DNA of 64,000 nucleotides from Flexilinea sp. (GTDB taxonomy: Bacteria; Chloroflexota; Anaerolineae; Anaerolineales; Anaerolineaceae). The notes under the pieces are model-generated. The model had not been told where the DNA came from and did not search any database. It was given only the letters and a program-made list of their open reading frames with translations. The stretch's first letter is position 1. The number at the start of each line of letters is the position of its first letter. Where the stretch lies: assembly GCA_026645735.1 (NCBI GenBank), contig JAPKMT010000004.1, forward strand, positions 1 through 64,000, read 5' to 3'. Of the stretch, positions 1 to 64,000 are shown one piece after another. A program made the translations under genes and the position numbers.

Positions 1-66
1 AAAAACAACACTACAATAAGTTTTCTCTTTTTTTTCAAATGGCTTTTCCAAAATTCGAATTGCTGG
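1..66. repeat. Palindromic intergenic element, copy 1 (cut by window start)
   Basis: Right half of the dispersed palindromic element: AAAAACAACACTACAATAAG, then a T-rich arm with TCAAATGGCTTTTCCAAA and the terminal AATTCGAATTGCTGG. The arm matches the right arms of the copies ending at 13050 and 44184. The left half lies outside the window. Confidence 0.75.
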
Positions 67-136
67 TCCTCCATTCGATATGATGGATATTTGGTAAAAT
101 TGAAACAGATTTTTCAGTTAAAGAAATGAGGAACCG

Positions 137-937
137 ATGAAAATTGATTATAAAGAAACAACCAATGACCTGCTTACTCGCATTGATATTCACAATAAAT
201 ATGGTGGTAAAGATATCGACAGCTGGATGCTTGAAATCCTTAATCTTCAGCCCGGAATGAAAATTCTGGATGTCGCCTGCGGCGGCGGCAAACAGTGCAT
301 TTCTTTTTACAAATATCTGAATGGAAACTGCAGCATCACCGGTGGCGATGTCAATCAGGAATTACTGGATCAGGCTGCGTTGGAAAATGAGAAGCTCGGA
401 AATCCTTTTTCCATCATCCCATTAGATTTTGATCAGCGGCTGCCATTTGAGGATAACACATTCGACCTGGTGTCCTGTTGTTTTGCAATTTATTATTCAT
501 CAGATATCCCATTTACCATTCAGGAGATGCATCGCGTCCTGAAACCGGGTGGCAGAATTTTTACAACAGGGCCTATGCCGGATAACAAAAAAATGTTCTA
601 TGACATCATCCGGGAAGCTACCGGAAAAACAATTCCACCGATGCCCGGCAGTTCTCGTTACAGCACAGAAATTTTCAGCGCCATTCAAAACACCTTTTCG
701 AAGACTGAAACACATATATTTGAGAATCCTCTTACCTTCAAACAAACGGCGCCATTCATCGCTTATACACGCGCTTCCCTATCAGAAGATCGAAAGCTCT
801 GGACGTCGCTTTTTGCAAACGCGGGTGAATTTGAAAAAGTGATGCAGAATATTTTCCGAGTAGCCGAAGAAAAACAGAAAATTGAAGGCGAACTGGTCAT
901 GACCAAGGTAGTGGGCGGATTCATCGGGACAAAATAA
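137..937 (+). CDS. SAM-dependent class I methyltransferase
   Basis: This 266-residue protein should transfer a methyl group from S-adenosylmethionine; the acceptor cannot be told from sequence. It has motif I (ILDVACGGG, about residues 43-51), the FDLVSCCFAIYY strand-IV region (about 109-120) and the RVLKPGG loop (about 133-139) of UbiE/Methyltransf_11-type enzymes. No membrane segment or signal peptide is visible. The ATG follows a GAGGAA ribosome binding site. The stop codon directly abuts the ATG of the PIG-L deacetylase, and the GT-C-like genes follow closely, so the four genes probably form one operon concerned with a glycan, lipid or sugar-containing metabolite. The role within that operon is inference. 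Confidence 0.85.
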   Translation: MKIDYKETTNDLLTRIDIHNKYGGKDIDSWMLEILNLQPGMKILDVACGGGKQCISFYKYLNGNCSITGGDVNQELLDQAALENEKLGNPFSIIPLDFDQRLPFEDNTFDLVSCCFAIYYSSDIPFTIQEMHRVLKPGGRIFTTGPMPDNKKMFYDIIREATGKTIPPMPGSSRYSTEIFSAIQNTFSKTETHIFENPLTFKQTAPFIAYTRASLSEDRKLWTSLFANAGEFEKVMQNIFRVAEEKQKIEGELVMTKVVGGFIGTK

Positions 938-1588
938 ATGAAGAACATGATGTTTTTTGGAAAGCGGGTCTGCTTTCTCGGAGCTCACCCGGATGATATC
1001 GAAATCGGCAGTGGAGCGCTGATCGCACAAATTTCCGATCAGACAGAGATTCGTTGTGTGACCTTTTCGGACAACCAGAAAAATCCGGCTTTGAAAAATC
1101 TCATTCAGGAGCATTATGCCAGTATGGAAGTTTTAGGACTTTCAAAAAACCAGATCATGCTGCTCGATTTTGAGACGCGCCGCTTTCCGCATTTTCGACA
1201 GGAAATTTTGGAGCAGATGGTCTCCATCCAGCGGGATTTTCAACCGGATATCGTCTTTGTACACTCTAAAGCAGATGTGCATCAGGATCATCAAACCCTG
1301 ACAGAAGAAGCCTTACGTGCTTTCCGGGGTACAACCGTTCTTGGTTTTGACGTCATTCGAAGCAGCTATGGTTTCTTCCCAAGCTTTTTGGTTGCGGTCA
1401 GCGAAGAAGAGACAAATCGCAAGATTAAAGCGCTTCAGGAATATAAAACGTACGCTTCGAAATATTATTTCGATCCGGAATTGACACGGGCAACACTGCT
1501 CCGCAACGGTGCGATTTGCGAAAGAAAATATGCAGAAGGATATGACATCCTGCGTGTCGTGGCTTCTTTTGGAAAAGAATTCGAATAA
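938..1588 (+). CDS. PIG-L/LmbE family N-deacetylase
   Basis: A 216-residue zinc-dependent deacetylase of the PIG-L family, which removes acetyl groups from N-acetylglucosaminyl compounds such as bacillithiol/mycothiol precursors, GlcNAc-PI or antibiotic sugars. The zinc motif AHPDDIE is at residues 16-22, and the second metal/catalytic histidine region reads HSKADVHQDHQ. No export signal is visible, so it is probably cytoplasmic. It starts with no gap after the methyltransferase stop, which suggests translational coupling, and the two GT-C-like genes follow 20 bp later. Family assignment is firm; substrate unknown. Confidence 0.9.
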   Translation: MKNMMFFGKRVCFLGAHPDDIEIGSGALIAQISDQTEIRCVTFSDNQKNPALKNLIQEHYASMEVLGLSKNQIMLLDFETRRFPHFRQEILEQMVSIQRDFQPDIVFVHSKADVHQDHQTLTEEALRAFRGTTVLGFDVIRSSYGFFPSFLVAVSEEETNRKIKALQEYKTYASKYYFDPELTRATLLRNGAICERKYAEGYDILRVVASFGKEFE

Positions 1589-1608
1589 AGAACGGATCGT
1601 GGATTCGC

Positions 1609-3291
1609 ATGAAAAAGACAGTGAATTCTCTTTCGAAATGGATCCCGATCCTCTTTTTTATCCTCCTTTTTTGCGCTGCCTGGATTCTGCATGATGATTA
1701 TGGCGGATTCACCGATGAACTACTTCATATTCAGACAGCAGAAGTCAATTACAAATACGTGCTTTCAAAGTTCCTGCCGGAAGACAAGATTCCCGATGTT
1801 CCAATCTATGATTTGGACACCATTCCTGATCTGCATAATTATGTAAATCAATATTATGGCGAAGCGGTAATGATGCCAACGATATTAGTCAGTATTCTTC
1901 CGGGTGTTAATTTTTCGACTGCAGATTTTTTGAATTTTCGTAGATTCTATACGTTCCTCAATTTTTTTATCACACTGATCAGTTTTTATTTTTTAATGAA
2001 ATTTCGATTTTCGAATCAACAAATAGCATTTGTATCAGTTCTATTTCTTGTATTTTCTCCCCGTTTGTTTGCTGAATCATTTTATAACAGTAAGGACATC
2101 ATCTTTTTTTGTTGGTTTTTCATATCCATTTTTGGAATCGGATTATTTTTACTTCAGAATAATTGCTGGGGATTAATAATTTTTGCAATTGCCTTAGGAT
2201 TTTCGGTAAATACACGGATTTATGGAATTGTTCTCTTACCAGCTTTTTTGTATTTATCCATTGTTGATCATTTTATAAACCACCGATCTTCAAAAAGACG
2301 TCTCTTCTTCATTTTTTTAACGATACTTTTCGCGTTATTGTTTTATTTAATAATTACACCGTTTCTTTGGGAAAATCCATATCAGCAGTTTGTGAATGCT
2401 CTAAATTTTTCATCGCAACAGGTAGGTATTGATCCGAACAATCTCAATCAGTTAGAAAAAAAAATCGCACTTGGAAATCAGGAACTTTTCTTCAACGATT
2501 ACATTTTTCCAGGAAAGACCTGGTATTATATTCCGACTTGGATTGGATTGACCATTCCAGTGATCAATATCTTGTTCTTTTTCTTAGGAATTTTTTTCTT
2601 TTTGAAACAATCGTTTCGAATCAAGAATGTTTTTTCAATGAACAGTAATTATCTTTTTGATGGCTTTTGCCTGCTTCTTTTCTTTATCTCACTAATCTCG
2701 ATCATAATATCCAGAGCAACAATGTACCATGGCTGGAGACAGAGTTATTTCCTCTATGCGCCCTTTATAATAACCTCCGCTTTAGGTTTTGCAAATCTTT
2801 GGAACCAGCAACTAAATACTAAAAAGCAATGGCTTATAAAAAATTCTGTTCTTCTGCTCACATGCCTGATATCGTTTTTTTCCACAGGCATCTGGATGGT
2901 AAGAAACCATCCATTCGATTTCGTGTATTTCAATGAAATCGGCCGTTACTTCGCTCAGCAATTCACACGGGATTACTGGGGAGTCGCATCCAAAAGCTGC
3001 ATACAGGAAGTCGACCGCTACTACATCGACGGCGAACCGATCAGGCTTGGCGTCAATGCAGATCTGACCTACGGATCTGCGCAAAACAGTCTGCTGAGAT
3101 TCCCTGAATCAACGCAGGCACATTTCCAGGTGATCTGGAAAAATGAAAATGCTGATTATTTATGCTTCAGTTACAAGAATAACCCCGGAAACAGCCATCC
3201 AATCCCAGGATTTGAAATCATCAAAACCTTTCAGGTAGACGGTTACGATGTTGCGGCTGTCTATCGCCGAATCGAAAAAAATCTTCCATGA
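1609..3291 (+). CDS. GT-C-like polytopic membrane protein (ArnT/PMT type), paralogue 1
   Basis: A 560-residue integral membrane protein with about ten hydrophobic segments. After the first segment comes HDDYGGFTDELL (residues 28-39); acidic DD/DE residues in the first external loop are the usual catalytic signature of GT-C glycosyltransferases using polyprenyl-phosphate sugars. Other landmarks are NFRRFYTFLNF, FAESFYNSKDIIFF and GWRQSYFLYAPF, with a soluble tail ending in GFEIIKTFQVDGYDVAAVYRRI. It overlaps its paralogue by 4 bp (ATGA). Its central part is distinctly more A/T-rich than the paralogue's, so the two have diverged for some time. The start has only a weak ribosome binding site. 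Glycosyl transfer is inferred from topology and the acidic motif. Confidence 0.7.
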   Translation: MKKTVNSLSKWIPILFFILLFCAAWILHDDYGGFTDELLHIQTAEVNYKYVLSKFLPEDKIPDVPIYDLDTIPDLHNYVNQYYGEAVMMPTILVSILPGVNFSTADFLNFRRFYTFLNFFITLISFYFLMKFRFSNQQIAFVSVLFLVFSPRLFAESFYNSKDIIFFCWFFISIFGIGLFLLQNNCWGLIIFAIALGFSVNTRIYGIVLLPAFLYLSIVDHFINHRSSKRRLFFIFLTILFALLFYLIITPFLWENPYQQFVNALNFSSQQVGIDPNNLNQLEKKIALGNQELFFNDYIFPGKTWYYIPTWIGLTIPVINILFFFLGIFFFLKQSFRIKNVFSMNSNYLFDGFCLLLFFISLISIIISRATMYHGWRQSYFLYAPFIITSALGFANLWNQQLNTKKQWLIKNSVLLLTCLISFFSTGIWMVRNHPFDFVYFNEIGRYFAQQFTRDYWGVASKSCIQEVDRYYIDGEPIRLGVNADLTYGSAQNSLLRFPESTQAHFQVIWKNENADYLCFSYKNNPGNSHPIPGFEIIKTFQVDGYDVAAVYRRIEKNLP

Positions 3292-5009
3292 AATCGATCG
3301 CTCATTTTCCAAAAAGAATCCTCCTTCTATGTTTACGGATCATGCCGTTTGTCTTTTTTATTCTATTGCTCGGCATCGCATCGATCCTGTATGATGACTA
3401 TGGCGGATTCACCGATGAAATACTTGAGATTCAGACGGCTGCGGTCAATGCCAAATATATTCTGTCAAAATTTCCCGCCTGGTTTGCCAATACTGAAATT
3501 TCTGTCCCCATCATCGGAGAACTGCAGGATATGCCGGATCTTTTATCCTATGATGATCGAACCTATGGAACAGCCGTGATGATGCCCTCCATCTTCATTA
3601 ATCAAATACCGGGTGTCGAATTGAATGCAGCCCAATTCTTGAATTTTCGCAGGTTTTATACCTTCCTGAATTTTTATCTTTCAATGATCGCTTTCTTCAT
3701 TCTGCTGAAAATTCGTTTTAAAAACACGCTGATCGCCATGGCAGGAACCATCATGCTCATGCTGACTCCGCGCTTCTTCGCCGAATCTTTTTACAACTGT
3801 AAAGACATTGTTTTTTTCAGTTGGGTGATGGTTTGCCTTTGCGGCATCGGCTGGTACATGATGAAAAATTCTCGATGGGGGCTGGTCCTTTTTTGTCTCG
3901 GTTTTGCATTTGCAGCCAACACAAGATTGGCAGGATTTTTACTCTGGCCTGCATTTCTAATCGTTTCAGCTCTCAATCATAGGATTCGGAAAATCAGAAA
4001 TGCCAATGTTATCCGATCCTGGCTCCTTGCTTTAATCTTGTCATTAGTGCTTTTCTATACTGTCACGCCCTATTTATGGGGCTCACCGGCAGCCCATCTT
4101 TCTGAAGGAATTCGCTTTTCATCCAACCAGATCACTGACAGAGAAACGGAATTGCTGATCGAAGCCGGTTTGAAACCTTTAGGACAGGCTGAGCTATTTT
4201 TTGGCAATACGATCGATACAAAACAGATCTGGTATTACCTGCCAGTCTGGATGGGAATCACCATTCCCGTTTTCTACATTCTTCTCTTTTTTGTCGCCTG
4301 CCTTCTGCTTGGGATTTCGATGATCCGGGCAATTCGAAAAGGCCGGTTTTCTCCAGACCTGCTTTTTGACGGCTTCTGCCTTGTATTCTTTCTGATCGGA
4401 CTTTTTGGAATCATACTCCTGAAAATGAACCTTTATAACGGTTGGCGGCATGCCTACTTTTTATATGCACCGTTCATCTATCTGTCCGTTTTGGGATTTC
4501 AAAGACTTTTATCCATTCCTGTGAAAAAACCAGTGACAACGAAAAGTAAAAATATTGTCCTGACAGGAATGATATTGTATTCCTGCATTTCCACAGGAGT
4601 ATGGATATTAAAAAATCATCCGCTGGATTTTGTCTATTTCAACGAAATTGGCAGAAATTATGGTCAGCAATTTTCACGGGATTATTGGGGTGTCGCTTCG
4701 AAAAGTTGTGTGTTGGATTTGCTGAAAGAATTCGATGGAAGAAGGATTTCGTTGGATCTGAATGCAGACTATACCTGGGGATCCATCGAATTCAGTCTGA
4801 TGCGTCTTCCGCAAAAAGAGCAGGATAAATTTGATCCGGTATGGAAAACCGAGAATGCCGAGTATCTTTGTTACAGTTACAAAAATACTCCGGGGAATCA
4901 GCATTCCATTCCGGATTTTGAAATAATCAAAACATACAACATTGACGGCTACGATGTTGCTGCGATCTATAAGCGAATCCGCAATTTTAAATGGTCAGGG
5001 GCTGAATAA
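3288..5009 (+). CDS. GT-C-like polytopic membrane protein (ArnT/PMT type), paralogue 2
   Basis: A 573-residue tandem paralogue of the preceding gene. It shares YDDYGGFTDEILEIQTA (residues 35-51), NFRRFYTFLNF, RFFAESFYNCKDIVFF, GWRHAYFLYAPFI, HPLDFVYFNEIGR and the tail GFEIIKT-like/IDGYDVAAIYKRI. The order of membrane segments and the C-terminal soluble tail are conserved along the whole length, so this is a full gene duplication. Translation is coupled through an ATGA overlap. A strong intrinsic terminator overlaps the stop codon and ends the operon that begins at 137. The likely role is transfer of a sugar from a lipid carrier outside the membrane; donor and acceptor unknown. Confidence 0.7.
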   Translation: MKSIAHFPKRILLLCLRIMPFVFFILLLGIASILYDDYGGFTDEILEIQTAAVNAKYILSKFPAWFANTEISVPIIGELQDMPDLLSYDDRTYGTAVMMPSIFINQIPGVELNAAQFLNFRRFYTFLNFYLSMIAFFILLKIRFKNTLIAMAGTIMLMLTPRFFAESFYNCKDIVFFSWVMVCLCGIGWYMMKNSRWGLVLFCLGFAFAANTRLAGFLLWPAFLIVSALNHRIRKIRNANVIRSWLLALILSLVLFYTVTPYLWGSPAAHLSEGIRFSSNQITDRETELLIEAGLKPLGQAELFFGNTIDTKQIWYYLPVWMGITIPVFYILLFFVACLLLGISMIRAIRKGRFSPDLLFDGFCLVFFLIGLFGIILLKMNLYNGWRHAYFLYAPFIYLSVLGFQRLLSIPVKKPVTTKSKNIVLTGMILYSCISTGVWILKNHPLDFVYFNEIGRNYGQQFSRDYWGVASKSCVLDLLKEFDGRRISLDLNADYTWGSIEFSLMRLPQKEQDKFDPVWKTENAEYLCYSYKNTPGNQHSIPDFEIIKTYNIDGYDVAAIYKRIRNFKWSGAE

Positions 5010-5030
5010 ATCCAGCCCCTGTATTTTTAT
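4996..5030 (+). terminator. Intrinsic terminator of the methyltransferase/GT-C operon
   Basis: A perfect 9-bp stem, CAGGGGCTG (4996-5004) with CAGCCCCTG (5013-5021), is followed by TATTTTTATT. The stop codon of the second GT-C gene lies in the loop. Confidence 0.85.
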
Positions 5031-5073
5031 TCGGCGATTCAAAAGATCGATCCATACTTCGAATTTGCAAACA

Positions 5074-5195
5074 ACAATTCGAAATTTAAAAAAAGTCTTT
5101 TGAGTTAGAAGAGAAAACTTATAGTTGTGTTGTTTTTGCGCTCCGCGCAAAAACAATACAACAATAAATAATCTCTCTCATTATTCGAATCGCTG
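5074..5195. repeat. Palindromic intergenic element, copy 2
   Basis: Left end CAATTCGAAATTT, right end ATTCGAATCGCTG. The central stem (about 5122-5166) is capped by GCGC-TCC-GCGC at 5138-5148. This is the type A stem (TTGTTTTTGCGC) with one G.T pair. It lies between the convergent GT-C operon and jag. Confidence 0.85.
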
Positions 5196-5210
5196 ATTTG
5201 CTAATCTTTA

Positions 5211-5996
5211 TTAATTCTTCGGCAGAATAACAACCTTCCGGTTCGGTTCTTCACCAACGCTTTCAGTATATACGTTTTTATAGTCCCGTAAAGCCAGATG
5301 AATGATGCGACGCTCTGTTCCTGGCATCGGTTCCAATGAAATCCGTCTGCCAGATTTGGTCACTTGCTCTGCCATTCTGGATGCCATCTGACGTAGTTGG
5401 CGCTCTCTGCGTTCACGATAACCCTGCACATCGATCATGAGCGGTATCCAATGCCCTAATTCACGGCCTACGATCAGACTGGTGATGTATTGAAGTGCGT
5501 TTAATGTTTCTGAATGACGCCCGATCAGATAGGATAAATCATCGCCTTTGATATCAATCATGATGGTTTCCTGTTCCGATTCATCAGCCGTCTTACCAAT
5601 TTTTCCGATTACGGAAGCCTGAATGCGCATCTTCTCCAAGAGTTCTTCCACCACATTGATGGCAACTTTTAAAGTATCTTCGTTGATCACTTCCGCAGTG
5701 GATTCCTCATTTTCAGAAAATTCTGGCCCTGCGAAAGGGACAGAAACCTCAGGTTTTTTCATCAGGAAATCAGGTTGCTGGATGGACACCCGGACATCCT
5801 GGATTTCTTCAACGAGCTCTTCCATTACGGTCAGTCGAACACGCGCCTGCCTGCCTCCTAAACCAAATATGCCTTTGCTGCCAGAATCAAGAATCTCAAT
5901 TTCAACTTTTTCGCGGCTGATTCCAAGCTCAGCCAAACCTTTCGTAATCGCCTCTTCGGAACTTGGCGCTATATATTCAAGTGTAGTTTTTGCCAT
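5211..5996 (-). CDS. jag: Jag/KhpB RNA-binding protein (Jag_N-KH-R3H)
   Basis: A cytoplasmic RNA-binding protein that accompanies YidC and, in Gram-positives, partners KhpA to affect cell-envelope growth. From the chosen start it has 261 residues: an N-terminal Jag_N domain (TLEYIAPSSEEAITKGLAEL ... GLGGRQARV), a middle KH domain with the loop IGRHSETLNALQYI, and a C-terminal R3H domain rich in arginine (RRERQLRQMASRMA ... MPGTERRIIHLALRDY). I start at the ATG at 5996, preceded by GGGG, because the longer frame adds 23 residues unlike the family. It follows yidC closely at the end of the rpmH operon. Confidence 0.92.
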   Translation of the reverse strand: MAKTTLEYIAPSSEEAITKGLAELGISREKVEIEILDSGSKGIFGLGGRQARVRLTVMEELVEEIQDVRVSIQQPDFLMKKPEVSVPFAGPEFSENEESTAEVINEDTLKVAINVVEELLEKMRIQASVIGKIGKTADESEQETIMIDIKGDDLSYLIGRHSETLNALQYITSLIVGRELGHWIPLMIDVQGYRERRERQLRQMASRMAEQVTKSGRRISLEPMPGTERRIIHLALRDYKNVYTESVGEEPNRKVVILPKN

Positions 5997-6015
5997 ATCG
6001 TTTACTTGCCCCGTT

Positions 6016-6963
6016 TTATAGATTCTTCTTTGGTTTTTTCTTGTTTTTGAATTCGCGATAATCAATCTTCTCTTCTTCCCTCGCTGCGGAACTGGTCGTT
6101 GTGCTGCTTTTTGCAGGAGCGGAAGTGGATACCGTTGTTTTTGGTTTCTGTGGGATGGATACAGGTGCAGGCCCTGTTAAAACGGCTGTTTTTTGTTTTC
6201 CAAATTTTAAAGCAGACCAATTTAATTTTCCTTCCACGCCGTATTGCACAATCGTGAAGACGTTCGAAATCAGAAAATAAAGTGATAAGCCGGAAGCCAA
6301 TGTATAAGCCATGAACCCCATCAGAACCGGCATGTAAATATTCATCATGCCTGTCATCATCGCACCGCTTCCGCCAGCGCCCGCTGTGGAACCACCGGTT
6401 GGAGACTGCATCGTCAGTTTTGTCTGCAAAATTGTCGTAACCACCACAAGAATGGCAAGAACAGGGATGCCGAAATTAATTCCTGGTAAAAACAAACGTT
6501 CCGGCTGTCCTAAATTCATCCATAAGAAACTCGGATTGATCGGGAAAATCTCTCCGATTTTCAATAATCCCGGATAAATCCGTTTGGTCAAGTCCAGCAT
6601 TCCAAGCGGTGTTGATACAATCGCAGCGATAACAGCCTGATATAAAGCAAAGATTACCGGAAGCTGGATCAGGGTTGGAAGACAGGAAGCTGTCGGATTC
6701 ACACCCATTTCTTTGTACAGCTTCATTTGTTCCTCAGCCAGTTTCTCCTTGTTGTCCTTGTATTTCTCCATCATTTCCAGATATCGCGGAGATTTCTGCA
6801 TTTCCATCATGGCAGCGGAGCTCTTGATCTGTGATCGCATTAATGGATAAATGACAAGTTTGATCAGAATGGTAAAAAGAATGATCGCGACGCCAAAATT
6901 ATCCACAAGTTTATAAATATACAGCAAAATATCCAGAAAGATATTTACAAAAGATTGCCACAT
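6016..6963 (-). CDS. yidC: YidC/Oxa1 membrane protein insertase, short type
   Basis: A membrane insertase that helps small and Sec-dependent proteins fold into the inner membrane. At 315 residues it lacks the large periplasmic domain of proteobacterial YidC and resembles the Gram-positive/Oxa1 form. Hydrophobic segments are at about 20-45, 105-130, 165-190 and 215-245. A hydrophilic cytoplasmic loop contains RYLEMMEKYKDNKEKLAEEQ, followed by GVNPTASCLPTLIQLPVIFALYQ-type family sequence. The tail is Ser/Thr/Ala-rich and ends in basic residues (KNKKKPKKNL), which could touch ribosomes. AGGAGAGG precedes the ATG. It lies 12 bp after the beta-propeller lipoprotein gene and just before jag. Confidence 0.95.
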   Translation of the reverse strand: MWQSFVNIFLDILLYIYKLVDNFGVAIILFTILIKLVIYPLMRSQIKSSAAMMEMQKSPRYLEMMEKYKDNKEKLAEEQMKLYKEMGVNPTASCLPTLIQLPVIFALYQAVIAAIVSTPLGMLDLTKRIYPGLLKIGEIFPINPSFLWMNLGQPERLFLPGINFGIPVLAILVVVTTILQTKLTMQSPTGGSTAGAGGSGAMMTGMMNIYMPVLMGFMAYTLASGLSLYFLISNVFTIVQYGVEGKLNWSALKFGKQKTAVLTGPAPVSIPQKPKTTVSTSAPAKSSTTTSSAAREEEKIDYREFKNKKKPKKNL

Positions 6964-6975
6964 AGTATCCTCTCC

Positions 6976-8091
6976 TTATTTTGCCGGGGTCTTGGCAGCA
7001 GTGTTTGATTCGCCCTGGTAAAGCCAATTCTCTTTTAAGTCATTGGAAAAGCTTTTTAACAGGGAATCACCAGGGATGAAAGCAGTAGCGAACGAATCAT
7101 CATATACAACCGGGGATGACATCGTTTTCAATTTCGTTGAACGAGTACCGACCGATTTTCCGTCAAGATCATAGATAAATAAATCGCCATTTTCTGCCGC
7201 GATCAATATATTTTGATTGGAAAGCTGCACAGGAGCGGCAATAATTGGGCTGCCGTCTCCGGTAATATTGTTCAGCGTCCAAAGGGATTTTTCAGTTTTC
7301 AGGTCGCTGCAATACACATTGCCCTGCATATCGGCTGTAATGATTCTGTCTTCCAAAACCAGAGGAGCAGCCCATATTTCGCCAGTTGTCTGAACAATCG
7401 TTTCGACCATTCCATTTCCGGGATGGTAGGTATGAACCTCTTTCCCGAATGTACTGAAGTAAATCACACCGTTGGCATAAACGAGATGGTCCATAATGGC
7501 GCCATTGGTTTCAACGGATTCCAGCATTGCGCCGGTTTTTAAATCAATCATATTCAGTTTCTTATCCAAAGAGGAGACATATACTTTCCCATCTAAAACA
7601 AGGGGGGTTGTCCATACTTCACTGGATAATTTCGTGGTCCACACCGGATTGGAGTAATCTGAGACAGCATAGGCGGCGATAGCGCCATCACTGGATGGGA
7701 TGATCATTAATCCATCATTGATTACCGGTGATGCAATAATTTTACTTTTAGAGGATGGCAGTTCAATCTTCTGTACCAATTCACCCGTATTTTTGTTCAG
7801 GATGTGAATTTGATTATGATAGGTCCCAGTATATAGCAAATCGCCATCGATAACCGGCGCTGCATAAAATAGAAGGGTTTTGTCGACTTCTGCTGGATAA
7901 CTCCACTTTTTCTGACCATCTTCAACAGCGCTGACAAATGAATTATAGGCCGTGTAAATTGTATTTTCCTCAGCCGTAATTCCAGGCCAGCTCGTCGCAT
8001 TGTTCAGGGTACTGTTCCCTGCACAGGAGCTCAGCAATAGTGCACTGAAAAGCACAAGCACACTTATCAGAATTGTTTTATTTTTTTTCAT
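6976..8091 (-). CDS. PQQ-like beta-propeller lipoprotein (BamB-like fold) in the rpmH-yidC operon
   Basis: A 371-residue exported lipoprotein. The signal peptide KKNKTILISVLVLFSALLL ends in a lipobox LSSC with lipidated Cys23. The rest is a repetitive beta-propeller of the PQQ/quinoprotein type, with recurring GxVYCSD, GDLFIYDLDGK, GxIAAYAV and DKKLNMIDLKTG blades. I start at the ATG at 8091, behind GGAAG, rather than the upstream GTG. It sits between yidD and yidC, 12 bp from yidC and 26 bp from yidD, in an operon otherwise devoted to membrane-protein insertion. By analogy with BamB it may be a surface scaffold for inserted proteins, but that is inference; no enzyme residues are recognisable. 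Confidence 0.85.
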   Translation of the reverse strand: MKKNKTILISVLVLFSALLLSSCAGNSTLNNATSWPGITAEENTIYTAYNSFVSAVEDGQKKWSYPAEVDKTLLFYAAPVIDGDLLYTGTYHNQIHILNKNTGELVQKIELPSSKSKIIASPVINDGLMIIPSSDGAIAAYAVSDYSNPVWTTKLSSEVWTTPLVLDGKVYVSSLDKKLNMIDLKTGAMLESVETNGAIMDHLVYANGVIYFSTFGKEVHTYHPGNGMVETIVQTTGEIWAAPLVLEDRIITADMQGNVYCSDLKTEKSLWTLNNITGDGSPIIAAPVQLSNQNILIAAENGDLFIYDLDGKSVGTRSTKLKTMSSPVVYDDSFATAFIPGDSLLKSFSNDLKENWLYQGESNTAAKTPAK

Positions 8092-8117
8092 TGATTTTTC
8101 TTCCACCCGGGATTCTA

Positions 8118-8468
8118 TTACGGAACCGGATCAAAACCGCCGGGATTGAATGGGTTGCATCGAAGGACACGCCAAATTGCCATCGGAACACCTCTAAGCG
8201 CCCCATATTTATAAATTGCCTGATAGGCATAATGAGAACATGAGGGATAAAAGCGGCATGTATTGCCAGGCAGGAGTTTGGAAAACGTATATTGATAACC
8301 GCGAATTAAACCCAAAAAGAACCAGCGGGAGATCGTTTGAATTTTAAAGGGAAGATCACGCAGGCGCGGCTCTACAACAGAAGGTTCAGAATTGTTTTTT
8401 TCTTCTATTGGGTTATTATTGTTTTCCTGTACTCGATCGTTCACGTTGACAGAATAGCTTAAATACAA
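8118..8468 (-). CDS. yidD: YidD membrane protein insertion efficiency factor
   Basis: A small membrane-associated protein that helps YidC-dependent insertion. The conserved core is complete: [32 protein letters not shown], and [18 protein letters not shown] at the C-terminus, including the three family cysteines. A polar stretch of about 40 residues ([11 protein letters not shown]) precedes the core and is longer than usual. No ATG is available. The given start is a TTG overlapping rnpA by 10 bp; a GTG at 8444 is equally possible. Gene order rpmH-rnpA-yidD-yidC supports the call. Confidence 0.9.
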
Positions 8469-8797
8469 ATTCCGGCTTTATGGATCATTAAACGCAACGC
8501 TGCACTGATTTCAGAGACCTCTGCGTGAGCAATTGGCTTTCTCGCGATAATTATCGCTTTCACATCAGGACGAATCTGATCGACAATTTCATCTACGGAT
8601 ACACGAATCAATCGTTTAGCGCGATTTCGCTCGACTGCTCCGCCAATTGATTTTGTCGCTATGACGCCAATTTGACATTCTGTCTGATCTTCACCGGACA
8701 ATACGATTAAAACGAGAAGCGGGTGTGGAAAGGATTTCCCTTTCTGCCTCACCCGCTGAATATCAGTAGTCCGGTTCAGACGTTTTTTACGTTCCAA
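8459..8797 (-). CDS. rnpA: Ribonuclease P protein component
   Basis: The protein subunit of RNase P, which assists the catalytic RNA in maturing tRNA 5' ends. It has 112 residues, normal for the family, and contains the signature RNRAKRLIR (residues 57-65) plus the N-terminal [18 protein letters not shown]. It initiates at TTG behind an AAGGTG ribosome binding site, lies 68 bp after rpmH, and its end overlaps the probable yidD start. Confidence 0.95.
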
Positions 8798-8865
8798 AAG
8801 ATTACACCTTCAGGTTCGTCATTCAGTCTGATTGCTTTTAATAATCTTTATACCGTCCGGTTCTT

Positions 8866-9039
8866 TTACCAGCGAATCCGTTTCACATGATTATTCATGG
8901 AAACAGTAAGGGTTTTCCGTCCACGTGCGCGGCGGCGTTTTAAAACTTCACGTCCATCCGCAGTTAGCATTCGTTCACGAAAACCGTGAACACGCACACG
9001 GCGGCGAATTTTTGGTTGATAGGTTCGTTTTGTTGACAT
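8866..9039 (-). CDS. rpmH: 50S ribosomal protein L34
   Basis: A 57-residue basic ribosomal protein, read by hand from the minus strand. It begins [20 protein letters not shown] and contains the typical RERM...[14 protein letters not shown] core. About 10 extra residues ([12 protein letters not shown]) follow the point where most L34 proteins end. The start codon follows an AAAGGAAAG ribosome binding site. It is the first gene of the rpmH-rnpA-yidD-lipoprotein-yidC-jag operon. Confidence 0.95.
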
Positions 9040-9111
9040 TTGCTTTCCTTTCAGTCTCTGTACATTAACGGTACTCTTCCTGTTTGGGTTCCGTCTGCTG
9101 AAAGTTTCAGA

Positions 9112-9149
9112 TATTTCAAAAAGTTTTTTCTAAAAAACGTTTTGAAATA
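9112..9149. other. 18-bp imperfect palindrome upstream of rpmH
   Basis: TATTTCAAAAAGTTTTTT (9112-9129) is followed after two bases by AAAAAACGTTTTGAAATA (9132-9149), its reverse complement with one mismatch. It lies about 73 bp upstream of the rpmH start, so it may be a leader hairpin or a protein-binding site. It lacks the U-tract of a terminator on the rpmH strand. Confidence 0.5.
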
Positions 9150-9253
9150 CCGGACTACCTCAACATCATCCAAGGGTTTCCCGTCGTTCTTTTTTTAATA
9201 GCCGATGAATTATATCTTAATCACGGCCAATGGTCAAATTATTTTGCATTTTA

Positions 9254-9349
9254 CCAGCGATTCGAATTATGGGAGGGATTATTTGTTATTGTGTTGTTTT
9301 TGCGCAAAGCGCAAAAACAACACATTTTCTTTCTATTTCGAATCAGTGG
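9254..9349. repeat. Palindromic intergenic element, copy 3
   Basis: Left end CCAGCGATTCGAATTATGG, right end TATTTCGAATCAGTGG. Stem of type A (GTGTTGTTTTTGCGC) around the loop AAA at 9306-9308; the outer part of the right arm is partly lost. Located between rpmH and the secreted-protein gene. Confidence 0.85.
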
Positions 9350-9441
9350 TATTTTATCAGGAATTCGAAAATTCGACCGGCATTTCGAATAAAGGGAGAT
9401 TATTTGGCGCATTTTTTGCTAACCCTTTTTATCCCTCTATT

Positions 9442-9478
9442 AAAAAAAAGAATCCGTTCAATCGAACGGATTCTTTTT
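9442..9478 (-). terminator. Intrinsic terminator of the secreted-protein gene
   Basis: A perfect 10-bp stem, GAATCCGTTC (9450-9459) with GAACGGATTC (9464-9473), is flanked by eight A on one side and five T on the other. On the minus strand it gives a hairpin with an eight-U tail, 20 bp after the stop codon at 9499. It could also act on the plus strand. Confidence 0.85.
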
Positions 9479-9498
9479 CTAATCAATTTGAATGGATC

Positions 9499-11004
9499 TT
9501 AATGGCAGCGCCAGTTGACATGATCTGAGAAGAGGTTCCCGGTCATATAGAGACCCAAATCGGAGAAGTTCACTGCGATATTTGCAGGTCCGTCACTGTT
9601 CATCTGACTGCCGATGCTGGTGATATAGACATGGCCTTTCAATGTAACTTCACCACCCGGAATCAAGGGGATTCGATTCCCTTCCGGTGCAATATTGGAA
9701 AGCCAGAAGAAGGAGATCGGTGTTCCACCGTTGATCGCAACTGCACCAGGCAGATTTACGTAGCCCATTTTTGCGCCATCGTTGCGCAGACGGATCTGGA
9801 ATACTCCGAAGCGTCCGCATTTCTGATACAAACCTGCTACAGCCTTATCATAGGTGTTGTACCAACCGGAAGGTTCAATGGCATTGTCATCGCCAAATAA
9901 GGGTTCGATCGGTGAAAGCGGGACAATCTTTGCATCACAGAGTTCTCTCGGTCCACGGCGGCTGTCTAATTGTCCGGTGAGCATGACAGTGTTTCCACCT
10001 AAGCGCCAGTATGCATCCAAAGGATCATCACTGTCAGTTTCGCTGATTGAATTGGTCAGTTTATCGATCAAAATTTCAAAACGTATTTTGTCATTCTCTC
10101 TGACATTCATCCGATGTCCGGGTTCGCAGTAATCACCACCCATCGGGTATCCGCTGTTGCCATAGCGGGTATAGCGGCAGATATAATCGGAATAGGTTGT
10201 GGTACCAATTGTCACGTCAGAAGGAACAATGAAATCGACATCTGCCGGAATCGTAATATCAACACGGAATTCCGCTTTACCGTTGCAACGTTGATAGTAA
10301 CCATTCAAAGTGTTCGAAATAACACCTGTCTGGCACATATCCGGAGCGTGGGTATCGACGGTGGATGTTCCGGCAATATCAAATCCTGCGACATCATCCG
10401 GAGCAGCCCATTTGCTCTCTGACTGGACAACATTGACTGTGAAGGTTGGATTTACAGAACCATCCAAAACCATCGGTACTTTCACGTAACCGGTCAATGT
10501 CGCTGTACCTGCTGAGTCAAAGTAGACTTTATCACAGCTGTCGCCAAACTGAGTACGGCAATCCTGCAGTTTGTAAGATGCTGTCGCAATATTGGGATCA
10601 CCAAGGACATCAGAAACCTTGATTGACCGGACATATGTTATATAAGGAGTACCGGTAATTGGGGTTAATTGTTCCAGGTGAATTGAAATTCTCAATTTTC
10701 CATCACCGCAGGGTACATAGGTAGCTGTTGCAGTTGCCAATGTATCATTGATCAGTGATTTTGCTTCATATGTCGCTTCAGGAGTTACGTCAAAAGATTC
10801 AACACTCTTGGAATCGTATTCTTCAAAAACGAAATCTTCCGAATCCACACCGGCAAGGCTATAGGATTCCGAATCCCAGTCTTCGATGGAACCGAAATAA
10901 CTGGATACGTCTTCCTCGTCCCAATCCTGTGCAAATACGGGGAAAATTGAAATGCTCAGGAGCAATACCAGAGCCAATAATATGGAAAGTGTTTGTTTTT
11001 TCAT
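9499..11004 (-). CDS. Secreted three-repeat protein of unknown function
   Basis: A 501-residue exported protein that I do not recognise. An N-terminal signal peptide (KKQTLSILLALVLLLSISI ... VFAQ) precedes an acidic stretch (DWDEEDVSSYFGSIEDWDSE). Three related units of about 110-150 residues follow, each opening with a cysteine motif: TYVPCGDGKLRISI, GYYQRCNGKAEFRV and GLYQKCGRFGVFQI. Each is rich in beta-type sequence and contains further cysteines that may pair outside the cell. No anchor, LPXTG motif or catalytic site is visible. GAGGT lies 10 bp before the ATG and a strong terminator follows. It is probably a monocistronic secreted or envelope protein. Confidence 0.7.
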   Translation of the reverse strand: MKKQTLSILLALVLLLSISIFPVFAQDWDEEDVSSYFGSIEDWDSESYSLAGVDSEDFVFEEYDSKSVESFDVTPEATYEAKSLINDTLATATATYVPCGDGKLRISIHLEQLTPITGTPYITYVRSIKVSDVLGDPNIATASYKLQDCRTQFGDSCDKVYFDSAGTATLTGYVKVPMVLDGSVNPTFTVNVVQSESKWAAPDDVAGFDIAGTSTVDTHAPDMCQTGVISNTLNGYYQRCNGKAEFRVDITIPADVDFIVPSDVTIGTTTYSDYICRYTRYGNSGYPMGGDYCEPGHRMNVRENDKIRFEILIDKLTNSISETDSDDPLDAYWRLGGNTVMLTGQLDSRRGPRELCDAKIVPLSPIEPLFGDDNAIEPSGWYNTYDKAVAGLYQKCGRFGVFQIRLRNDGAKMGYVNLPGAVAINGGTPISFFWLSNIAPEGNRIPLIPGGEVTLKGHVYITSIGSQMNSDGPANIAVNFSDLGLYMTGNLFSDHVNWRCH

Positions 11005-11404
11005 CAGATTTTGACCTCATTTCTTTCGAAATTTATTTTTTCCCACTTTTTCCCGCTTTTTGACGGGTTAATTCATTTTGTTGCAAGTACAGTGCCATTC
11101 TTGTATTTTTTGAAAAATTGCTCCACAGGTTTTCTTTATCAATTTTCAGTCTGGCATCTACTATAGTGCACGATTTAAGCCAAAATAAAAAAATAAAAAA
11201 AATTAATAACCCTCCTTCTTCCGGGTTTTCTCAAAAGGATTGAAATTTGAGGATCTTTTTTGAATAACAAAAAACCAAAAATTATCCTGCTCGAAATTCG
11301 ACTTTCGAAGTTCTCACACAAATATTTAACGGAATCTGTTTTAAAAATTAGCAAAAAAAAAGAGGTCTGATTTGACCTCTTTTCCGATAGTAATGATAAA
11401 AAAA
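11005..11404. other. A/T-rich intergenic region without a gene
   Basis: No reading frame worth calling. The right part (11353-11383) holds the pepA terminator; the rest is A/T-rich upstream sequence of the secreted-protein gene. I could not fix a convincing -35/-10 pair. Confidence 0.5.
11353..11383 (-). terminator. Intrinsic terminator of the leucyl aminopeptidase gene
   Basis: GAGGTC (11362-11367) pairs with GACCTC (11374-11379), extended by A/T pairs. On the minus strand the hairpin is followed by a run of nine U. It lies about 20 bp past the stop codon at 11405. Confidence 0.8.
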
Positions 11405-12793
11405 TTAATTCTTCTGCAGCCAGTCAAGCAACAATCGAATCCCAAAACCGGTTGCACCTGGTACTGAATATGCAGTCCCTTTTTCCAAATCAGCAACACC
11501 TGCAATATCAATATGCGCCCAGGGAATGTTATCGCTGACAAATTGTTTAAGAAACATGCCACCAGTTACTGGAGAGCCCCAACGGCCGCCTGTATTCTTC
11601 AAATCTGCATCGGTACTTTTCAACAGTTCAGCATAATCTTCATCGTGGGGAAGTCTCCACACTCTTTCCCAGGTTTTTTCTCCTGATGCATATAACTGAT
11701 CAAAAAGCGCTGTCTGGTTGCATAAAACACCTGCCCTGACATGTCCGTAGGCAACCACACAGCCTCCGGTTAGCGTCGCAAGATCGATAATAACCTGCGG
11801 ATCATATTTTTTTTGGGCATACGTCAATCCGTCGCAAAGGACCAAACGCCCTTCCGCATCGGTTGAAATAACCTCGATCGTCAAGCCGGACAAACTGCGC
11901 AAGATATCATCCGGGCGATAAGAATTTTGACTGAGCATATTTTCAGCCGCACAAATGATTCCGACAATCGGTTTTTCAAATTGGAGTTCAGCAGCTGCTC
12001 TTAATACACCCAAAACAGCCATTGCACCGCATTTGTCATATTTCATCGTTACCATACTGTCAGATGGTTTAATCGAATATCCGCCTGAATCAAAGGTGAT
12101 GGCTTTTCCAACCAAAACAACCGGTTTTTCCTTTTTTGTTCCTTCATATTCAACAATAATCATTCGCGAGGGTGTCTTGCTTCCTTGCCCGACTGCAGTG
12201 ATCGCTCCCGCACCCATTTCGCTTAATTGTTGATCATCCAGGATGGTGCACTTAAGACCGTAAGCCTTTGCCAGAATTTCAATCCGTTCGGATAGTGTCT
12301 GTGGATTAATCAGGCAGGCAGGTTCATGTGCCCAATGACGAGCCATATTCACGGCATCACACACAATTTTTCGTTGAGCCAGAATATCTGACAAGGCAGC
12401 ATTCAGAAAAAGTGTACTGTCTACGGATACCGGGTCTGTTTTTTTATACTGATCAAATTCAAAAGCTCCAAGCAAAAATCCTTCAATTAAATTGGATAAT
12501 TCCTCAGCTGGGAGTTTCGGATCATAATCATAATAAGCACACGGTGGTGTGTATTCTTTCATCCAGTCTGCGATTTTTCCACCAAGGGAACGGAATGTAT
12601 CTGCATTCACAGTTTCGCCTGAATAGAATGTTACATCAATCCCATCATCTCCCTGAGAGACCACAGAATCACCGGATTTTTTATAAAAAAGGTCTTTTGA
12701 TCCTGTTTTGATTCTCAATATCACTGCTTCTGCAGGTTTTTTCTCGACAATTTTCACTTCAAACTTCATTTTTTCATTCAGAATTGGTTCCAT
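11405..12793 (-). CDS. pepA: M17 leucyl aminopeptidase
   Basis: A cytoplasmic two-metal aminopeptidase that removes N-terminal residues during peptide turnover; PepA in enterobacteria also binds DNA. From the chosen start it has about 462 residues. The C-terminal catalytic domain has the metal and bicarbonate signatures: VLVGKAITFDSGGYSIKPSD, MKYDKCGAMAVLG and STDAEGRLVLCDGL. An N-terminal macro-like domain precedes them. I start at the ATG at 12793, behind AAAGGAAC; the longer frame begins at a poor TTG. The gene stands alone with its own terminator. Confidence 0.93.
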   Translation of the reverse strand: MEPILNEKMKFEVKIVEKKPAEAVILRIKTGSKDLFYKKSGDSVVSQGDDGIDVTFYSGETVNADTFRSLGGKIADWMKEYTPPCAYYDYDPKLPAEELSNLIEGFLLGAFEFDQYKKTDPVSVDSTLFLNAALSDILAQRKIVCDAVNMARHWAHEPACLINPQTLSERIEILAKAYGLKCTILDDQQLSEMGAGAITAVGQGSKTPSRMIIVEYEGTKKEKPVVLVGKAITFDSGGYSIKPSDSMVTMKYDKCGAMAVLGVLRAAAELQFEKPIVGIICAAENMLSQNSYRPDDILRSLSGLTIEVISTDAEGRLVLCDGLTYAQKKYDPQVIIDLATLTGGCVVAYGHVRAGVLCNQTALFDQLYASGEKTWERVWRLPHDEDYAELLKSTDADLKNTGGRWGSPVTGGMFLKQFVSDNIPWAHIDIAGVADLEKGTAYSVPGATGFGIRLLLDWLQKN

Positions 12794-12927
12794 AAGTTCC
12801 TTTTCTACTTTACGAATATCCAATCAAAAAAAATTCTCTGACGCGAATCAGAAAGATCCTTCCATTTTTTGCATAAAAAATGAATGTATGGCAAAAATCT
12901 TTTTAGACCATACACTCATCATTGAAG

Positions 12928-13050
12928 CAGCGTTCCGAAATAAGGGGAGAATTATTTGTTGTTGTGTTGATTTTGCGCGGAGCGCAAAATCAACACAACA
13001 ACATGTTTTCTCTTTTTTCTCAAAAGGCTTTTCCAAATTTCTAATTGCTG
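12928..13050. repeat. Palindromic intergenic element, copy 4 (GATTTT stem variant)
   Basis: A perfect 22-bp stem: left arm 12957-12978, loop GGA 12979-12981, right arm 12982-13003. The inner stem reads GATTTTGCGC/GCGCAAAATC where other copies have GTTTTT/AAAAAC, so both arms changed together. Left end CAGCGTTCCGAAAT; long right arm TCAAAAGGCTTTTCCAAA; right end CTAATTGCTG. It lies between pepA and gcvPB. Confidence 0.9.
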
Positions 13051-13112
13051 TCATTGAAGCGATAAAAAAAAGCGCGTTCAGATATCCTGAGGATTTCTGT
13101 GATCAGCAATCT

Positions 13113-14570
13113 TTATTCTGCTATTTTCAGGTCCTTTGCAGCTTTGACTTCGTCCATCCGTCCAAAAGGCGTATTCACCGGGGCATCATGCAACAGATCA
13201 GGTTGTTCATGCGCTTCTTTGGCGATTTTACGCATTGCATCAATGAACTGATCCAAAGTCTGTTTACTTTCAGTCTCGGTCGGTTCAATCATCAGCGCTT
13301 CATGAACGATGAGCGGAAAATAATTGGTCGGCGGATGAAAATCATAATCCATCAACCGCTTCGCTACATCCAAAGCCCGGATATCCGGTGCATCCGGCCA
13401 TTTGACATCCAAAACGAATTCATGCATACAAATGCGATCATACGGAAGCGGATAATCTGCCTTCAGCGCATGCATCAGATAATTTGCATTCAGTGTCGCA
13501 AATTCTGCAACCCGTTTTAATCCATCCCGTCCAAGCATCAGACAATAAATGTAAGCTTTTACAATCACATCAAAATGGCCCCAGAAAGATCCGATTTGTC
13601 CGATGCTTCTTTCAGGCGTCTTCCATCCATAAAGAGGAGGCATCTCATCCGAAGCCGGCTCAATGACACCGGCAATCGGACCCGGCAGGTAATCACGCAG
13701 TCGTTCCGTGCAGCAGACTGCTCCGGCACCCGGTCCTCCACCGCCATGAGGGGTAGCAAAAGTCTTATGAAGATTAAAGTGCATCACATCAAAACCCAAC
13801 TCTGCCGGTTTGGCGATACCCATCAAAGCGTTCATATTGGCACCATCTCCATACACCAGACCTCCGGCCTGATGGACCATATCAATTGCCTCCACTAAAT
13901 TCTCATCAAAGAGACCCAGTGTATTTGGATTCGTGATCATAATTCCGGCAAGCTCATCATTGCAAAAAGCAGCCAGGGATGAAAGATCAATATTTCCACG
14001 CTCATTCGTATTGACCGGCTGGACACGAAAACCGCACATTACTGAGGAAGCAGGATTGGTTCCATGGGCGCTGTCGGGAATCAGCATTGTTTTCCGATGG
14101 CTGTTCTTGCGCTGTTGATGATAGGCGGCAATCATTTTTACTCCGCTGAATTCGCCATGAGCACCGGCAGCCGGGGTTAGAGAACAAGCTCGAAATCCGC
14201 TGATTTCCTGAAGCATCTCCTGCATTTCATACAGAATCAACAAAGCGCCCTGTACTGTTTCAACCGGCTGCAGCGGATGAAGCTGTGAAAAACCTGAAAA
14301 TCTTGCTGCTTTTTCACAGATTTTTGGATTGTATTTCATGGTGCAGGATCCAAGCGGATAAAAACCGGCATCAACCGAATAATTTAATGAAGACAGGTGT
14401 GTATAATGCCTGACTACATCGATTTCGGACAATTCCGGCATCGGTAAGTTTTCACGCAATAATTCATCCGGTATTTCAGCAGACTGAACATCTGACTTGG
14501 GAAATCGAAAACCTTTCCGACCTTCTGAGGAGATTTCAAAAATTGTTTTTTCTTCACGATTCTTCATCAT
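13113..14570 (-). CDS. gcvPB: Glycine dehydrogenase (decarboxylating) subunit 2
   Basis: The PLP-binding half of split P-protein. It decarboxylates glycine and passes the aminomethyl group to lipoyl-GcvH. The PLP lysine motif NLHKTFATPHGGGG is present (K269 from the chosen start), as are SAHGTNPASS and VYGDGANMNALMG. It has 485 residues, normal for the subunit. AGGAG sits just before the ATG at 14570, inside the end of gcvPA; the 17-bp overlap suggests coupled translation of the two partner subunits. The longer frame to 14606 has no such signal. It is the last gene of gcvH-gcvPA-gcvPB. Confidence 0.96.
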   Translation of the reverse strand: MMKNREEKTIFEISSEGRKGFRFPKSDVQSAEIPDELLRENLPMPELSEIDVVRHYTHLSSLNYSVDAGFYPLGSCTMKYNPKICEKAARFSGFSQLHPLQPVETVQGALLILYEMQEMLQEISGFRACSLTPAAGAHGEFSGVKMIAAYHQQRKNSHRKTMLIPDSAHGTNPASSVMCGFRVQPVNTNERGNIDLSSLAAFCNDELAGIMITNPNTLGLFDENLVEAIDMVHQAGGLVYGDGANMNALMGIAKPAELGFDVMHFNLHKTFATPHGGGGPGAGAVCCTERLRDYLPGPIAGVIEPASDEMPPLYGWKTPERSIGQIGSFWGHFDVIVKAYIYCLMLGRDGLKRVAEFATLNANYLMHALKADYPLPYDRICMHEFVLDVKWPDAPDIRALDVAKRLMDYDFHPPTNYFPLIVHEALMIEPTETESKQTLDQFIDAMRKIAKEAHEQPDLLHDAPVNTPFGRMDEVKAAKDLKIAE

Positions 14571-15918
14571 TGTCTTCTCCTGAAAGAATGCGGCATAAAT
14601 CATCAATCGACTCTTTTGAGTTCAATTCCGTCACTGCGATGAGCATCACATTCTGCAAAGAAGGAATCATCCTGGAAAGGTCAAAACCACCTAAAATACC
14701 ATGATGCAGCAAATGTTCGTTAATTTCAGAAACAGGTTCCGGACAGGCAACAACAAATTCATGGAAAAACGGGGTCGAATTGATTACTTGAAATCCTGGT
14801 ATCTTATTTATTATCTCTGCTGCATAATGTGCTTTGTCATAACACAAGCGTGCCACATCCTGTAATCCTTCTTTTCCCAAAAGGCTCAGATAGATCGCGG
14901 CAGTTAAGGCATTTAAACCCTGATTTGAGCAAATATTGGAGGTTGCTTTTTCTCGCCGAATATGCTGTTCTCGGGCAGTCAACGTCAGTACGTAAGCTTT
15001 TTGTCCGCGATTATCGACCGTTTCTCCGACAATTCGTCCCGAAACTTTACGAATCAAATCCTTTTTTGCCGCAAAAAGTCCAAGATACGGACCGCCTAAC
15101 GATAACGGAATTCCTAAAGGCTGTCCTTCACCGACCACAATATCAGCACCCATCGCTCCAGGAGTCTTTAATAAGCCTAAGGCTATCGGATTGACACTCA
15201 TACAAAACAAGGCACCTTTTGAGTGAACTGTTTCAGCAAATTCAGAATAATCAAAAAGTTGTCCAAAAAAATCCGGATATTGAACCATGACCATCGCGGT
15301 ATCTTCGTCGATCAAATCAGCCAAATTCTGCGGTGTGACTGAATCTAATGATTTGAACTCGGGAATTTCAACATGGACACCTTCAAAATTCTCTAGGTAA
15401 GTTCGCATGACCGCTGCATAATGCGGGTGAAGGCCAGGAGACACGAGTATTTTTTTTCGCTTTCCGCGATATTGATGATATGCCAGAATTCCCGCCTCAG
15501 CACAAGCAGTTGCACCGTCATAATGGGATGCATTGGCAGCTTCCATGCCGGTGAGCCTGGCAATCAAACTCTGGTATTCGAAAATTCCCTGCAGCGTGCC
15601 CTGAGATATTTCCGGTTGATAAGGCGTGTAGGCTGTATAAAATTCTCCCCGGCTGATCAAGTTATCGATCGCAGCCGGAATATAATGATGATAAGCTCCT
15701 GCACCCATGAAACAAGAAACATCTTCGACGGAAAGATCAGCTTCTGCGATTTCTTTTAATTGAGCAGACGCTTCAATTTCAGTCATTCCTTCATGCAGGT
15801 TGATTTTTGGGAAGCGGTATTTCTTTGGAATTGCTTCAAATAAATCATCCATCGACTTAATACCGATTGAGGCGAGCATCTCGTCCCGTTCGGCATCACT
15901 ATGCGGAATGAACATCAT
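14554..15918 (-). CDS. gcvPA: Glycine dehydrogenase (decarboxylating) subunit 1
   Basis: The non-PLP half of split P-protein, 454 residues, forming the alpha2beta2 glycine decarboxylase with GcvPB. Family sequence is clear: GAGAYHHYIPAAIDNLISRGEF-like N-terminal region, YTPYQPEISQGTLQGIFEYQ, GADIVVGEGQPLGIPLSLGG and REQHIRREKATSNICSNQ. It starts at the base after the gcvH stop, with GGGCGGGG upstream, and overlaps gcvPB. The split P-protein is typical of many Gram-positives, archaea and Chloroflexota. Confidence 0.96.
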   Translation of the reverse strand: MMFIPHSDAERDEMLASIGIKSMDDLFEAIPKKYRFPKINLHEGMTEIEASAQLKEIAEADLSVEDVSCFMGAGAYHHYIPAAIDNLISRGEFYTAYTPYQPEISQGTLQGIFEYQSLIARLTGMEAANASHYDGATACAEAGILAYHQYRGKRKKILVSPGLHPHYAAVMRTYLENFEGVHVEIPEFKSLDSVTPQNLADLIDEDTAMVMVQYPDFFGQLFDYSEFAETVHSKGALFCMSVNPIALGLLKTPGAMGADIVVGEGQPLGIPLSLGGPYLGLFAAKKDLIRKVSGRIVGETVDNRGQKAYVLTLTAREQHIRREKATSNICSNQGLNALTAAIYLSLLGKEGLQDVARLCYDKAHYAAEIINKIPGFQVINSTPFFHEFVVACPEPVSEINEHLLHHGILGGFDLSRMIPSLQNVMLIAVTELNSKESIDDLCRILSGEDNDEES

Positions 15919-16308
15919 TTATCCCCGCCCTTCGCAGTATGTTTTATACTCCTCTGCATTCATTAATCCGCTGGTATCAATCCCATTTTCATTCTCTACC
16001 TGAATAAGCCATGCTTTCCCGAATGGATCGGTATTGATTAATTCCGGGTTGTCTATGACAGCTTCATTGGTCGCTGCAACAATTCCTGCCACAGGTGTAT
16101 AAACATCAGATGCAGCCTTTACAGACTCAACTGTTCCAAGCAAATCAGATGCTTCGACAGGATCACCTTCTGAGACACTGATTTCGACAAATACAATATC
16201 TGAAAGGGAATTTTGAGCATAATCGGTAATCCCTACTGTTGCTTTATTTCCTTTAACTTCTACCCATTCGTCATTCTTTGAATAATAAAAACCGGGAATG
16301 ATATTCAT
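15919..16308 (-). CDS. gcvH: Glycine cleavage system H protein
   Basis: A lipoyl carrier protein of 129 residues that shuttles the aminomethyl group between P-, T- and L-proteins. The lipoylation site is K64 in GTVESVKAASDVYTPVAG, flanked by the usual GITDYAQNSLSDIVFVE strand. An AAGGAGC ribosome binding site precedes the ATG. It is the promoter-proximal gene of the cluster. The T-protein (gcvT) is not next to it and must be elsewhere. Confidence 0.96.
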   Translation of the reverse strand: MNIIPGFYYSKNDEWVEVKGNKATVGITDYAQNSLSDIVFVEISVSEGDPVEASDLLGTVESVKAASDVYTPVAGIVAATNEAVIDNPELINTDPFGKAWLIQVENENGIDTSGLMNAEEYKTYCEGRG

Positions 16309-16338
16309 GAAGAGCTCCTTGATGATGATTTTCTTTTA

Positions 16339-16344
16339 ATTATA
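16339..16344 (-). promoter_or_regulatory. Putative -10 element of the gcv operon
   Basis: TATAAT on the minus strand, about 30 bp upstream of the gcvH ATG. No good TTGACA lies at the right distance. I see no glycine-riboswitch-like structure in the 340 bp upstream. Confidence 0.4.
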
Positions 16345-16648
16345 CGAGCGATTAAAAATTCAATGCAGAGAGAAACCGTTCAATTCTGAATTTGGTTCAA
16401 GATAAAAAAATACAGCAGGATTCAGTAGTATTAGTCCATTGCTAATTTTCATCTGCCTTTCTAATAGAAAGTGAAAGTTGTGGCTTGAAAGATTGATCTT
16501 TCCTCGAAATGCTGAGAAAAATTATTATTTCGCACGGGTATAATTAAAACAATCAAATTTTTTTCTGGTCATAAACAGGCCACAGGATGGATGAGAATCT
16601 GATTCGAAATCGATATCCTGAAAAGATCATCAAAAAAGGAGTAATGAG

Positions 16649-16900
16649 ATGGCTGTTTTCTTGTTAAACAACAGTTTAAAAGTGGAAGTCTTCGTGGACA
16701 AAGCAGATGCAGCTTTTGAAGACGATATCTGTGTCCGAGTCACAGAAGATTGCGCCGAAGATGAAAAAATCTTTTATGGCGGGGAAACCAACCTTTACTT
16801 AACCCGAGAACAGGCACAGGAAATTATCAAAGAATTTCAAAAAGCACTTTCAGGACCGGATGATATTCCCTTTTCAAGTCCGGAAGGAGAATCCTCCTGA
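16649..16900 (+). CDS. Small acidic conserved-looking protein, function unknown
   Basis: An 83-residue acidic protein that I do not recognise. It begins MAVFLLNNSLKVEVFVDKAD, has a predicted beta-rich half (DDICVRVTEDC ... EKIFYGGETNLYL) and a helix LTREQAQEIIKEFQKAL, then a disordered Pro/Ser/Glu tail. A clear GGAG ribosome binding site lies 7 bp before the ATG, and a TATAAT at 16539-16544 may serve as -10. There are no membrane segments. It is transcribed away from the gcv operon and towards the MFS gene. The clean initiation signals make it a likely real gene. Confidence 0.7.
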   Translation: MAVFLLNNSLKVEVFVDKADAAFEDDICVRVTEDCAEDEKIFYGGETNLYLTREQAQEIIKEFQKALSGPDDIPFSSPEGESS

Positions 16901-16931
16901 ATTGGAAATAAACACTTTTCGGCTACATTTT

Positions 16932-18158
16932 TTAAAGTTTGATAATGGACATAATCGCTGCAATAAAGATAAATCCCAGAGAACCGTAAACTTTTGATAA
17001 TCCGAAAAGAGGAATCAAATTCAACGCGATGATCGGGCCAAGAGCGCTGCCCAGATCGCCCATACTATTAATGATACTTATGGCTTTGCTGGCGGACCCA
17101 GTTTGAAAGCGATCTCCAGCCCATGCATAGACCAGTGTTGGAATCGCGCCTGTTGTGATACTACCGAGAATAGCACCCAAAAAGGCAAATCCCGGAACAG
17201 AAGATCCAAGCAAAAATGTTCCAACCGTACCTAATGACATCGTAAAAATTAAGGATTTTTTCCGTTTACCATTTCGATCAGTAAAAACACCTGCCAAAGG
17301 GCCGCTTGCTGCGCCGATTAATATACGCAGCCCGCTATAGATGCCAGTCAATGAGACAATCGGTATGAATGAATCAAATAGATAGATCCCACTTTCAAAA
17401 AACTGCTCCAACCAAAGAACTGCTGTCGAAAAAACGACGCCATAGAATACAAAGTTCATTGCAAACAAAGGGATACCCATCAAACTGGAAACGAACAAAT
17501 AACCATGTTCTTGCAATGAGGAATGCAGATCTACAGCCGGAAAATGGTTATTTCGTTTATTATATAAAAAAAAAGTCTCTGGAAGAAACAGGATCCAGAG
17601 AATCACATGAAGCAAACAAGCAACTGCAGAACACCAAAGTGCCTTTTGAAAACCAAGCCAGTCGCATAAAAATCCGGAAAGTAATGAACAAATCGTCATG
17701 CCAACCGTTGTCGTAAAAGCCAGAATGCCTGATATTTTTCCACGGTTATCGTTTGTGGAAAGGTCCAATGTCATCATGGTTGCACCGATCCACAATCCCG
17801 ACCACGCTAATCCCCAAATAACTCTGCCGGTTATCATGAGGATCGCATTCGTACTGAGTGCATAACATATCGATGCAATCACACCCAGGAATGCAGCGGG
17901 GATCATGATTTTCCGACGCGGAAGCCTGCAATATAAGGAACCGACAGGATGATTGGTCAACAATCGAACAAGTCGGTTCAATCCAAGAATCAAACCGACT
18001 GTTCCGGTAGTCAACCCAGCCTGCAAAGTGATTTTTTCTTGAGGAAGAACTGTATACAGCATCGTATCACCCAACAGACTGAGGGACAATCCTATCGACA
18101 AGGGAATAAATAGCTGTGTTGATTTATTTTTTTGATTCAATTCCGATGAAAATTTCAT
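16932..18158 (-). CDS. Major facilitator superfamily transporter
   Basis: A twelve-helix secondary transporter of about 408 residues. The helix 2-3 loop resembles the MFS motif (NRLVRLLTNHPVGSLYCRLPRRK), and the mirrored second-half loop reads GPLAGVFTDRNGKRKK. Substrate cannot be inferred; the overall pattern is that of the drug/metabolite efflux MFS_1 group. Its start lies inside the end of the Rieske gene (35-bp overlap), so the two are co-transcribed and probably translationally coupled. ATG at 18158 is chosen over a TTG at 18167; the ribosome binding site is poorly placed for either. Confidence 0.85.
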   Translation of the reverse strand: MKFSSELNQKNKSTQLFIPLSIGLSLSLLGDTMLYTVLPQEKITLQAGLTTGTVGLILGLNRLVRLLTNHPVGSLYCRLPRRKIMIPAAFLGVIASICYALSTNAILMITGRVIWGLAWSGLWIGATMMTLDLSTNDNRGKISGILAFTTTVGMTICSLLSGFLCDWLGFQKALWCSAVACLLHVILWILFLPETFFLYNKRNNHFPAVDLHSSLQEHGYLFVSSLMGIPLFAMNFVFYGVVFSTAVLWLEQFFESGIYLFDSFIPIVSLTGIYSGLRILIGAASGPLAGVFTDRNGKRKKSLIFTMSLGTVGTFLLGSSVPGFAFLGAILGSITTGAIPTLVYAWAGDRFQTGSASKAISIINSMGDLGSALGPIIALNLIPLFGLSKVYGSLGFIFIAAIMSIIKL

Positions 18159-18462
18159 TGCCTTCAATTTTTACAGGGAAAGTAGTAATCTGATTCACCT
18201 TCACTTTTATGAAAAGTAATTTTCCCTGTTCCACGACTTCGCCTGTCTTTAGATTGAATCCGGACCCATGTTTGGGGCAGAATACAGCGTCTCCCTCAAT
18301 TTTCCCATCATAGAGCGATCCACCCATGTGCGGGCAACGATTACTGACAGCATAATAAACATCTTTTTTTCGTACCAGGAGAATTTCTATCCCATTGACT
18401 TCTACTTTCTTCTTTGCCACTGCAGTGAATTCCTGGATTTCTGCAACTTTCACAAAATTCAT
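18124..18462 (-). CDS. Rieske-type [2Fe-2S] ferredoxin-like protein
   Basis: A 112-residue soluble Rieske protein similar to ferredoxin components of ring-hydroxylating dioxygenases and NirD-like proteins. The cluster ligands are complete: CPH at residues 43-45 and CPKH at 62-65, so C43, H45, C62 and H65 bind 2Fe-2S. The start is the ATG at 18462 directly behind GGAGGTCCT; the longer upstream frame is not needed. It probably carries electrons to an oxidoreductase not encoded here. Overlap with the MFS gene links the two, but no partner oxygenase is visible. Confidence 0.9.
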   Translation of the reverse strand: MNFVKVAEIQEFTAVAKKKVEVNGIEILLVRKKDVYYAVSNRCPHMGGSLYDGKIEGDAVFCPKHGSGFNLKTGEVVEQGKLLFIKVKVNQITTFPVKIEGNEIFIGIESKK

Positions 18463-18598
18463 AGGACCTCCAAATAAATAATAAACAAATACCGAACGAA
18501 ATAATTTCCTTCTGAACAAAAATTGGGAAACACATCACGTTTTTGCTGACAAGACTCTTCAATTATCAATATTGTTTATTCTGAAACAATTTATGTCA

Positions 18599-19681
18599 TT
18601 AGTCTGGATATTCCATCCAGATTTGATTAAACGTACTTTCTAAATTTGTAAATAATGATACCAGTTCTGGATCAAAATTGATCCCGGAGCTTTCAACAAT
18701 ACTCTCGCAGGTAATTTGATGCGGGATCGGATTTTTATAAACGCGTTTCGATCGCATGGCATCATAAACATCTGCTATCGCCATAATTCTTGCACTGAGA
18801 GGGATCTGATCGCCCTCCAATCCATCCGGGTATCCTTGACCATTCCATTTTTCATGATGGGATCTGGATATTTCAATACCCATCTTCAGGAACTCATTAT
18901 TCGGGAAACGATCCTGAACTTCTTTCAGCGTTTGGGCACCAATCAGAGCATGATGTTTCATAATTTCAAATTCTTCCGGCATTAATCTGCCGGGTTTCAG
19001 AAGAATGCTGTCGACGATGCCTACTTTTCCGATATCATGCAGCGGACTGGCCTCAAAAATTCGCATGCTGAAATTTTCATCCACAAAAAATGGATATACC
19101 TCTGAAACATGCAATTCATCAGCCAATGTTTTACACAAGATTCTGATCCGTTCCAAATGCCTGCCCGTATCCGTATCACGGATTTCTGCCAATTTTGCCA
19201 GTCCAAAGATCATACCCATCTGAGATTCTGAGATTTCCATGACTTGCCGCTGTACTTGCTGTTCCAGATCGTTCTGCAATCGACTAAGTTTTAAATGTGT
19301 CTCAATTCTTGCTCTGACTTCTTCAAATTGAAAGGGCTTGGTAATATAATCCACACCGCCAGCTTCAAATGCTTTAATTTTTTCCGAGGTTTCTGTTAAA
19401 GCACTGATAAATAAGATCGGAATATCCTTTAACATTGTGTCACTTTTTATCTGGGAGCAGACTTCAAAGCCGTTCATTTCGGGCATCATAATATCCAGCA
19501 GAATCAGGTCCGGTTTTGACAGTTTCGCTGCCTGGATTGCTAATCTCCCATTGGGGACCGGCCGGACTGTAAATCCACAATCTTTCAACATCCGGCTTAA
19601 CAAGGTCAGATTTTCAATAGTGTCGTCCACTACTAAAATATTTGTTTTCTCCGAGATTAAAGGTTTTCCACGATTTTCCAT
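18599..19681 (-). CDS. Response regulator with REC and HD-GYP domains
   Basis: A 360-residue two-domain regulator. The N-terminal REC domain has the acidic pair D19-D20, phospho-acceptor D63 in LILLDIMMP and the TKPF lysine. A short coiled region (RLQNDLEQQVQRQVMEI) leads to an HD-GYP domain with HDIGKVGI, HHEKWNGQGYPDGL and MAIADVYDAM, predicted to hydrolyse cyclic-di-GMP. All key HD and GYP residues are present, so activity is expected. No histidine kinase is adjacent. It is read alone behind AGGCGG, with a palindromic element in its upstream region. RpfG-type proteins are the nearest familiar relatives. Confidence 0.93.
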   Translation of the reverse strand: MENRGKPLISEKTNILVVDDTIENLTLLSRMLKDCGFTVRPVPNGRLAIQAAKLSKPDLILLDIMMPEMNGFEVCSQIKSDTMLKDIPILFISALTETSEKIKAFEAGGVDYITKPFQFEEVRARIETHLKLSRLQNDLEQQVQRQVMEISESQMGMIFGLAKLAEIRDTDTGRHLERIRILCKTLADELHVSEVYPFFVDENFSMRIFEASPLHDIGKVGIVDSILLKPGRLMPEEFEIMKHHALIGAQTLKEVQDRFPNNEFLKMGIEISRSHHEKWNGQGYPDGLEGDQIPLSARIMAIADVYDAMRSKRVYKNPIPHQITCESIVESSGINFDPELVSLFTNLESTFNQIWMEYPD

Positions 19682-19846
19682 ATACCGCCTTTGAAAAAAT
19701 GTGAAAGGAGTCGAATTTTTCGCAACCTTGCTGCTTTTGTTTGTCCCGGAAAAGCAAAACGATCTGGAAAATTGCGAAATACACGTTCCAACATCAATCT
19801 CAATGTCACTGATCTTTTAATTATAGCGATTAATAAACCGGATAAT

Positions 19847-19950
19847 CAGTAATTCGAAATATGAAAAGAATTCATTGCTGTTCTTATGGTTTTGTGCGAA
19901 GCGCAAAAACACATCAACAACAATAATTTTCTCCTAATTTCGAATCGCAG
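19847..19950. repeat. Palindromic intergenic element, copy 5 (hybrid arms)
   Basis: Left end CAGTAATTCGAAATATG, right end ATTTCGAATCGCAG. The left arm is stem type B (TTCTTATGGTTTTGTGC), the loop is GAA, and the right arm is close to type A (GCGCAAAAACACATCAAC). The arms therefore no longer pair well. It lies between the divergent HD-GYP and RNB genes. Confidence 0.85.
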
Positions 19951-20101
19951 AGGTCGTTGATTAAGATCAAGCTTTTAAGGAGTTGATGATAAGATTAAAA
20001 ACAAAACAGAATTTCACTTCAAAACTGAAGGTCAGCAGTGATCACAATCACGTTCAGATTTTTTTTAAAAATGAATGGCTAGATTAAGGAAGAGAGGATA
20101 T

Positions 20102-21598
20102 ATGGAAAACTTGGAACAACAGAATCAGGATCATAAAACAATCCTGCAAAATATCGCACAACGCGTCTTAATCGATCGTGGACTGTATCCGGAGTTTACG
20201 CAAGAAGTTATTACTGAAACAAATCGCATAAATTTTCCAGAAAAATTCGATCACAATCCATTCATACAGGACCTGCGAGAGCTTCTCTGGGCATCGATTG
20301 ACAATGATGATTCTTTAGATTTGGATCAATTAACGGTTGCAGAACCTTTGGCGGATGGATTCGTTCGCATTCGGGTAGCTGTGGCAGATGTTGATTCTTT
20401 AATAAAACGCGGTTCAGCAATTGACAAATTTGCCAGCCACAATACAACCTCCATTTATACTGCCGCCAAGGTTTTCCCAATGCTTCCGGAGAAATTCTCC
20501 ACAAATCTGACATCTTTGAATCTTCATGAAGACCGTCTGGCTATGGTTACGGATATGGTTTATGACAAAAATGGATTATTAAAAGAAGGGAAGATTTATC
20601 GGGCAGTCGTCCGTAATCAGGCAAAATTGGCGTACAACAGTGTTGCCGCCTGGTTGGATGGAAAAGCCAGCGAACCGGTAGCGATTGCTTTGGTACCTGG
20701 TCTTGCAGAGAACATTCGTATACAAAACAGGATTGCAGAAAAATTGGAAAAAAATCGTGATCACAGAGGAGCGCTAAATCTGGATACGATTGAGGCCAGG
20801 CCGGTCTTTGAAGGAAATCAAATTGTTGACCTTCAAATTGAACAAACAAATTGTGCCAAAAAGATAATCGAAAATTTTATGATTTGCGCGAACAGCGTTT
20901 GTGCCCGTTATTTGGAAGATCTGAAAATTCCGGACATTCGCCGGGTTGTCCGTAAACCAAGAAAATGGGATCGAATTGTTGAATTTGTAAAAGAATATAA
21001 TTTTCAGTTGCCGAATTCCCCTGATTCCAGGAAATTAAATGAATTTCTGATGAAACAGCAGGAAGCAGATCCCCTGCGCTTTCCTGATGTATCGCTGACA
21101 ATCATCAAGCTTTTAGGTTCCGGAGAATATGTTGCTCAAAAGCCGGGATTGGAAGCGCCTGGTCATTTCGGTCTCGCTATAAAAGACTATACGCATTCCA
21201 CAGCTCCAAACAGACGCTATCCTGATTTGATCACACAGCGATTGCTAAAAGCTGCAATCGAAAATCAACAAATCCCCTATTCTTATGAGGAATTAAAAAC
21301 ATTGGCAATGCATATGACGGAACAGGAAGACATTGCGACCAAAGCAGAAAGGCAGGTTGAAAAATCAGCTGCTGCGTTGTTGTTAAAATCAAAAATCGGG
21401 AGTCAATTTGATGCGCTGGTGACAGGTGCAGCACAGAAAGGGACCTGGGTTCGTCTGATCGACCTCCCGGTGGAAGGAAAACTGATCCGGGGATTTTCAG
21501 GATTGAAAGTAGGATACCGAATTCAAGTGGAGTTGGTTAGTGTGAATGTCGATCTGGGGTATATCGATTTCACGAAAGCTAAACCCTTCAAAAAATGA
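20102..21598 (+). CDS. RNB-domain exoribonuclease (RNase II/R family), short form
   Basis: A 498-residue 3'-5' exoribonuclease-like protein. The RNB catalytic entry is NDDSLDLDQL, supplying acidic metal ligands in the DLDQ form seen in some shorter RNase II-type proteins rather than the usual DDA. The nucleophile-proximal RNA-clamp motif is HSTAPNRRYPDLITQRLLKA. It lacks the two N-terminal cold-shock domains of enterobacterial RNase R and ends in an S1-like tail (GTWVRLIDLPVEGKL ... YIDFTKAK). The ATG at 20102 sits behind AGAGAGG; an upstream in-frame ATG at 20075 has no such signal. The GATase-like gene follows 13 bp later. Confidence 0.88.
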   Translation: MENLEQQNQDHKTILQNIAQRVLIDRGLYPEFTQEVITETNRINFPEKFDHNPFIQDLRELLWASIDNDDSLDLDQLTVAEPLADGFVRIRVAVADVDSLIKRGSAIDKFASHNTTSIYTAAKVFPMLPEKFSTNLTSLNLHEDRLAMVTDMVYDKNGLLKEGKIYRAVVRNQAKLAYNSVAAWLDGKASEPVAIALVPGLAENIRIQNRIAEKLEKNRDHRGALNLDTIEARPVFEGNQIVDLQIEQTNCAKKIIENFMICANSVCARYLEDLKIPDIRRVVRKPRKWDRIVEFVKEYNFQLPNSPDSRKLNEFLMKQQEADPLRFPDVSLTIIKLLGSGEYVAQKPGLEAPGHFGLAIKDYTHSTAPNRRYPDLITQRLLKAAIENQQIPYSYEELKTLAMHMTEQEDIATKAERQVEKSAAALLLKSKIGSQFDALVTGAAQKGTWVRLIDLPVEGKLIRGFSGLKVGYRIQVELVSVNVDLGYIDFTKAKPFKK

Positions 21599-21611
21599 TA
21601 CGGGAGAATGA

Positions 21612-22361
21612 ATGAAAAAGGTACTTTTCGTTGGCGAGACATGTTCCATCAGCCAGACTTATACCAAAGGATACGATCATGTTACCATTTCACGATATGC
21701 TGAAGCAGGCAGATCCATGGTTGATGCCTTAAGAAATAACGGCGTTGATATTGAATTGTTCCCGATCCATCTGGCTCACAGTAATTTTTTGGATACACTC
21801 GAAGCAATGAATCAATACAGCGTTATCATTTTCAGCGATATCGGCAGCAATACATTCCTCGTTCCTCCGCAGACGCATTCCAATGCAGTGCGCATGCCGA
21901 ACCGATTAAAACTGATTCAGGAATATGTATCACTGGGTGGCGGATTTCTGATGTGCGGCGGCTATCTCAGCTTCACCGGTTATGAAGGGAAAGCCCGTTA
22001 TGGGATGACTCCTATTGCAGATATTTTACCTGTTGAAATGCTTCCTTATGATGACCGTGTTGAGTGTCCGGAAGGAATATTTCCTCACGTTTTGCTGCCA
22101 GATCATCCGATTCTGAAAGGTATCGATTCCAATTGGCCGGATTTTTTGGGATATAACAAATTAAAAGCGAAAGCGCATGCATCCACGATTCTAGGATTCG
22201 AGAATCAGGATGTTTTATTGGCTGTCCAGGATTATCAAAAAGGAAGAACAGCAGCTTTTTCCAGTGATACACTGCCACATTGGGCAGTGCCGGAATTTAT
22301 CAACTGGAAATCCTATGCGCCATTTTTTACGAATATTCTTCATTGGCTTTCAAAAGACTGA
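21612..22361 (+). CDS. GATase1-like (class I glutamine amidotransferase fold) protein
   Basis: A 249-residue protein of the putative glutamine-amidotransferase-like family (ThuA/DUF1355-like flavodoxin fold). The fold is suggested by KKVLFVGETC at the start, GGGFLMCGGYLSFTGYEGKARY in the nucleophile-elbow region with a cysteine (MCGGY), and a final strand with GRTAAFSSDTLPHWAV. A canonical catalytic triad is not obvious, so I claim no amidotransferase activity. No signal peptide or membrane segment. Spacing of 13 bp from the RNB gene suggests co-transcription. Confidence 0.7.
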   Translation: MKKVLFVGETCSISQTYTKGYDHVTISRYAEAGRSMVDALRNNGVDIELFPIHLAHSNFLDTLEAMNQYSVIIFSDIGSNTFLVPPQTHSNAVRMPNRLKLIQEYVSLGGGFLMCGGYLSFTGYEGKARYGMTPIADILPVEMLPYDDRVECPEGIFPHVLLPDHPILKGIDSNWPDFLGYNKLKAKAHASTILGFENQDVLLAVQDYQKGRTAAFSSDTLPHWAVPEFINWKSYAPFFTNILHWLSKD

Positions 22362-22496
22362 TGCAATCCAACAATTCTGTTTCGCTGTGACTTTTCAGTA
22401 AGATGGTTCTACTGTTCTTGTCCAGCAAAATAGAATTGTTTTTATATTGTGTTGTACAATTGCTGAAATTTATTCATAAAAGAAAAATGGACCACT

Positions 22497-23663
22497 ATGA
22501 CCGAAATCGAAAACAAAGACAACACCCAGAAAATCCTCACTTTAAGTGCCAGTCACATGGTGAATGACACATTTCAAGCAATTATTCCAACGTTAGCGCC
22601 ATATTTTGTCGAAAAGTTTGCCATTTCAACAACATTAATCGGAATGGGATCCGTTGCGCAACAATTGCCTTCGATTCTGCAGATTGTAATCGGAAGAATT
22701 GCGGACAGAAAAAACCTGAAATACTGGATGATCTTGGCTCCATTAGTCACTTCAATCGTTTTGAGTTGTCTGTCGATTGCACCAAATTATGGTTTTGTCA
22801 TTCTGATGATTTTCATCAGTGGAATCAGTTCAGCCATTTTTCATTCCATTGCACCGGTCTGCTGCGGAAAACAGGGCAGCAATCACCTTGGCAGATCTAT
22901 GAGTATTTTTATGGTTGGCGGTGAAATTGGACGCGTTCTCGGTCCATTAATGGTTATTGCCGCGCTCAGTTTCCTGACGATGGAACAGCTGCCATGGCTG
23001 ATGGTGATCGGATTTGCTGCCACGGCTGTCTTTTATTTTATGCTGCGGGATATTCCATTTGTACCGACTGAATTGGAAGCAGGAAATCGCCATATTGAAA
23101 TAAAAGATGCAATACGTAAAATCGCTCCGGTCATGCTGATTATCTGCGGAATTCTTTTCACAAGAAACTTCCTGATTACCGGCATGTCCTCATATTTGAC
23201 ACTTTTTCAAACACAAAGAGGGATCAATCTTTCACTGGCGAGCGTATCGTTATCGTTGATGCAAATCGCAGGTGCTCTGGGAGCATTGTTGGGCGGAACA
23301 TTGAGTGACTTTATTGGCCGGCGAAAGATGCTTCTATTTGGGTACCTGCTCACACCGATTGCGACTGTCTTATTTGTCAAATCACCGATTGGACTCAGTT
23401 TTCTCTTTCTGATGATTCTCGGTTTTACGAATATCTCCATGTACCCGATTCTAATGATCATTGTCCAAGAGCAGTTCCCGGAATTCAGAGCATTTGCGCT
23501 TGGAATCTTTCAAACTGCAAATTTTATCTTTTATTCAATTGATGTGACGATTATGGGAAGAGTCAGCAATCAATATGGAATTTCTACGGCATATCTCATG
23601 GGCGCAGTGATTATGCTGCTGGGTACTCCACTATTGCTTCTGGTCCCGAAGAATAAACCATAA
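22497..23663 (+). CDS. MFS transporter, fosmidomycin-resistance (Fsr)-like
   Basis: A 388-residue twelve-helix transporter. The opening LTLSASHMVNDTFQAIIPTL, IGRIADRKNLKYW at the helix 2-3 loop, a GEIGRVLGPL helix and the mirrored GGTLSDFIGRRKMLL resemble the Fsr branch of the MFS, which exports fosmidomycin and related small acids by proton antiport. The substrate here is unknown. It is transcribed alone, 135 bp after the GATase-like gene, with a weak ribosome binding site. Confidence 0.85.
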   Translation: MTEIENKDNTQKILTLSASHMVNDTFQAIIPTLAPYFVEKFAISTTLIGMGSVAQQLPSILQIVIGRIADRKNLKYWMILAPLVTSIVLSCLSIAPNYGFVILMIFISGISSAIFHSIAPVCCGKQGSNHLGRSMSIFMVGGEIGRVLGPLMVIAALSFLTMEQLPWLMVIGFAATAVFYFMLRDIPFVPTELEAGNRHIEIKDAIRKIAPVMLIICGILFTRNFLITGMSSYLTLFQTQRGINLSLASVSLSLMQIAGALGALLGGTLSDFIGRRKMLLFGYLLTPIATVLFVKSPIGLSFLFLMILGFTNISMYPILMIIVQEQFPEFRAFALGIFQTANFIFYSIDVTIMGRVSNQYGISTAYLMGAVIMLLGTPLLLLVPKNKP

Positions 23664-23728
23664 ATGGCTTCTGCTGAAACTGAACAACAGGTTAATGATT
23701 CTGTCGCATTACCCGGAAAATATTTTGA

Positions 23729-24697
23729 TCACTGCCAGAGTCTGGAAAGCATTTTCATTCTTTCAATATTTTGAAAAGTAGCCCCTCCTTCGTGATGGTT
23801 GTATGGCCAGACCTCAATTTGTTTTTCACCAGCGTAATGATTAAAGGCGGCAAAGACAGTGGAAGGTGGACAAATCTCGTCCATCAGACCAGTAGAAAAC
23901 AAAGCCGGGGCATTTGCTCGAACTGCAAAATTCAGCCCGTCAAAATAAGATAATGTTTGAAATACAATTTCGACTTTATCCCGATGATTCCGGCAGAACT
24001 GAACGATTTCGTTATATGGATCCGCATCTGTAATTTCCGTTGCTCTCCGATAATGACACAGGAAAGGTACATCAGCCAGGACAGCTGATAGATCCGGAAT
24101 CAATCCCGAAACAGCCAAAGACAGACCGCCACCCTGAGATGAGCCCAGGACTGCGACGCTGTTTGCGTTAACGAATGGATTGGAACGGGCTGCTTCCACT
24201 GCCCTGACGGCATCGGTAATCAGTCTGCGATAATAATAAGTCTCAGGGCGCAGGATGCCGCGCGTCATGAAACCGGGAAATTGTGGGTTGGATCCTTCCG
24301 GTTCGAGATCCGGGGTGTCACCAATCTGCCAGGCGCTTCCCTGCCCACGCGTATCCATCACAAAATGAGCATAACCGGCATTGCTCCATAACAGCCAATC
24401 CAATGGATTGCCTCTTCCGCCACCGTATCCAATATATTCAACGACACAGGGTAGCTGTGCATTTCGTTCATGCGGGATTAATAACCATCCTTTAATCGGC
24501 TGACCGTTATAACCATTAAAAGTGACATCATAAGCATCCACCAGTTTTAGACCGCACGCGAACGGGACAAAACGTGCATCCAGATCGTACTTTCTGGTTT
24601 CCGTAAGTGTGTCTGCCCAAAATTTATCAAAATCAGCAGGCTCTGTTCGAGAGGGTAAATATGTTTTTAACGCGTCAAGTGATAGATCAAATTGCAT
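23729..24697 (-). CDS. CE7 acetyl xylan esterase / cephalosporin-C deacetylase
   Basis: A 322-residue alpha/beta-hydrolase of carbohydrate-esterase family 7, which deacetylates acetylated xylo-oligosaccharides and related substrates in the cytoplasm. All signatures are visible: RGQG at 117-120, nucleophile S187 in GSSQGG, aspartate D273 in [10 protein letters not shown] and catalytic H302 in NHHEGG. Length matches the family, and there is no signal peptide, so it acts on imported oligosaccharides. It suggests a plant-polysaccharide diet for the organism (inference). The neighbours are unrelated and it is read alone. Confidence 0.95.
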
Positions 24698-24790
24698 AAG
24701 AGCGACCTTTCTTGCATATTTTTATTTGTATTCAAAAGAAAGTAATTGATATCGTTATCGATCCTTTTCGCAGGGTAGTCCCCATTACAA

Positions 24791-25117
24791 TTATTCAGAG
24801 GTATGACCAAACATTTTTTCCCGTTGTGCTTCTGCAGTTTTCTGTACAGACAGATCCGAATCCTCCTGTAAGACTTCCTGTAAAAAATCTAAATCGCTTA
24901 TATGGCGGATTGCGCATCTCCGTACGCTGGAATTTGGATCTTCTTTTGCTGCTTTTTTCCATATTGCAGGATCATCCAATTGAAAAAGCGCCTCCTGCCT
25001 GACTTCAGATAAACGTCCAAACAGTGCAAGATGTCGCAACAGTGCTTTATCAGTGATTTTTCGCACAGCACGACTCGCCGCGATCGGATCGCTACTCATC
25101 CATTCTTCATAGAACAT
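24791..25117 (-). CDS. Small HEAT/LRV-like alpha-solenoid repeat protein
   Basis: A 108-residue soluble protein made of short helical repeats with the pattern LRHLALFGRLSEVRQEALFQL, IWKKAAKEDPNSSVRRCAI and FLQEVLQEDSDLSVQKTA. The recurring D-x-x-VR-x-x-A spacing is typical of HEAT or leucine-rich-variant repeats used for protein binding. The ATG at 25117 follows GAGG by 5 bp and is preferred to the longer frame reaching 25234. No enzymatic motif. Its partner is unknown. Confidence 0.7.
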   Translation of the reverse strand: MFYEEWMSSDPIAASRAVRKITDKALLRHLALFGRLSEVRQEALFQLDDPAIWKKAAKEDPNSSVRRCAIRHISDLDFLQEVLQEDSDLSVQKTAEAQREKMFGHTSE

Positions 25118-25605
25118 GGATACCTCACAAAAATAAATTGAATCTGATAACCAGGCTGTAATTGGTTTGATTCTATTTTGCTGCGAATTTGCCGCAATCA
25201 GCGAAAAAAGTATGAGAGAACCAGCTTTATCCAAAAATTATAGCATGGCTCAAATGATGACCATCTATTTAAAATAGGAGAAGGATTATTTGCTGTTGTT
25301 TAAGGTTTTATAAATGCAAAATTACTACAAAGACTAACGATTCTCCGTTTATTTCTACTCGCATTTACAGGCTCATTCAGTCACTATTTATGATATTCAT
25401 TATAATCATTTGCAAGGTAAAAAATGATACTACAGGGAATTCGCTGTTTCGTGGACAAGATCTAAAGAACATCAATTTTTCTACATCTCACTTTCCAAAA
25501 ACAGCTTCATATCCATGTATAATGAGACAAAATAACGAGGGAAACAATTCCATACCCGAATCCACAGCAAAATTGCTGATTCAATTACATAAGGGAATCA
25601 TTGAC
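25118..25605. other. Intergenic region without a convincing gene
   Basis: I see no supported gene here; the open frame running into the leader peptide lacks an initiation signal. Around 25266-25295, GGAGAAGGATTATTTGCTG resembles the left arm of the palindromic element and may be a relic. Confidence 0.4.
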
Positions 25606-25848
25606 ATGACAGATCAAATTGATAATTTTCTAAATGAATTTGAAAAAAGCGCAGCATTGAAACAAAGATATCTTCAATGCAAGACTGAAAACGAAAAAGC
25701 ATTACTTCTTCAGGAAGCCGGATTTGTTTTCAGGTCAGTGCAGATTCATCAGATAGATGACAGCCTTCTGGATAAACCATTATCAGATGATCATCTGGAA
25801 CAAGTTTCAGGTGGAATGATCGAATTGGATACAGGCGAGGTTTATTAA
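25606..25848 (+). CDS. Nif11-like double-glycine leader peptide (orphan RiPP precursor candidate)
   Basis: An 80-residue peptide. The helical leader (TDQIDNFLNEFEKSAALKQR ... NEKALLLQEAGF) and the end LSDDHLEQVSGG match the Nif11-like leader family, whose members are cut after GG by peptidase-containing ABC transporters. What follows is only MIELDTGEVY, ten residues without Cys, Ser or Trp, so the usual modified core is missing or minimal. AAGGG lies about 10 bp before the ATG at 25606. No modification enzyme or peptide transporter is nearby; the next plus-strand gene is a secreted subtilisin. It may be a precursor with a short core or a domesticated leader. Confidence 0.7.
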   Translation: MTDQIDNFLNEFEKSAALKQRYLQCKTENEKALLLQEAGFVFRSVQIHQIDDSLLDKPLSDDHLEQVSGGMIELDTGEVY

Positions 25849-25895
25849 AATTTTACTTACTTTTTTTACATACATCATTCCATCGAAACTACCAT

Positions 25896-26015
25896 CCGCG
25901 ATTCCAAATATGGATTTACTTTTCGAATAGAGAAAGAAGATTTGTTGTTCTTATGGTTTTGCGCGAAGCGTAAAACCATAAGAACAACAAAGAATTCTTT
26001 TCATATTTCGAGTTA
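25896..26015. repeat. Palindromic intergenic element, copy 6 (type B stem)
   Basis: A 24-bp stem: left arm 25941-25964, loop GAA 25965-25967, right arm 25968-25991. It pairs throughout except for one G.T next to GCG. The stem is type B (GTTCTTATGGTTTTGCGC). Ends CCGCGATTCCAAATATGG and CATATTTCGAGTTAC. It lies between the Nif11-like gene and the subtilisin gene. Confidence 0.9.
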
Positions 26016-26195
26016 CTATACTACCATTCAAATCATTTTCGGGCTCTTTTACAATGAAAGGGCCTTTTGTTTTAATATTCCCAGTGATGAAGATGTATCC
26101 GCTTTTCAAAGAAATGGCATAAAAGTTGCATTTTTTACTCACAGAAACAAAACTTTTCGATTTAAATAATCTCACTTTCTGATAAAGGAATTCCC

Positions 26196-27779
26196 ATGAA
26201 TAAAAAGAAATGCGAATATTTTGCGTGGTTTGTCGTACTGATAATCACTGCCATGGCTTTGGTCCCTGTGTCAGCAGATAACACAGAAGAACTTTTCACG
26301 AATATATCTGTACCATTGACAAGCCAACAATACGCAGCATATGAAGTCTCATTAGACACTCAGAACTCACAACTTTCCCCGATAGACATTAATGCCTTTC
26401 AAAAACTTAGTGAAACCGACTTGGAGAAAATTGACGACCAGGATTTGCTGAATTTCGTGCAAACCATCCGACAGCAAGCATCCGCCGCTCAAAAAGGTCC
26501 AATTGCGCCAGCGAAAGTTTTTAAAGTTCTTTTTAAATATGATTCTGATGAAAGAGAATTAATTCAGGCATTGGCAGCCTCACTCGGTATCGCAGATATA
26601 TATTTTTACAAATACACCAATATGTTTTCGGTCGTTGCTGACGCAAACCAACTGGTAAAACTTCTTCAGAATAATCAAAACATCATCCGAATTCAAACCG
26701 ATAAGCTCAGTACTCCGGAAGCCTTAACCTTGGGAGCAGCAACGGAAGCAATCACCCATGTCAGTATGATGCATCAAGCCGGCTATGACGGCGCTGATGC
26801 CTATGTCGCCATCCTTGATACAGGCCTTGACGCTTCCAATCTGGAATTCGGCGGAAGAGTGACCCATGAACATTGCTGGTCCTCACCGGCAAATCTTTTG
26901 CCGGATCTTCTATCGATAGCAAGTTGTACCGATTCAACCAGGACAATGCAATTAACGGAATCAGAATCCGCCTATCCGTATTGGGGTGAATTATCAAGTT
27001 CATGGTGGCACGGTTCCCATGTTGCCGGAATCGCCGCAGGCAATGGCGGCATCGCTCCAAAAGCAAATATTATTGCGCTCCAAGTTTTTTCTAATTTCAC
27101 TGTTGTTTATGGGGAACAAACAAACCTTGCGCTTTCCTGGGACAGCGACCAGATGAAAGCACTTGAATATCTTATCGATCTACGCCAGTCCGGTTTGAAT
27201 ATTGTCGCTTTTAACATGAGCCTGGGAGGAGGAAGCTGCAGCGGATATTGTGAAGATGATCCAAGAAAGCCATTATTTGACCTTTTGGCAGAGCTTGGAA
27301 CCATCCCGGTTGTTGCAGCAGGAAATAGTTATTACGATGGATTCATCAACTATCCGGCTTGTATTCCCAGCGCCTTTTCAATTGGTGCGTTAAATTTCGT
27401 TAATAACAAACCTGAAATAGCGAGCTTCTCCAATCATGCGCTGGCAGTGGATTTGCTGGCGCCCGGGGTTAATATCTTGTCCACCATTTTAGATGGCTCA
27501 TACGCATATGGCTCAGGGACTTCTATGGCAACTCCGATGGTAACCGGTGCAATCGCTTTGATAGCCGGTAAAATACCGGAGACAACCGGAGCAAGCGTGC
27601 AATCATTCCTGCAAAAAGTTTCGACCCAAAGTGCGACACGGGATCAATATACTCGAAAAATTCTTGATTTTTCAAAAATACCAAAAATCTTAGAGGCATT
27701 GAAACAGCCCTGGTGGACAGTCGGAGATACAAATCAATCGAATCAACCGGTCTACAACTTTGAAGGAACCGTTTGGTAA
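26196..27779 (+). CDS. Secreted subtilisin-like serine protease (S8)
   Basis: A 527-residue exported protease. A signal peptide (AWFVVLIITAMALVPVSA) is followed by a propeptide-like region of about 150 residues (VFKVLFKYDSDERELIQALA). The S8 catalytic domain contains D208 in AILDTGLD, H272 in HGSHVAGIAAG, the oxyanion N377 in AAGN and S443 in SGTSMATPMVTG. All four residues are present, so it should be active after propeptide removal. There is no C-terminal anchor. AAAGGA precedes the ATG. It follows the Nif11-like peptide by about 350 bp with a palindromic element between. It could be a nutritional or processing protease. Confidence 0.93.
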   Translation: MNKKKCEYFAWFVVLIITAMALVPVSADNTEELFTNISVPLTSQQYAAYEVSLDTQNSQLSPIDINAFQKLSETDLEKIDDQDLLNFVQTIRQQASAAQKGPIAPAKVFKVLFKYDSDERELIQALAASLGIADIYFYKYTNMFSVVADANQLVKLLQNNQNIIRIQTDKLSTPEALTLGAATEAITHVSMMHQAGYDGADAYVAILDTGLDASNLEFGGRVTHEHCWSSPANLLPDLLSIASCTDSTRTMQLTESESAYPYWGELSSSWWHGSHVAGIAAGNGGIAPKANIIALQVFSNFTVVYGEQTNLALSWDSDQMKALEYLIDLRQSGLNIVAFNMSLGGGSCSGYCEDDPRKPLFDLLAELGTIPVVAAGNSYYDGFINYPACIPSAFSIGALNFVNNKPEIASFSNHALAVDLLAPGVNILSTILDGSYAYGSGTSMATPMVTGAIALIAGKIPETTGASVQSFLQKVSTQSATRDQYTRKILDFSKIPKILEALKQPWWTVGDTNQSNQPVYNFEGTVW

Positions 27780-27791
27780 AAAGAGATTGAA

Positions 27792-27892
27792 CAGTTATTC
27801 CGAAATACAGGAATTTTTATTGATTGTTGTGTTGTTTTTGCATAGCGCAAAAACAACACAACAACAATTTTTCCTGATTAATTCGAAAAGCT
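27792..27892. repeat. Palindromic intergenic element, copy 7
   Basis: Left end CAGTTATTCCGAAATACAGG, right end AATTCGAAAAGCT. The stem is type A (TTGTTGTGTTGTTTTTGC) with an apex altered by loss of a GC in the left arm (GCATAGCGC). It lies between the convergent subtilisin and ABC permease genes. Confidence 0.85.
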
Positions 27893-27912
27893 AATCTGAA
27901 AATTGAATAAAT

Positions 27913-30465
27913 TTATTCATATCGGAGAGCCCGGATCACATCCAGGCGTGCAGCCTGCCGCGCAGGAATGACAGCCGCCAGAATTCCAAAAACCAGACCG
28001 ATGATGATAGCGGCGAGAATACCGGGCAGCGGGAAAATATATTCGGAAGGCATGAAAGTTCCTATCGCCTTAACAAAAAGGAATCCCAGGTAAAGCCCTC
28101 CTAAAATACCAAAGGTAGTTCCCAAAGCAGCCAATAGCAGACCTTCCACCGTCATCATTTGCCGGATTTGGCTCCTGGTTGCGCCGACAGCACGAAGCAT
28201 CCCGATTTCACGAATTCGTTCGATGACAGCAATGGACAAAGTGTTTAACATAGCAAGCAATGAGGGTACTGCCAGCAAAATCAGCAAAAAGTAAAAACCC
28301 GAAAAAGCTGTCTCCAGCTGATTTACGAGTGACTGTGAGTATTCCTTTCCGGATATCACTGTAAATTGATCATAACCCGAGGCAGCAGTTTTAATCGCAA
28401 TATCCGCAGCGATGATGTCAGCATCTTTTTTCAGATTTATTTGTATAAATATATCTTCTGAAACATGAAAATCTTTGAGCATGTTGTCCTGGGAGATGAA
28501 TACAGTCGTCACTTTTGCATTTAACAAATCATTCACAACGGCTGCCACTCGATATGGCTTTCGACCATCCGGTGTCGCCAGTTCGATGACGTCATCTTTT
28601 TTCGCTCCGACAGTCATGGCAAATATACTGTTGATGAACATCACCCCATCTTCTTCCAGAAGATCATAATCTTCTTCACTTCCCTCAATGAAGGTTAGTC
28701 CGCCAGCCCAGGGATAATCGTGAGGATCAATCCCTAAAACTGAAACGGAATTTTCCTTTACCTTGCTTTCCGCAAAACGCAGTGAAGACACCACATCAAC
28801 TTGTTCGACCGCGCGCAGTTTTTGTTCCAGGTCAGCACTGGCACCAATGTTCGTTCCCCATAAAGAAACTGAAGGTGGAACCATCAGATAATCGCTTCCC
28901 AAAGAAAGCTTAATCAAATTTGCAACGGAAATACTGACACTGGATACCAGCGTACCAGCGGCGACAGCAACGGCCAGTCCCAGAAGAGTTGCACTGACCG
29001 TAATGGCAGTTCTGCCAGGATGGCGGGACATATTTCCCTGAGCCAACGATCCGACGCCCTGACGGCGATAAAATCTCGCCAAAATCTTTCCAAACAGCAA
29101 TGCAAATGGTCGAACCGCTGCAGGTGTTATACAGACCAGCCCAAGCAGAAATGCAAAAGCACCGATGCCGATCCACATCATTTGATCAGAAAACAGCATC
29201 AGAATTCCACCACCAATCAGGATGGATCCCATCAAGAAGAAAATTCCAGTTTGTTTCCGGTAATTGACATCCGCAACAGAAGGACGTAACGCATCCAACG
29301 GCACAATACGCGCTGCTTTTATTGCCGGAATCAATCCGGACAAAACGGAGATGGACACACCGAGCAGCAAACAAATACCAACTAGCGCTGGAGGAACAAC
29401 CGGATTGCCCAGCTTGATATTGATAAAAGCGCTCATCGGCTCTTGAGCCAGTCGCAGGATTCCATAACCCAAAAAATACCCGGATACGATACCCAAAAGC
29501 GATCCGATGATTCCCTGAATCAAGCCTTCGATCAATATCATACCGGATACTGTACTGCGGTTGGCGCCGACTGCCCGCAATAATCCGATATCATAGCGCC
29601 GCTCGAGAACGATGGTCCGAAAGGTATTAAAGATAACAAAAGCTCCCATGAATAAAGCCAAAACACCAAATACATTCAAAATCATTTGACCCATATCCAT
29701 GACGCCCAGCAATTCTTCATTGCTGTTCAATGATCCGATTTGAAAATCCTGACCGAGCTTTTCTCGGATGGCAGAAACTACTTCATCCCGTTGTTTCTGA
29801 TCCTCAAAATCTTCGATATTAACTTCAATCAGATTAATCTTCCCGGCACTGTTCATGATTTCCTGCGCAAATGATAGATTAACAAATATTTCTTCATCCC
29901 CTGGAATGGTACGTGGGAACAGTAAGCCGACAATTGTCAGTTCCCTCTCACCAATTACGGTTGGGATACGGAGTGACTCGTCAATTTTGACTGCAATTTT
30001 ATCCGCGAGTGATTGTGTTATAACGACAGCATCGCGATCTTCTGCCCGTAAGAATCTGCCTTCCTTCAACGGATAAGATCGGACCGACTGTGCATTATCC
30101 AGATCTAAACCCTCCAGGTTCAGAACAGAGACTCGATCCGGAATCCGATCATCCTGATCAAAATAATTTTTTGGCAAATTAATCGTCCGGAACATTTGCC
30201 CCGTTGCTGCAAGCACACCTTCAATCGGCACAACCTGTTCAACCAGTGACTGGTCAATCAAATTGCCGTTAATATGAGAAATCGTCAAACTGGCCTGACC
30301 GGAAGCGGCATAAATGTTGGTCTTAATCGCTGTGACCATCGTCGGCAGAACGATGTTCATGCCAAAAATGACCATAACGCCAAATACAATCGCCAGTGTT
30401 GTTAAAGCAGTGCGCAGTTTTCTGCCGTGTAAGTATCGTAAAGCTAAACGAAATTGAATATTCAT
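27913..30465 (-). CDS. ABC transporter permease with two FtsX/MacB domains
   Basis: An 850-residue permease with eight or more membrane segments. The two halves each carry an extracytoplasmic MacB-type domain and an FtsX block. The first helix is followed by FGVMVIFGMNIVLPTMV. The FtsX blocks read ERRYDIGLLRAVGANRSTV and ERIREIGMLRAVGATRSQI, the conserved ELGxLRAxGxxxxQI-like coupling motif. It works with the ATPase upstream, 49 bp away. MacB/YknZ-type systems export peptides, antibiotics or lipoproteins or sense envelope stress. The PadR gene leading the operon suggests a xenobiotic or peptide-stress role (inference). Confidence 0.92.
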   Translation of the reverse strand: MNIQFRLALRYLHGRKLRTALTTLAIVFGVMVIFGMNIVLPTMVTAIKTNIYAASGQASLTISHINGNLIDQSLVEQVVPIEGVLAATGQMFRTINLPKNYFDQDDRIPDRVSVLNLEGLDLDNAQSVRSYPLKEGRFLRAEDRDAVVITQSLADKIAVKIDESLRIPTVIGERELTIVGLLFPRTIPGDEEIFVNLSFAQEIMNSAGKINLIEVNIEDFEDQKQRDEVVSAIREKLGQDFQIGSLNSNEELLGVMDMGQMILNVFGVLALFMGAFVIFNTFRTIVLERRYDIGLLRAVGANRSTVSGMILIEGLIQGIIGSLLGIVSGYFLGYGILRLAQEPMSAFINIKLGNPVVPPALVGICLLLGVSISVLSGLIPAIKAARIVPLDALRPSVADVNYRKQTGIFFLMGSILIGGGILMLFSDQMMWIGIGAFAFLLGLVCITPAAVRPFALLFGKILARFYRRQGVGSLAQGNMSRHPGRTAITVSATLLGLAVAVAAGTLVSSVSISVANLIKLSLGSDYLMVPPSVSLWGTNIGASADLEQKLRAVEQVDVVSSLRFAESKVKENSVSVLGIDPHDYPWAGGLTFIEGSEEDYDLLEEDGVMFINSIFAMTVGAKKDDVIELATPDGRKPYRVAAVVNDLLNAKVTTVFISQDNMLKDFHVSEDIFIQINLKKDADIIAADIAIKTAASGYDQFTVISGKEYSQSLVNQLETAFSGFYFLLILLAVPSLLAMLNTLSIAVIERIREIGMLRAVGATRSQIRQMMTVEGLLLAALGTTFGILGGLYLGFLFVKAIGTFMPSEYIFPLPGILAAIIIGLVFGILAAVIPARQAARLDVIRALRYE

Positions 30466-30514
30466 TGATTTATCCTTCTGAAGGATTTAAAAAATTCCTG
30501 ATCAGTTTTCTTTC

Positions 30515-31258
30515 TCAATCTGAAATTGTTTTCATTTTTTCAGCAACTACACCTGCATTATTTCCGTTCTTTCCTTCCAGAATTGTCTCATCAATGACTT
30601 TTCCATCCTTAAGAAAGATGATCCGGTTTGCGTAGGCTGCAATCCGTGGATCATGTGTCACCATCACGACCGTACGGTTGTAATCGTTCGAGACATTCCG
30701 TAATAATCCGGCTATTTCATCTCCCGAATGTGTGTCCAGATTTCCGGTCGGTTCATCGGCGAGTATGATGGACGGGTTAGCCACTAATGCACGCGCAATG
30801 GCTACGCGTTGCTGTTGACCTCCGGAAAGCTGATCCGGGCGATTATGCATCCGATTTTCCAAGCCGAAGCGTTCCAGCCATTCACGAGCCTTCGCGTTGG
30901 CCAGAGATGGTTTCTCTCCATCCAGTGTCAACGGCAATGCAGCATTTTCGGCTGCATCCAAAACCGGAATCAAATTAAAGAATTGAAAAACAAATCCGAT
31001 CTTTTTTCGGCGCAATTTTGTCAGCTCGTCATCTCTCATTTCAGCAATAGAGATCTGATCGATACGGACAATTCCACTGGTAGGTTTGTCCAATCCACCC
31101 AAAAGATGCATCAGCGTGGATTTACCGCAGCCGCTGGGACCCATTACCGCTACGAATTCACCCTCTTGAATCTGAATGCTGATATGATCCAACGCGGTTA
31201 TCGCTGTCTCATTTTTCCCGTAAATTTTTGTTAATTTTTCAGTTTCTATGACTGACAT
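30515..31258 (-). CDS. ABC transporter ATP-binding protein (LolD/MacB type)
   Basis: A 247-residue ATPase of the MacB/LolD/YknY family energising the FtsX-domain permease encoded next. It has Walker A GPSGCGKST (residues 40-48), the signature LSGGQQQRVAIARAL, Walker B ILADEPTGNLD and the switch histidine in MVTHD. AAGGAG precedes the ATG. It lies between padR and the permease on the minus strand. Confidence 0.95.
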   Translation of the reverse strand: MSVIETEKLTKIYGKNETAITALDHISIQIQEGEFVAVMGPSGCGKSTLMHLLGGLDKPTSGIVRIDQISIAEMRDDELTKLRRKKIGFVFQFFNLIPVLDAAENAALPLTLDGEKPSLANAKAREWLERFGLENRMHNRPDQLSGGQQQRVAIARALVANPSIILADEPTGNLDTHSGDEIAGLLRNVSNDYNRTVVMVTHDPRIAAYANRIIFLKDGKVIDETILEGKNGNNAGVVAEKMKTISD

Positions 31259-31292
31259 TTTTTCTCCTTTATCAATCCATACATCAAATGGA

Positions 31293-31880
31293 TCATTTAC
31301 TGTTTTTTTTCGGTCTGCCCCTCGGCCGAATATCTGGCTCAGGCAGAGGCTGTTTTTGAATTTCCTCTAATCGGACTTCTATCATCTCGAGCCAACGAAT
31401 ATCAGCCTCAAGATGCATAGTCATCTTGTCTTGAAAAAGAATTTGTACCATTTCGCTTTTTGGGTTGTACTGATCACGTTGTGCGGTTACCCGATGCAAT
31501 TCCTGTAACAGAAGCATCCTTTGTTTTTGAATGATTCTTGATGGATTAATATCCGGAGAAACCAATGCTGTCATCAACTTTAAAAAGAAATCATCTCCCT
31601 GTTGATTCCCAATCGTCGGATTTGAAAACCATTCCGCCAGCTCCGTTTTTCCAGTACCAGTAATGGCATAAATTTGCCTCTCAGGACCACCATCCTGTTG
31701 CACCTCTGTTTTTTCAATCAGGCCACCTTGTTCCAGCCGGTTCAAAGTAGTATAGACCTGAGCCGGTTTCAAATCCCAGTTTTGCTCACCCCCGGCCAAT
31801 GCCAAAATCGCAGCATGCAAATCATACCCGTGACTGGGATGGTTTGCTAAGAGTCCAAGAATTGCGTATCGAACCGACAT
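31293..31880 (-). CDS. PadR-family transcriptional regulator
   Basis: A 195-residue regulator. The N-terminal winged helix is typical of PadR (YAILGLLANHPSHGYDLH ... PAQVYTTLNRLEQGGLIEKT, RQIYAITGTGKTEL). A C-terminal helical dimerisation domain (QKQRMLLLQELHRVTAQRDQ) follows, then a basic tail (RPRGRPKKNSK). PadR proteins usually repress adjacent transporter genes until a small molecule binds. This gene is first in a padR-ATPase-permease operon, and its promoter carries two copies of CAAGTTAATAGT, so autoregulation is likely. Confidence 0.93.
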   Translation of the reverse strand: MSVRYAILGLLANHPSHGYDLHAAILALAGGEQNWDLKPAQVYTTLNRLEQGGLIEKTEVQQDGGPERQIYAITGTGKTELAEWFSNPTIGNQQGDDFFLKLMTALVSPDINPSRIIQKQRMLLLQELHRVTAQRDQYNPKSEMVQILFQDKMTMHLEADIRWLEMIEVRLEEIQKQPLPEPDIRPRGRPKKNSK

Positions 31881-31894
31881 ATTTATCTAATAAC

Positions 31895-31950
31895 CAAGTT
31901 AATAGTTTTCATTTTAATAATATACTAAACAAGTTAATAGTTTTTGTCAA
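31895..31950 (-). promoter_or_regulatory. padR-ABC promoter with paired direct repeats
   Basis: On the minus strand TTGACA (31945-31950) is followed by a 17-bp spacer and TAGTAT (31922-31927); TATATT at 31919-31924 is an alternative -10. CAAGTTAATAGT occurs at 31895-31906 and again at 31930-31941, 35 bp apart. One copy lies in the -35/-10 spacer and one just downstream, as expected for a repressor site. Confidence 0.65.
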
Positions 31951-31961
31951 GAAGATTTTGA

Positions 31962-32008
31962 TGATAATTCGAAATTTGGAAAAACATTCTTTGAGTATTT
32001 TTTTGCAG
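31962..32008. repeat. Left-half relic of the palindromic element
   Basis: TAATTCGAAATTTGGAAAAA followed by CATTCTTTGAG matches the left arm of the copy starting at 40063. The hairpin and right half are missing; sequence unlike the element follows towards the transposase remnant. Confidence 0.55.
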
Positions 32009-32227
32009 GGGAAAATCATTCCAACATAGATTCGGGGCCATGGAAACGATGCCATCGACAGTCTGGGTAATACCGGGCAAGCCTACCCCATAAGAACAAG
32101 CCTTGGGTCATTAACCTCCATAAGTTATTTATGGTCACTTACCTCTCTCTTTTCCAATCTGTGGATTTTCGTCAAAGTATCTATTACCCCCCTCATATAA
32201 ACACCACCCAATATTCACGTATTTTCA

Positions 32228-32566
32228 TTCCTGATTTTCGATCTGAATATGAATTCTGAAAGCGGTTTGATCACCAACCTTGAAGTGACTTCATGAGAGG
32301 TGTATGACGAACATCATTTTTGCGCCCTGGTTGATCGGGATCTGGTTCAGAAATTACCCGTGAACACCTAAGCTGGGGATAATCATAACTACTTATGGTT
32401 AAAGGGGCTGCATTCGGGGATACTGTTCAAACGAAACCAGATGATAAAAAAAGATAAGAACGAGGAAATCAGGCTTAATTTGGAGAAAACACCCGATTAT
32501 ATTGCCGTGGGAAAAGATAGGGACAAGATTGAGTGGAAAATTGGTGTGAAGAAACGATTTCGTTGA
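32228..32566 (+). pseudogene. Remnant of a DDE transposase (IS5/IS1182-like C-terminal part)
   Basis: Reading straight through gives about 113 codons in one frame with two internal stops (TGA at 32294-32296, TAA at 32369-32371). Recognisable segments are SGLITNLEVTS, EVYDEHHFCALVDRDLVQKL, YLWLKGLHSGILFKRN and KTPDYIAVGKDRDKIEWKIG. These match the end of IS5-group transposases (EVYDGHQFCALVEKD ... KERYKIERKFGEAK), including the DxxKIExK-type final acidic motif. No start, terminal repeats or N-terminal part are visible. The 200 bp upstream is G/C-richer than its surroundings and may also be IS-derived. Confidence 0.7.
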
Positions 32567-32648
32567 CATCATCTATATTTCAGAGTACATTGATTAATAT
32601 TTTAATGAACGGTATAAAATAATCCATCAAAATACTTAGGAGATAATT

Positions 32649-33638
32649 GTGGATGAGTTTAATTTTTGCATAGAAGATATTCAAAATATTCATATCTGGC
32701 AAGCAAGAGAACGAATTGAAAAGTATGTTTACCACACTCCATTGGTATACTCTTCCGCCTTAAGCCAACGCACCGGGGGAGAAGTTTTTTTGAAAATGGA
32801 AATTTGGCAAAAATGCGGCTGTTTTAAGGTTCGCGGGGCGATTAATATGGTTTCCGTTTTAACGGCTGAACAACGCCGTAAAGGTCTGGTCACTTGCTCA
32901 AGCGGAAATCATGGAACAGCACTGGCCTATGCCGCCAGTTTGTTCGGTTACCCTCCTACCCGTATATATTTGCCGAAAAATGCAGAGCCTACTAAGGTTA
33001 ATCGAATTCGCAGTTTTGGCGCGGAACCAGTTTTCCATGGAGAGCATTTTCTTGAGGCGTATGCAGAGGCAATTTCCTATTATAAAAAGAGTGGAGCAAC
33101 TTATGTACATTCCCATGGTGATCCCCTGGTTATTGCTGGTCAGGGCACAATTGGAATAGAAATTATGGAAGATTTACCCGATGCTGAAATGATCATTGTG
33201 CCTGTTGGTGGAGGTGGTATTCTCTCCGGGATTGCCATGATTGCAAAGAGTGCTTCCCCATCGATTAAAATTATCGGCGTCGAATCGGATGCTGCTCCTG
33301 GTGGCAGTATATCGTTCCGGGATGGTTATTGTCATGAATGGGTTGATATTAAACCAGGCATTGCTGATGGGATTATGGGGACTCTAACCCCACTAACTTA
33401 TCAGATTACTAAAGATATTGTTGAGACTATTGAAGTGGTTTCCGATACAGAAATTGTGGAAGCAATGCGAACATTTCAGGAAGATGAACAAATCATTGTT
33501 GAACCTGCAGCATGTGTTGGTTTGGCGGCTGTGCTGGCGGGCAAGATAAATATCAAAGGGAAAAAAGCGGTTTTTGTGCTTACAGGCAGGAATGTGAATT
33601 CCAGGAAGTTTAATGAATTAATCGCCATTGGTAAATAA
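32649..33638 (+). CDS. Threonine/serine ammonia-lyase-like PLP enzyme
   Basis: A 329-residue fold-type II PLP enzyme of the threonine dehydratase/serine racemase group, expected to deaminate threonine or serine. The PLP lysine is K60 in CGCFKVRGA, the phosphate-binding loop is VPVGGGGILSGIA, and SSGNHGTALAYA is the usual substrate loop. There is no ACT domain, so it looks like the short catabolic form (TdcB-like) rather than the isoleucine-pathway enzyme. It starts with GTG, 6 bp after AGGAG. It lies directly downstream of the transposase remnant. Confidence 0.88.
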   Translation: MDEFNFCIEDIQNIHIWQARERIEKYVYHTPLVYSSALSQRTGGEVFLKMEIWQKCGCFKVRGAINMVSVLTAEQRRKGLVTCSSGNHGTALAYAASLFGYPPTRIYLPKNAEPTKVNRIRSFGAEPVFHGEHFLEAYAEAISYYKKSGATYVHSHGDPLVIAGQGTIGIEIMEDLPDAEMIIVPVGGGGILSGIAMIAKSASPSIKIIGVESDAAPGGSISFRDGYCHEWVDIKPGIADGIMGTLTPLTYQITKDIVETIEVVSDTEIVEAMRTFQEDEQIIVEPAACVGLAAVLAGKINIKGKKAVFVLTGRNVNSRKFNELIAIGK

Positions 33639-33761
33639 TTCATTAAATATTTCCATAGGAGGGGATATTTATAGGAATCTTGTATCTGTTCCATATTTGT
33701 TTCTTGTGTCTTTCCTTTTCCAATCTGCATCGTTATACGCAATATGACATTCTTTGTCATC

Positions 33762-33828
33762 GGAAGTTCCTTTCGAACGATTTTTGTGGATAAAAATTAT
33801 TTTATCGTTTGGAACTTCCTCTTTTTTT
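33762..33828 (+). terminator. Large hairpin terminator after the threonine dehydratase gene
   Basis: GGAAGTTCC (33762-33770) pairs with GGAACTTCC (33811-33819) and AACGAT with ATCGTT inside it. A run of seven T follows. It is about 125 bp past the stop. A smaller hairpin ATGACA-TTCTT-TGTCAT lies just before it. The rest of 33639-33942 holds no gene. Confidence 0.65.
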
Positions 33829-33942
33829 ATTTATGATCCTTGACCAGGCAAATTTGAAGCGAAGACGACAAATTCTGACACAAGGATCAGCCTGTACCGG
33901 TTCATGGTAAACTAAAAGAAAAATATCAAGTGTGAGGTATTC

Positions 33943-34917
33943 ATGGCAGTCCGCACAGCAGCCGCCATCGCGCATCCAAATATCGCATTCATCAAGTATT
34001 GGGGTAACAAAGATGATTTGCTGAGACTCCCATTGAATGGATCCATCTCGATGAACCTCGGCACATTACATACCAGAACCATTGTAAGTTTTCGGGATGA
34101 GCTGCGTTGCGATACCTTGAAAATCAACGGGAAGGAAATTAGTGGAGAAGCTTTGATCCGTGTCCGAAATTTCCTTCAAATCATCCGCTCGATGTCCACT
34201 GAAAACCGCTTTGCTTCGGTGGAAAGCATCAACAACTTCCCAATCGGGGCCGGGATTGCTTCATCCGCAGCCGCCTTTGCTGCACTGGCTCTTGCCGGAA
34301 GCACTGCAGCCGGAATGGAACTTTCAGAAGCGGAATGTTCCAGATTAGCACGCAGAGGTTCCGGATCTGCCTGCCGCTCTGTTCCTGCCGGTTATTCGGA
34401 ATGGTTGGCGGGAGAAGACGACCTATCTTCGCTTTCTGTTTCGATTGCTGCGCAAGATTACTGGGATCTGATCGACTTGATTATCATTGTCTCAGAAAAT
34501 CACAAGAAAGTCGGATCCACAGCCGGTCATGCGCTGGCAGCAACCAGTCCTTTTCAGCATTCCAGAGTCTTATCCGCACCGGAACGGCTGCAGGAATGCC
34601 GGGAAGCGATTCAAAATCGTGATTTCAACCGATTGGCTGATGTCAGTGAAAAAGATTGTACGATGATGCATGCGGTCATGATGACCCAAAAACCTCCACT
34701 TTTTTACTGGGAGCCTTTGTCACTGGAAATCATGAAAACTATCATGGAATGGCGAAAAGATGGAATTCCATGCTTTGCCACTTTGGATGCAGGCCCGAAT
34801 GTGCATATTATTTGTCCGGCTTCTGTTTCGATGGCGTTGCAGCCAAGACTGGAAAAGATCGCGGGAGTAAAAGAAATTATTCGATCCAATATCGGCGGTT
34901 CAGCAGTTCTTGTTTAA
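33943..34917 (+). CDS. Mevalonate-pathway decarboxylase (diphosphomevalonate or phosphomevalonate decarboxylase)
   Basis: A 324-residue GHMP-superfamily enzyme forming isopentenyl (di)phosphate by ATP-dependent decarboxylation. The family signatures are complete: AHPNIAFIKYWGNKD near the N-terminus, the ATP loop PIGAGIASSAAAFAALALA, GSGSACRSVPAGYSEW and the catalytic aspartate in FATLDAGPNVHI. A homologue from the chloroflexote Roseiflexus has been described as a phosphomevalonate decarboxylase acting before isopentenyl phosphate kinase, so either substrate is possible. GAGG precedes the ATG. No other mevalonate gene lies in the window. Confidence 0.9.
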   Translation: MAVRTAAAIAHPNIAFIKYWGNKDDLLRLPLNGSISMNLGTLHTRTIVSFRDELRCDTLKINGKEISGEALIRVRNFLQIIRSMSTENRFASVESINNFPIGAGIASSAAAFAALALAGSTAAGMELSEAECSRLARRGSGSACRSVPAGYSEWLAGEDDLSSLSVSIAAQDYWDLIDLIIIVSENHKKVGSTAGHALAATSPFQHSRVLSAPERLQECREAIQNRDFNRLADVSEKDCTMMHAVMMTQKPPLFYWEPLSLEIMKTIMEWRKDGIPCFATLDAGPNVHIICPASVSMALQPRLEKIAGVKEIIRSNIGGSAVLV

Positions 34918-35042
34918 TCCTTTTGCATTATTTAATATAAATTTCAGTTTTGTACGCTTATAAAAACAGAATGCCAAAAACTGATCGATGAAAGTGCCTG
35001 TCTCCGCCCATATTTTTTATAAGAAATGATCTTGAAAATTCC

Positions 35043-35984
35043 ATGCAAAACATACTCAATCTCATTATTCCCATATTGTCCATCATTCTTTTTGGATATG
35101 CAGCCGGGAAATTTAAAATTTTAAAAGTTGAAACCAGTGACATACTCACCCGTTTTCTTTTTTTCTTTTGTTTGCCAAGCCTGACTTTCTCCAATATCTA
35201 TCAATCAAAACTCGAAGATTTATTGAATTTTCGATTTCTCTTCACATTTCTTTCCGGTATTCTGATTGTGATTTTGCTGCAATATCTTTTATACACCTGC
35301 CTGTTTCATATACATGGTCAGGAACTGGTCATGCTGACGATGGGTGGTTACTATGCAAATATCGTCTATATGGGTGTGCCGGTTCTATCATTGATTCTCT
35401 CATCGGTAATACCGCCCTTAATTGCATTGTTCCTTCAGGCATCCTTCTTTTTCCCGCTCTCTATTTTCTTGATGGATCAGTTCTGTGAACCAACTGTAAA
35501 AAGAGATCGTTTTGAAACTTTTCTCCTGGTTGCAAAGAATCCAATTTTGATAGCCAGTTTCCTGGCAATCCTTTCACTGGTTTTAAATATCCATTACCCG
35601 GAATTCCTGATCACAACCTTTGAACTGATGGGGAAACCGGCAGCAACAACCGGGCTTTTTGTCCTGGGATTTACCAGCAATCTGCCCGCAGGCAGTATGA
35701 TTTCTAAACATGAAATGAAAATGGCGACAATCGCTTCCATTTTTAAAGTGATCGTTCAGCCATCGGTTGCATTCCTGATTGGTAAGTATCTTTTTCGTTT
35801 GGATGCCTGGTGGTTATCGGCTGCAGTGATCTGTTCCATGCTCCCGACTGCTGTAAATCATTTCATCGTCAGTCAGAAATATCATAGCTGCGGGAACGAA
35901 TCTCGATTGATCATTCTGTTCACAACCATCGGTTTTTGTATCATGATCAGTGCTTATCTTCTTATTTTCGGTATCACTGGATAA
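35043..35984 (+). CDS. AEC-family (auxin efflux carrier-like) transporter
   Basis: A 313-residue membrane protein with about ten hydrophobic helices in two five-helix halves. Family marks include ILFGYAAGKFKIL at the start, LPSLTFSNIY, the broken-helix region GGYYANIVYMGVPVL with the conserved N-x-x-x-x-G-x-P pattern, and ILIASFLAILSLVLN. Bacterial members transport malate, malonate or other small acids, or are of unknown specificity. It is read alone, 125 bp after the decarboxylase gene, with a weak ribosome binding site. Confidence 0.88.
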   Translation: MQNILNLIIPILSIILFGYAAGKFKILKVETSDILTRFLFFFCLPSLTFSNIYQSKLEDLLNFRFLFTFLSGILIVILLQYLLYTCLFHIHGQELVMLTMGGYYANIVYMGVPVLSLILSSVIPPLIALFLQASFFFPLSIFLMDQFCEPTVKRDRFETFLLVAKNPILIASFLAILSLVLNIHYPEFLITTFELMGKPAATTGLFVLGFTSNLPAGSMISKHEMKMATIASIFKVIVQPSVAFLIGKYLFRLDAWWLSAAVICSMLPTAVNHFIVSQKYHSCGNESRLIILFTTIGFCIMISAYLLIFGITG

Positions 35985-36067
35985 TTGTTTTTGAAAAAAC
36001 CGATTTGGTATATCCCCTGCTCTCAAAAATAATTTGAATCATTATTTAAATATGAAGAACTTTTTTC

Positions 36068-36169
36068 GCTGGATTCGAAAAGTTGTTATTGGCAGCAATG
36101 CAAAGTGCATGTCAACTGTTCGAATCAGGATAACAACCATTAAGTCGTTCGATATTTCAAATCACGGGT
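36068..36169. repeat. Possible diverged palindromic element upstream of copy 8
   Basis: It begins CGCTGGATTCGAAAAG and ends TATTTCAAATCACGGG, like element ends. Inside, GTTGTTAT and ATAACAAC form an outer arm pair, but the usual GCGC apex is absent. The last 24 bases recur at the end of copy 8. Confidence 0.35.
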
Positions 36170-36176
36170 TCACAAT

Positions 36177-36300
36177 CAGCAATTCCAAGTATGGATAGAA
36201 TTACTTGTTGTTGTGTTATTTTTGCGCGAAGCGTAAAAATAACACAACAACAAACTTTCTCCCATTATTTATAAAGAATGTTCTTATTTCAAATCACGGG
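36177..36300. repeat. Palindromic intergenic element, copy 8 (TTATTTTT stem variant)
   Basis: A 23-bp stem: left arm 36205-36227, loop GAA 36228-36230, right arm 36231-36253. It pairs fully apart from one G.T. The stem reads GTTATTTTTGCGC/GCGTAAAAATAAC, a double change from the type A stem. Left end CAGCAATTCCAAGTATGG; right end TATTTCAAATCACGGG. It lies just upstream of the arcC promoter. Confidence 0.9.
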
Positions 36301-36336
36301 TTCACAATGTTGTAATTTGACAAAATTGAATCAGTG

Positions 36337-36355
36337 TATAATATTTGTCAGACAA
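36337..36355 (+). promoter_or_regulatory. arcC promoter -10 with TTGTCAGACAA operator
   Basis: TATAAT (36337-36342) is followed two bases later by the perfect 11-bp palindrome TTGTCAGACAA (36345-36355), about 60 bp upstream of the ATG. The same palindrome lies at the promoter of the 8-oxoguanine deaminase/GntR operon (46058-46068). Its position on or just after the start site suggests repression. Confidence 0.65.
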
Positions 36356-36415
36356 TAAAGCTTCATCAACAAGAAGCATAGAAAATAATCATTAGAAAAC
36401 GAAAAAGGGATTTCA

Positions 36416-37372
36416 ATGGAAAAAAAGGTTGCTGTTGTCGCTATTGGCGGAAATTCATTAATCAAAGATAATGCTCATCAGTCCTGCCAGGATCAATACC
36501 TCGCAGCGAAGGAAACTGCAAAACATATTGTGGACATGATTGAAGCCGGATGGGAAGTCGTGATCGGGCATGGGAATGGGCCTCAGGTTGGTTTCATTCT
36601 GCAAAAAGCAGAAATTGCGGAAAAACAAGCCGGTCTTTCCATGGCGCCGCTGGATGTGTGTGGTGCGCAAAGCCAGGGTCAAATCGGATATATGCTGGTA
36701 CAAAATCTTCAAAATGAGCTGAAAAAACGCGGCATCAACAAACCGGTTGCCTGTGTTTTGGAACAAACGGTTGTTGACAAAAATGATCCGGCATTTCAGC
36801 ATCCGACCAAACCGATTGGTGGTTTTATGACAGAAGAAGAAGCCAATATGAAAGCCGAATCGGACGGTTGGACAGTCGTTGAAGATTCCGGCCGCGGATG
36901 GAGACGCGTCGTTGCCTCCCCGCTTCCGGAAGAAATTGTTGAGCTTGATGCCATTAAAGCATTAATTCAGGCAGGGATCGTAACCATCTCGATCGGTGGC
37001 GGCGGTATTCCCGTGATTAAGAATCAGGATGGTAGCCTGGAAGGTGTATCGGCTGTCATTGATAAAGATTTTGGCAATAGTCTACTGGCTCGAAAAATTA
37101 ATGCCGACCTTTTACTGATCTCAACTGCAGTAGAAAAGGTTGCGATTAATTACGGAACACCGGATCAGAAATGGCTTGAGAAAATGACACTGGATGAAGC
37201 GAAAGCATTCTTAAAAGAAGGCAAACATTTCAAAAGCGGCTCGATGGCGCCCAAAATTCAGGCTTGCATCTGGTTTTTGGAAGCTGGCGGCAAACAGGCT
37301 CTGATCACCAATCCGGAGAATATCGGCCGTGCATTAAGAGGAGAAACCGGAACAATTATCGCTGCCGCATAA
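36416..37372 (+). CDS. arcC: Carbamate kinase
   Basis: A 318-residue amino-acid-kinase-fold enzyme making ATP and carbamate from carbamoyl phosphate, used in arginine, agmatine or purine/allantoin fermentation. It has AIGGNSLIKD at the N-terminus, VIGHGNGPQVGFIL, KPIGGFMTEEEA, RRVVASPLPEEIVE and FKSGSMAPKIQA; length is normal. AAGGGA precedes the ATG. No arginine deiminase or ornithine transcarbamylase is nearby. The shared operator with the 8-oxoguanine deaminase operon points to purine catabolism as the carbamoyl-phosphate source (inference). A strong terminator follows. Confidence 0.95.
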   Translation: MEKKVAVVAIGGNSLIKDNAHQSCQDQYLAAKETAKHIVDMIEAGWEVVIGHGNGPQVGFILQKAEIAEKQAGLSMAPLDVCGAQSQGQIGYMLVQNLQNELKKRGINKPVACVLEQTVVDKNDPAFQHPTKPIGGFMTEEEANMKAESDGWTVVEDSGRGWRRVVASPLPEEIVELDAIKALIQAGIVTISIGGGGIPVIKNQDGSLEGVSAVIDKDFGNSLLARKINADLLLISTAVEKVAINYGTPDQKWLEKMTLDEAKAFLKEGKHFKSGSMAPKIQACIWFLEAGGKQALITNPENIGRALRGETGTIIAAA

Positions 37373-37394
37373 GCGAATTCTTACCAAGCATTTC

Positions 37395-37434
37395 AAAAAG
37401 CGTTTTCTTTCCTGGAAAGAAAACGCTTTTTTTT
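37395..37434. terminator. Bidirectional terminator between arcC and the leader-peptide gene
   Basis: AAAAAGCGTTTTCTTTCC and GGAAAGAAAACGCTTTTTTT form a long near-perfect stem with a T tail on the plus strand and an A/T-rich tail on the other. It lies between the convergent arcC and peptide genes and probably serves both. Confidence 0.85.
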
Positions 37435-37483
37435 ACAAAATTCACTATCGCGAATATCAGCCTTCAAAAGCTGAATCCACCGA

Positions 37484-37723
37484 TCAATAATCTGGACAGG
37501 CTTCTCCCTGGCACGGAAGATGATAGGTAAGGCAAAACCAGCAAGGATCATTAGAATTCGGATTGTGAATGTCATTTCTACCGCCGGTTATTTTTTCGAG
37601 TATGTCATCCGGTAAAGATTCGCTTTGATCTGGTTGGTACCCTTCACTCATCAAAAAAGCCATTCTTTCTTCAGAATTCTTCAATTGTGTGAAATGTTTC
37701 ATAAATTCATCTTTTGACAGCAT
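37484..37723 (-). CDS. Double-glycine leader peptide with Cys-containing core (orphan RiPP precursor candidate)
   Basis: A 79-residue peptide. The leader (LSKDEFMKHFTQLKNSEERM ... MSEGY) ends LPDDILEKITGG, a Nif11-like double-glycine cleavage site. The 31 residues after GG contain DPCWFCLTYHLPCQGEACPD: four cysteines, one tryptophan and several prolines, as in a modified or disulfide-bonded bacteriocin-like core. AGAGGAAA precedes the ATG. No lanthionine synthetase, radical-SAM, YcaO or C39-peptidase transporter gene is in the window, so maturation must come from elsewhere. It resembles the peptide at 25606 in leader type only. Confidence 0.75.
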   Translation of the reverse strand: MLSKDEFMKHFTQLKNSEERMAFLMSEGYQPDQSESLPDDILEKITGGRNDIHNPNSNDPCWFCLTYHLPCQGEACPDY

Positions 37724-37916
37724 TTTGATTTCCTCTTTTCATGACAGAATAAGTTTTAGCGTAATGAACGGAATAATTTTCCGGCAGCTAATCGCTATGA
37801 AATGAATTCCATACAAATCATTTTTTGCTTAAGAAATTTGGCAAGATCCGGAGAAAACTTTCAGGTCATTCTATTAAATTAGTACTACGATTAATCCGCA
37901 TGTGATATAGGAAGAA

Positions 37917-37965
37917 TATCATCAAAATTGGAGGAGGATGATATGATATTGCAGCGATTCATAAT
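37917..37965 (+). pseudogene. Possible remnant of the C-terminal end of a GT-C-like gene
   Basis: One frame reads NIIKIGGG-stop-YDIAAIHNWVAL, resembling the tails of the two GT-C-like paralogues (EIIKTYNIDGYDVAAIYKRI). The match is short and interrupted by a stop. A chance match is possible. Confidence 0.25.
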
Positions 37966-38082
37966 TGGGTAGCGTTATAAATTGCTGATGGAAACAACCA
38001 ACAATCAGGACAGCCGAATGAAAAGAATTGGATCGTGATTTATGGGGAATTCAAAGAAAATGGACCTGTTATTGAATATAAA

Positions 38083-38141
38083 CCAGCAATTCGAAATATG
38101 GATATGTCTTTCGAATTAATAGAGAATATTTGGAATCGCTG
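38083..38141. repeat. Palindromic element relic without the central hairpin
   Basis: Left end CCAGCAATTCGAAATATGG and right end AATATTTGGAATCGCTG are both present only 59 bp apart; the central stem is missing. This supports the terminal repeats as true element ends. Confidence 0.65.
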
Positions 38142-38215
38142 AATTTAGACCATGTGTTTTGAAATTTTAAGGACCGATTATAATCTAATCAATTGAGTTT
38201 TATGAGGAGAGGCTG

Positions 38216-40024
38216 ATGTCCATTCAAATACTTGCCGATGAGGTTGTTTCTCAGATTGCCGCTGGAGAAGTCATCGAACGCCCTGCCTCTGTTGTCAAAG
38301 AATTAATAGAAAACGCGATTGATGCTGATGCATCAGCAATCGCTGTTCGAACGGAAGAAGCAGGGAAACGAGTCATCGAGATATCCGACAACGGTTGCGG
38401 TATCCAACCGGACGAGCTTGAAAAAGCCGTCATGCGGCATGCAACCAGCAAATTGACAAGTGCGGAAGACTTATTTCACATTCATACGCTCGGTTTTCGG
38501 GGTGAAGCCCTGGCTGCGGCCGGCTCAGTATCTCGCATGCGCATTACCACCTGCACAACCGAAGGAAACAATGGGGTTTCAATCACGGTGGATGGCGGGA
38601 AAATCACCGGTATTCATCAGATTGGTACAAAACAGGGAACGATCGTTCAAGTTTCTGATTTATTTTACAACGTACCTGCCCGATTGAAATTTCTGAAAAG
38701 TGATGTAACAGAACGGAATCAGATTGAAATCTTAATCTCCAGATATGCCCTGGCTTACCCGCATATTCGCTGGCAAAGCACTCATGATGGCAAACCGGGA
38801 ATTCGAACCACCGGAAACAATGATTACCGCGAAGTTCTCACCGCAATCTATGGCGTTGACACAGCAAAGAAACTGATAGAGATTGATCTGAAAGAAGAAG
38901 GAACCTCGGTTTCGGGGTTCATCAGCCCGGTAGCTTTGACACGTTCCAATCGCAGAGAAATGAATTTTTTTGTGAACGGCCGCTGGATTCAGGATGCCCA
39001 GCTCAATTCCGCTGTAATTCGGGCATACCAGTCTTTGATCATGGTTGGCCGATATCCCATTGCGGCATTATTTATCTCCATGGATCCGGAAGAAGTGGAC
39101 GTAAATGTTCATCCCTCCAAGGCTGAAGTCCGATTTCGGGCTCCGGAAAAAATTTTCGGAATCGTGCATCGCGCTGTTCGACGCAGTCTGATCTTTCAAT
39201 CTCCGGTCCCAGAAATTCATTCCAACACACGCTGGCCTGGATGGCAAGCCTCTGCAGGCTCGCAAACTACCAGTGATCCTTTGACATTGGATAAAACGCC
39301 GGCAGAAGGTGTGCCGGTTTCATTATGGAGATCCGATTTTCTGCAGCCTCAAAACCCGTCTGATTCATCCAATGCGGATGGCGAAACAACAGCATCCTCA
39401 CAGCAGCCACCCGATTTTCAGGCTGCCGCACAGAATCCGGTTTTCCCAATTCTGCGCTGGATTGGTCAAATCGGAGGAACCTATGTCATTGCAGAAGGTC
39501 CGGATGGACTCTATCTGATCGATCAGCACGCAGCGCATGAACGGATTCTGTTCGAAAAGTTAATAGCCCAGGCAAGTTCAAAAATTGCATCGCAGTCCCT
39601 TCTGGAACCCGCCATCGTTCAGGTATCAGCCTGGCAGGCTTCATTATTGGAAGAAAACATGGAAATTCTTAACAGACTTGGATTTCGGATTGAATTATTC
39701 GGTCCGGCGACCTATCGAATTCTTTCAATTCCGGAAATTTTCACCAAAGGAAATCCCGCAGCCGCTGTTCGTTCCATTGTTGAGAATTTTGAAGAAGATG
39801 AAACACCACTCCAATCTGAAATTGAAAAAAGGATTGCCGGACGGATCTGTAAAAGCATGGCGGTAAAAGCAGGGCAGCCTTTGTCCGAAGAGGAACAGCG
39901 AGCCCTCATTCGGGATTTGGAGTATTGCCAGTCACCACGCACTTGTCCCCATGGACGCCCAACCATGATTCATTTAAGCATTCATCTTTTGGAACGACAA
40001 TTTGGAAGAAAAGGTACAATATAG
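38216..40024 (+). CDS. mutL: DNA mismatch repair protein MutL (endonuclease type)
   Basis: A 602-residue mismatch-repair ATPase. The N-terminal GHKL domain has IAAGEVIERPASVVKELIEN, DNGCGI and GFRGEALAAAGSV. A Ser/Gln/Pro-rich linker spans about residues 340-405. The C-terminal domain carries the endonuclease motif DQHAAHERILFE and the zinc-site motif CPHGRPT, so this MutL should nick DNA itself, as in bacteria without MutH. GAGGAGAGG precedes the ATG. No mutS is adjacent. A palindromic element follows the stop. Confidence 0.96.
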   Translation: MSIQILADEVVSQIAAGEVIERPASVVKELIENAIDADASAIAVRTEEAGKRVIEISDNGCGIQPDELEKAVMRHATSKLTSAEDLFHIHTLGFRGEALAAAGSVSRMRITTCTTEGNNGVSITVDGGKITGIHQIGTKQGTIVQVSDLFYNVPARLKFLKSDVTERNQIEILISRYALAYPHIRWQSTHDGKPGIRTTGNNDYREVLTAIYGVDTAKKLIEIDLKEEGTSVSGFISPVALTRSNRREMNFFVNGRWIQDAQLNSAVIRAYQSLIMVGRYPIAALFISMDPEEVDVNVHPSKAEVRFRAPEKIFGIVHRAVRRSLIFQSPVPEIHSNTRWPGWQASAGSQTTSDPLTLDKTPAEGVPVSLWRSDFLQPQNPSDSSNADGETTASSQQPPDFQAAAQNPVFPILRWIGQIGGTYVIAEGPDGLYLIDQHAAHERILFEKLIAQASSKIASQSLLEPAIVQVSAWQASLLEENMEILNRLGFRIELFGPATYRILSIPEIFTKGNPAAAVRSIVENFEEDETPLQSEIEKRIAGRICKSMAVKAGQPLSEEEQRALIRDLEYCQSPRTCPHGRPTMIHLSIHLLERQFGRKGTI

Positions 40025-40062
40025 ATAGAAAGAATGATTTCTTTGATAATTCAGGTCAGAAT

Positions 40063-40185
40063 CGGTAATTCGAAATTTGGAAAAACCTTTTGAGAAAATA
40101 GAGAAAACTTGTTGTTGTGTTGTTTTTACGCAGAGCGCAAAAACAACACAACAACAAATAATAACCTCCATATTTCGAATCGCTG
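40063..40185. repeat. Palindromic intergenic element, copy 9
   Basis: A 23-bp type A stem: left arm 40109-40131, loop AGA 40132-40134, right arm 40135-40157. There is one A.C mismatch on the plus strand, which becomes G.T on the minus strand. Long left arm TTTGGAAAAACCTTTTGAG; right end TATTTCGAATCGCTG. It lies between mutL and degV. Confidence 0.9.
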
Positions 40186-40353
40186 GATCAGAATACTGAA
40201 AATTGAAATAGAAGCTGGCCTTTTAAATTAAATTTTTAGAATGGATTTGAAAAATTTTTGAATGAAGTCACAGACAAGAATTGTTTTCATATCATATCTT
40301 TTTTGAAACAAATCCATCATATTTATCGGGAACTGCCGAAATAAAGGAAAATT

Positions 40354-41214
40354 ATGCAGATAGTTACAGACAGCGGAGCAGATTTATCGGAATCACAACG
40401 TAAAGGACTGGCTATTCATTACGCACCATTACGAATTACTCTGAGCGGAAAAACTTATGATGGAGAAAACGAGTTATCCGGTGAGCAGTTTTATAAACTT
40501 TTAAGTGAGACGGATGACTATCCTACGACCTCCCAGGCTTCTGCAGGGGATTTTGCGAAAATTTATCAAAATCTTGCAAAAAAAGGGGAGAAGATCCTTT
40601 CCATCCATATCTCTTCCGGCCTAAGTGGCACACTGAATTCTGCCAAAGTGGGTGCAGCGATGGTTCCGGAAGCAGATGTAACATTTTGGGATGCAAAAAC
40701 ATTATCAGCCGCACAGGGATGGCAGGTACAGGCTGCTGCAATCGCAATTAAAAAAGGCTGGTCCCTTGAAAAAATCCTCGAAAGACTCAGCTTGATCCGT
40801 GATCAGGTAACCGGGATGTTCACGCTGAAAGAAATGCGATATCTGATTCATGGAGGACGGGTGAGTCATTTAAAAGGACTCATGGCTTCAGTTTTAAACA
40901 TCAAACCCGTGATCAGCGTCGATATTAATACGGGGAAATACGCAACATCCGCACAAACAGTGACCTTTAAACGAGCAATCGCACAAATTGTTGAACTGAA
41001 TGCCGAAAAATACGGAAATCAAAAACTGCGTACGCAAATTGTTCAGGGTTTATGCCCGGATGGTGTTGAATTATTGAAACAGAAAATGTCCGAAAAGCTG
41101 GATTGTTTTTTTGAGGAGACTGTTCCTGTAGCGCCAGCATTGGGTGCGCACACAGGACCTTCTTTAACCGGTCTGATCTCCGGGCCAATGTCTCTTTTTG
41201 CTGATTTGTTGTGA
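40354..41214 (+). CDS. DegV family fatty-acid-binding protein
   Basis: A 286-residue DegV protein. In Firmicutes these FakB-like proteins bind a fatty acid and present it to the kinase FakA. Characteristic segments are VTDSGADLSESQ at the start, PTTSQASAGDF, the acyl-binding ISSGLSGTLNSA and RYLIHGGRVSHLKGL. Length and order of motifs are normal. AAAGGAAA precedes the ATG. No fakA-like DAK gene is adjacent, so the fatty-acid kinase role is family-based inference. Confidence 0.92.
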   Translation: MQIVTDSGADLSESQRKGLAIHYAPLRITLSGKTYDGENELSGEQFYKLLSETDDYPTTSQASAGDFAKIYQNLAKKGEKILSIHISSGLSGTLNSAKVGAAMVPEADVTFWDAKTLSAAQGWQVQAAAIAIKKGWSLEKILERLSLIRDQVTGMFTLKEMRYLIHGGRVSHLKGLMASVLNIKPVISVDINTGKYATSAQTVTFKRAIAQIVELNAEKYGNQKLRTQIVQGLCPDGVELLKQKMSEKLDCFFEETVPVAPALGAHTGPSLTGLISGPMSLFADLL

Positions 41215-41360
41215 AGGAGTCTGCTGTTTTTCGTACAGAAAATAATTTTAATATCAACTGCTTGATTGATTTCAACAAGTTGTACAACAAATCAGAGATT
41301 AGATTGTTCGTAAAATGATTCCCGAAAAAGGAAGAATTTTTCACAGTACACCTCAGGTTC

Positions 41361-42800
41361 ATGTTTTCCATTAATTTTCTTAGGAATCAATGCCGGCTGA
41401 AGCCGAATGATGTGGTTGTTGCAGGTATTTCCGGTGGCGCAGACAGTCTCTATCTCCTGTACCATCTGCATGAGATCGGACAGCCTGTGATCGCGGCTGT
41501 CTTCAACCATCAATTACGACCGGAAGCAGAAGAAGAAGTTGTTTTTGTTCAAAATATCTGTGAAAAGCTGGGAATCCATTGTATAACCGGCGCAGCGGAT
41601 GTTTCCGCTTTTTCGAAGCTGCATAAACTGTCTCCGGAAGAAGCTGCCAGAATTTCCCGGTATCAATTTCTATTTCGGACTGCAAAGGATTGGGAAGCTG
41701 CAGCAGTCGCTGTTGCGCACCACGCCGACGATCAGGTTGAGACCATCCTGATGCATTTCCTGCGCGGAAGCGGACTTGACGGGCTGGCGGGCATGAATCC
41801 AATCACATTTATTCGACAATGGGACCCGGACAGAAAAATCCCCTTGATTCGCCCGATACTCCCTGTGTGGCGTCAGGAAATCGATGCCTGGTGCAAAGAG
41901 AACAAGATTCAGCCGGTTCAGGATACGTCAAATTCCGATACTACCTATTTTCGCAACCAATTACGACATCAGCTCATTCCCGAGCTGGAAGAGTGCTACA
42001 GCCCGCAATTCAAACAGCACTTGCAGGACATGTCTCAGACTATCCAAGAGGACCAAAGAATCATCCACGATGCAGTTAACGTAGCCTGGTCTGCTTCAAT
42101 AATCTATGCGAATTCTGAAAAACAACAGATTGTGTTCGACCGCGCCCGATTCTCAAATCAGTTGAAAGGGATCCAGACAAGATTATTGCGAAAAGCGTTT
42201 TTCATGCTGCAGTCAGATTCGCGTGATTTCAGTTTCTTTACATCTACCCGTGTCCTGGAATTTTTGAAAAATGCAAAAGAAAATGATGCGCAGCCGTTCA
42301 TCAATCATCTATGGATGGCCGTTGAAGACGGTTTATTTTTGATATACGCGCAGGACCGACGGCCCAACATTCGCAAGTTTCCACAAACGCTGTACACTCC
42401 ATCGACTTTGTTAAATCTGCCTGGAGAAGTCCCGTTAGAAACAGGAAGAATCATCGGTAGCGTTGTGGATTTCAATCCGCAGGAATTCGATTCGATGATC
42501 TATTTGATGAAAAACAATCGCAGCATCGTGTATCTGGATTCAGACAAAATCGCATTACCGCTTTACGTCAGAAATGCCAAAAGAGGTGAAACTTTTTCTC
42601 CGCTTGGATCAAACGGTCATACACAGAAAATTTCGGATTTTTTTATCAATCAAAAAATCCCCAAAAATTATCGCGGTCTGTTCCCACTGGTTTCTGATCA
42701 GAATGCGATCATCTGGATTCCGGGTTATCGTCCAGCTGAATTTTGCCATCTGACAGCAGACACAAAGCATTGTCTGTGTCTGATATGGGAACCACAGTAA
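41361..42800 (+). CDS. tilS: tRNA(Ile)-lysidine synthase
   Basis: A 479-residue ATP-pyrophosphatase that converts C34 of the CAU-anticodon tRNA-Ile to lysidine, switching its identity from Met to Ile. The PP-loop SGGADS is at residues 24-29; further marks are AHHADDQVETILMHFLRGSG, IRPIL and DTSNSDTTYFRNQLRHQLIPEL. A C-terminal TilS domain (KRGETFSPLGSNGHTQKISDF) closes the protein. The stop codon lies inside the left end of palindromic copy 10, so the final residues may come from an insertion. It starts about 145 bp after degV. Confidence 0.95.
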   Translation: MFSINFLRNQCRLKPNDVVVAGISGGADSLYLLYHLHEIGQPVIAAVFNHQLRPEAEEEVVFVQNICEKLGIHCITGAADVSAFSKLHKLSPEEAARISRYQFLFRTAKDWEAAAVAVAHHADDQVETILMHFLRGSGLDGLAGMNPITFIRQWDPDRKIPLIRPILPVWRQEIDAWCKENKIQPVQDTSNSDTTYFRNQLRHQLIPELEECYSPQFKQHLQDMSQTIQEDQRIIHDAVNVAWSASIIYANSEKQQIVFDRARFSNQLKGIQTRLLRKAFFMLQSDSRDFSFFTSTRVLEFLKNAKENDAQPFINHLWMAVEDGLFLIYAQDRRPNIRKFPQTLYTPSTLLNLPGEVPLETGRIIGSVVDFNPQEFDSMIYLMKNNRSIVYLDSDKIALPLYVRNAKRGETFSPLGSNGHTQKISDFFINQKIPKNYRGLFPLVSDQNAIIWIPGYRPAEFCHLTADTKHCLCLIWEPQ

Positions 42801-42896
42801 TTCGAAATATGAAAAGAATTTATTGTTGTTCTTATGGTTTTGCGCAAAGCGCAAAACCATAAGAACAACAAATTTTCTTGATAGATTCGAAAAGTC
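42795..42896. repeat. Palindromic intergenic element, copy 10 (type B stem), overlapping the tilS stop
   Basis: A perfect 23-bp stem: left arm 42823-42845, loop AAA 42846-42848, right arm 42849-42871, reading GTTCTTATGGTTTTGCGC. Left end CAGTAATTCGAAATATG contains the tilS TAA; right end GATTCGAAAAGTC. This is the cleanest type B copy. Confidence 0.92.
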
Positions 42897-43024
42897 AATC
42901 CTTTTTGGAGTCGCTGATAAAACCGGCAGTTTTGATGCTGAAATTTTCAGGTCATGAAATATTAAACTGGAATTTTTTTGGCAGAGAATGAAATATGAAT
43001 CAATAAAACTGACACGAATCTGTT

Positions 43025-43930
43025 TTAAGCATACTGATCGCGCAGTTTTTTTAGTTTCATAAAAATCTCTCTCCATTGAATTTTTGAAACACCCATCTTC
43101 ATACGAATGGCTTCCGGATCTGTATTGATATAGTAATCATGAACCATACAGGTCCAGCGGCACATATTGAAAGATAAATGTTTTTTTAACCCTGCAGCAG
43201 TTCCGATATCTTCCAGAATATATTCAAGCCTGCGCGCTGAAAAGTCGAACAAACGCTTGGTTGGATGCGCCTGTTCCATATACTCGTGAAAGATATTAAT
43301 CCAATTAATTGGAAGATCAATTTTTCTTTCTTTATAACGATTTTCAGACGTGTCATAACGAATGTACAGAACCGGATTGTCAGGATTGTCGTAATCAACA
43401 TGATTGGGAGAAATGCCAAGTGTCTCACTTTTCTTGATACCGGTTGTAAGCAGTAAATATAACAGAGCCATGGGTCTGGCATCCGGTTTCTTCAGATAAC
43501 GAAAATCATCTGCCGTTTTTAAAACCAGTTCAACCTCATCCGTAGTTAGAATTTCCGGAAGCGGGCTGACCACAGATTTTTGGATCACATCTTCCGCCGG
43601 GTCTTCAGTGACGACACCGAATGTCTTCAGCCATTTGTAAAACGATTTGATTGAGGTGATTCTGCGGGAATATGTTTTGGGACTGCATGGAACTTTACGC
43701 TCGTTTTCCATCCAATTGAGAAAAGCGTTAATTTCGCGAGTCTTTATAGAACCGATGGAACGATCCGGTGGAAAAAACGAGGACATTAACTGGATATCGC
43801 TAATAAAAGCTTTAATCGTATTGCTGGTTCTGCCTTCATCAGCGAGATGGATCTCCCATGCATGGATCGCTGTTGGGAAAGTAGTATCAGCATTAACAAA
43901 CTCTCGAACTGAAGACTCACCCTTGTCCAT
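43025..43930 (-). CDS. Tyrosine recombinase-like protein lacking most catalytic residues
   Basis: A 301-residue XerC/D-like protein. It has an intact N-terminal SAM-like core-binding domain (WEIHLADEGRTSNTIKAFIS ... TREINAFLNWMENER) and a C-terminal catalytic-fold domain. Against XerD, the Arg of TGLR is Lys (LLTTGIKKSE), the Lys of NKER is kept (YKERKIDLP), SPHxLRH reads SFNMCRW (His to Asn, Arg kept, His to Trp), the LLGHS histidine is Val (MGVS) and the tyrosine of YTH is Trp (IQWREI). It should not cleave DNA. The frame is fully open, which argues against simple decay; a structural or regulatory DNA-binding role is inferred. Confidence 0.82.
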   Translation of the reverse strand: MDKGESSVREFVNADTTFPTAIHAWEIHLADEGRTSNTIKAFISDIQLMSSFFPPDRSIGSIKTREINAFLNWMENERKVPCSPKTYSRRITSIKSFYKWLKTFGVVTEDPAEDVIQKSVVSPLPEILTTDEVELVLKTADDFRYLKKPDARPMALLYLLLTTGIKKSETLGISPNHVDYDNPDNPVLYIRYDTSENRYKERKIDLPINWINIFHEYMEQAHPTKRLFDFSARRLEYILEDIGTAAGLKKHLSFNMCRWTCMVHDYYINTDPEAIRMKMGVSKIQWREIFMKLKKLRDQYA

Positions 43931-44132
43931 AATTTGTCCTACATCCTTCTTTTGAAAATTTTCCGTATTTTAATTATATCTAAGTATACACGAATATCAT
44001 ATTTTGGAAAAAGGTCTTTTTAATAACCGCAAGTATGAAATTACGCTGAAAATCAGTAATTTCCAAAAAATAATTGACAAAAAGATATAACAAAAATCAC
44101 CTTTTTATGTTCTGCGATCTGATGAGTTCTGG
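43931..44132. other. A/T-rich intergenic sequence
   Basis: I see no gene or strong signal between the recombinase-like gene start and the relic repeat at 44133. Confidence 0.4.
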
Positions 44133-44184
44133 CAACATGTTTTTTCGTTTTTCTCAAAAGGCTTTTTCAATTTTCAAATTACAG
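44133..44184. repeat. Right-half relic of the palindromic element
   Basis: CAACATGTTTTTTCGTTTTT, CTCAAAAGGCTTTTTCAA and CAAATTACAG match the right arm of copy 4 (12982-13050). The left half is missing. Confidence 0.6.
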
Positions 44185-44185
44185 G

Positions 44186-44218
44186 AATTCCAAACGGTTA
44201 CAAATTCCAAACGGTTAC
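44186..44218 (+). repeat. Two tandem copies of a 16-bp sequence before the tRNA promoter
   Basis: AATTCCAAACGGTTAC occurs at 44186-44201 and 44203-44218, directly upstream of the TTGACA of the tRNA-Leu promoter. It is either a small duplication or a paired binding site. Confidence 0.7.
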
Positions 44219-44246
44219 TTGACAAATAACACCATTCGCTTAAAAT
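44219..44246 (+). promoter_or_regulatory. tRNA-Leu promoter
   Basis: TTGACA (44219-44224), a 16-bp spacer and TAAAAT (44241-44246) lie 17 bp upstream of the tRNA. Confidence 0.7.
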
Positions 44247-44262
44247 ACAAATGAGCACTTTT

Positions 44263-44346
<84 letters not shown>

Positions 44347-44349
44347 CAC

Positions 44350-44377
44350 AGACCTTTCTATGGAAAGGTCTTTTTTT
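44350..44377 (+). terminator. Intrinsic terminator of tRNA-Leu
   Basis: GACCTTTC (44351-44358), loop TATG, GAAAGGTC (44363-44370), then seven T. Confidence 0.9.
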
Positions 44378-44407
44378 ATGGAAGGGCTGAAACAGCGAAG
44401 GACTGGA

Positions 44408-44446
44408 TGTAATTTCGAAAAGCATTTCCATATTTCAAATTGCTGG
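44408..44446. repeat. Short palindromic-element relic (ends only)
   Basis: GTAATTTCGAAAAG is followed closely by ATATTTCAAATTGCTGG: left and right element ends joined without the stem, as at 38083-38141. Confidence 0.5.
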
Positions 44447-44487
44447 TTTTTGCAGATATCCTGAAGAAATCTTGGTACACTTAAGAC

Positions 44488-44862
44488 ATGAAGTTTCAAT
44501 GGATCACAAAAAAACAAATTTGGATCATTGCACTCATTCTGCTTGTGGTTGCATTGCTGATTGATCTGAATACGCGCCTTAGCACGCTGCAATTTCTGAC
44601 CGACCAAAAATCAACGCTGGAATCAGATGTGAATAACTTGCAGGCGACACTGCAAATGGTCTCAGAAAAAGTGGATTATGCCAATTCGGATACTGCTGTA
44701 GAAGAATGGGCCAGGCAACAGGGCATGATGATGAAAGAGGGAGATCATGTCATCATACCGCTTCCGGTTAATGAGCCCACAATAGAGCCAACTTTCATAC
44801 CCACGGTTCAACCGACACAGGTGGAAAACTGGCTAGTCTGGCAAAAATTGATTTTTGATTAA
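44488..44862 (+). CDS. FtsB/DivIC-like septum formation initiator family protein
   Basis: A 124-residue bitopic membrane protein. It has a short basic N-terminus, one membrane segment (IWIIALILLVVALLI), a coiled coil (TRLSTLQFLTDQKSTLESDV ... LQATLQMVSEKVDY), then VEEWARQQGMMMKEGDHVIIPL, the typical post-coil motif of FtsB/DivIC proteins acting at the division site with FtsL and FtsQ/DivIB. A Pro/Thr-rich tail follows. Separated from folD by about 100 bp. Confidence 0.8.
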   Translation: MKFQWITKKQIWIIALILLVVALLIDLNTRLSTLQFLTDQKSTLESDVNNLQATLQMVSEKVDYANSDTAVEEWARQQGMMMKEGDHVIIPLPVNEPTIEPTFIPTVQPTQVENWLVWQKLIFD

Positions 44863-44961
44863 TAACCGGAAAAAGGATAAGCGGACATCCTTGCATCCAA
44901 TTTTCAAAAAGAATAAGCTTTTAGATTCAAGAAAATCCATCCGTAATTGGTGAGTAGATCT

Positions 44962-45837
44962 ATGACAGCAGAAATAATCGATGGAAAACGTATAGCAAAC
45001 ACGGTCAAAGAAGAGGTTGCAGCAGCAGTTCTGAAACGAACTGCCGCCGGTTTTACACCTCCCGGACTGGCAACAGTCCTGGTTGGAAATGATCCTCCAT
45101 CCCACATTCATGTAAAAAATAAAATCAAAACCTGTGAGAAACTTGGAATTCGTTCCTTTTCTCATTTGCTGCCGGAAGAAACAACACAGGATACATTGGA
45201 AAAATTGATCGGACAATTAAATATCGATCCGAATGTACACGGAATACTCGTCCAACTTCCATTGCCGGCACACCTGGATACATTCCGCCTTCTCTCGCTG
45301 ATCGATCCTAAAAAAGATGTTGATGGGATTCATCCGGTAAATGCGGGTCTGCTTTCGAGGAAAGAGTCTGTTCCCTGGTTCATCCCATGTACACCGGCTG
45401 GAATTCTCTATCTCATCCATTCCATTGAACCGGACATTACCGGAATGGAAGCCGTAGTGGTTGGACGTTCCGCTATCGTCGGCATGCCCTCAGCTCAGTT
45501 ACTGTGCCGGAATAATGCGACGGTAACGATTTGCCACACGAAAACTGTGGATTTGCCAAAGATTTGCAGGCGCGCTGATATCGTTATCGTTGCAGTCGGA
45601 CAGCAGCATATGGTAAAAGGCAGCTGGATCAAACCAGGCGCTATTGTCATCGATGTCGGTATCAACCATGTTCCGGACAATGCGGATCCGCGGGGTTATC
45701 ATCTGACAGGGGACACCGATTTTGAATCGATTCTACCGGTTGCAAGAGCCATTACGCCGGTGCCCGGTGGAGTCGGACCGATGACCATCGCGATGTTAAT
45801 GCAGAACACCTATCATGCAGCGTTGCGATTCGACTGA
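44962..45837 (+). CDS. folD: Bifunctional methylenetetrahydrofolate dehydrogenase/cyclohydrolase
   Basis: A 291-residue cytoplasmic enzyme interconverting 5,10-methylene-THF and 10-formyl-THF through methenyl-THF with NADP. Motifs: VQLPLPAHLD, KKDVDGIHPVNAG, VVVGRSAIVGMP and PVPGGVGPMTIAML. The catalytic lysine is K54 in VKNKIK, but the conserved active-site tyrosine that precedes it in SxxYVxxK is His50 here (SHIHVKNK). The ATG at 44962 follows GGTGAG and is preferred to a TTG at 44947. It feeds one-carbon metabolism, as does the glycine cleavage system encoded earlier in the window. Confidence 0.95.
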   Translation: MTAEIIDGKRIANTVKEEVAAAVLKRTAAGFTPPGLATVLVGNDPPSHIHVKNKIKTCEKLGIRSFSHLLPEETTQDTLEKLIGQLNIDPNVHGILVQLPLPAHLDTFRLLSLIDPKKDVDGIHPVNAGLLSRKESVPWFIPCTPAGILYLIHSIEPDITGMEAVVVGRSAIVGMPSAQLLCRNNATVTICHTKTVDLPKICRRADIVIVAVGQQHMVKGSWIKPGAIVIDVGINHVPDNADPRGYHLTGDTDFESILPVARAITPVPGGVGPMTIAMLMQNTYHAALRFD

Positions 45838-46057
45838 AAGTAATATGGAACGATTGAGTGCGCAATTGCAGAATATTTGAAAATGATTCTTTGACACACG
45901 ATTCGTGTTTCATGAAAAGAATTTTTTTTTGAAAAGACAAGAAAAAAACAAATCCTTTTATGGATAGTCCCCTTATTAGAAAGCATCACAGCCATAATAC
46001 ATTCCCTGAAAGTAATTCTTATTCGCCAAAATCCGAATACGAGTGACCTTTATCCTA

Positions 46058-46113
46058 TTGTCAGACAAGTAAATTTGGAGTATAAAATAGATAGTTTATA
46101 ACTTGTTTGACAA
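46058..46113 (+). promoter_or_regulatory. Promoter and paired operators of the 8-oxoguanine deaminase/GntR operon
   Basis: TTGTCA (46058-46063), a 17-bp spacer and TATAAA (46081-46086) form a good promoter. The -35 lies inside the perfect palindrome TTGTCAGACAA (46058-46068); a near copy TTGTTTGACAA is at 46103-46113. Paired sites around a promoter suggest repression by the GntR protein of the same operon. The 11-bp palindrome also occurs at arcC (36345-36355). Confidence 0.7.
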
Positions 46114-46160
46114 TAATGGTCTCAAAATCGGACAATCCGGAAAGAACAGGGTAAAAAAAA

Positions 46161-47546
46161 ATGTCCACTTTACTTATTAAAAATGCGCTTTTGCTTGCCA
46201 CGATGGATGAAGAGCGGCATGAATACAGTGATGGAGCGATGTTGATTCGGGACGGTTATATCGAAAAAACGGGTTTCACAAAGGATCTCCCGGAAACGGC
46301 TGATGAAATTCTGGATCTTTCCGGCCATGTTGTCCTGCCAGGTCTGATCAACACGCATCACCACTTCTATCAAACACTGACTCGTGTAATACCGGGCGCA
46401 CAGAATTCCAATTTGTTCAATTGGTTGAAAACTCTTTATCCCATTTGGGGACGAATGACAGCGGAAGATGTTTACATTTCCACGCAGACTGCCATGGCCG
46501 AATTGGCATTGTCCGGATGCACGACTGCCTCGGATCACCTGTATCTTTTTCCGAACGGATCCCGACTGGATGATGAAATCGCGGGAGCCAGACAGATCGG
46601 TCTGCGTTTTCATGCATCGCGCGGTTCCATGAGCCTGGGAGAAAGCAAAGGCGGGCTGCCTCCGGACAGTGTTGTCGACAGCGAAGAAAATATTCTTGCA
46701 GATTGTATCCGAGTCATTGAAAAATACCATGACCCCGCTTCAGGATCGATGCTGCAAATTGTTCTGGCTCCCTGCTCGCCGTTCAGTGTTTCCACCGAAT
46801 TAATGAGAGACAGTGCCAAACTGGCACGCAAGTATGGTGTTCACCTTCATACGCACCTGGCCGAAACAGAAGACGAAGAAGAATTCTGTCTGCAGAAATT
46901 TGGTTACAAACCGGTGGATTATATGGAATCGGTAGACTGGCTGGGGCCGGATGTTTGGTTCGCACATTCCGTGCATGTCAGGCTGGAAGATATCCGCAAA
47001 TATCAGCATTACGGCTGCGGTGTCGCGCACTGTCCCTCCTCCAATATGCGTCTTGGATCCGGTTTTGCTCCATTAACAGAATACTTGCGGGAAGGCATTC
47101 CTGTCGGTTTAGGCGTCGACGGTTCTGCCAGTAATGACAGTTCTCACATGCTTGGTGAAGTACGGCAGGCACTCTTGATGGCAAGACTGCGCGCCGGTTT
47201 GCAAGGTGCTTCCTTGAGCGGCGAAAAATCGCCAAAATTGATCACTTCCAGAGAGGTTTTCGAAATCGCAACCAGAGGAGGCGCCGCTGTGCTTGGAAGA
47301 AAAGATATCGGTTCGTTAGAAAAAGGCAAATGTGCAGATTTCATAGCCGTGAATATGAATAAACTGCAATTTACCGGCAGCTTTCAGGATCCTTTGTCTG
47401 CATTAATCTTCTGCAATCCTGGTTGGGTAGATTACAATTTTGTTCAGGGAAAACCTGTTGTTTTTCGTGGAGAATTATTGACAGTCAATGTTCCTGACCT
47501 TGTAAAAAAACATAATAAAGCCGCATCACGGCTAGTGCAACAATAG
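46161..47546 (+). CDS. 8-oxoguanine deaminase-like amidohydrolase
   Basis: A 461-residue metal-dependent amidohydrolase of the Atz/Trz/guanine deaminase group. Metal ligands are visible: H66-H68 in LINTHHHFYQT, a histidine in VHLHTHLAE, another in WFAHSVHV, and the catalytic Asp in GLGVDGSASNDSSHML. The stretch CPSSNMRLGSG followed by VDGSASNDSS is typical of 8-oxoguanine deaminases, which turn 8-oxoguanine to uric acid or deaminate related purines. AGGG precedes the ATG. The GntR/UTRA regulator follows 23 bp later, in the same operon. Confidence 0.88.
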   Translation: MSTLLIKNALLLATMDEERHEYSDGAMLIRDGYIEKTGFTKDLPETADEILDLSGHVVLPGLINTHHHFYQTLTRVIPGAQNSNLFNWLKTLYPIWGRMTAEDVYISTQTAMAELALSGCTTASDHLYLFPNGSRLDDEIAGARQIGLRFHASRGSMSLGESKGGLPPDSVVDSEENILADCIRVIEKYHDPASGSMLQIVLAPCSPFSVSTELMRDSAKLARKYGVHLHTHLAETEDEEEFCLQKFGYKPVDYMESVDWLGPDVWFAHSVHVRLEDIRKYQHYGCGVAHCPSSNMRLGSGFAPLTEYLREGIPVGLGVDGSASNDSSHMLGEVRQALLMARLRAGLQGASLSGEKSPKLITSREVFEIATRGGAAVLGRKDIGSLEKGKCADFIAVNMNKLQFTGSFQDPLSALIFCNPGWVDYNFVQGKPVVFRGELLTVNVPDLVKKHNKAASRLVQQ

Positions 47547-47569
47547 TTATTCGCTTTTGGAGAAAGAGC

Positions 47570-48310
47570 ATGAATCATCAGCAACCGAATTATGACAACC
47601 TCAGCCTTTTTCAAAAACTGCAGCAGGAATTGGCAAGAATCATTGAGGAAACTCCAGCAGGAGAACGACTGCAATCAGAACCGGAATTAGCTGCGAGCCT
47701 CGGCGTTTCCAGAGCCACACTGCGCGAAGCAATGCGCAGTTTTGAAGGGCAGGGATTAATACGCAGGCGGCAGGGTGTCGGCACATTTGTATTGGATCAC
47801 CGGCAAAATATCGAAACCGGTTTAGAAGTGCTGGAGAGCATTGAAACACAGGCTCACCGTGTCGGGTTGGATGTCAAAATGGGTTATCTGGACATCAATA
47901 AAGTCAAATCGGATGTTGATTTAGCAAAAAAGTTGGGAATCAATCAGGATGAAGAAGCCATCCGCGTTTCGCGTGTAATCTGGGTTGCAGACAGACCCGT
48001 TGCGTTTTTAGTCGATACAATAATACCCGGTATCCTTGATGAAAAAGATCTGTCCAACGGTTTTACCGGATCCGTGCTTGATTTAATCATCAAACGCGGG
48101 AAGCCGGAACTTTCACACTCTAAAACTGAAGTGATCGCCAGTCCTGCTCCCTCGGAAATTGCAAAAAAAATGCAGATCCAGCGTGGTGATGTCCTTTTGA
48201 AACTGGACGCGCTCCTTTTTGACAAGACTGGCAGGATGATCGACTACTCTCAGAGTTATTTTATACCGGGTTTTATGAAATTCGAAGTGATCCGGTCCAT
48301 CGGTAAGTAG
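47570..48310 (+). CDS. GntR-family (HutC/UTRA type) transcriptional regulator
   Basis: A 246-residue regulator. The winged helix-turn-helix (RLQSEPELAASLGVSRATLR, then SFEGQGLIRRRQGVGTFVL) is followed by a UTRA-like ligand domain (LGINQDEEAIRVSRVIWVAD ... DVLLKLDALLFDKTGRMIDYS). HutC-type members sense small metabolites and usually repress their own operon. It lies 23 bp after the 8-oxoguanine deaminase gene, whose promoter has two TTGTC/GACAA palindromes, and the same site precedes arcC. I infer it is the regulator for these sites. A large membrane-protein gene starts 3 bp after its stop. Confidence 0.92.
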   Translation: MNHQQPNYDNLSLFQKLQQELARIIEETPAGERLQSEPELAASLGVSRATLREAMRSFEGQGLIRRRQGVGTFVLDHRQNIETGLEVLESIETQAHRVGLDVKMGYLDINKVKSDVDLAKKLGINQDEEAIRVSRVIWVADRPVAFLVDTIIPGILDEKDLSNGFTGSVLDLIIKRGKPELSHSKTEVIASPAPSEIAKKMQIQRGDVLLKLDALLFDKTGRMIDYSQSYFIPGFMKFEVIRSIGK

Positions 48311-48313
48311 ACT

Positions 48314-50353
48314 GTGCAAAAACAGCCCTTTCTTTTCCTGAAAAAAAACAGCGTTCTCATTCTGGCATCCCTGGTTGTCCTCTTGACATATGGCATACCC
48401 GTTTTTTTGCGTTGGTTCAGCTTCTATGGAGATGATTGGATCTATATTTATAACCATCACCTGATGGGGCCCGCGTCTTTCCCGGCATTTGTCGCCTGGG
48501 ACAGACCGTATTCAGCGTGGATATATATGCTGACATCTTCCGTATTCGGTGAATCGGTTCTCCCGTATCATATTTTATTGTTGCTGGAACGCTGGGTGGC
48601 TGTATTTTTATTTTGGAGGATTTTATCGCTTGTCTGGCCTGCTGCAAAACGAATCAATTCCTGGACTGCCATTTTATTTGCTGTCTATCCGGGATTTCAA
48701 CAACAACCGATAGCGGTTCAATTCATTCTGCATTTTGCCTCACTCGATCTTTGTCTGTTTTCAATTTGGTCCATGATTCATCATCTTTCGCTTGAAGATG
48801 CCCCTGGTACAATGGGGAAAAGAATCTTCTGGATGGTAGTCGGATTTGTTTCCGGAACGACAGCCATGTTTTCATGCGAATATTTTGTCGGATTGGAGGC
48901 CATCCGACCATTTCTGCTGTTGTTTTTTATCACGAATTGCTTCCAAAACAGTACATCCGGTAAAAAATCTCACAATTGGCTTTGGTTGAAACACTGGCTT
49001 CCTTATATTTTTTCGTCCCTGATTTTTTTGATCTGGAGAGTTTTCATTTTCTCCTTTCAAACCTATCAACCGACATTCTTTGTAAAACTTACGCAAAATT
49101 GGGCAGGTGCATTGTCTGAGCTCGCCAGGAAGATCGTACTGGACTTGCGGTCAGTTACGGTTAGTGCCTGGCTTAAAACTTTTGCACTTCCGGATGGAAA
49201 TCATGAGCTGCTGTTTTTCCTTTGCCTGATCATCCTGATTTTCATTTTGAGCTGGCTGGGACTCAGCCGAATTCCGGAGAATAACAAAGAGGAACCGCTT
49301 TCAAAGAAAGTTTTCTCCCGGATCGAATATCAGCAACTCATAACCGGATTAGCGATTTTATTGGCTGCCGGTATCCCATTCTGGACTACATGGATTCATG
49401 TAGAAAATACTTTTCCGTGGGATCGCTCAACCCTGTCATTCAGTCCGGGAGTAGCCTTGATTGCTGCTCCTTTGATTGCGCTGTTTTTTAAGGCTTCTCC
49501 ACAAATTCTCATCGTCGCTTTATTGACCTCTATGGCTGCAGGTTCGCACTTTTCCAATGCGCTTGTCTACAAAAAAGAAGCCATGAAGATGAATGACTAT
49601 TTCTGGCAGTTGGCCTGGCGCGCGCCAGGATTGCAATCCGGAACAATTCTCGTTTCTGATGAAATCCCGCTGGATCGCTACAGCGACAGTGATCTGACAC
49701 CCGTCATCAATTGGCAGTATGCACCGTCTCTGACCGGCAACAGATATCAATACAAATATTTTGATCTGCACATGCGGGCAGATACCTTTTTCAGTAATCC
49801 GCAGCCTGGTCAGGAAATCAGCCATAACTACCGGAGCCATATCTTTCAATCCACAACGGATCAGATCCTGGCAGTTTTTTACAGAAAGGATGCCTGCCTT
49901 TGGGTCATCACGGAAGATAATCGCGATTATCCGGGACTTCCGGAGAGTATTTTTCATATTGCCGGTATTTCCGACCAGGATATGATTTTGATGGACGTTA
50001 ATCCACTGGCCAATCCACCGGAGGCTATCGGAAAAGAACCGGAACATGGTTTTTGTTACTTTTTTCAAAAGACCAGCTTGGAACTGCAGCGAGGAGATTT
50101 TACAGAAGCGCTGACATTTGCTTCGCAGGCGCTTGATCTGAATCTCGAAGCAAAGGATCCGGTTGACTGGACTCCGCTTGCGAAAGCGTTTGTATTAAAT
50201 AAAAAATGGGATCAGACAATTCAAATTGCAGAAAAATTGGACTACGGATCAGAGAAAGCAAGATTCTTCTGTTCCCAACTTCAAGCGTTAGAAACTGCTC
50301 GTAATCAACCTGAATTGGTGGAAGTATTACGGAAAGCCGGTTGTGGAGATTGA
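48314..50353 (+). CDS. Large polytopic membrane protein with GT-C-like features
   Basis: A 679-residue membrane protein with roughly eleven to twelve hydrophobic segments in residues 10-420, then a soluble part of about 250 residues. After the first membrane helix comes FYGDDWIYIYNHH, an acidic external-loop motif of the kind found in GT-C glycosyltransferases. The soluble end is helical and TPR-like (LELQRGDFTEALTFASQALD ... WDQTIQIAEKLDYG). It starts with GTG 3 bp after the GntR stop and has a weak ribosome binding site, so translational coupling is possible. I do not recognise a named family; glycan synthesis is a guess. Confidence 0.6.
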   Translation: MQKQPFLFLKKNSVLILASLVVLLTYGIPVFLRWFSFYGDDWIYIYNHHLMGPASFPAFVAWDRPYSAWIYMLTSSVFGESVLPYHILLLLERWVAVFLFWRILSLVWPAAKRINSWTAILFAVYPGFQQQPIAVQFILHFASLDLCLFSIWSMIHHLSLEDAPGTMGKRIFWMVVGFVSGTTAMFSCEYFVGLEAIRPFLLLFFITNCFQNSTSGKKSHNWLWLKHWLPYIFSSLIFLIWRVFIFSFQTYQPTFFVKLTQNWAGALSELARKIVLDLRSVTVSAWLKTFALPDGNHELLFFLCLIILIFILSWLGLSRIPENNKEEPLSKKVFSRIEYQQLITGLAILLAAGIPFWTTWIHVENTFPWDRSTLSFSPGVALIAAPLIALFFKASPQILIVALLTSMAAGSHFSNALVYKKEAMKMNDYFWQLAWRAPGLQSGTILVSDEIPLDRYSDSDLTPVINWQYAPSLTGNRYQYKYFDLHMRADTFFSNPQPGQEISHNYRSHIFQSTTDQILAVFYRKDACLWVITEDNRDYPGLPESIFHIAGISDQDMILMDVNPLANPPEAIGKEPEHGFCYFFQKTSLELQRGDFTEALTFASQALDLNLEAKDPVDWTPLAKAFVLNKKWDQTIQIAEKLDYGSEKARFFCSQLQALETARNQPELVEVLRKAGCGD

Positions 50354-50434
50354 TCGAATCATCAAAAACAGAATTCGTTTTTGCAGAATAAAATGGTTCG
50401 AAATTAAGATTGATGATGCTTCAAAAAGGATATT

Positions 50435-51712
50435 ATGAATAAATTCTCAGGATATCGATGTTCGTTATGCGGAAAAACTTATGATGCAAACTATCAGGGG
50501 TATGTTTGTGAATCCGATGCAGGAAATCTGGATGTTATCCTGAACTATCAACAAATTCGCGCTTCCGTTCAACCGGAAGAACTTTTTGCTTCACGAGAAC
50601 CTTCCCTTTGGCGTTATTTGCCGCTGTTACCGGTAAATGACCCGGGGTATCAGCAAACTGCGATTCATGCTGCCGGTTGGACACCGGTATACCATGTGCC
50701 ATCCATCGCTCAGCAAATCGGCATTCGCAACCTCTGGATTAAGGATGAAGGGCGCAACCCGACCGCCTCATTTAAAGACCGCGCCAGTGCCATTCTGATC
50801 GCACGTGCAAAAGAGATCAAGGCCCCAGTGATTGCCACGGCATCCACTGGAAACGCAGGGGCAGCACTGGCAGGTATGGCTGCTGCTGCGGGCTGGCAGG
50901 CGATCATCTTTGCGCCAAAATCAGCTCCTCCGGCCAAAATCGCACAGTTGCTGATCTTTGGAGCCAAAGTCATCCTGGTGGACGGAAATTATGATCAGGC
51001 ATTCGATCTTTCGGTCCAGGCTTCCACAAAATATGGCTGGTATTGCCGGAATACCGGGTACAATGCATTTACAGCAGAAGGAAAGAAGACGGCTGCTTTT
51101 GAAATTTGGGAACAGGTTTTTTCGAAACGAGAACATCCCGATCGTCCGTTCAATCTTTTTGTATCGGTTGGAGACGGGAATATCATCTCCGGAATTCACA
51201 AGGGATTCAAAGATCTCCTGCAACTGGGATGGATCAATCAGATGCCCAGAATTTTCGGTGTTCAATCTGAGAATTCTGCCGCTGTCTACCAAGCCTGGTC
51301 CAATGGAACAGAAAAGATTCTGCCGGTCAACGCGACGACATTTGCCGACAGCATCTCCGTCGATCTTCCAAGAGATGGAGTCCGGGCAGTCCGGGCTGCA
51401 TTTGAAACGAAAGGTGCTTATCTGGCAGTTCCCGATGAATCGATTTATGCGGGAATCCCGGCGCTGGGAAGATTTGGGATATTCGCTGAACCGGCGGGTG
51501 CAACAGCGTACATCGGAATGCTGCAAGCTGCGGAACAGGGTTTGATCGGTGATCAGGATGAAGTTCTGGTTGTCAATACTGGCAGCGGTTTGAAGGATAT
51601 TCGTTCAGCGATGAAAGCAGCCGGAGATGCCCAGATTATTGAACCAACGCTGAAAGCTTTGGAAGCCTCAACGATCTTCCAAAGCCTGAAATTGATGGGA
51701 GAATGCTCATGA
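50435..51712 (+). CDS. thrC: Threonine synthase
   Basis: A 425-residue PLP enzyme that makes threonine from O-phosphohomoserine. It opens with a zinc-ribbon-like segment ([20 protein letters not shown]), common in the archaeal/actinobacterial ThrC form. The PLP lysine is K114 in [29 protein letters not shown] and [13 protein letters not shown] form the cofactor-phosphate and substrate loops. AAAGGAT precedes the ATG. Its stop overlaps the ATG of the GT2 gene (ATGA). Confidence 0.94.
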
Positions 51713-52671
51713 AACCAAAATACTCGGTGATCGTTCCCGTATTCAACGAAATTGATTGTCTGGAGCCACTGCATTCCAGGATGGAAGCAGTCATGGAGCA
51801 GACCGGGGAACCCTGGGAATTCATTCTGGTGGATGATGGTTCGACCGATGGATCCCCGGGGAAAATGGATGAATTAGCCAGACAGGACAACCGAATCCGC
51901 GTGATTCATTTTGCCCGCAACTTCGGTCACCAGATCGCGGTCACTGCCGGTATGGATCATGCGCTGGGGGAAGCCGTCGTCATCATCGATGCGGATTTGC
52001 AGGATCCCCCGGAAGTCATTTTAGAGCTGATCCAAAAATGGAAAGAAGGTTATGAAGTCGTCTATGCAGTCCGCAAAAACAGAGAAGGTGAGACATGGTT
52101 TAAAACAAAAACAGCTTCCTTGTTCTATCGGGTCATTTATAAAATCACGGATGTAAAAATCCCGCTCGATACGGGGGATTTTCGCCTCATCGACCGTAAG
52201 GTCCTGAGCGTCATGAACACCATGCGGGAAAAGCATCGTTTTCTGCGGGGTATGTCGGCCTGGATTGGTTACAAACAGATTGGTGTTCCATATGACCGGG
52301 CATCCCGTTTTGCAGGATCGACAAAGTATCCTTTAAAAAAGATGATCCGCCTGGCGTGGAATGCCATCACCGGTTTTTCATATGTTCCACTGCAAATCGC
52401 AATGTACCTGGGTTTTATCGTAGCGGGAATCAGCATTCTTCTGATTCCGGTGGTCATCCTGATCCGTTTGACCACTGGCAGGGAATTACTGGGGCAAACA
52501 ACAACCCTGATCTCCACTTTGTTCCTCGGAGGCGTGCAGTTGATCTGTCTGGGAATTCTGGGCGAATACCTCGGAAGAATCTATGATGAAGTTAAAAACC
52601 GGCCGCTTTATGTGATTCGCGAGATTTCAAATACTATTTTTGATGAGGAAGAAAAAACGCAAAGCAGTTGA
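51709..52671 (+). CDS. Family 2 glycosyltransferase with C-terminal membrane segments (GtrB/DPM1-like)
   Basis: A 320-residue polyprenyl-phosphate glycosyltransferase. The GT-A domain has [13 protein letters not shown] at the start, [10 protein letters not shown], the metal-binding [10 protein letters not shown] and [12 protein letters not shown]. Two membrane helices follow ([20 protein letters not shown] and a second near 265-285), as in GtrB/ArnC/DPM1 enzymes that charge undecaprenyl phosphate with a sugar. This product is the donor used by GT-C transferases such as those at 1609 and 3288. Start ATG overlaps the thrC stop. Confidence 0.92.
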
Positions 52672-52932
52672 TTTGGTTGTAGCAGCATAGAGACAGCAAC
52701 AGACATCGGCTTCATCAACATGTCAACAAATTGATGCAAGCGATTTGGCAGGAAGGTCTTTCCTGCTCAATTATGTAAGAAATCATCTCGTGAAAATGAC
52801 GAACTGAACATGACACGAGATGCAGATTATCCAGATTCTGGCAGCATAATCTTTTCGTAAACTGCTGCAGGAAATCGCGTGATGCTGATTTATGCGGCAT
52901 CGAATAAAAATATATATGATAAAGAGGGTCAA

Positions 52933-54399
52933 ATGGCAAGAATAGATTTATCAATTCATGAAAAGCGTCTTGAGAATGCAATTCATCGAGCCCGGGAAAG
53001 AAATATCATCATTCCCACATTTGAGCAGCAAATGGATCCTGCACTCATTCCGGATAAAATTCGGAAAGAGCTGAAAAGCATCGGATTATGGGATATTCAT
53101 CCAAGGAATCTGTTCCGCATCACCTGGAAGAATGAACCTGTCGAAAAAGGCGGGGATTTCGGGAATGTGAATTATATTGAACTTCCCTCCAGCCTGACCG
53201 GTGTCGATGCACGGATTATCGCCGTGGTTGGAAAATGGTTCCCAACCGGCGCCCATAAAGTCGGAGCTGCTTTTGCCTGCCTGGTCCCGCGCCTTGTTAC
53301 CGGACAATTCGATCCGACGGTTGAAAAAGCAGTCTGGCCATCCACCGGCAATTATTGCCGTGGAGGAGCTTACGATTCAGCGTTGCTGGCATGCCAGTCC
53401 ATCGCGATCCTGCCGGAAGGTATGAGCCGCGAACGGTTTGCCTGGCTTGAAAACGTAGCCGATGAAATCATTGCCACTCCCGGTACGGAATCCAATGTCA
53501 AAGAAATTTTTGACAAATGCTGGGAACTTCGCAAATCAGGACAGGAACTGATGATTTTCAATCAGTTTGAAGAACTCGGTAACTATTTATGGCATTTTCA
53601 TGTAACTGGCAATGCAATGAAAGAGATCCTGGATAAGGTATTAGGCAAGAATGACCGGTTGGCCGGTTTGAGTTCCAATACCGGTTCCGGTGGCACCATT
53701 GCCTGCGGTGATTTGCTGAAACAGTATTATCCGGATTCCAAAATTATCGCCAGTGAAGCGCTGCAATGTCCAACCCTGTTGAACAACGGTTTCGGTGCAC
53801 ACCGCATCGAAGGGATCGGTGACAAACACGTCCCCTGGATTCACAACGTCCGCAACACCGATTATGTCACTTCAATCGATGACAACGCGGTTGTGCATCT
53901 ATCCCGTTTGTTCAATGAGCCGGAAGGGAAGAAGTATCTGGTGGATAAAGGAGTACCTGCCGAGACCGTTGAGCAGCTCCATCTTTTGGGTTTCTCAAGT
54001 ACTGCAAATTTGCTCTCTGCAATTAAATTCGCGAAATATCAGGAACTGACCGGTGAGGATGTAGTGATGACCATTTTCACCGATTCCATGGAACTCTACA
54101 CTACGCGGCTGGATGAATATACCACACAATTCGGACCATTCACCCGTGACGATGCTGCCTTCAATTTCGGCCGCTACCTGATGGGTGAAAATACGTCCTC
54201 GATGAAGGAACTGACCTACGAAGACCGCAAACGAATCCACAACCTGAAGTATTACACCTGGATTGAACAGCAGGGCAGGACCTCGGAGGAGCTGAATGCG
54301 CAGTGGTATGACCGCGAATATTGGACAGAAATCCAGGCCCAACGCGATGAAATCGACCGCCTGATTCAATCGTTCAATGATGCGGTCGGTATCGCATAG
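52933..54399 (+). CDS. TrpB-like fold-type II PLP-dependent enzyme
   Basis: A 488-residue PLP enzyme distantly related to tryptophan synthase beta and cysteine synthase. The PLP lysine is probably K109 in PTGAHKVGAAFACL, and the phosphate loop is SSNTGSGGTIACGD. SVKEIF-type, GNYCRGGAYDSALLACQ and ITIFTDSMELYTTRL-like stretches mark a divergent subgroup whose reaction I cannot name; a long helical C-terminal extension follows. The ATG at 52933 sits behind AGAGGG and is preferred to the upstream frame at 52879. It stands alone with its own terminator. Not a canonical TrpB: no trpA is nearby. Confidence 0.75.
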   Translation: MARIDLSIHEKRLENAIHRARERNIIIPTFEQQMDPALIPDKIRKELKSIGLWDIHPRNLFRITWKNEPVEKGGDFGNVNYIELPSSLTGVDARIIAVVGKWFPTGAHKVGAAFACLVPRLVTGQFDPTVEKAVWPSTGNYCRGGAYDSALLACQSIAILPEGMSRERFAWLENVADEIIATPGTESNVKEIFDKCWELRKSGQELMIFNQFEELGNYLWHFHVTGNAMKEILDKVLGKNDRLAGLSSNTGSGGTIACGDLLKQYYPDSKIIASEALQCPTLLNNGFGAHRIEGIGDKHVPWIHNVRNTDYVTSIDDNAVVHLSRLFNEPEGKKYLVDKGVPAETVEQLHLLGFSSTANLLSAIKFAKYQELTGEDVVMTIFTDSMELYTTRLDEYTTQFGPFTRDDAAFNFGRYLMGENTSSMKELTYEDRKRIHNLKYYTWIEQQGRTSEELNAQWYDREYWTEIQAQRDEIDRLIQSFNDAVGIA

Positions 54400-54490
54400 A
54401 AACTTCATCATTTCAGCTGCCCAGCTTTTGTCAGATCTGAATGCTTGAGGCAAATAGATTTATCCAAATATTCAAAATACGATGTTTGTG

Positions 54491-54534
54491 ACATAGGTTT
54501 TTATTTGAGAAATCGATAAAAACCTATGTTTTTT
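54491..54534 (+). terminator. Intrinsic terminator after the TrpB-like gene
   Basis: A perfect 14-bp stem, ACATAGGTTTTTAT (54491-54504) with ATAAAAACCTATGT (54516-54529), then a run of six T. It argues against translation of the next gene starting as far upstream as 54526. Confidence 0.85.
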
Positions 54535-54759
54535 CGAAATAAGGTTGGTATATATAAATATCCAATAACAGTTTCATTATTGACGCCAGTTAACCGAATA
54601 AAGAAAGAAAAAAAATTACTGGATTTTGCGGTTCCTGGCATTTTCTTCAAAATAATTAGATTAAAAGCATCCAGAATTCTACAGATTTCTCATAAAGTGA
54701 TCATGCTGTCGATTCTGAAAAAATCAAAAAACAACAATCGATTGACACTAGGAGTTATT

Positions 54760-57700
54760 TTGAAATATGCCCGCTATATCGCCGCCATAATCATCTTTAT
54801 CTTTTTTACATCCACATACTTTGACTTAGTCCAGGCACAGACACCCAGTCCAAGCCTAACCGTTTCAACCGATGAGGCTTCTCTGGTCACAAAAACATCA
54901 GCAACATTGCGCGGAAACATCGTCGGTGCAGCAACTGAACGTGGCTTTGCCTATTCGTCCACGGATGCAACACCAACCATCGGAGAATTCGAAGTTACTT
55001 GGTTATCTTTCGGATCAGGAACAGGATCATTAAGTTTCACGATATCCAAAGATAAAACAAATCCCATGTCCCCTGAGTTTATTGAGGGTACAACTTATTA
55101 CTATCGAGCGTACGGAACAAATTCCAATAATGAGACCTATTATGGTGGTGTTAAGCACTTTACCGTACCCACCAGTCAGCCGAATAAATATGTCTCGGGC
55201 ATCATATCCCCGACTGCTGCCAACGGCGTATATGTCTGGATCGGCACTTACTACGGCAAGCCCGCCTGGAAACATCAATCACTGAATTACTGGCTCTATA
55301 ACAGCCGATCTGGAGCAGCTTATCCGATCAATTATTACTGGTTCATTGACGATGAGTTGAAAAATGAACACATTGCGGATAATTATCTGTTCAATCATGC
55401 GGATGCTACAACATGTCCGTCTAGCGGATGGACAGCAGAAGATGGCACTGGAAATCCAATAATAGTGGTCAGCCCGGTAGTGGCATCGGTCACTGCTACC
55501 ACTTCCGCGGGAACCTTTGGCATAGGAGCTGAGATCACCATTAATGTCAACTTCGTAGATAACATTATTGTGACCGGTATTCCTCAGTTGAAGCTTGAAA
55601 CGGGTACTGTCGACCGTATCGCAACTTACAGCAGTGGCAGCGGAAACTCTACGCTGGTTTTCACTTATACCGTTCAGGCAGGCGATTATGCATCCGACTT
55701 GGATTATTCCGATACAACAGCGCTGAGCACGAACGGAGGTACGATTCAGGATGGAGCAGGGAACCAGGCAAACCTGACGCTGCCCATAACAGGTAGCGCC
55801 AGCTCACTGGCTGGGAACAATGCCATTGTGATCGACACCACACCGCCAGAAATTATTATCCATCATCCGGGCACCTCGGCGGCTATCAGCAAAACCATTA
55901 CAGCCACCATATCGGATGGAACGTTAAAGATGAGCAATACCCGCGAAGCAACCTGCGACGGCAGCCTGACTTTCGCGCCTTATGACAGCCAGACATTCTC
56001 CGCCGAAGCGGATAACGGCATTCGGGTGTGCTATCAGGCAGTCGATGCAGTCAATAATATCAGTTACAAGCTGTCCGATGCCATCTCCGGAATTGACACT
56101 ACTGCACCGAGCACGAGCATCACCGGCAAACCGGCCAATCCCGACAACAGCGCCAGCCTTAGTTTCACGTTCAGCGGCGAGGATCCGGACTACACAGACG
56201 GTTCAGACGGTTCGAGAATTGTCGGTTTTGAATGCAGTCTGGATGGGGCAGCTTTTTCGGATTGCTCGAGTCCAAAGACTTACAGCAGCCTCAGTGACGG
56301 CAATCATATCTTCCAGGTGCGTTCCGTCGATGCTGCCGGCAATACAGATACCTCACCAGAATCCTACACCTGGCAGATGGATACATCGCTGCCGGAAACG
56401 ACAATTCTCAGTTCTCCCGCTAATCCGACCAACTCAGTGGATGCAGATTTTTCTTTTTCAGGCACTGATCCGAGCGGTTCCGGCGTTTCCAGTTTTGAAT
56501 GTAGTCTGGATGGAGCTGCTTTTTCAGATTGTTCGAGCCCAAAGGTATACAACAGCCTCAGCGAAGGCAATCATACCTTCCAGGTGCGTTCTGTCGACGC
56601 TGCCGGCAATGCAGATTCTTCTCCCGCCGAATTCAGTTGGACGGTAGACACCACGGCACCGGAGATCACCATCCATCATCCAGGTACCGCAGCAGCTGTC
56701 AGCAAAACCATCACAGCCACCATATCGGACGGAACGTTAAAGATGAGCAATACCCGCGGAGCAACCTGCGACGGCAGCCTGACTTTCGCAGCTTATGACA
56801 GCCAGACATTCTCCGCCGAAGCGGATAACGGCATTCGGGTGTGCTATCAGGCGGTCGATGCAGTCAACAATACCGCTTATAAGTTGTCTGATGCCATCTC
56901 CGGAATTGACACTACTGCACCGAGCACGAGCATCACCACCAAACCGGCCAATCCCGACAACAGCGCCAACCCCAGTTTCACATTCAGCGGCGAGGATCCG
57001 GACGGTGCTGACCATTCGGACGGTTCGGGCGTAGCCGGTTTTGAATGCAGTCTGGATGGGGGAGCTTTTTCGAGTTGTCCAAGCCCAAAGACCTACAGCA
57101 GCCTCGGTGACGGTAATCATACCTTCGAAGTGCGTTCCGTCGATGCTGCTGGCAATACCGACGCATCACCGGAATCCTATACCTGGCGGATTGATTCGTC
57201 GCTGCCGGAAACGACAATTCTCAGTTCTCCCGCCAATCTGACCACTTCGACGGATGCGGTGTTTGAATTCGAGGGGGATGATCCGGATGGTTTTGGAATC
57301 GAAAACCTGGAATGTCTGCTCGACAGCAGCGCTTTTTCAGTCTGCTCAAGCCCCAAAGAGTATAACGATCTGCCGGATGGCGGTCATAATTTTCAAGTGC
57401 GCGCCGTGGATAAAGCCGGCAATGCGGATCCGTCCCCAGCCGAAATCAACTGGACGATCGATACAACCGCGCCAACTGTGTTGATTTCCTCCACGGAATC
57501 CAATCCTACCAATGTCAATCCCATCCCGATCACGATCCAATTCAGCGAACCCGTGACCGGTTTTGAGGAAAGCGACATCCTCCCCGGGAACAGCACTATC
57601 AGCGGCTTCCTCGCGGTGGACAGTTCCACGTATTCCCTCAATCTGATCCCGACCAGCGAAGGGACGGTCACCCTCGATATTCCAGCAAATGTCGCCGTCG

Positions 57701-58749
57701 ATGCCATCGGTTTTTCAAACCTTGCAGCAGAACAATTCTCCATCGTGTTCGGTTTGGATTTGGTCATTACGAGCCCGGATCATGCCTCCTTTATTGTCGG
57801 AAGCCCCAATACCTTTGACATCACAACAAGCGGCATTCCATTCCCGACCATCTCAACGACCGACGACATGCCTGCAGGCATCTCCCTCATTGATCATCAC
57901 GACGGAACCGCTACACTGGAAGGAATACCGGATCTAAGTATGGTGGGTACATATCAAATCAATATGCATGCCGTCAATGTTTTGTCAACAGCACAACAGG
58001 ATTTCACTCTAACTATCGAAGAATCAGCCGGCATCTTCAAAGTGGGCAGTATTGCTGACACAGGTGACGGTGAGCTCTCGGGAAAAGAGCACACCAATGT
58101 TTCGATCACCTTATTGTTGCCCGTCTTTTCCAAAGATATGCAGCACCGCTCCGCCCTGGATCCTTTTGACGTTCTCAATTCTTCACTGTATCATCTGAAA
58201 ATCAATGATCTGGTCGATATTCCCATTGACCATGTTACCTATGACAATCACAATGATCGCGGACCATTTGTCGCCACCCTGTCGATTAATGGCGGTATTC
58301 CATTGATCGATGGCAAATATAAGCTGACCATTGACGGCTCCATGAAAGACCGCTCCGGTTTCCCGATCGGTTCCAATTTCGAGCGTATCTTCTCTATCGA
58401 TCACCAGGATCCCAAAACGGTGATCATTACAATCGGCAAGGGTAATTCTCTGTTCACCAACGGCGCCACTATAGATACCAGTCTGTCAGAAATCAAAGTC
58501 ACCTTCGATGAAGATGTCAGCAATTCTGGTAACGGTTCGGATCCGGATGATGTGACCAATCCATTCAATTACTTATTGCTCCAAACCGGCCCCGACAATG
58601 TCTATAACACGAATTCCTGCCTCGCGTTTGCCAACAACGGGAATTCGCCGCTGGGTGATGATATCCATATCCCGACTGGTGCCGTCACCTATGACAACCA
58701 AGGCGGGAATGGACCTTTCGTGGCAACCATCGCTTTGAATGAAGGCTAA
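54760..58749 (+). CDS. Large secreted repeat protein (FN3/Ig-like), interrupted by a stop before its sortase domain
   Basis: A 1329-residue exported protein. The best start is TTG at 54760, 5 bp after AGGAG, giving the signal peptide KYARYIAAIIIFIFFTSTYF ending VQAQ. An FN3-like domain (TATLRGNIVG ... GTTYYYRAYGTN) is followed by a SwmB-like domain (PQLKLETG ... DGAGNQANL), then Ig-like units carrying FECSLDGAAFSDCSSPK and FQVRSVDAAGNxDxSP. A unit of about 813 bp (starting near 55849 and 56662) is duplicated. Cadherin-like domains close the protein. The frame stops at TAA 58747-58749, yet codes on without shift into a sortase domain. Probably a cell-surface adhesin. Confidence 0.8.
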   Translation: MKYARYIAAIIIFIFFTSTYFDLVQAQTPSPSLTVSTDEASLVTKTSATLRGNIVGAATERGFAYSSTDATPTIGEFEVTWLSFGSGTGSLSFTISKDKTNPMSPEFIEGTTYYYRAYGTNSNNETYYGGVKHFTVPTSQPNKYVSGIISPTAANGVYVWIGTYYGKPAWKHQSLNYWLYNSRSGAAYPINYYWFIDDELKNEHIADNYLFNHADATTCPSSGWTAEDGTGNPIIVVSPVVASVTATTSAGTFGIGAEITINVNFVDNIIVTGIPQLKLETGTVDRIATYSSGSGNSTLVFTYTVQAGDYASDLDYSDTTALSTNGGTIQDGAGNQANLTLPITGSASSLAGNNAIVIDTTPPEIIIHHPGTSAAISKTITATISDGTLKMSNTREATCDGSLTFAPYDSQTFSAEADNGIRVCYQAVDAVNNISYKLSDAISGIDTTAPSTSITGKPANPDNSASLSFTFSGEDPDYTDGSDGSRIVGFECSLDGAAFSDCSSPKTYSSLSDGNHIFQVRSVDAAGNTDTSPESYTWQMDTSLPETTILSSPANPTNSVDADFSFSGTDPSGSGVSSFECSLDGAAFSDCSSPKVYNSLSEGNHTFQVRSVDAAGNADSSPAEFSWTVDTTAPEITIHHPGTAAAVSKTITATISDGTLKMSNTRGATCDGSLTFAAYDSQTFSAEADNGIRVCYQAVDAVNNTAYKLSDAISGIDTTAPSTSITTKPANPDNSANPSFTFSGEDPDGADHSDGSGVAGFECSLDGGAFSSCPSPKTYSSLGDGNHTFEVRSVDAAGNTDASPESYTWRIDSSLPETTILSSPANLTTSTDAVFEFEGDDPDGFGIENLECLLDSSAFSVCSSPKEYNDLPDGGHNFQVRAVDKAGNADPSPAEINWTIDTTAPTVLISSTESNPTNVNPIPITIQFSEPVTGFEESDILPGNSTISGFLAVDSSTYSLNLIPTSEGTVTLDIPANVAVDAIGFSNLAAEQFSIVFGLDLVITSPDHASFIVGSPNTFDITTSGIPFPTISTTDDMPAGISLIDHHDGTATLEGIPDLSMVGTYQINMHAVNVLSTAQQDFTLTIEESAGIFKVGSIADTGDGELSGKEHTNVSITLLLPVFSKDMQHRSALDPFDVLNSSLYHLKINDLVDIPIDHVTYDNHNDRGPFVATLSINGGIPLIDGKYKLTIDGSMKDRSGFPIGSNFERIFSIDHQDPKTVIITIGKGNSLFTNGATIDTSLSEIKVTFDEDVSNSGNGSDPDDVTNPFNYLLLQTGPDNVYNTNSCLAFANNGNSPLGDDIHIPTGAVTYDNQGGNGPFVATIALNEG
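55849..57475 (+). repeat. Tandem 813-bp duplication within the surface-protein gene
   Basis: The unit starting near 55849 (IIHHPGTSAAISKTITATIS) recurs near 56662 (ITIHHPGTAAAVSKTITATI) with long stretches of near-identical DNA, for example the region encoding SDGTLKMSNTR. 813 bp is 271 codons, so the frame is kept. Each unit also contains two smaller ECSLDG repeats. Confidence 0.85.
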
Positions 58750-58860
58750 CCACTGCCCAATGGATATTACCGTCTTTCCGTTTGCGGTTCCACCTCCATT
58801 GTCGATCTGGCAAAAAACCCCATCAATAACGGTAAGGACGCGTCACTCAATTTCCGCGTT

Positions 58861-59394
58861 TTGGTGAACCAATCCGTTGAATCCAATCCTTTGACCGGTT
58901 TCAGACCCGGTACTCTGACCGTTCTGCCCCAACAAACGGATGACAAAGCCTATCATCCTTCAGGAAATCTATGGCTCCAGATCCCTGCCTTGAACGTCGA
59001 AGCTGACATCACCGGTGTTCCTCTGGCAGAAGACGGCTGGGATGTTACCTGGTTGCAGGATCAGGTCGGTTGGCTCGAAGGAACCGCTTATCCGACTTGG
59101 AACGGCAATACGGTCCTTACGGCTCATGCCTATACGGCGGATGGATTGCCAGGACCTTTTGCCTCCCTTAAAAATCTGCAATACGGAGATATTCTGAGAA
59201 TTTTCCTGAATGGACAAAGCTATTCCTATATGGTCGACAGCAGCGTGCTGGTCGATCCGGATGACACCCGCCTGCTGACCCGCCATGAAGATCGCGATTG
59301 GCTCACGCTCATCACTTGTCAGCAATTCGATGAAGCCTCTCAATCCTATCGCTATCGCAGAGTCGTCCGGGCGGTTCGCTCGGATAATAATTAA
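58861..59394 (+). CDS. Class E-like sortase domain, 3' part of the surface-protein frame
   Basis: A 177-residue sortase domain. It has LWLQIPALNVEADITGVPL at the start, the catalytic His in VLTAHAYTADG, Cys in LTLITCQQFDE and Arg in YRYRRVVRAV, so the transpeptidase triad is complete. It is in the same frame as the upstream gene, with 37 further codons (58750-58860, PLPNGYYRLSVCGSTSIVDL ...) between the TAA and this point. The only start here is a TTG without a clear ribosome binding site. It is best read as the C-terminal domain of a roughly 1544-residue protein split by one nonsense codon; readthrough or sequencing error are alternatives. Confidence 0.75.
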   Translation: MVNQSVESNPLTGFRPGTLTVLPQQTDDKAYHPSGNLWLQIPALNVEADITGVPLAEDGWDVTWLQDQVGWLEGTAYPTWNGNTVLTAHAYTADGLPGPFASLKNLQYGDILRIFLNGQSYSYMVDSSVLVDPDDTRLLTRHEDRDWLTLITCQQFDEASQSYRYRRVVRAVRSDNN

Positions 59395-59404
59395 GCATAT
59401 AAAG

Positions 59405-59465
59405 AAAGCCCCCATTCCGATCCATGCAGTGTAGTATGCGCTGCGTTGATCGATATGGGGGCTTT
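59405..59465. terminator. Hairpin between the sortase and fba genes
   Basis: AAAGCCCCCAT (59405-59415) and ATGGGGGCTTT (59455-59465) form a perfect 11-bp stem with a 39-base loop. The short T/A flanks could serve as a weak terminator for the convergent genes. Confidence 0.5.
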
Positions 59466-59532
59466 GTGATTGTAAGAATATCGGATGGAATCATTCCGAT
59501 GTTGGTTATTATCCGGTTTGCTTCAGATCTTC

Positions 59533-60480
59533 CTATGCCAGAAATTTGCGGACATTTTCAAGCTGACCGGCTGATCCAAGTTTTTCATTCTTGGCAGCGA
59601 TAAAGTTGCCATATTCTTCCATGAAGACTTTGCCAATTGGTCGAAGATCAAAATTTTCCGGATGTTCGAGGAAATATTCACGGTGTACGCGCGTCCAAAC
59701 CAGACGTCCATCGGTATCGATGTTGATTTTCGTAACGCCAAGTTCTGCAGCCCGCTTGAATTGGTTATCATCAACACCTTTGGCTCCCTGCAAATTGCCG
59801 CCGGCAGCGTTAATGCGTGCTACCTCATCCTGTGGAACGGAGCTGGAACCGTGCATCACCAGCGGGAATCCGGGAACGCGGTTCTGAATTTCTGCAAGCA
59901 CATCAAAATGAAGCGACTGACTGCCTGTGAATTTGAAAGCACCATGGCTGGTTCCGATGGCAACAGCCAGCGAATCGACATTGGTCCTGGAGACGAATTC
60001 TTTGACGGAATCTGGATCGGTTAATTTGGCATCGGCATCACTGACAGAGACATGCTCTTCCACACCGCCGAGTTGTCCCAGCTCTGCTTCAACCACAATT
60101 CCTTTGGCATGCGCCGCATCAACAACACGTTTTGTGGTTGCGACATTTTCATCAAAGCTCAAGGATGAAGCATCAATCATGACAGAACTGTAAAAACCGC
60201 TATCAATGCAGTCATAGCACGTCTGCTCATCACCGTGATCCAGGTGAACAGCAAAAATGGCTTCCGGGAACATCTGATCAGCGCTGCGAATCAAACCCTC
60301 CAGCATGATTTTGCTGGTGTATGAGCGAGCACCCTTTGAAATCTGAATAATAAAAGGTGACTGGCTTTTGATATTTCCTTTGAACAGACCGATAATCTGT
60401 TCCGCATTGTTGATGTTGTAAGCACCAATTGCATATTTGCCGTAGGCATGTTCAAATAATTTTTTTGTTGTGACGATCAT
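59533..60480 (-). CDS. fba: Class II fructose-bisphosphate aldolase
   Basis: A 315-residue zinc aldolase that cleaves fructose 1,6-bisphosphate to triose phosphates (and the reverse) in glycolysis and gluconeogenesis. The metal-site His motif AVHLDHGDE, EAELGQLGG, the phosphate loop IGTSHGAFKF, MHGSSSVP and VTKINIDTDGRL are all present. CAGGAG precedes the ATG. It follows pfk by 16 bp and acts on its product. Confidence 0.95.
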   Translation of the reverse strand: MIVTTKKLFEHAYGKYAIGAYNINNAEQIIGLFKGNIKSQSPFIIQISKGARSYTSKIMLEGLIRSADQMFPEAIFAVHLDHGDEQTCYDCIDSGFYSSVMIDASSLSFDENVATTKRVVDAAHAKGIVVEAELGQLGGVEEHVSVSDADAKLTDPDSVKEFVSRTNVDSLAVAIGTSHGAFKFTGSQSLHFDVLAEIQNRVPGFPLVMHGSSSVPQDEVARINAAGGNLQGAKGVDDNQFKRAAELGVTKINIDTDGRLVWTRVHREYFLEHPENFDLRPIGKVFMEEYGNFIAAKNEKLGSAGQLENVRKFLA

Positions 60481-60496
60481 ATAGTTCTCCTGCGAA

Positions 60497-61660
60497 TTAA
60501 TTCAAAAACATCGGTACACCGAGGAAATCTTTAATCTTCGGTCTGTAAGCTTCAATATCATAGAAAGCAGGAACATCCACCCGTTTCTTTCCGGCAAGAA
60601 CCATACTGACAGGTACGGTTGTATATTTACCGCCATGCAGCGCAACCATACGGCCTGTATCGTTTCTTGCAACCAGTTGAAACGCTAAATTTCCGAAGGA
60701 ACTGGCAACCATACGATCCAGTGAATCAGGAGCACCGGAGCGCATCATGTAACCAACCTGCTGATACATAATGTTACTGTTGGAACGGCGTTTGATGGCT
60801 TCGGCAACGATCATACCGACACCACCCAGTTTTCGATGGCCATACGCATCCATTTCGCCCGTTTCGATAATATCGCCGCCTTCCATCACGGCACCTTCGG
60901 AAACAGTAACCAAGGAGTAATTGGAAGGATTGGCTTTTTTATCCGCAACCAGATATTCCGTCAGTTTATCAATGTTGAAGGGTACTTCTGGGATGACTGC
61001 CCGATCTGCGCTGGAAAGATAGGCGGAAATCAGACTGGTTTCGCCGGAATTGCGTCCAAATAATTCGATAATACCGATTCGTTCATGAGAGCCTAAAGAA
61101 GTTCGCATATTCGTGATGACTTCAACGGCACGAGTAATGGATGTGGAAAAACCGATACAATAATCTGTTCCAAAAACATCATTATCCATTGTCTTCGGGA
61201 TTGCAACAACCGGAATTCCTTCGTTATGCAGGCGCACTGAATAACTGAGTGTATCATCACCGCCAATAGTAACCAAAGTGTCAATTCCGACATGCTCCAA
61301 AACCTGCAGAACATGCGGAGTATAGTCCATGGTATCTCCATCCACTTTAATTCCGAGCGGTGAATTTTTCAGAAATTCCGGAATGACATTAATCTTCACC
61401 TTTTGAGGATTAGTCCGCGATGTATGCAGAAATGTTCCACCGGTACGATCGATTTTTCGGACATCATCCCGGCCTAACTCAAAAATATTACGATGGGATT
61501 CTGGATCATTCAAATCATAATTTAACAGTCCGCCCCAACCTCTGCGAATTCCAAAAATTCTGTAACCATAATCCAAGGCGGACATTACAACAGCTTTCAT
61601 AGCGGGATTCAGACCTGGAACGTCGCCCCCGCCAGTTAAAATACCGAGTACTTTAGACAT
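60497..61660 (-). CDS. pfk: 6-phosphofructokinase, probably pyrophosphate-dependent
   Basis: A 387-residue phosphofructokinase. The N-terminal loop is [13 protein letters not shown]. At the two donor-deciding positions it has GGDDT (D136, where ATP enzymes have Gly in GGDGS) and PKTMDND (K156, where ATP enzymes have Gly in PGTIDND). This D/K pair is the usual mark of PPi-dependent enzymes, which work reversibly. Also [17 protein letters not shown]-type and [11 protein letters not shown] substrate loops. AAGGAG precedes the ATG. It is the first gene of a pfk-fba operon; a TATAAT on the minus strand at 61736-61741 may be its -10. Confidence 0.93.
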
Positions 61661-61941
61661 AGAAGCTCCTTAAACGGCAGTAAAACCATTGAATCGTTAG
61701 AGTCCGGAAAAGTAATAATTTCCGATTAACCGCCAATTATACTATAGGCGAACTTGTTTACTTTCCTCATCGGCTCATTTTTTTTCCGAAAATATTACTT
61801 AAAAGGTGCGTTTTGTCCTCCATATCCACGAAATGTCAGCAGTTTGTAAATTGTCAAATTTATTGCGAATCGACGGATCATCGCCCAAGAAACTTTGGCA
61901 GAACCTGTATAATTATGATTCATTTATTGAAATATCGAATA
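61661..61941. other. Intergenic region upstream of pfk
   Basis: No gene. On the minus strand TATAAT at 61736-61741 is a candidate -10 for pfk; I see no convincing -35. Confidence 0.4.
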
Positions 61942-63156
61942 TTATAATTTTTCGATAAAAGAATCAATATTCCACCATCGATTCCAATACAGCAAGAGTA
62001 TTGTGATGACCGGGAAAATAATGCTTAAAACATCCACAGGGTTGTTCCAATCAGGAAAAGCCAATATTTTCAAAAACCATGGAAGCAGCAAAAACAGAAC
62101 AAAGAATAAACTGCTGATCCATTTTCCGTTTTTCGTCCAACGTAGGACAATTTTATCGGCTGCATAGCTCAGCGGAATCCACAACGCAAACAAATTTTTC
62201 CCGAAATTTGGAACACCACTCAGAAAACCAACCGTGATTGTCAAAGCCAGAACCCATTCAAAAGCCCGCACACTTCCTTTAGCATTGACAATCCATTCGA
62301 TGATCATAATCAGAATAAAAAAACCGGAAATTGCCCAGCCTATTCTGCCACCTAATTCCGGCTGCCAGTTTTCGATCAGCTTACTGAAATAGATTGGATT
62401 GAGATATTTGTAATAATACACAATCGATCGTAAAAACTCTGTAATCCAGTTTAACATGAATAACGCGGATAACAAAACGAGCAGCCCAATCACGAGCATC
62501 ATCAATATTACGACTGTACTTCTTCGATTGGAAAGACACCAAATACAAATCCACAGGATCGGAAGAAACGTCAGACTGTATTTGACCGAAGCAAACGCTA
62601 GCATGATTCCGGCAAATTCATCATCACTGTCCCGAATCGCATCCAATCCCATCATCAGTAATAGAATCGCAATGATACCGATATCGCCGTCGATAATAGC
62701 CATCGCAGAGAAATAACAGAAAAAAAGCATGAATCCCAGTGAATATACGGACAAGGTTCTTCCGCTGATTTGAAACGCTAATTTAAGTTTTATCGCAATT
62801 CCGATCAGGCAAGCTTCCAGGATCGTCATCCAGATCACTAAAGCGATTTCAAAATGATCGATAAAGGTAAACAGGAAATAATATAAAACAGAATACAATG
62901 GCAAAGTAAATCCGCTGACATTGGAATCTGCAGAAAACTGTTCCTGAACCTGCAGAAACAAATCGGATCCATAAGGATTGCCGCCCTGTGCAAAAAGGAT
63001 TCTTCCTGAAAGCCAGTAGCTGTAAAAACTCGCGCCATAATTTGTCTTAAACACAAAATAACTGTTCAGCGCAATGAACATTATCGCGAGAATTACGAGA
63101 ATTGTGATTACAGAAGCCGAAATTCCATAATTACGCCGCAGTGGTTTTGTGTTCAC
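61942..63156 (-). CDS. GT87-like (DUF2029) polytopic membrane protein
   Basis: A 404-residue integral membrane protein with about ten hydrophobic helices. It opens with ITILVILAIMFIALNSYFVF, followed by SFYSYWLSGRILFAQGGNPY, a segment typical of the DUF2029/GT87 family of polyprenyl-phosphate mannosyl- or arabinosyl-transferases. The usual early-loop acidic residue is found as GSDLF. The start is GTG at 63156 with a poor ribosome binding site. No operon partner in the window. Substrate unknown. Confidence 0.75.
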   Translation of the reverse strand: MNTKPLRRNYGISASVITILVILAIMFIALNSYFVFKTNYGASFYSYWLSGRILFAQGGNPYGSDLFLQVQEQFSADSNVSGFTLPLYSVLYYFLFTFIDHFEIALVIWMTILEACLIGIAIKLKLAFQISGRTLSVYSLGFMLFFCYFSAMAIIDGDIGIIAILLLMMGLDAIRDSDDEFAGIMLAFASVKYSLTFLPILWICIWCLSNRRSTVVILMMLVIGLLVLLSALFMLNWITEFLRSIVYYYKYLNPIYFSKLIENWQPELGGRIGWAISGFFILIMIIEWIVNAKGSVRAFEWVLALTITVGFLSGVPNFGKNLFALWIPLSYAADKIVLRWTKNGKWISSLFFVLFLLLPWFLKILAFPDWNNPVDVLSIIFPVITILLLYWNRWWNIDSFIEKL

Positions 63157-63278
63157 GTTTCAATGATTCTTTCTCTCAGAATCGCTTGTGTTAGATAAAC
63201 AGAATATTCCCGTGCAACATTGACTTTTTCTGGTATTGATTAAAAGTCCATTGCCCATCAAACACATAAGTGGTTGGT

Positions 63279-64000
63279 TTAAATTTCTTTTTTGTAAATA
63301 CGATGATGTTTTTTAGGCTTCAACCCAAGCGCGATCATCTCAAGCTGGACTTCTTTTGCACTTTCTGCCATCTGAGTGGCTTCCGCATCGACAAATTGCG
63401 GAAATGCCTCCAACAGACTGCTCATCGAAGAATAGAGCAATGCATCACCGCCGTGTCCCCGATATTCCTCTAAAATTCCAAATCCGTTTAACGTAACTTT
63501 TTTCGTGCGACGAATCTCCAACAATAAATCGAGGATTAATGCCGGAGTCAGATATCCATTATGTCGCTGCATTGCTAAAGATAAATCCGGGAATGTAAGT
63601 AAGAAGCCAACAATTTCCTGTGTTTCATTGGTAATAAACTTCACCATTTTGGGATCGACCATCTTCAAAACATTGTCAATTAAAAATTGGATTTCCTTGA
63701 AAGACATCGGAAAATATTCCCAGTTATTTTCAAATGATCTTGCATATAAATCCGCAATGGTTTGTGCGTTTTTAATGAATTCTTTACGCGATTTGTAAGC
63801 GATTACATTTAACGTCCCACGTTTTTGTACAATTTGGGCAACTTTTTTTACTTTCTCCGGCAGAACAAATTCAGAGGCTTTAAACGACATCGACAAGAAT
63901 TCATTGCATTTTCGAAATCCATAGGTTTCAAACAAGTTTTTATAATACGGGTAATTGTATGCGGACATATTCATCATTTGCCGCTCGTCATAGCCATCCA
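63279..64000 (-). CDS. GNAT-type N-acyltransferase, 5' end beyond the window
   Basis: The visible 240 codons run open to the window edge, so the beginning is missing. The visible N-terminal part reads DGYDERQMMNMSAYNYPYYK, followed by LFETYGFRKCNEFL, which in related long acyltransferases follows a first GNAT half. A second half has FLLTFPDLSLAMQ and LNGFGILEEYRGHGGDALLY, the pattern of an acetyl-CoA-binding loop. The apparent ATG at 63977 is internal. The acyl acceptor cannot be told. Confidence 0.7.
   Translation of the reverse strand, partial: DGYDERQMMNMSAYNYPYYKNLFETYGFRKCNEFLSMSFKASEFVLPEKVKKVAQIVQKRGTLNVIAYKSRKEFIKNAQTIADLYARSFENNWEYFPMSFKEIQFLIDNVLKMVDPKMVKFITNETQEIVGFLLTFPDLSLAMQRHNGYLTPALILDLLLEIRRTKKVTLNGFGILEEYRGHGGDALLYSSMSSLLEAFPQFVDAEATQMAESAKEVQLEMIALGLKPKKHHRIYKKEI

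Follow-up and report, generated by a model that had tools for sequence, protein, structure and literature searches.

A family of miniature inverted-repeat elements in Flexilinea whose hairpin arms probably stay paired mainly through template switching

RUP, Correia and Nezha elements are bacterial miniature inverted-repeat elements (MITEs) that are mobilised by an insertion sequence. REPINs consist of two inverted REP sequences that a RAYT (Y1) transposase mobilises in single-stranded form, and they are not known to have a fixed target duplication. Bacterial MITEs that depend on insertion sequences are treated in a review (PMC10969869). For its part, template switching has been described as a process that homogenises arms and inverts spacers (PMC8604942) and that maintains hairpins (PMC8794818); for rRNA, an excess was reported there of multiple compensatory changes and of loop inversions on their own, but not of single compensatory changes, alone or joined to loop inversions (PMC8794818). 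A broad literature search for MITEs shaped by template switching yielded none that we recognised.

The family described here was found in a window of 64,000 nucleotides from the genome of a Flexilinea sp. (G000), and was compared with that of Flexilinea flocculi (G010). Its consensus spans 123 positions, with CAG...CTG ends, a short arm of 51 bp, a 3-nt loop and a long arm of 69 bp; the central stem comprises 22 pairs, 18 outer and 4 loop-closing G-C pairs, and falls into two main subfamilies, GTGTTG and CTTATGG, each present in many copies. Forty copies picked for complete ends aligned from end to end, terminal inverted repeats included, and a covariance model was built from 40 copies, six of them from the window. 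A sequence-only reading had reported nine copies plus one cut by the window start, and the model recovered all nine together with the cut one at 1-65 (plus strand, taking as strand the orientation with the short arm first; model positions 59-123, 55.2 bits), as well as a stem-less relic with terminal repeats at 38084-38169 (minus strand, 40.8 bits). The GCGC-NNN-GCGC core occurred nine times in the window at up to 3 mismatches, whereas 100 shuffles averaged 0.79 and always stayed below nine. Nor was the family restricted to the window, since the whole genome contained 324 cores at up to 2 mismatches compared with 2 for a reversed-pattern control.

Full elements were observed at 5072-5195 (minus strand; target duplication ATTTGCAAA/ATTTGCTAA, 8/9), 12928-13050 (plus strand, 123 bp; TCATTGAAG, 9/9), 25896-26018 (minus strand, CTTATGG subfamily; AACTACCAT/TACTACCAT, 8/9), 40063-40185 (minus strand; GGTCAGAAT/GATCAGAAT, 8/9) and 42795-42916 (plus strand, CTTATGG subfamily), the last with a decayed duplication (4/9). 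The full element at 36177-36299 (plus strand) is flanked by GTTCACAAT (9/9), which is ambiguous as a target duplication because it sits inside a longer direct repeat (>20 bp). The three remaining copies, all on the plus strand, qualify the earlier description of nine copies with both arms and CAGYRATTCGAAAT-like ends. In the copy at 9255-9348, which shares an orthologous site with G010 (L097), the right stem arm is truncated in its outer portion; the one at 19847-19950 is a chimera, its left arm of the CTTATGG subfamily pairing poorly with a right arm of a different stem subfamily; and in the old element at 27792-27913, common to G010 (L096), decay of the ends is severe (12 and 11 of 18 positions), so that ends of this type were overstated as a property of all. 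As in the earlier reading, no named family came to light: in a search of the window against Rfam only one tRNA reached the gathering score, and literature searches on transposable elements of Flexilinea and miniature inverted-repeat elements of Anaerolineaceae returned none. The exact 26-base core was absent from the viral contigs searched, and no plasmid matched the one window gene used as query.

The element is a non-autonomous MITE family of the Flexilinea flocculi genus, a new family of a known kind. The MITE assignment, proposed earlier from the end repeats, was borne out by exact 9-bp target duplications and by an autonomous insertion sequence that shares these ends. Of the 56 copies whose ends were good, 25 had a duplication matching at 8/9 or better, compared with 0-1 of 56 at 14 shifted registers. 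Empty-site lengths (within 25 bp of prediction) were observed in G010 at 8 of 42 testable copies, with alignment identities of 0.41-0.81, low because spacers have diverged; for the window copy at 12928-13050, the syntenic G010 stretch was of empty-site length (97 versus 96 bp, identity 0.65). The insertion sequence, of 1,632 bp (G010 L055:821-2452; target duplication GCATTCTGT, 9/9), has CAGCAATTCGAAATATG ends in common with the MITE, its left end being identical to the MITE consensus over the first 17 nt, and encodes a 446-aa DDE-type transposase in which D128, D216/D217 and E344 were invariant across three aligned homologues. Its assignment to ISNCY by a curated transposase model found no support: the Pfam matches, DDE_Tnp_1 and DDE_Tnp_1_assoc, both fell under their cut-offs, and no NCBIfam model matched at E up to 1. 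Neither G000 (92% complete) nor 12 of the 13 other genomes of the genus yielded the transposase. To judge from the shared ends, it would mobilise the MITE in trans, so that the family has in this insertion sequence a candidate source of its mobility. Two other candidates were discarded: IS256-type enzymes (12 matches in G010 and one in G000) showed no consistent pair of terminal repeats at the 10 of 13 loci inspected, and an IS1634-like transposase adjoining a copy (L054) is neighboured by repeats that belong to a MITE copy.

Stem positions 9, 10, 12, 13 and 15 from the loop, singled out earlier as variable, were indeed the five most variable pairs (64 and 107 copies). The accompanying claim that both arms change together also held across many copies, with 136 double-changed cells in 64 copies versus 36 in shuffles and a covariation score of 0.296 versus 0.083. 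Counting G-U, 97.4% of stem cells were paired, and covariation was well above that of shuffled and slid controls. The outer arms changed in concert and the loop-closing pairs one-sidedly. Thus, in 92 nearest-neighbour comparisons within G000, the 18 outer pairs showed 125 double, 45 single and 4 other changes, whereas the 4 inner pairs showed 9, 59 and 5, respectively (Fisher 7e-18); in 39 comparisons within G010, the values were 124, 37 and 9 for the outer pairs and 15, 54 and 13 for the inner ones (Fisher 4e-15). In accordance with homogenisation, outer-arm likeness was 0.953 within a copy versus 0.756 when shuffled. The inner arms reached 0.876 versus 0.774, and their pairs therefore do not vary entirely freely. 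No homogenisation was observed in the terminal repeats (0.703 within a copy, 0.723 shuffled) or in the 8 nt just beyond the stem (0.382 and 0.393).

The target duplications, of the same age as the copies that carry them, provided a yardstick. Among the 74 of 106 G000 copies with a duplication of at least 5/9, mismatches amounted to 83/666 in the duplications (12.5%), 35/296 in the inner pairs (11.8%), a nearly equal rate, and 21/1332 in the outer pairs (1.6%); in the corresponding 29 of 46 G010 copies they were 26.4%, 32.8% and 5.2%. The clock is imperfect for inner mismatches, which varied unevenly with duplication class, being 8.0% (9/9), 13.2% (7-8), 17.5% (5-6) and 9.4% (4 or fewer) in G000, and 32.1% (7-8), then 35.7% and 22.1% in G010; either some of them arose before the insertion or the ends of some copies were wrongly placed. 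The loops lay in both orientations: on the short-arm strand, purine-rich loops numbered 41 of 107 in G000, a weak bias (two-sided p 0.02), and 25 of 46 in G010 (p 0.66), a distribution over the population of copies that may reflect inversion.

Paired changes were also observed between orthologous insertions of G000 and G010, which are about 82% identical. Syntenic flanks were available for 73 G000 hairpins, and a hairpin call fell inside the G010 interval in 22. Seventeen of these were excluded (C11:150886 and 178287; C3:19571, 20540, 21317, 27436 and 30150; C4b:28317 and 30233; C77:16507, 18158, 18276, 30400, 30639, 79122, 79252 and 88101) because of a different orientation or insertion point, because one of the two copies was degenerate or nested, or because the call was merely a palindrome arising by chance within a gene, C4b:28317 being excluded on lengths alone. 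Four copies were counted; a fifth, C11:52525, was described but uncounted. The four gave 8 paired double changes and 5 single ones in 60 outer pairs; over its 16 outer pairs, the window copy at 27792-27913 had one paired difference (G-C versus A-T) and none confined to one side. Individual events of switching or loop inversion were not observed between close relatives.

Taken together, we consider it likely that the element is a MITE moved in trans by the DDE-type insertion sequence, with a 9-bp target duplication, and that template switching is the main process that maintains the pairing and the paired changes of its stem. As the DNA is replicated, the nascent strand would fold back at the loop, pair over the few loop-closing bases and copy the opposite arm outward before returning. 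The outer arm would be rewritten in this way to match its partner, the loop-closing bases being rarely touched, and a variant of the switch would invert the loop. The switch as a physical process is what we infer from these patterns. They do not fit it in every respect: chimeric copies with mismatched arms persist, and at eleven mostly invariant T-A pairs, double changes (inherited ones included) were 27 to A-T, 2 to C-G and 3 to G-C, which unbiased copying does not predict given the spectrum of the unpaired columns (89 T/A, 64 transition and 28 T/G-type changes).

The other explanations were judged against the same data. The family does have traits of a REPIN, as suggested earlier, being short, palindromic, mostly intergenic and present in hundreds of copies in one genome. 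Its duplications are nevertheless of fixed length, a DDE-type enzyme is encoded by the full-length insertion sequence that shares its ends, and Y1_Tnp was absent from the four element-bearing genomes (G000, G003, G008 and G010) while being found in 5 of 14 control genomes; the element is therefore not a REPIN, a reading to which we give almost no credence. Inheritance alone, with transposition accepting or making perfect palindromes, double changes arising in master copies and the inserted copies being young, would account for the two subfamilies shared by many copies and for inner mismatches already at 8% among those 28 copies whose duplications match at 9/9. We regard it as improbable, because the copies are not young (among 107 ungapped G000 copies no pair lies within 5% over unpaired columns), the outer arms remain paired where duplications have diverged by 12.5% and 26%, and paired changes distinguish orthologous insertions.

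The sequence-only reading had offered selection for pairing or arm-to-arm copying as the cause; copying fits better and selection less well. A hairpin selected to pair, either as RNA (transcript stability, termination or regulation) or as a DNA target of a protein, with compensatory paired changes, is unlikely, although somewhat less so than inheritance alone. The overall degree of pairing and covariation agrees with it, as do the slower change of the outer stem than of unpaired columns in G000 (about 0.09 versus 0.14 per site; equal in G010, at 0.22), the over-representation of RRA triloops on one strand or the other (96 of 107 copies in G000, 38 of 46 in G010) and the somewhat greater likeness of inner arms within copies. 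However, the loop-closing G-C pairs, expected to be the main stabilisers, are those that change mostly one-sidedly; transcribed-strand mismatches in tandem copies showed no G.U excess (G.T 19, A.C 17); orientation to genes was 29 same and 33 opposite, in a gene context like that of intergenic space; the dominant T-A to A-T flips are impossible via a G.U intermediate; and copies with unpaired, mismatched arms, such as the chimeras, persist. An intrinsic terminator was rejected on reading the sequence, in which T precedes the hairpin and A follows it, the wrong way round. Copying is thus preferred over selection on the grounds of one-sided inner and concerted outer change, loops in both orientations and no RNA-level signature.

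Covariation of paired bases is the main evidence for calling conserved RNA structures, and its strength here beside one-sided loop-closing drift indicates that covariation need not mean function. With template switching as the preferred cause, the odds are slightly in favour of the family being a genome-wide record of switching at replication, with covariation arising without structural selection and a 4-bp loop-closing primer zone that is rarely corrected. The 9-bp duplication of each copy, being of the same age, would make the family a natural assay of the frequency, extent and origin of template switches on short palindromes.

As regards known systems, the transposase of cyanobacterial plasmid insertion sequences is about 37-40% identical to that of F. 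flocculi; the Anabaena and Calothrix copies have CAGCAATTC ends and 9/9 duplications, a point of resemblance, whereas further inward the terminal repeat is unlike, and the same end search found no ends in the Gloeothece copy. In the plasmid annotations, NC_014534.1 carries ISNCY, AP025021.1 only 'transposase' and NC_019773.1 nothing at that site. Arm homogenisation, and perhaps loop inversion, is a trait that the family has in common with quasipalindrome and template-switch mutation (PMC8604942; PMC8794818; PMC7202029); here the evidence comes not from comparing parents with offspring but from repeat copies dispersed over the genome, measured against their target duplications. The family resembles bacterial MITEs in being short, in its terminal inverted repeats and target duplication, in its hundreds of mostly intergenic copies and in ends that match a full insertion sequence; it differs from those known in its end sequence and host genus, both new, in its central stem of 22 pairs around a 3-nt loop, and in the evidence that its arms change together after insertion.

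All nine two-armed copies of the element described in the sequence-only reading, and the one cut by the window start, were recovered with the covariance model. The family extends through the genome (G000, 3.35 Mb in 86 contigs, of which the window is bases 1-64000 of C44), where 324 cores were counted. A model search found the MITE in 5 of the 14 genus genomes, with at least 150 matches each in G000 and in G010 (taken to be Flexilinea flocculi), 141 in G003, 43 in G008 and 1 in G002. Among the named genomes searched, F. flocculi TC1 was the source of 12 of the 14 stretches matching the exact 26-base core, and we infer that the window belongs to the genus of this species. A single exact core hairpin lies at L050:7570-7598 (an extracted locus, DBPU01000094.1), on a contig labelled Verrucomicrobia bacterium UBA1412 and perhaps misbinned. 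The extended set, limited to E values up to 3e-14 with weaker copies left out, comprised 112 copies from 901,088 bp of G000 and 50 from 634,873 bp of G010; its regions were picked partly for holding copies, so that copy number is to be taken from the 324 cores and not by extrapolation from this set.

Other features were observed in the same sequences. Window positions 32117-34307 (2,191 bp, including the gene for a PALP pyridoxal-phosphate enzyme) are 98% identical to G009:C89:42399-44589, from another genome of the genus; in the same search, the remaining gene matches within the genus were 64 to 84% identical. The stretch was either transferred recently or binned in error. A second repeat, about 80 bp long, is at L023:17939-18022 (G000:C11) and has many copies in G010, both dispersed and closely spaced. 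L023 also has a pair of similar hairpins 177 bp apart, at 15422 and 15599, with the sequence ATAGGATAATAGACA / TGTCTATTATCCTAT in one and a near copy of it in the other; they are possibly a third palindromic repeat.

The MITE consensus, from an alignment of 40 copies selected for complete ends, has 123 positions, with 51 in the short arm, 3 in the loop and 69 in the long arm, and termini CAGYRATTCGAAAT / ATTTCGAATYRCTG. The element thus has a direction, which the earlier description missed. Among 66 copies in 461,136 bp, both ends matched at 14/18 or better in 56; 9-bp repeats with at least 8/9 matching positions flanked 25 of these, compared to 0 or 1 of 56 at each of 14 other registers. Flank identity per position was 33 to 40 of 56 within the nine and 10 to 16 of 56 immediately outside.

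Covariation was evident in the stem. In 64 copies, both-sided changes occurred at 15 of the 22 pairs, and 136 double-changed cells were counted, compared to 35.8 (standard deviation, 4.4) in shuffles and a maximum of 22 in slid controls, in an alignment that leans toward structure because it was fitted to the covariance model. The 40-copy model-building alignment concurs (79 versus 20.8). However, the 18 outer pairs and the four inner, loop-closing G-C pairs differed. Once stem-gapped rows were dropped (107 of 112 G000 and 46 of 50 G010 copies kept), non-pairing cells amounted to 45/1926 (2.3%) in the outer pairs and 47/428 (11.0%) in the inner pairs of G000, and to 43/828 (5.2%) and 53/184 (28.8%), respectively, in G010. 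Neighbours were paired by closeness in the unpaired columns (92 comparisons in G000 and 39 in G010), and this step alone also excluded rows having over four outer mismatches (two from G000 and one from G010). Outer changes in G000 were mostly both-sided (125 double, 45 single and 4 other) and inner changes mostly one-sided (9, 59 and 5); G010 rendered 124, 37 and 9 for the outer pairs and 15, 54 and 13 for the inner ones. Change per site in outer, inner and unpaired positions was about 0.09, 0.12 and 0.14 in G000, the outer stem being less changed than the unpaired columns, and 0.22, 0.35 and 0.22 in G010. Departures from GCGC were distributed 54 to 52 between the short- and long-arm sides. 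The inner arms are not wholly independent, being more alike within a copy than when shuffled (0.876 versus 0.774, a figure that odd-length loops may inflate).

At insertion, both target duplications are identical and the arms are complementary. Taking copies with duplication identity of at least 5/9 (74 of 106 in G000 and 29 of 46 in G010), a cut-off that depresses the duplication figure in both sets, mismatches in duplications, inner pairs and outer pairs were 12.5%, 11.8% and 1.6% in G000 and 26.4%, 32.8% and 5.2% in G010. Inner mismatch in G000 was 8.0%, 13.2%, 17.5% and 9.4% for duplications of 9/9, 7-8, 5-6 and 4 or fewer, a rough fit indicating that some inner mismatch is older than insertion or that some ends were misplaced.

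For 73 G000 hairpins with syntenic flanks in G010 stretches (loose calls, including some chance palindromes in genes), the G010 interval had a hairpin call in 22. Four shared insertions were confidently readable: window 27843 with L096:9750 (one double change), L136:6144 with L115:14771 (four), L024:14062 with L102:17945 (one, allowing one bulged base) and window 9306 with L097:8408 (two). Their 60 outer pairs included 46 that were the same, 8 double changes paired in both species, 5 one-sided changes and 1 changed on both sides and unpaired in one species. The double changes therefore arose in place, barring independent hits at the same site. At a fifth shared insertion, L021:12525, the paired core is wholly different between the two species.

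An RRA triloop was present, on either strand, in 96 of 107 G000 and 38 of 46 G010 copies. The purine-rich strand was the short-arm strand in 41/107 (two-sided P = 0.02) and 25/46 (P = 0.66), respectively; thus, loop and element direction are nearly, not fully, uncoupled in G000. Loops of the 28 nearest-neighbour pairs within 10% were identical in 8, exact reverse complements in 6 and otherwise different in 14, versus about 4 identical and 4 reverse complements expected from random draws.

Taken together, the MITE was probably moved in trans by an insertion-sequence transposase, its stem pairing being kept mainly by template switching. The nascent strand would fold back at the loop, anneal across a few loop-closing bases, copy the opposite arm outward and then return; the outer arm would be corrected and the annealed loop-closing bases would not, and a variant of the switch would invert the loop. 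One event type accounts for the outer/inner contrast, the duplication yardstick, the orthologue and the loop facts. PMC8604942 describes template switching as homogenising arms and inverting spacers, and PMC8794818 describes it as able to maintain hairpins and reports no excess of single compensatory changes. We lean slightly toward regarding the family as a genome-wide record of template switching, with covariation in the absence of selection for structure. Confidence in both readings is tempered by the rough class fit and the incomplete independence of the inner arms.

Selection for a pairing hairpin, which would make the paired changes compensatory mutations, should protect the G-C pairs that close the loop, and loops in both orientations are not among its predictions; we consider it unlikely. 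Tests at the RNA level were negative: the 62 tandem-gene copies had 19 G.T, 17 A.C and 10 other mismatches on the transcribed strand, and with genes called by a simple ORF script, the 112 copies comprised 20 convergent, 62 tandem and 21 divergent (leaving aside 6 within ORFs and 3 at edges), compared to 15%, 59% and 26% of intergenic space. For its part, template switching does not fit the leaning of double changes to A/T (in eleven pairs, 27 T-A to A-T flips versus 2 to C-G and 3 to G-C), nor the outer-stem change below that of unpaired columns in G000; biased repair or an outer-stem sequence constraint could supplement it. It also leaves chimeric copies uncorrected. Two such copies, window 19847-19950 and L025:8917-9040, have non-matching arms, one of the CTTATGG subfamily, which suggests recombination between elements within the shared core.

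As for the transposase, G010 carries a 1,632-bp insertion sequence with the ends of the MITE and a 9/9 target duplication (GCATTCTGT), whose left end equals the MITE consensus over the first 17 nt. Its 446-amino-acid ORF product gave weak Pfam matches below cut-offs (DDE_Tnp_1, E = 0.0011; DDE_Tnp_1_assoc, E = 0.00049) and, at E up to 1, no match to NCBIfam models. In an alignment with two plasmid homologues, D128, D216/D217 and E344 of this product are retained. Among the 14 genus genomes, the transposase was detected in one, and among 147 genomes of the family in three, of which one has it in pieces. It was not detected in G000 (92% complete) despite hundreds of MITE copies, and the family may thus be immobile there now. 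IS256-like transposases (PF00872) gave 12 matches in G010 versus one in G000. Thirteen plasmid records match the transposase, the best being about 39% identical, and one carries an ISNCY annotation. The search for ends and duplications found no ends in the Gloeothece copy. A 40%-identical copy in the genome G090 has CAGCAATTC ends with GGAATATAT flanking both sides, as read by eye from the sequence. Similarly, the insertion sequence copies of Anabaena and Calothrix have CAGCAATTC ends and 9/9 duplications.
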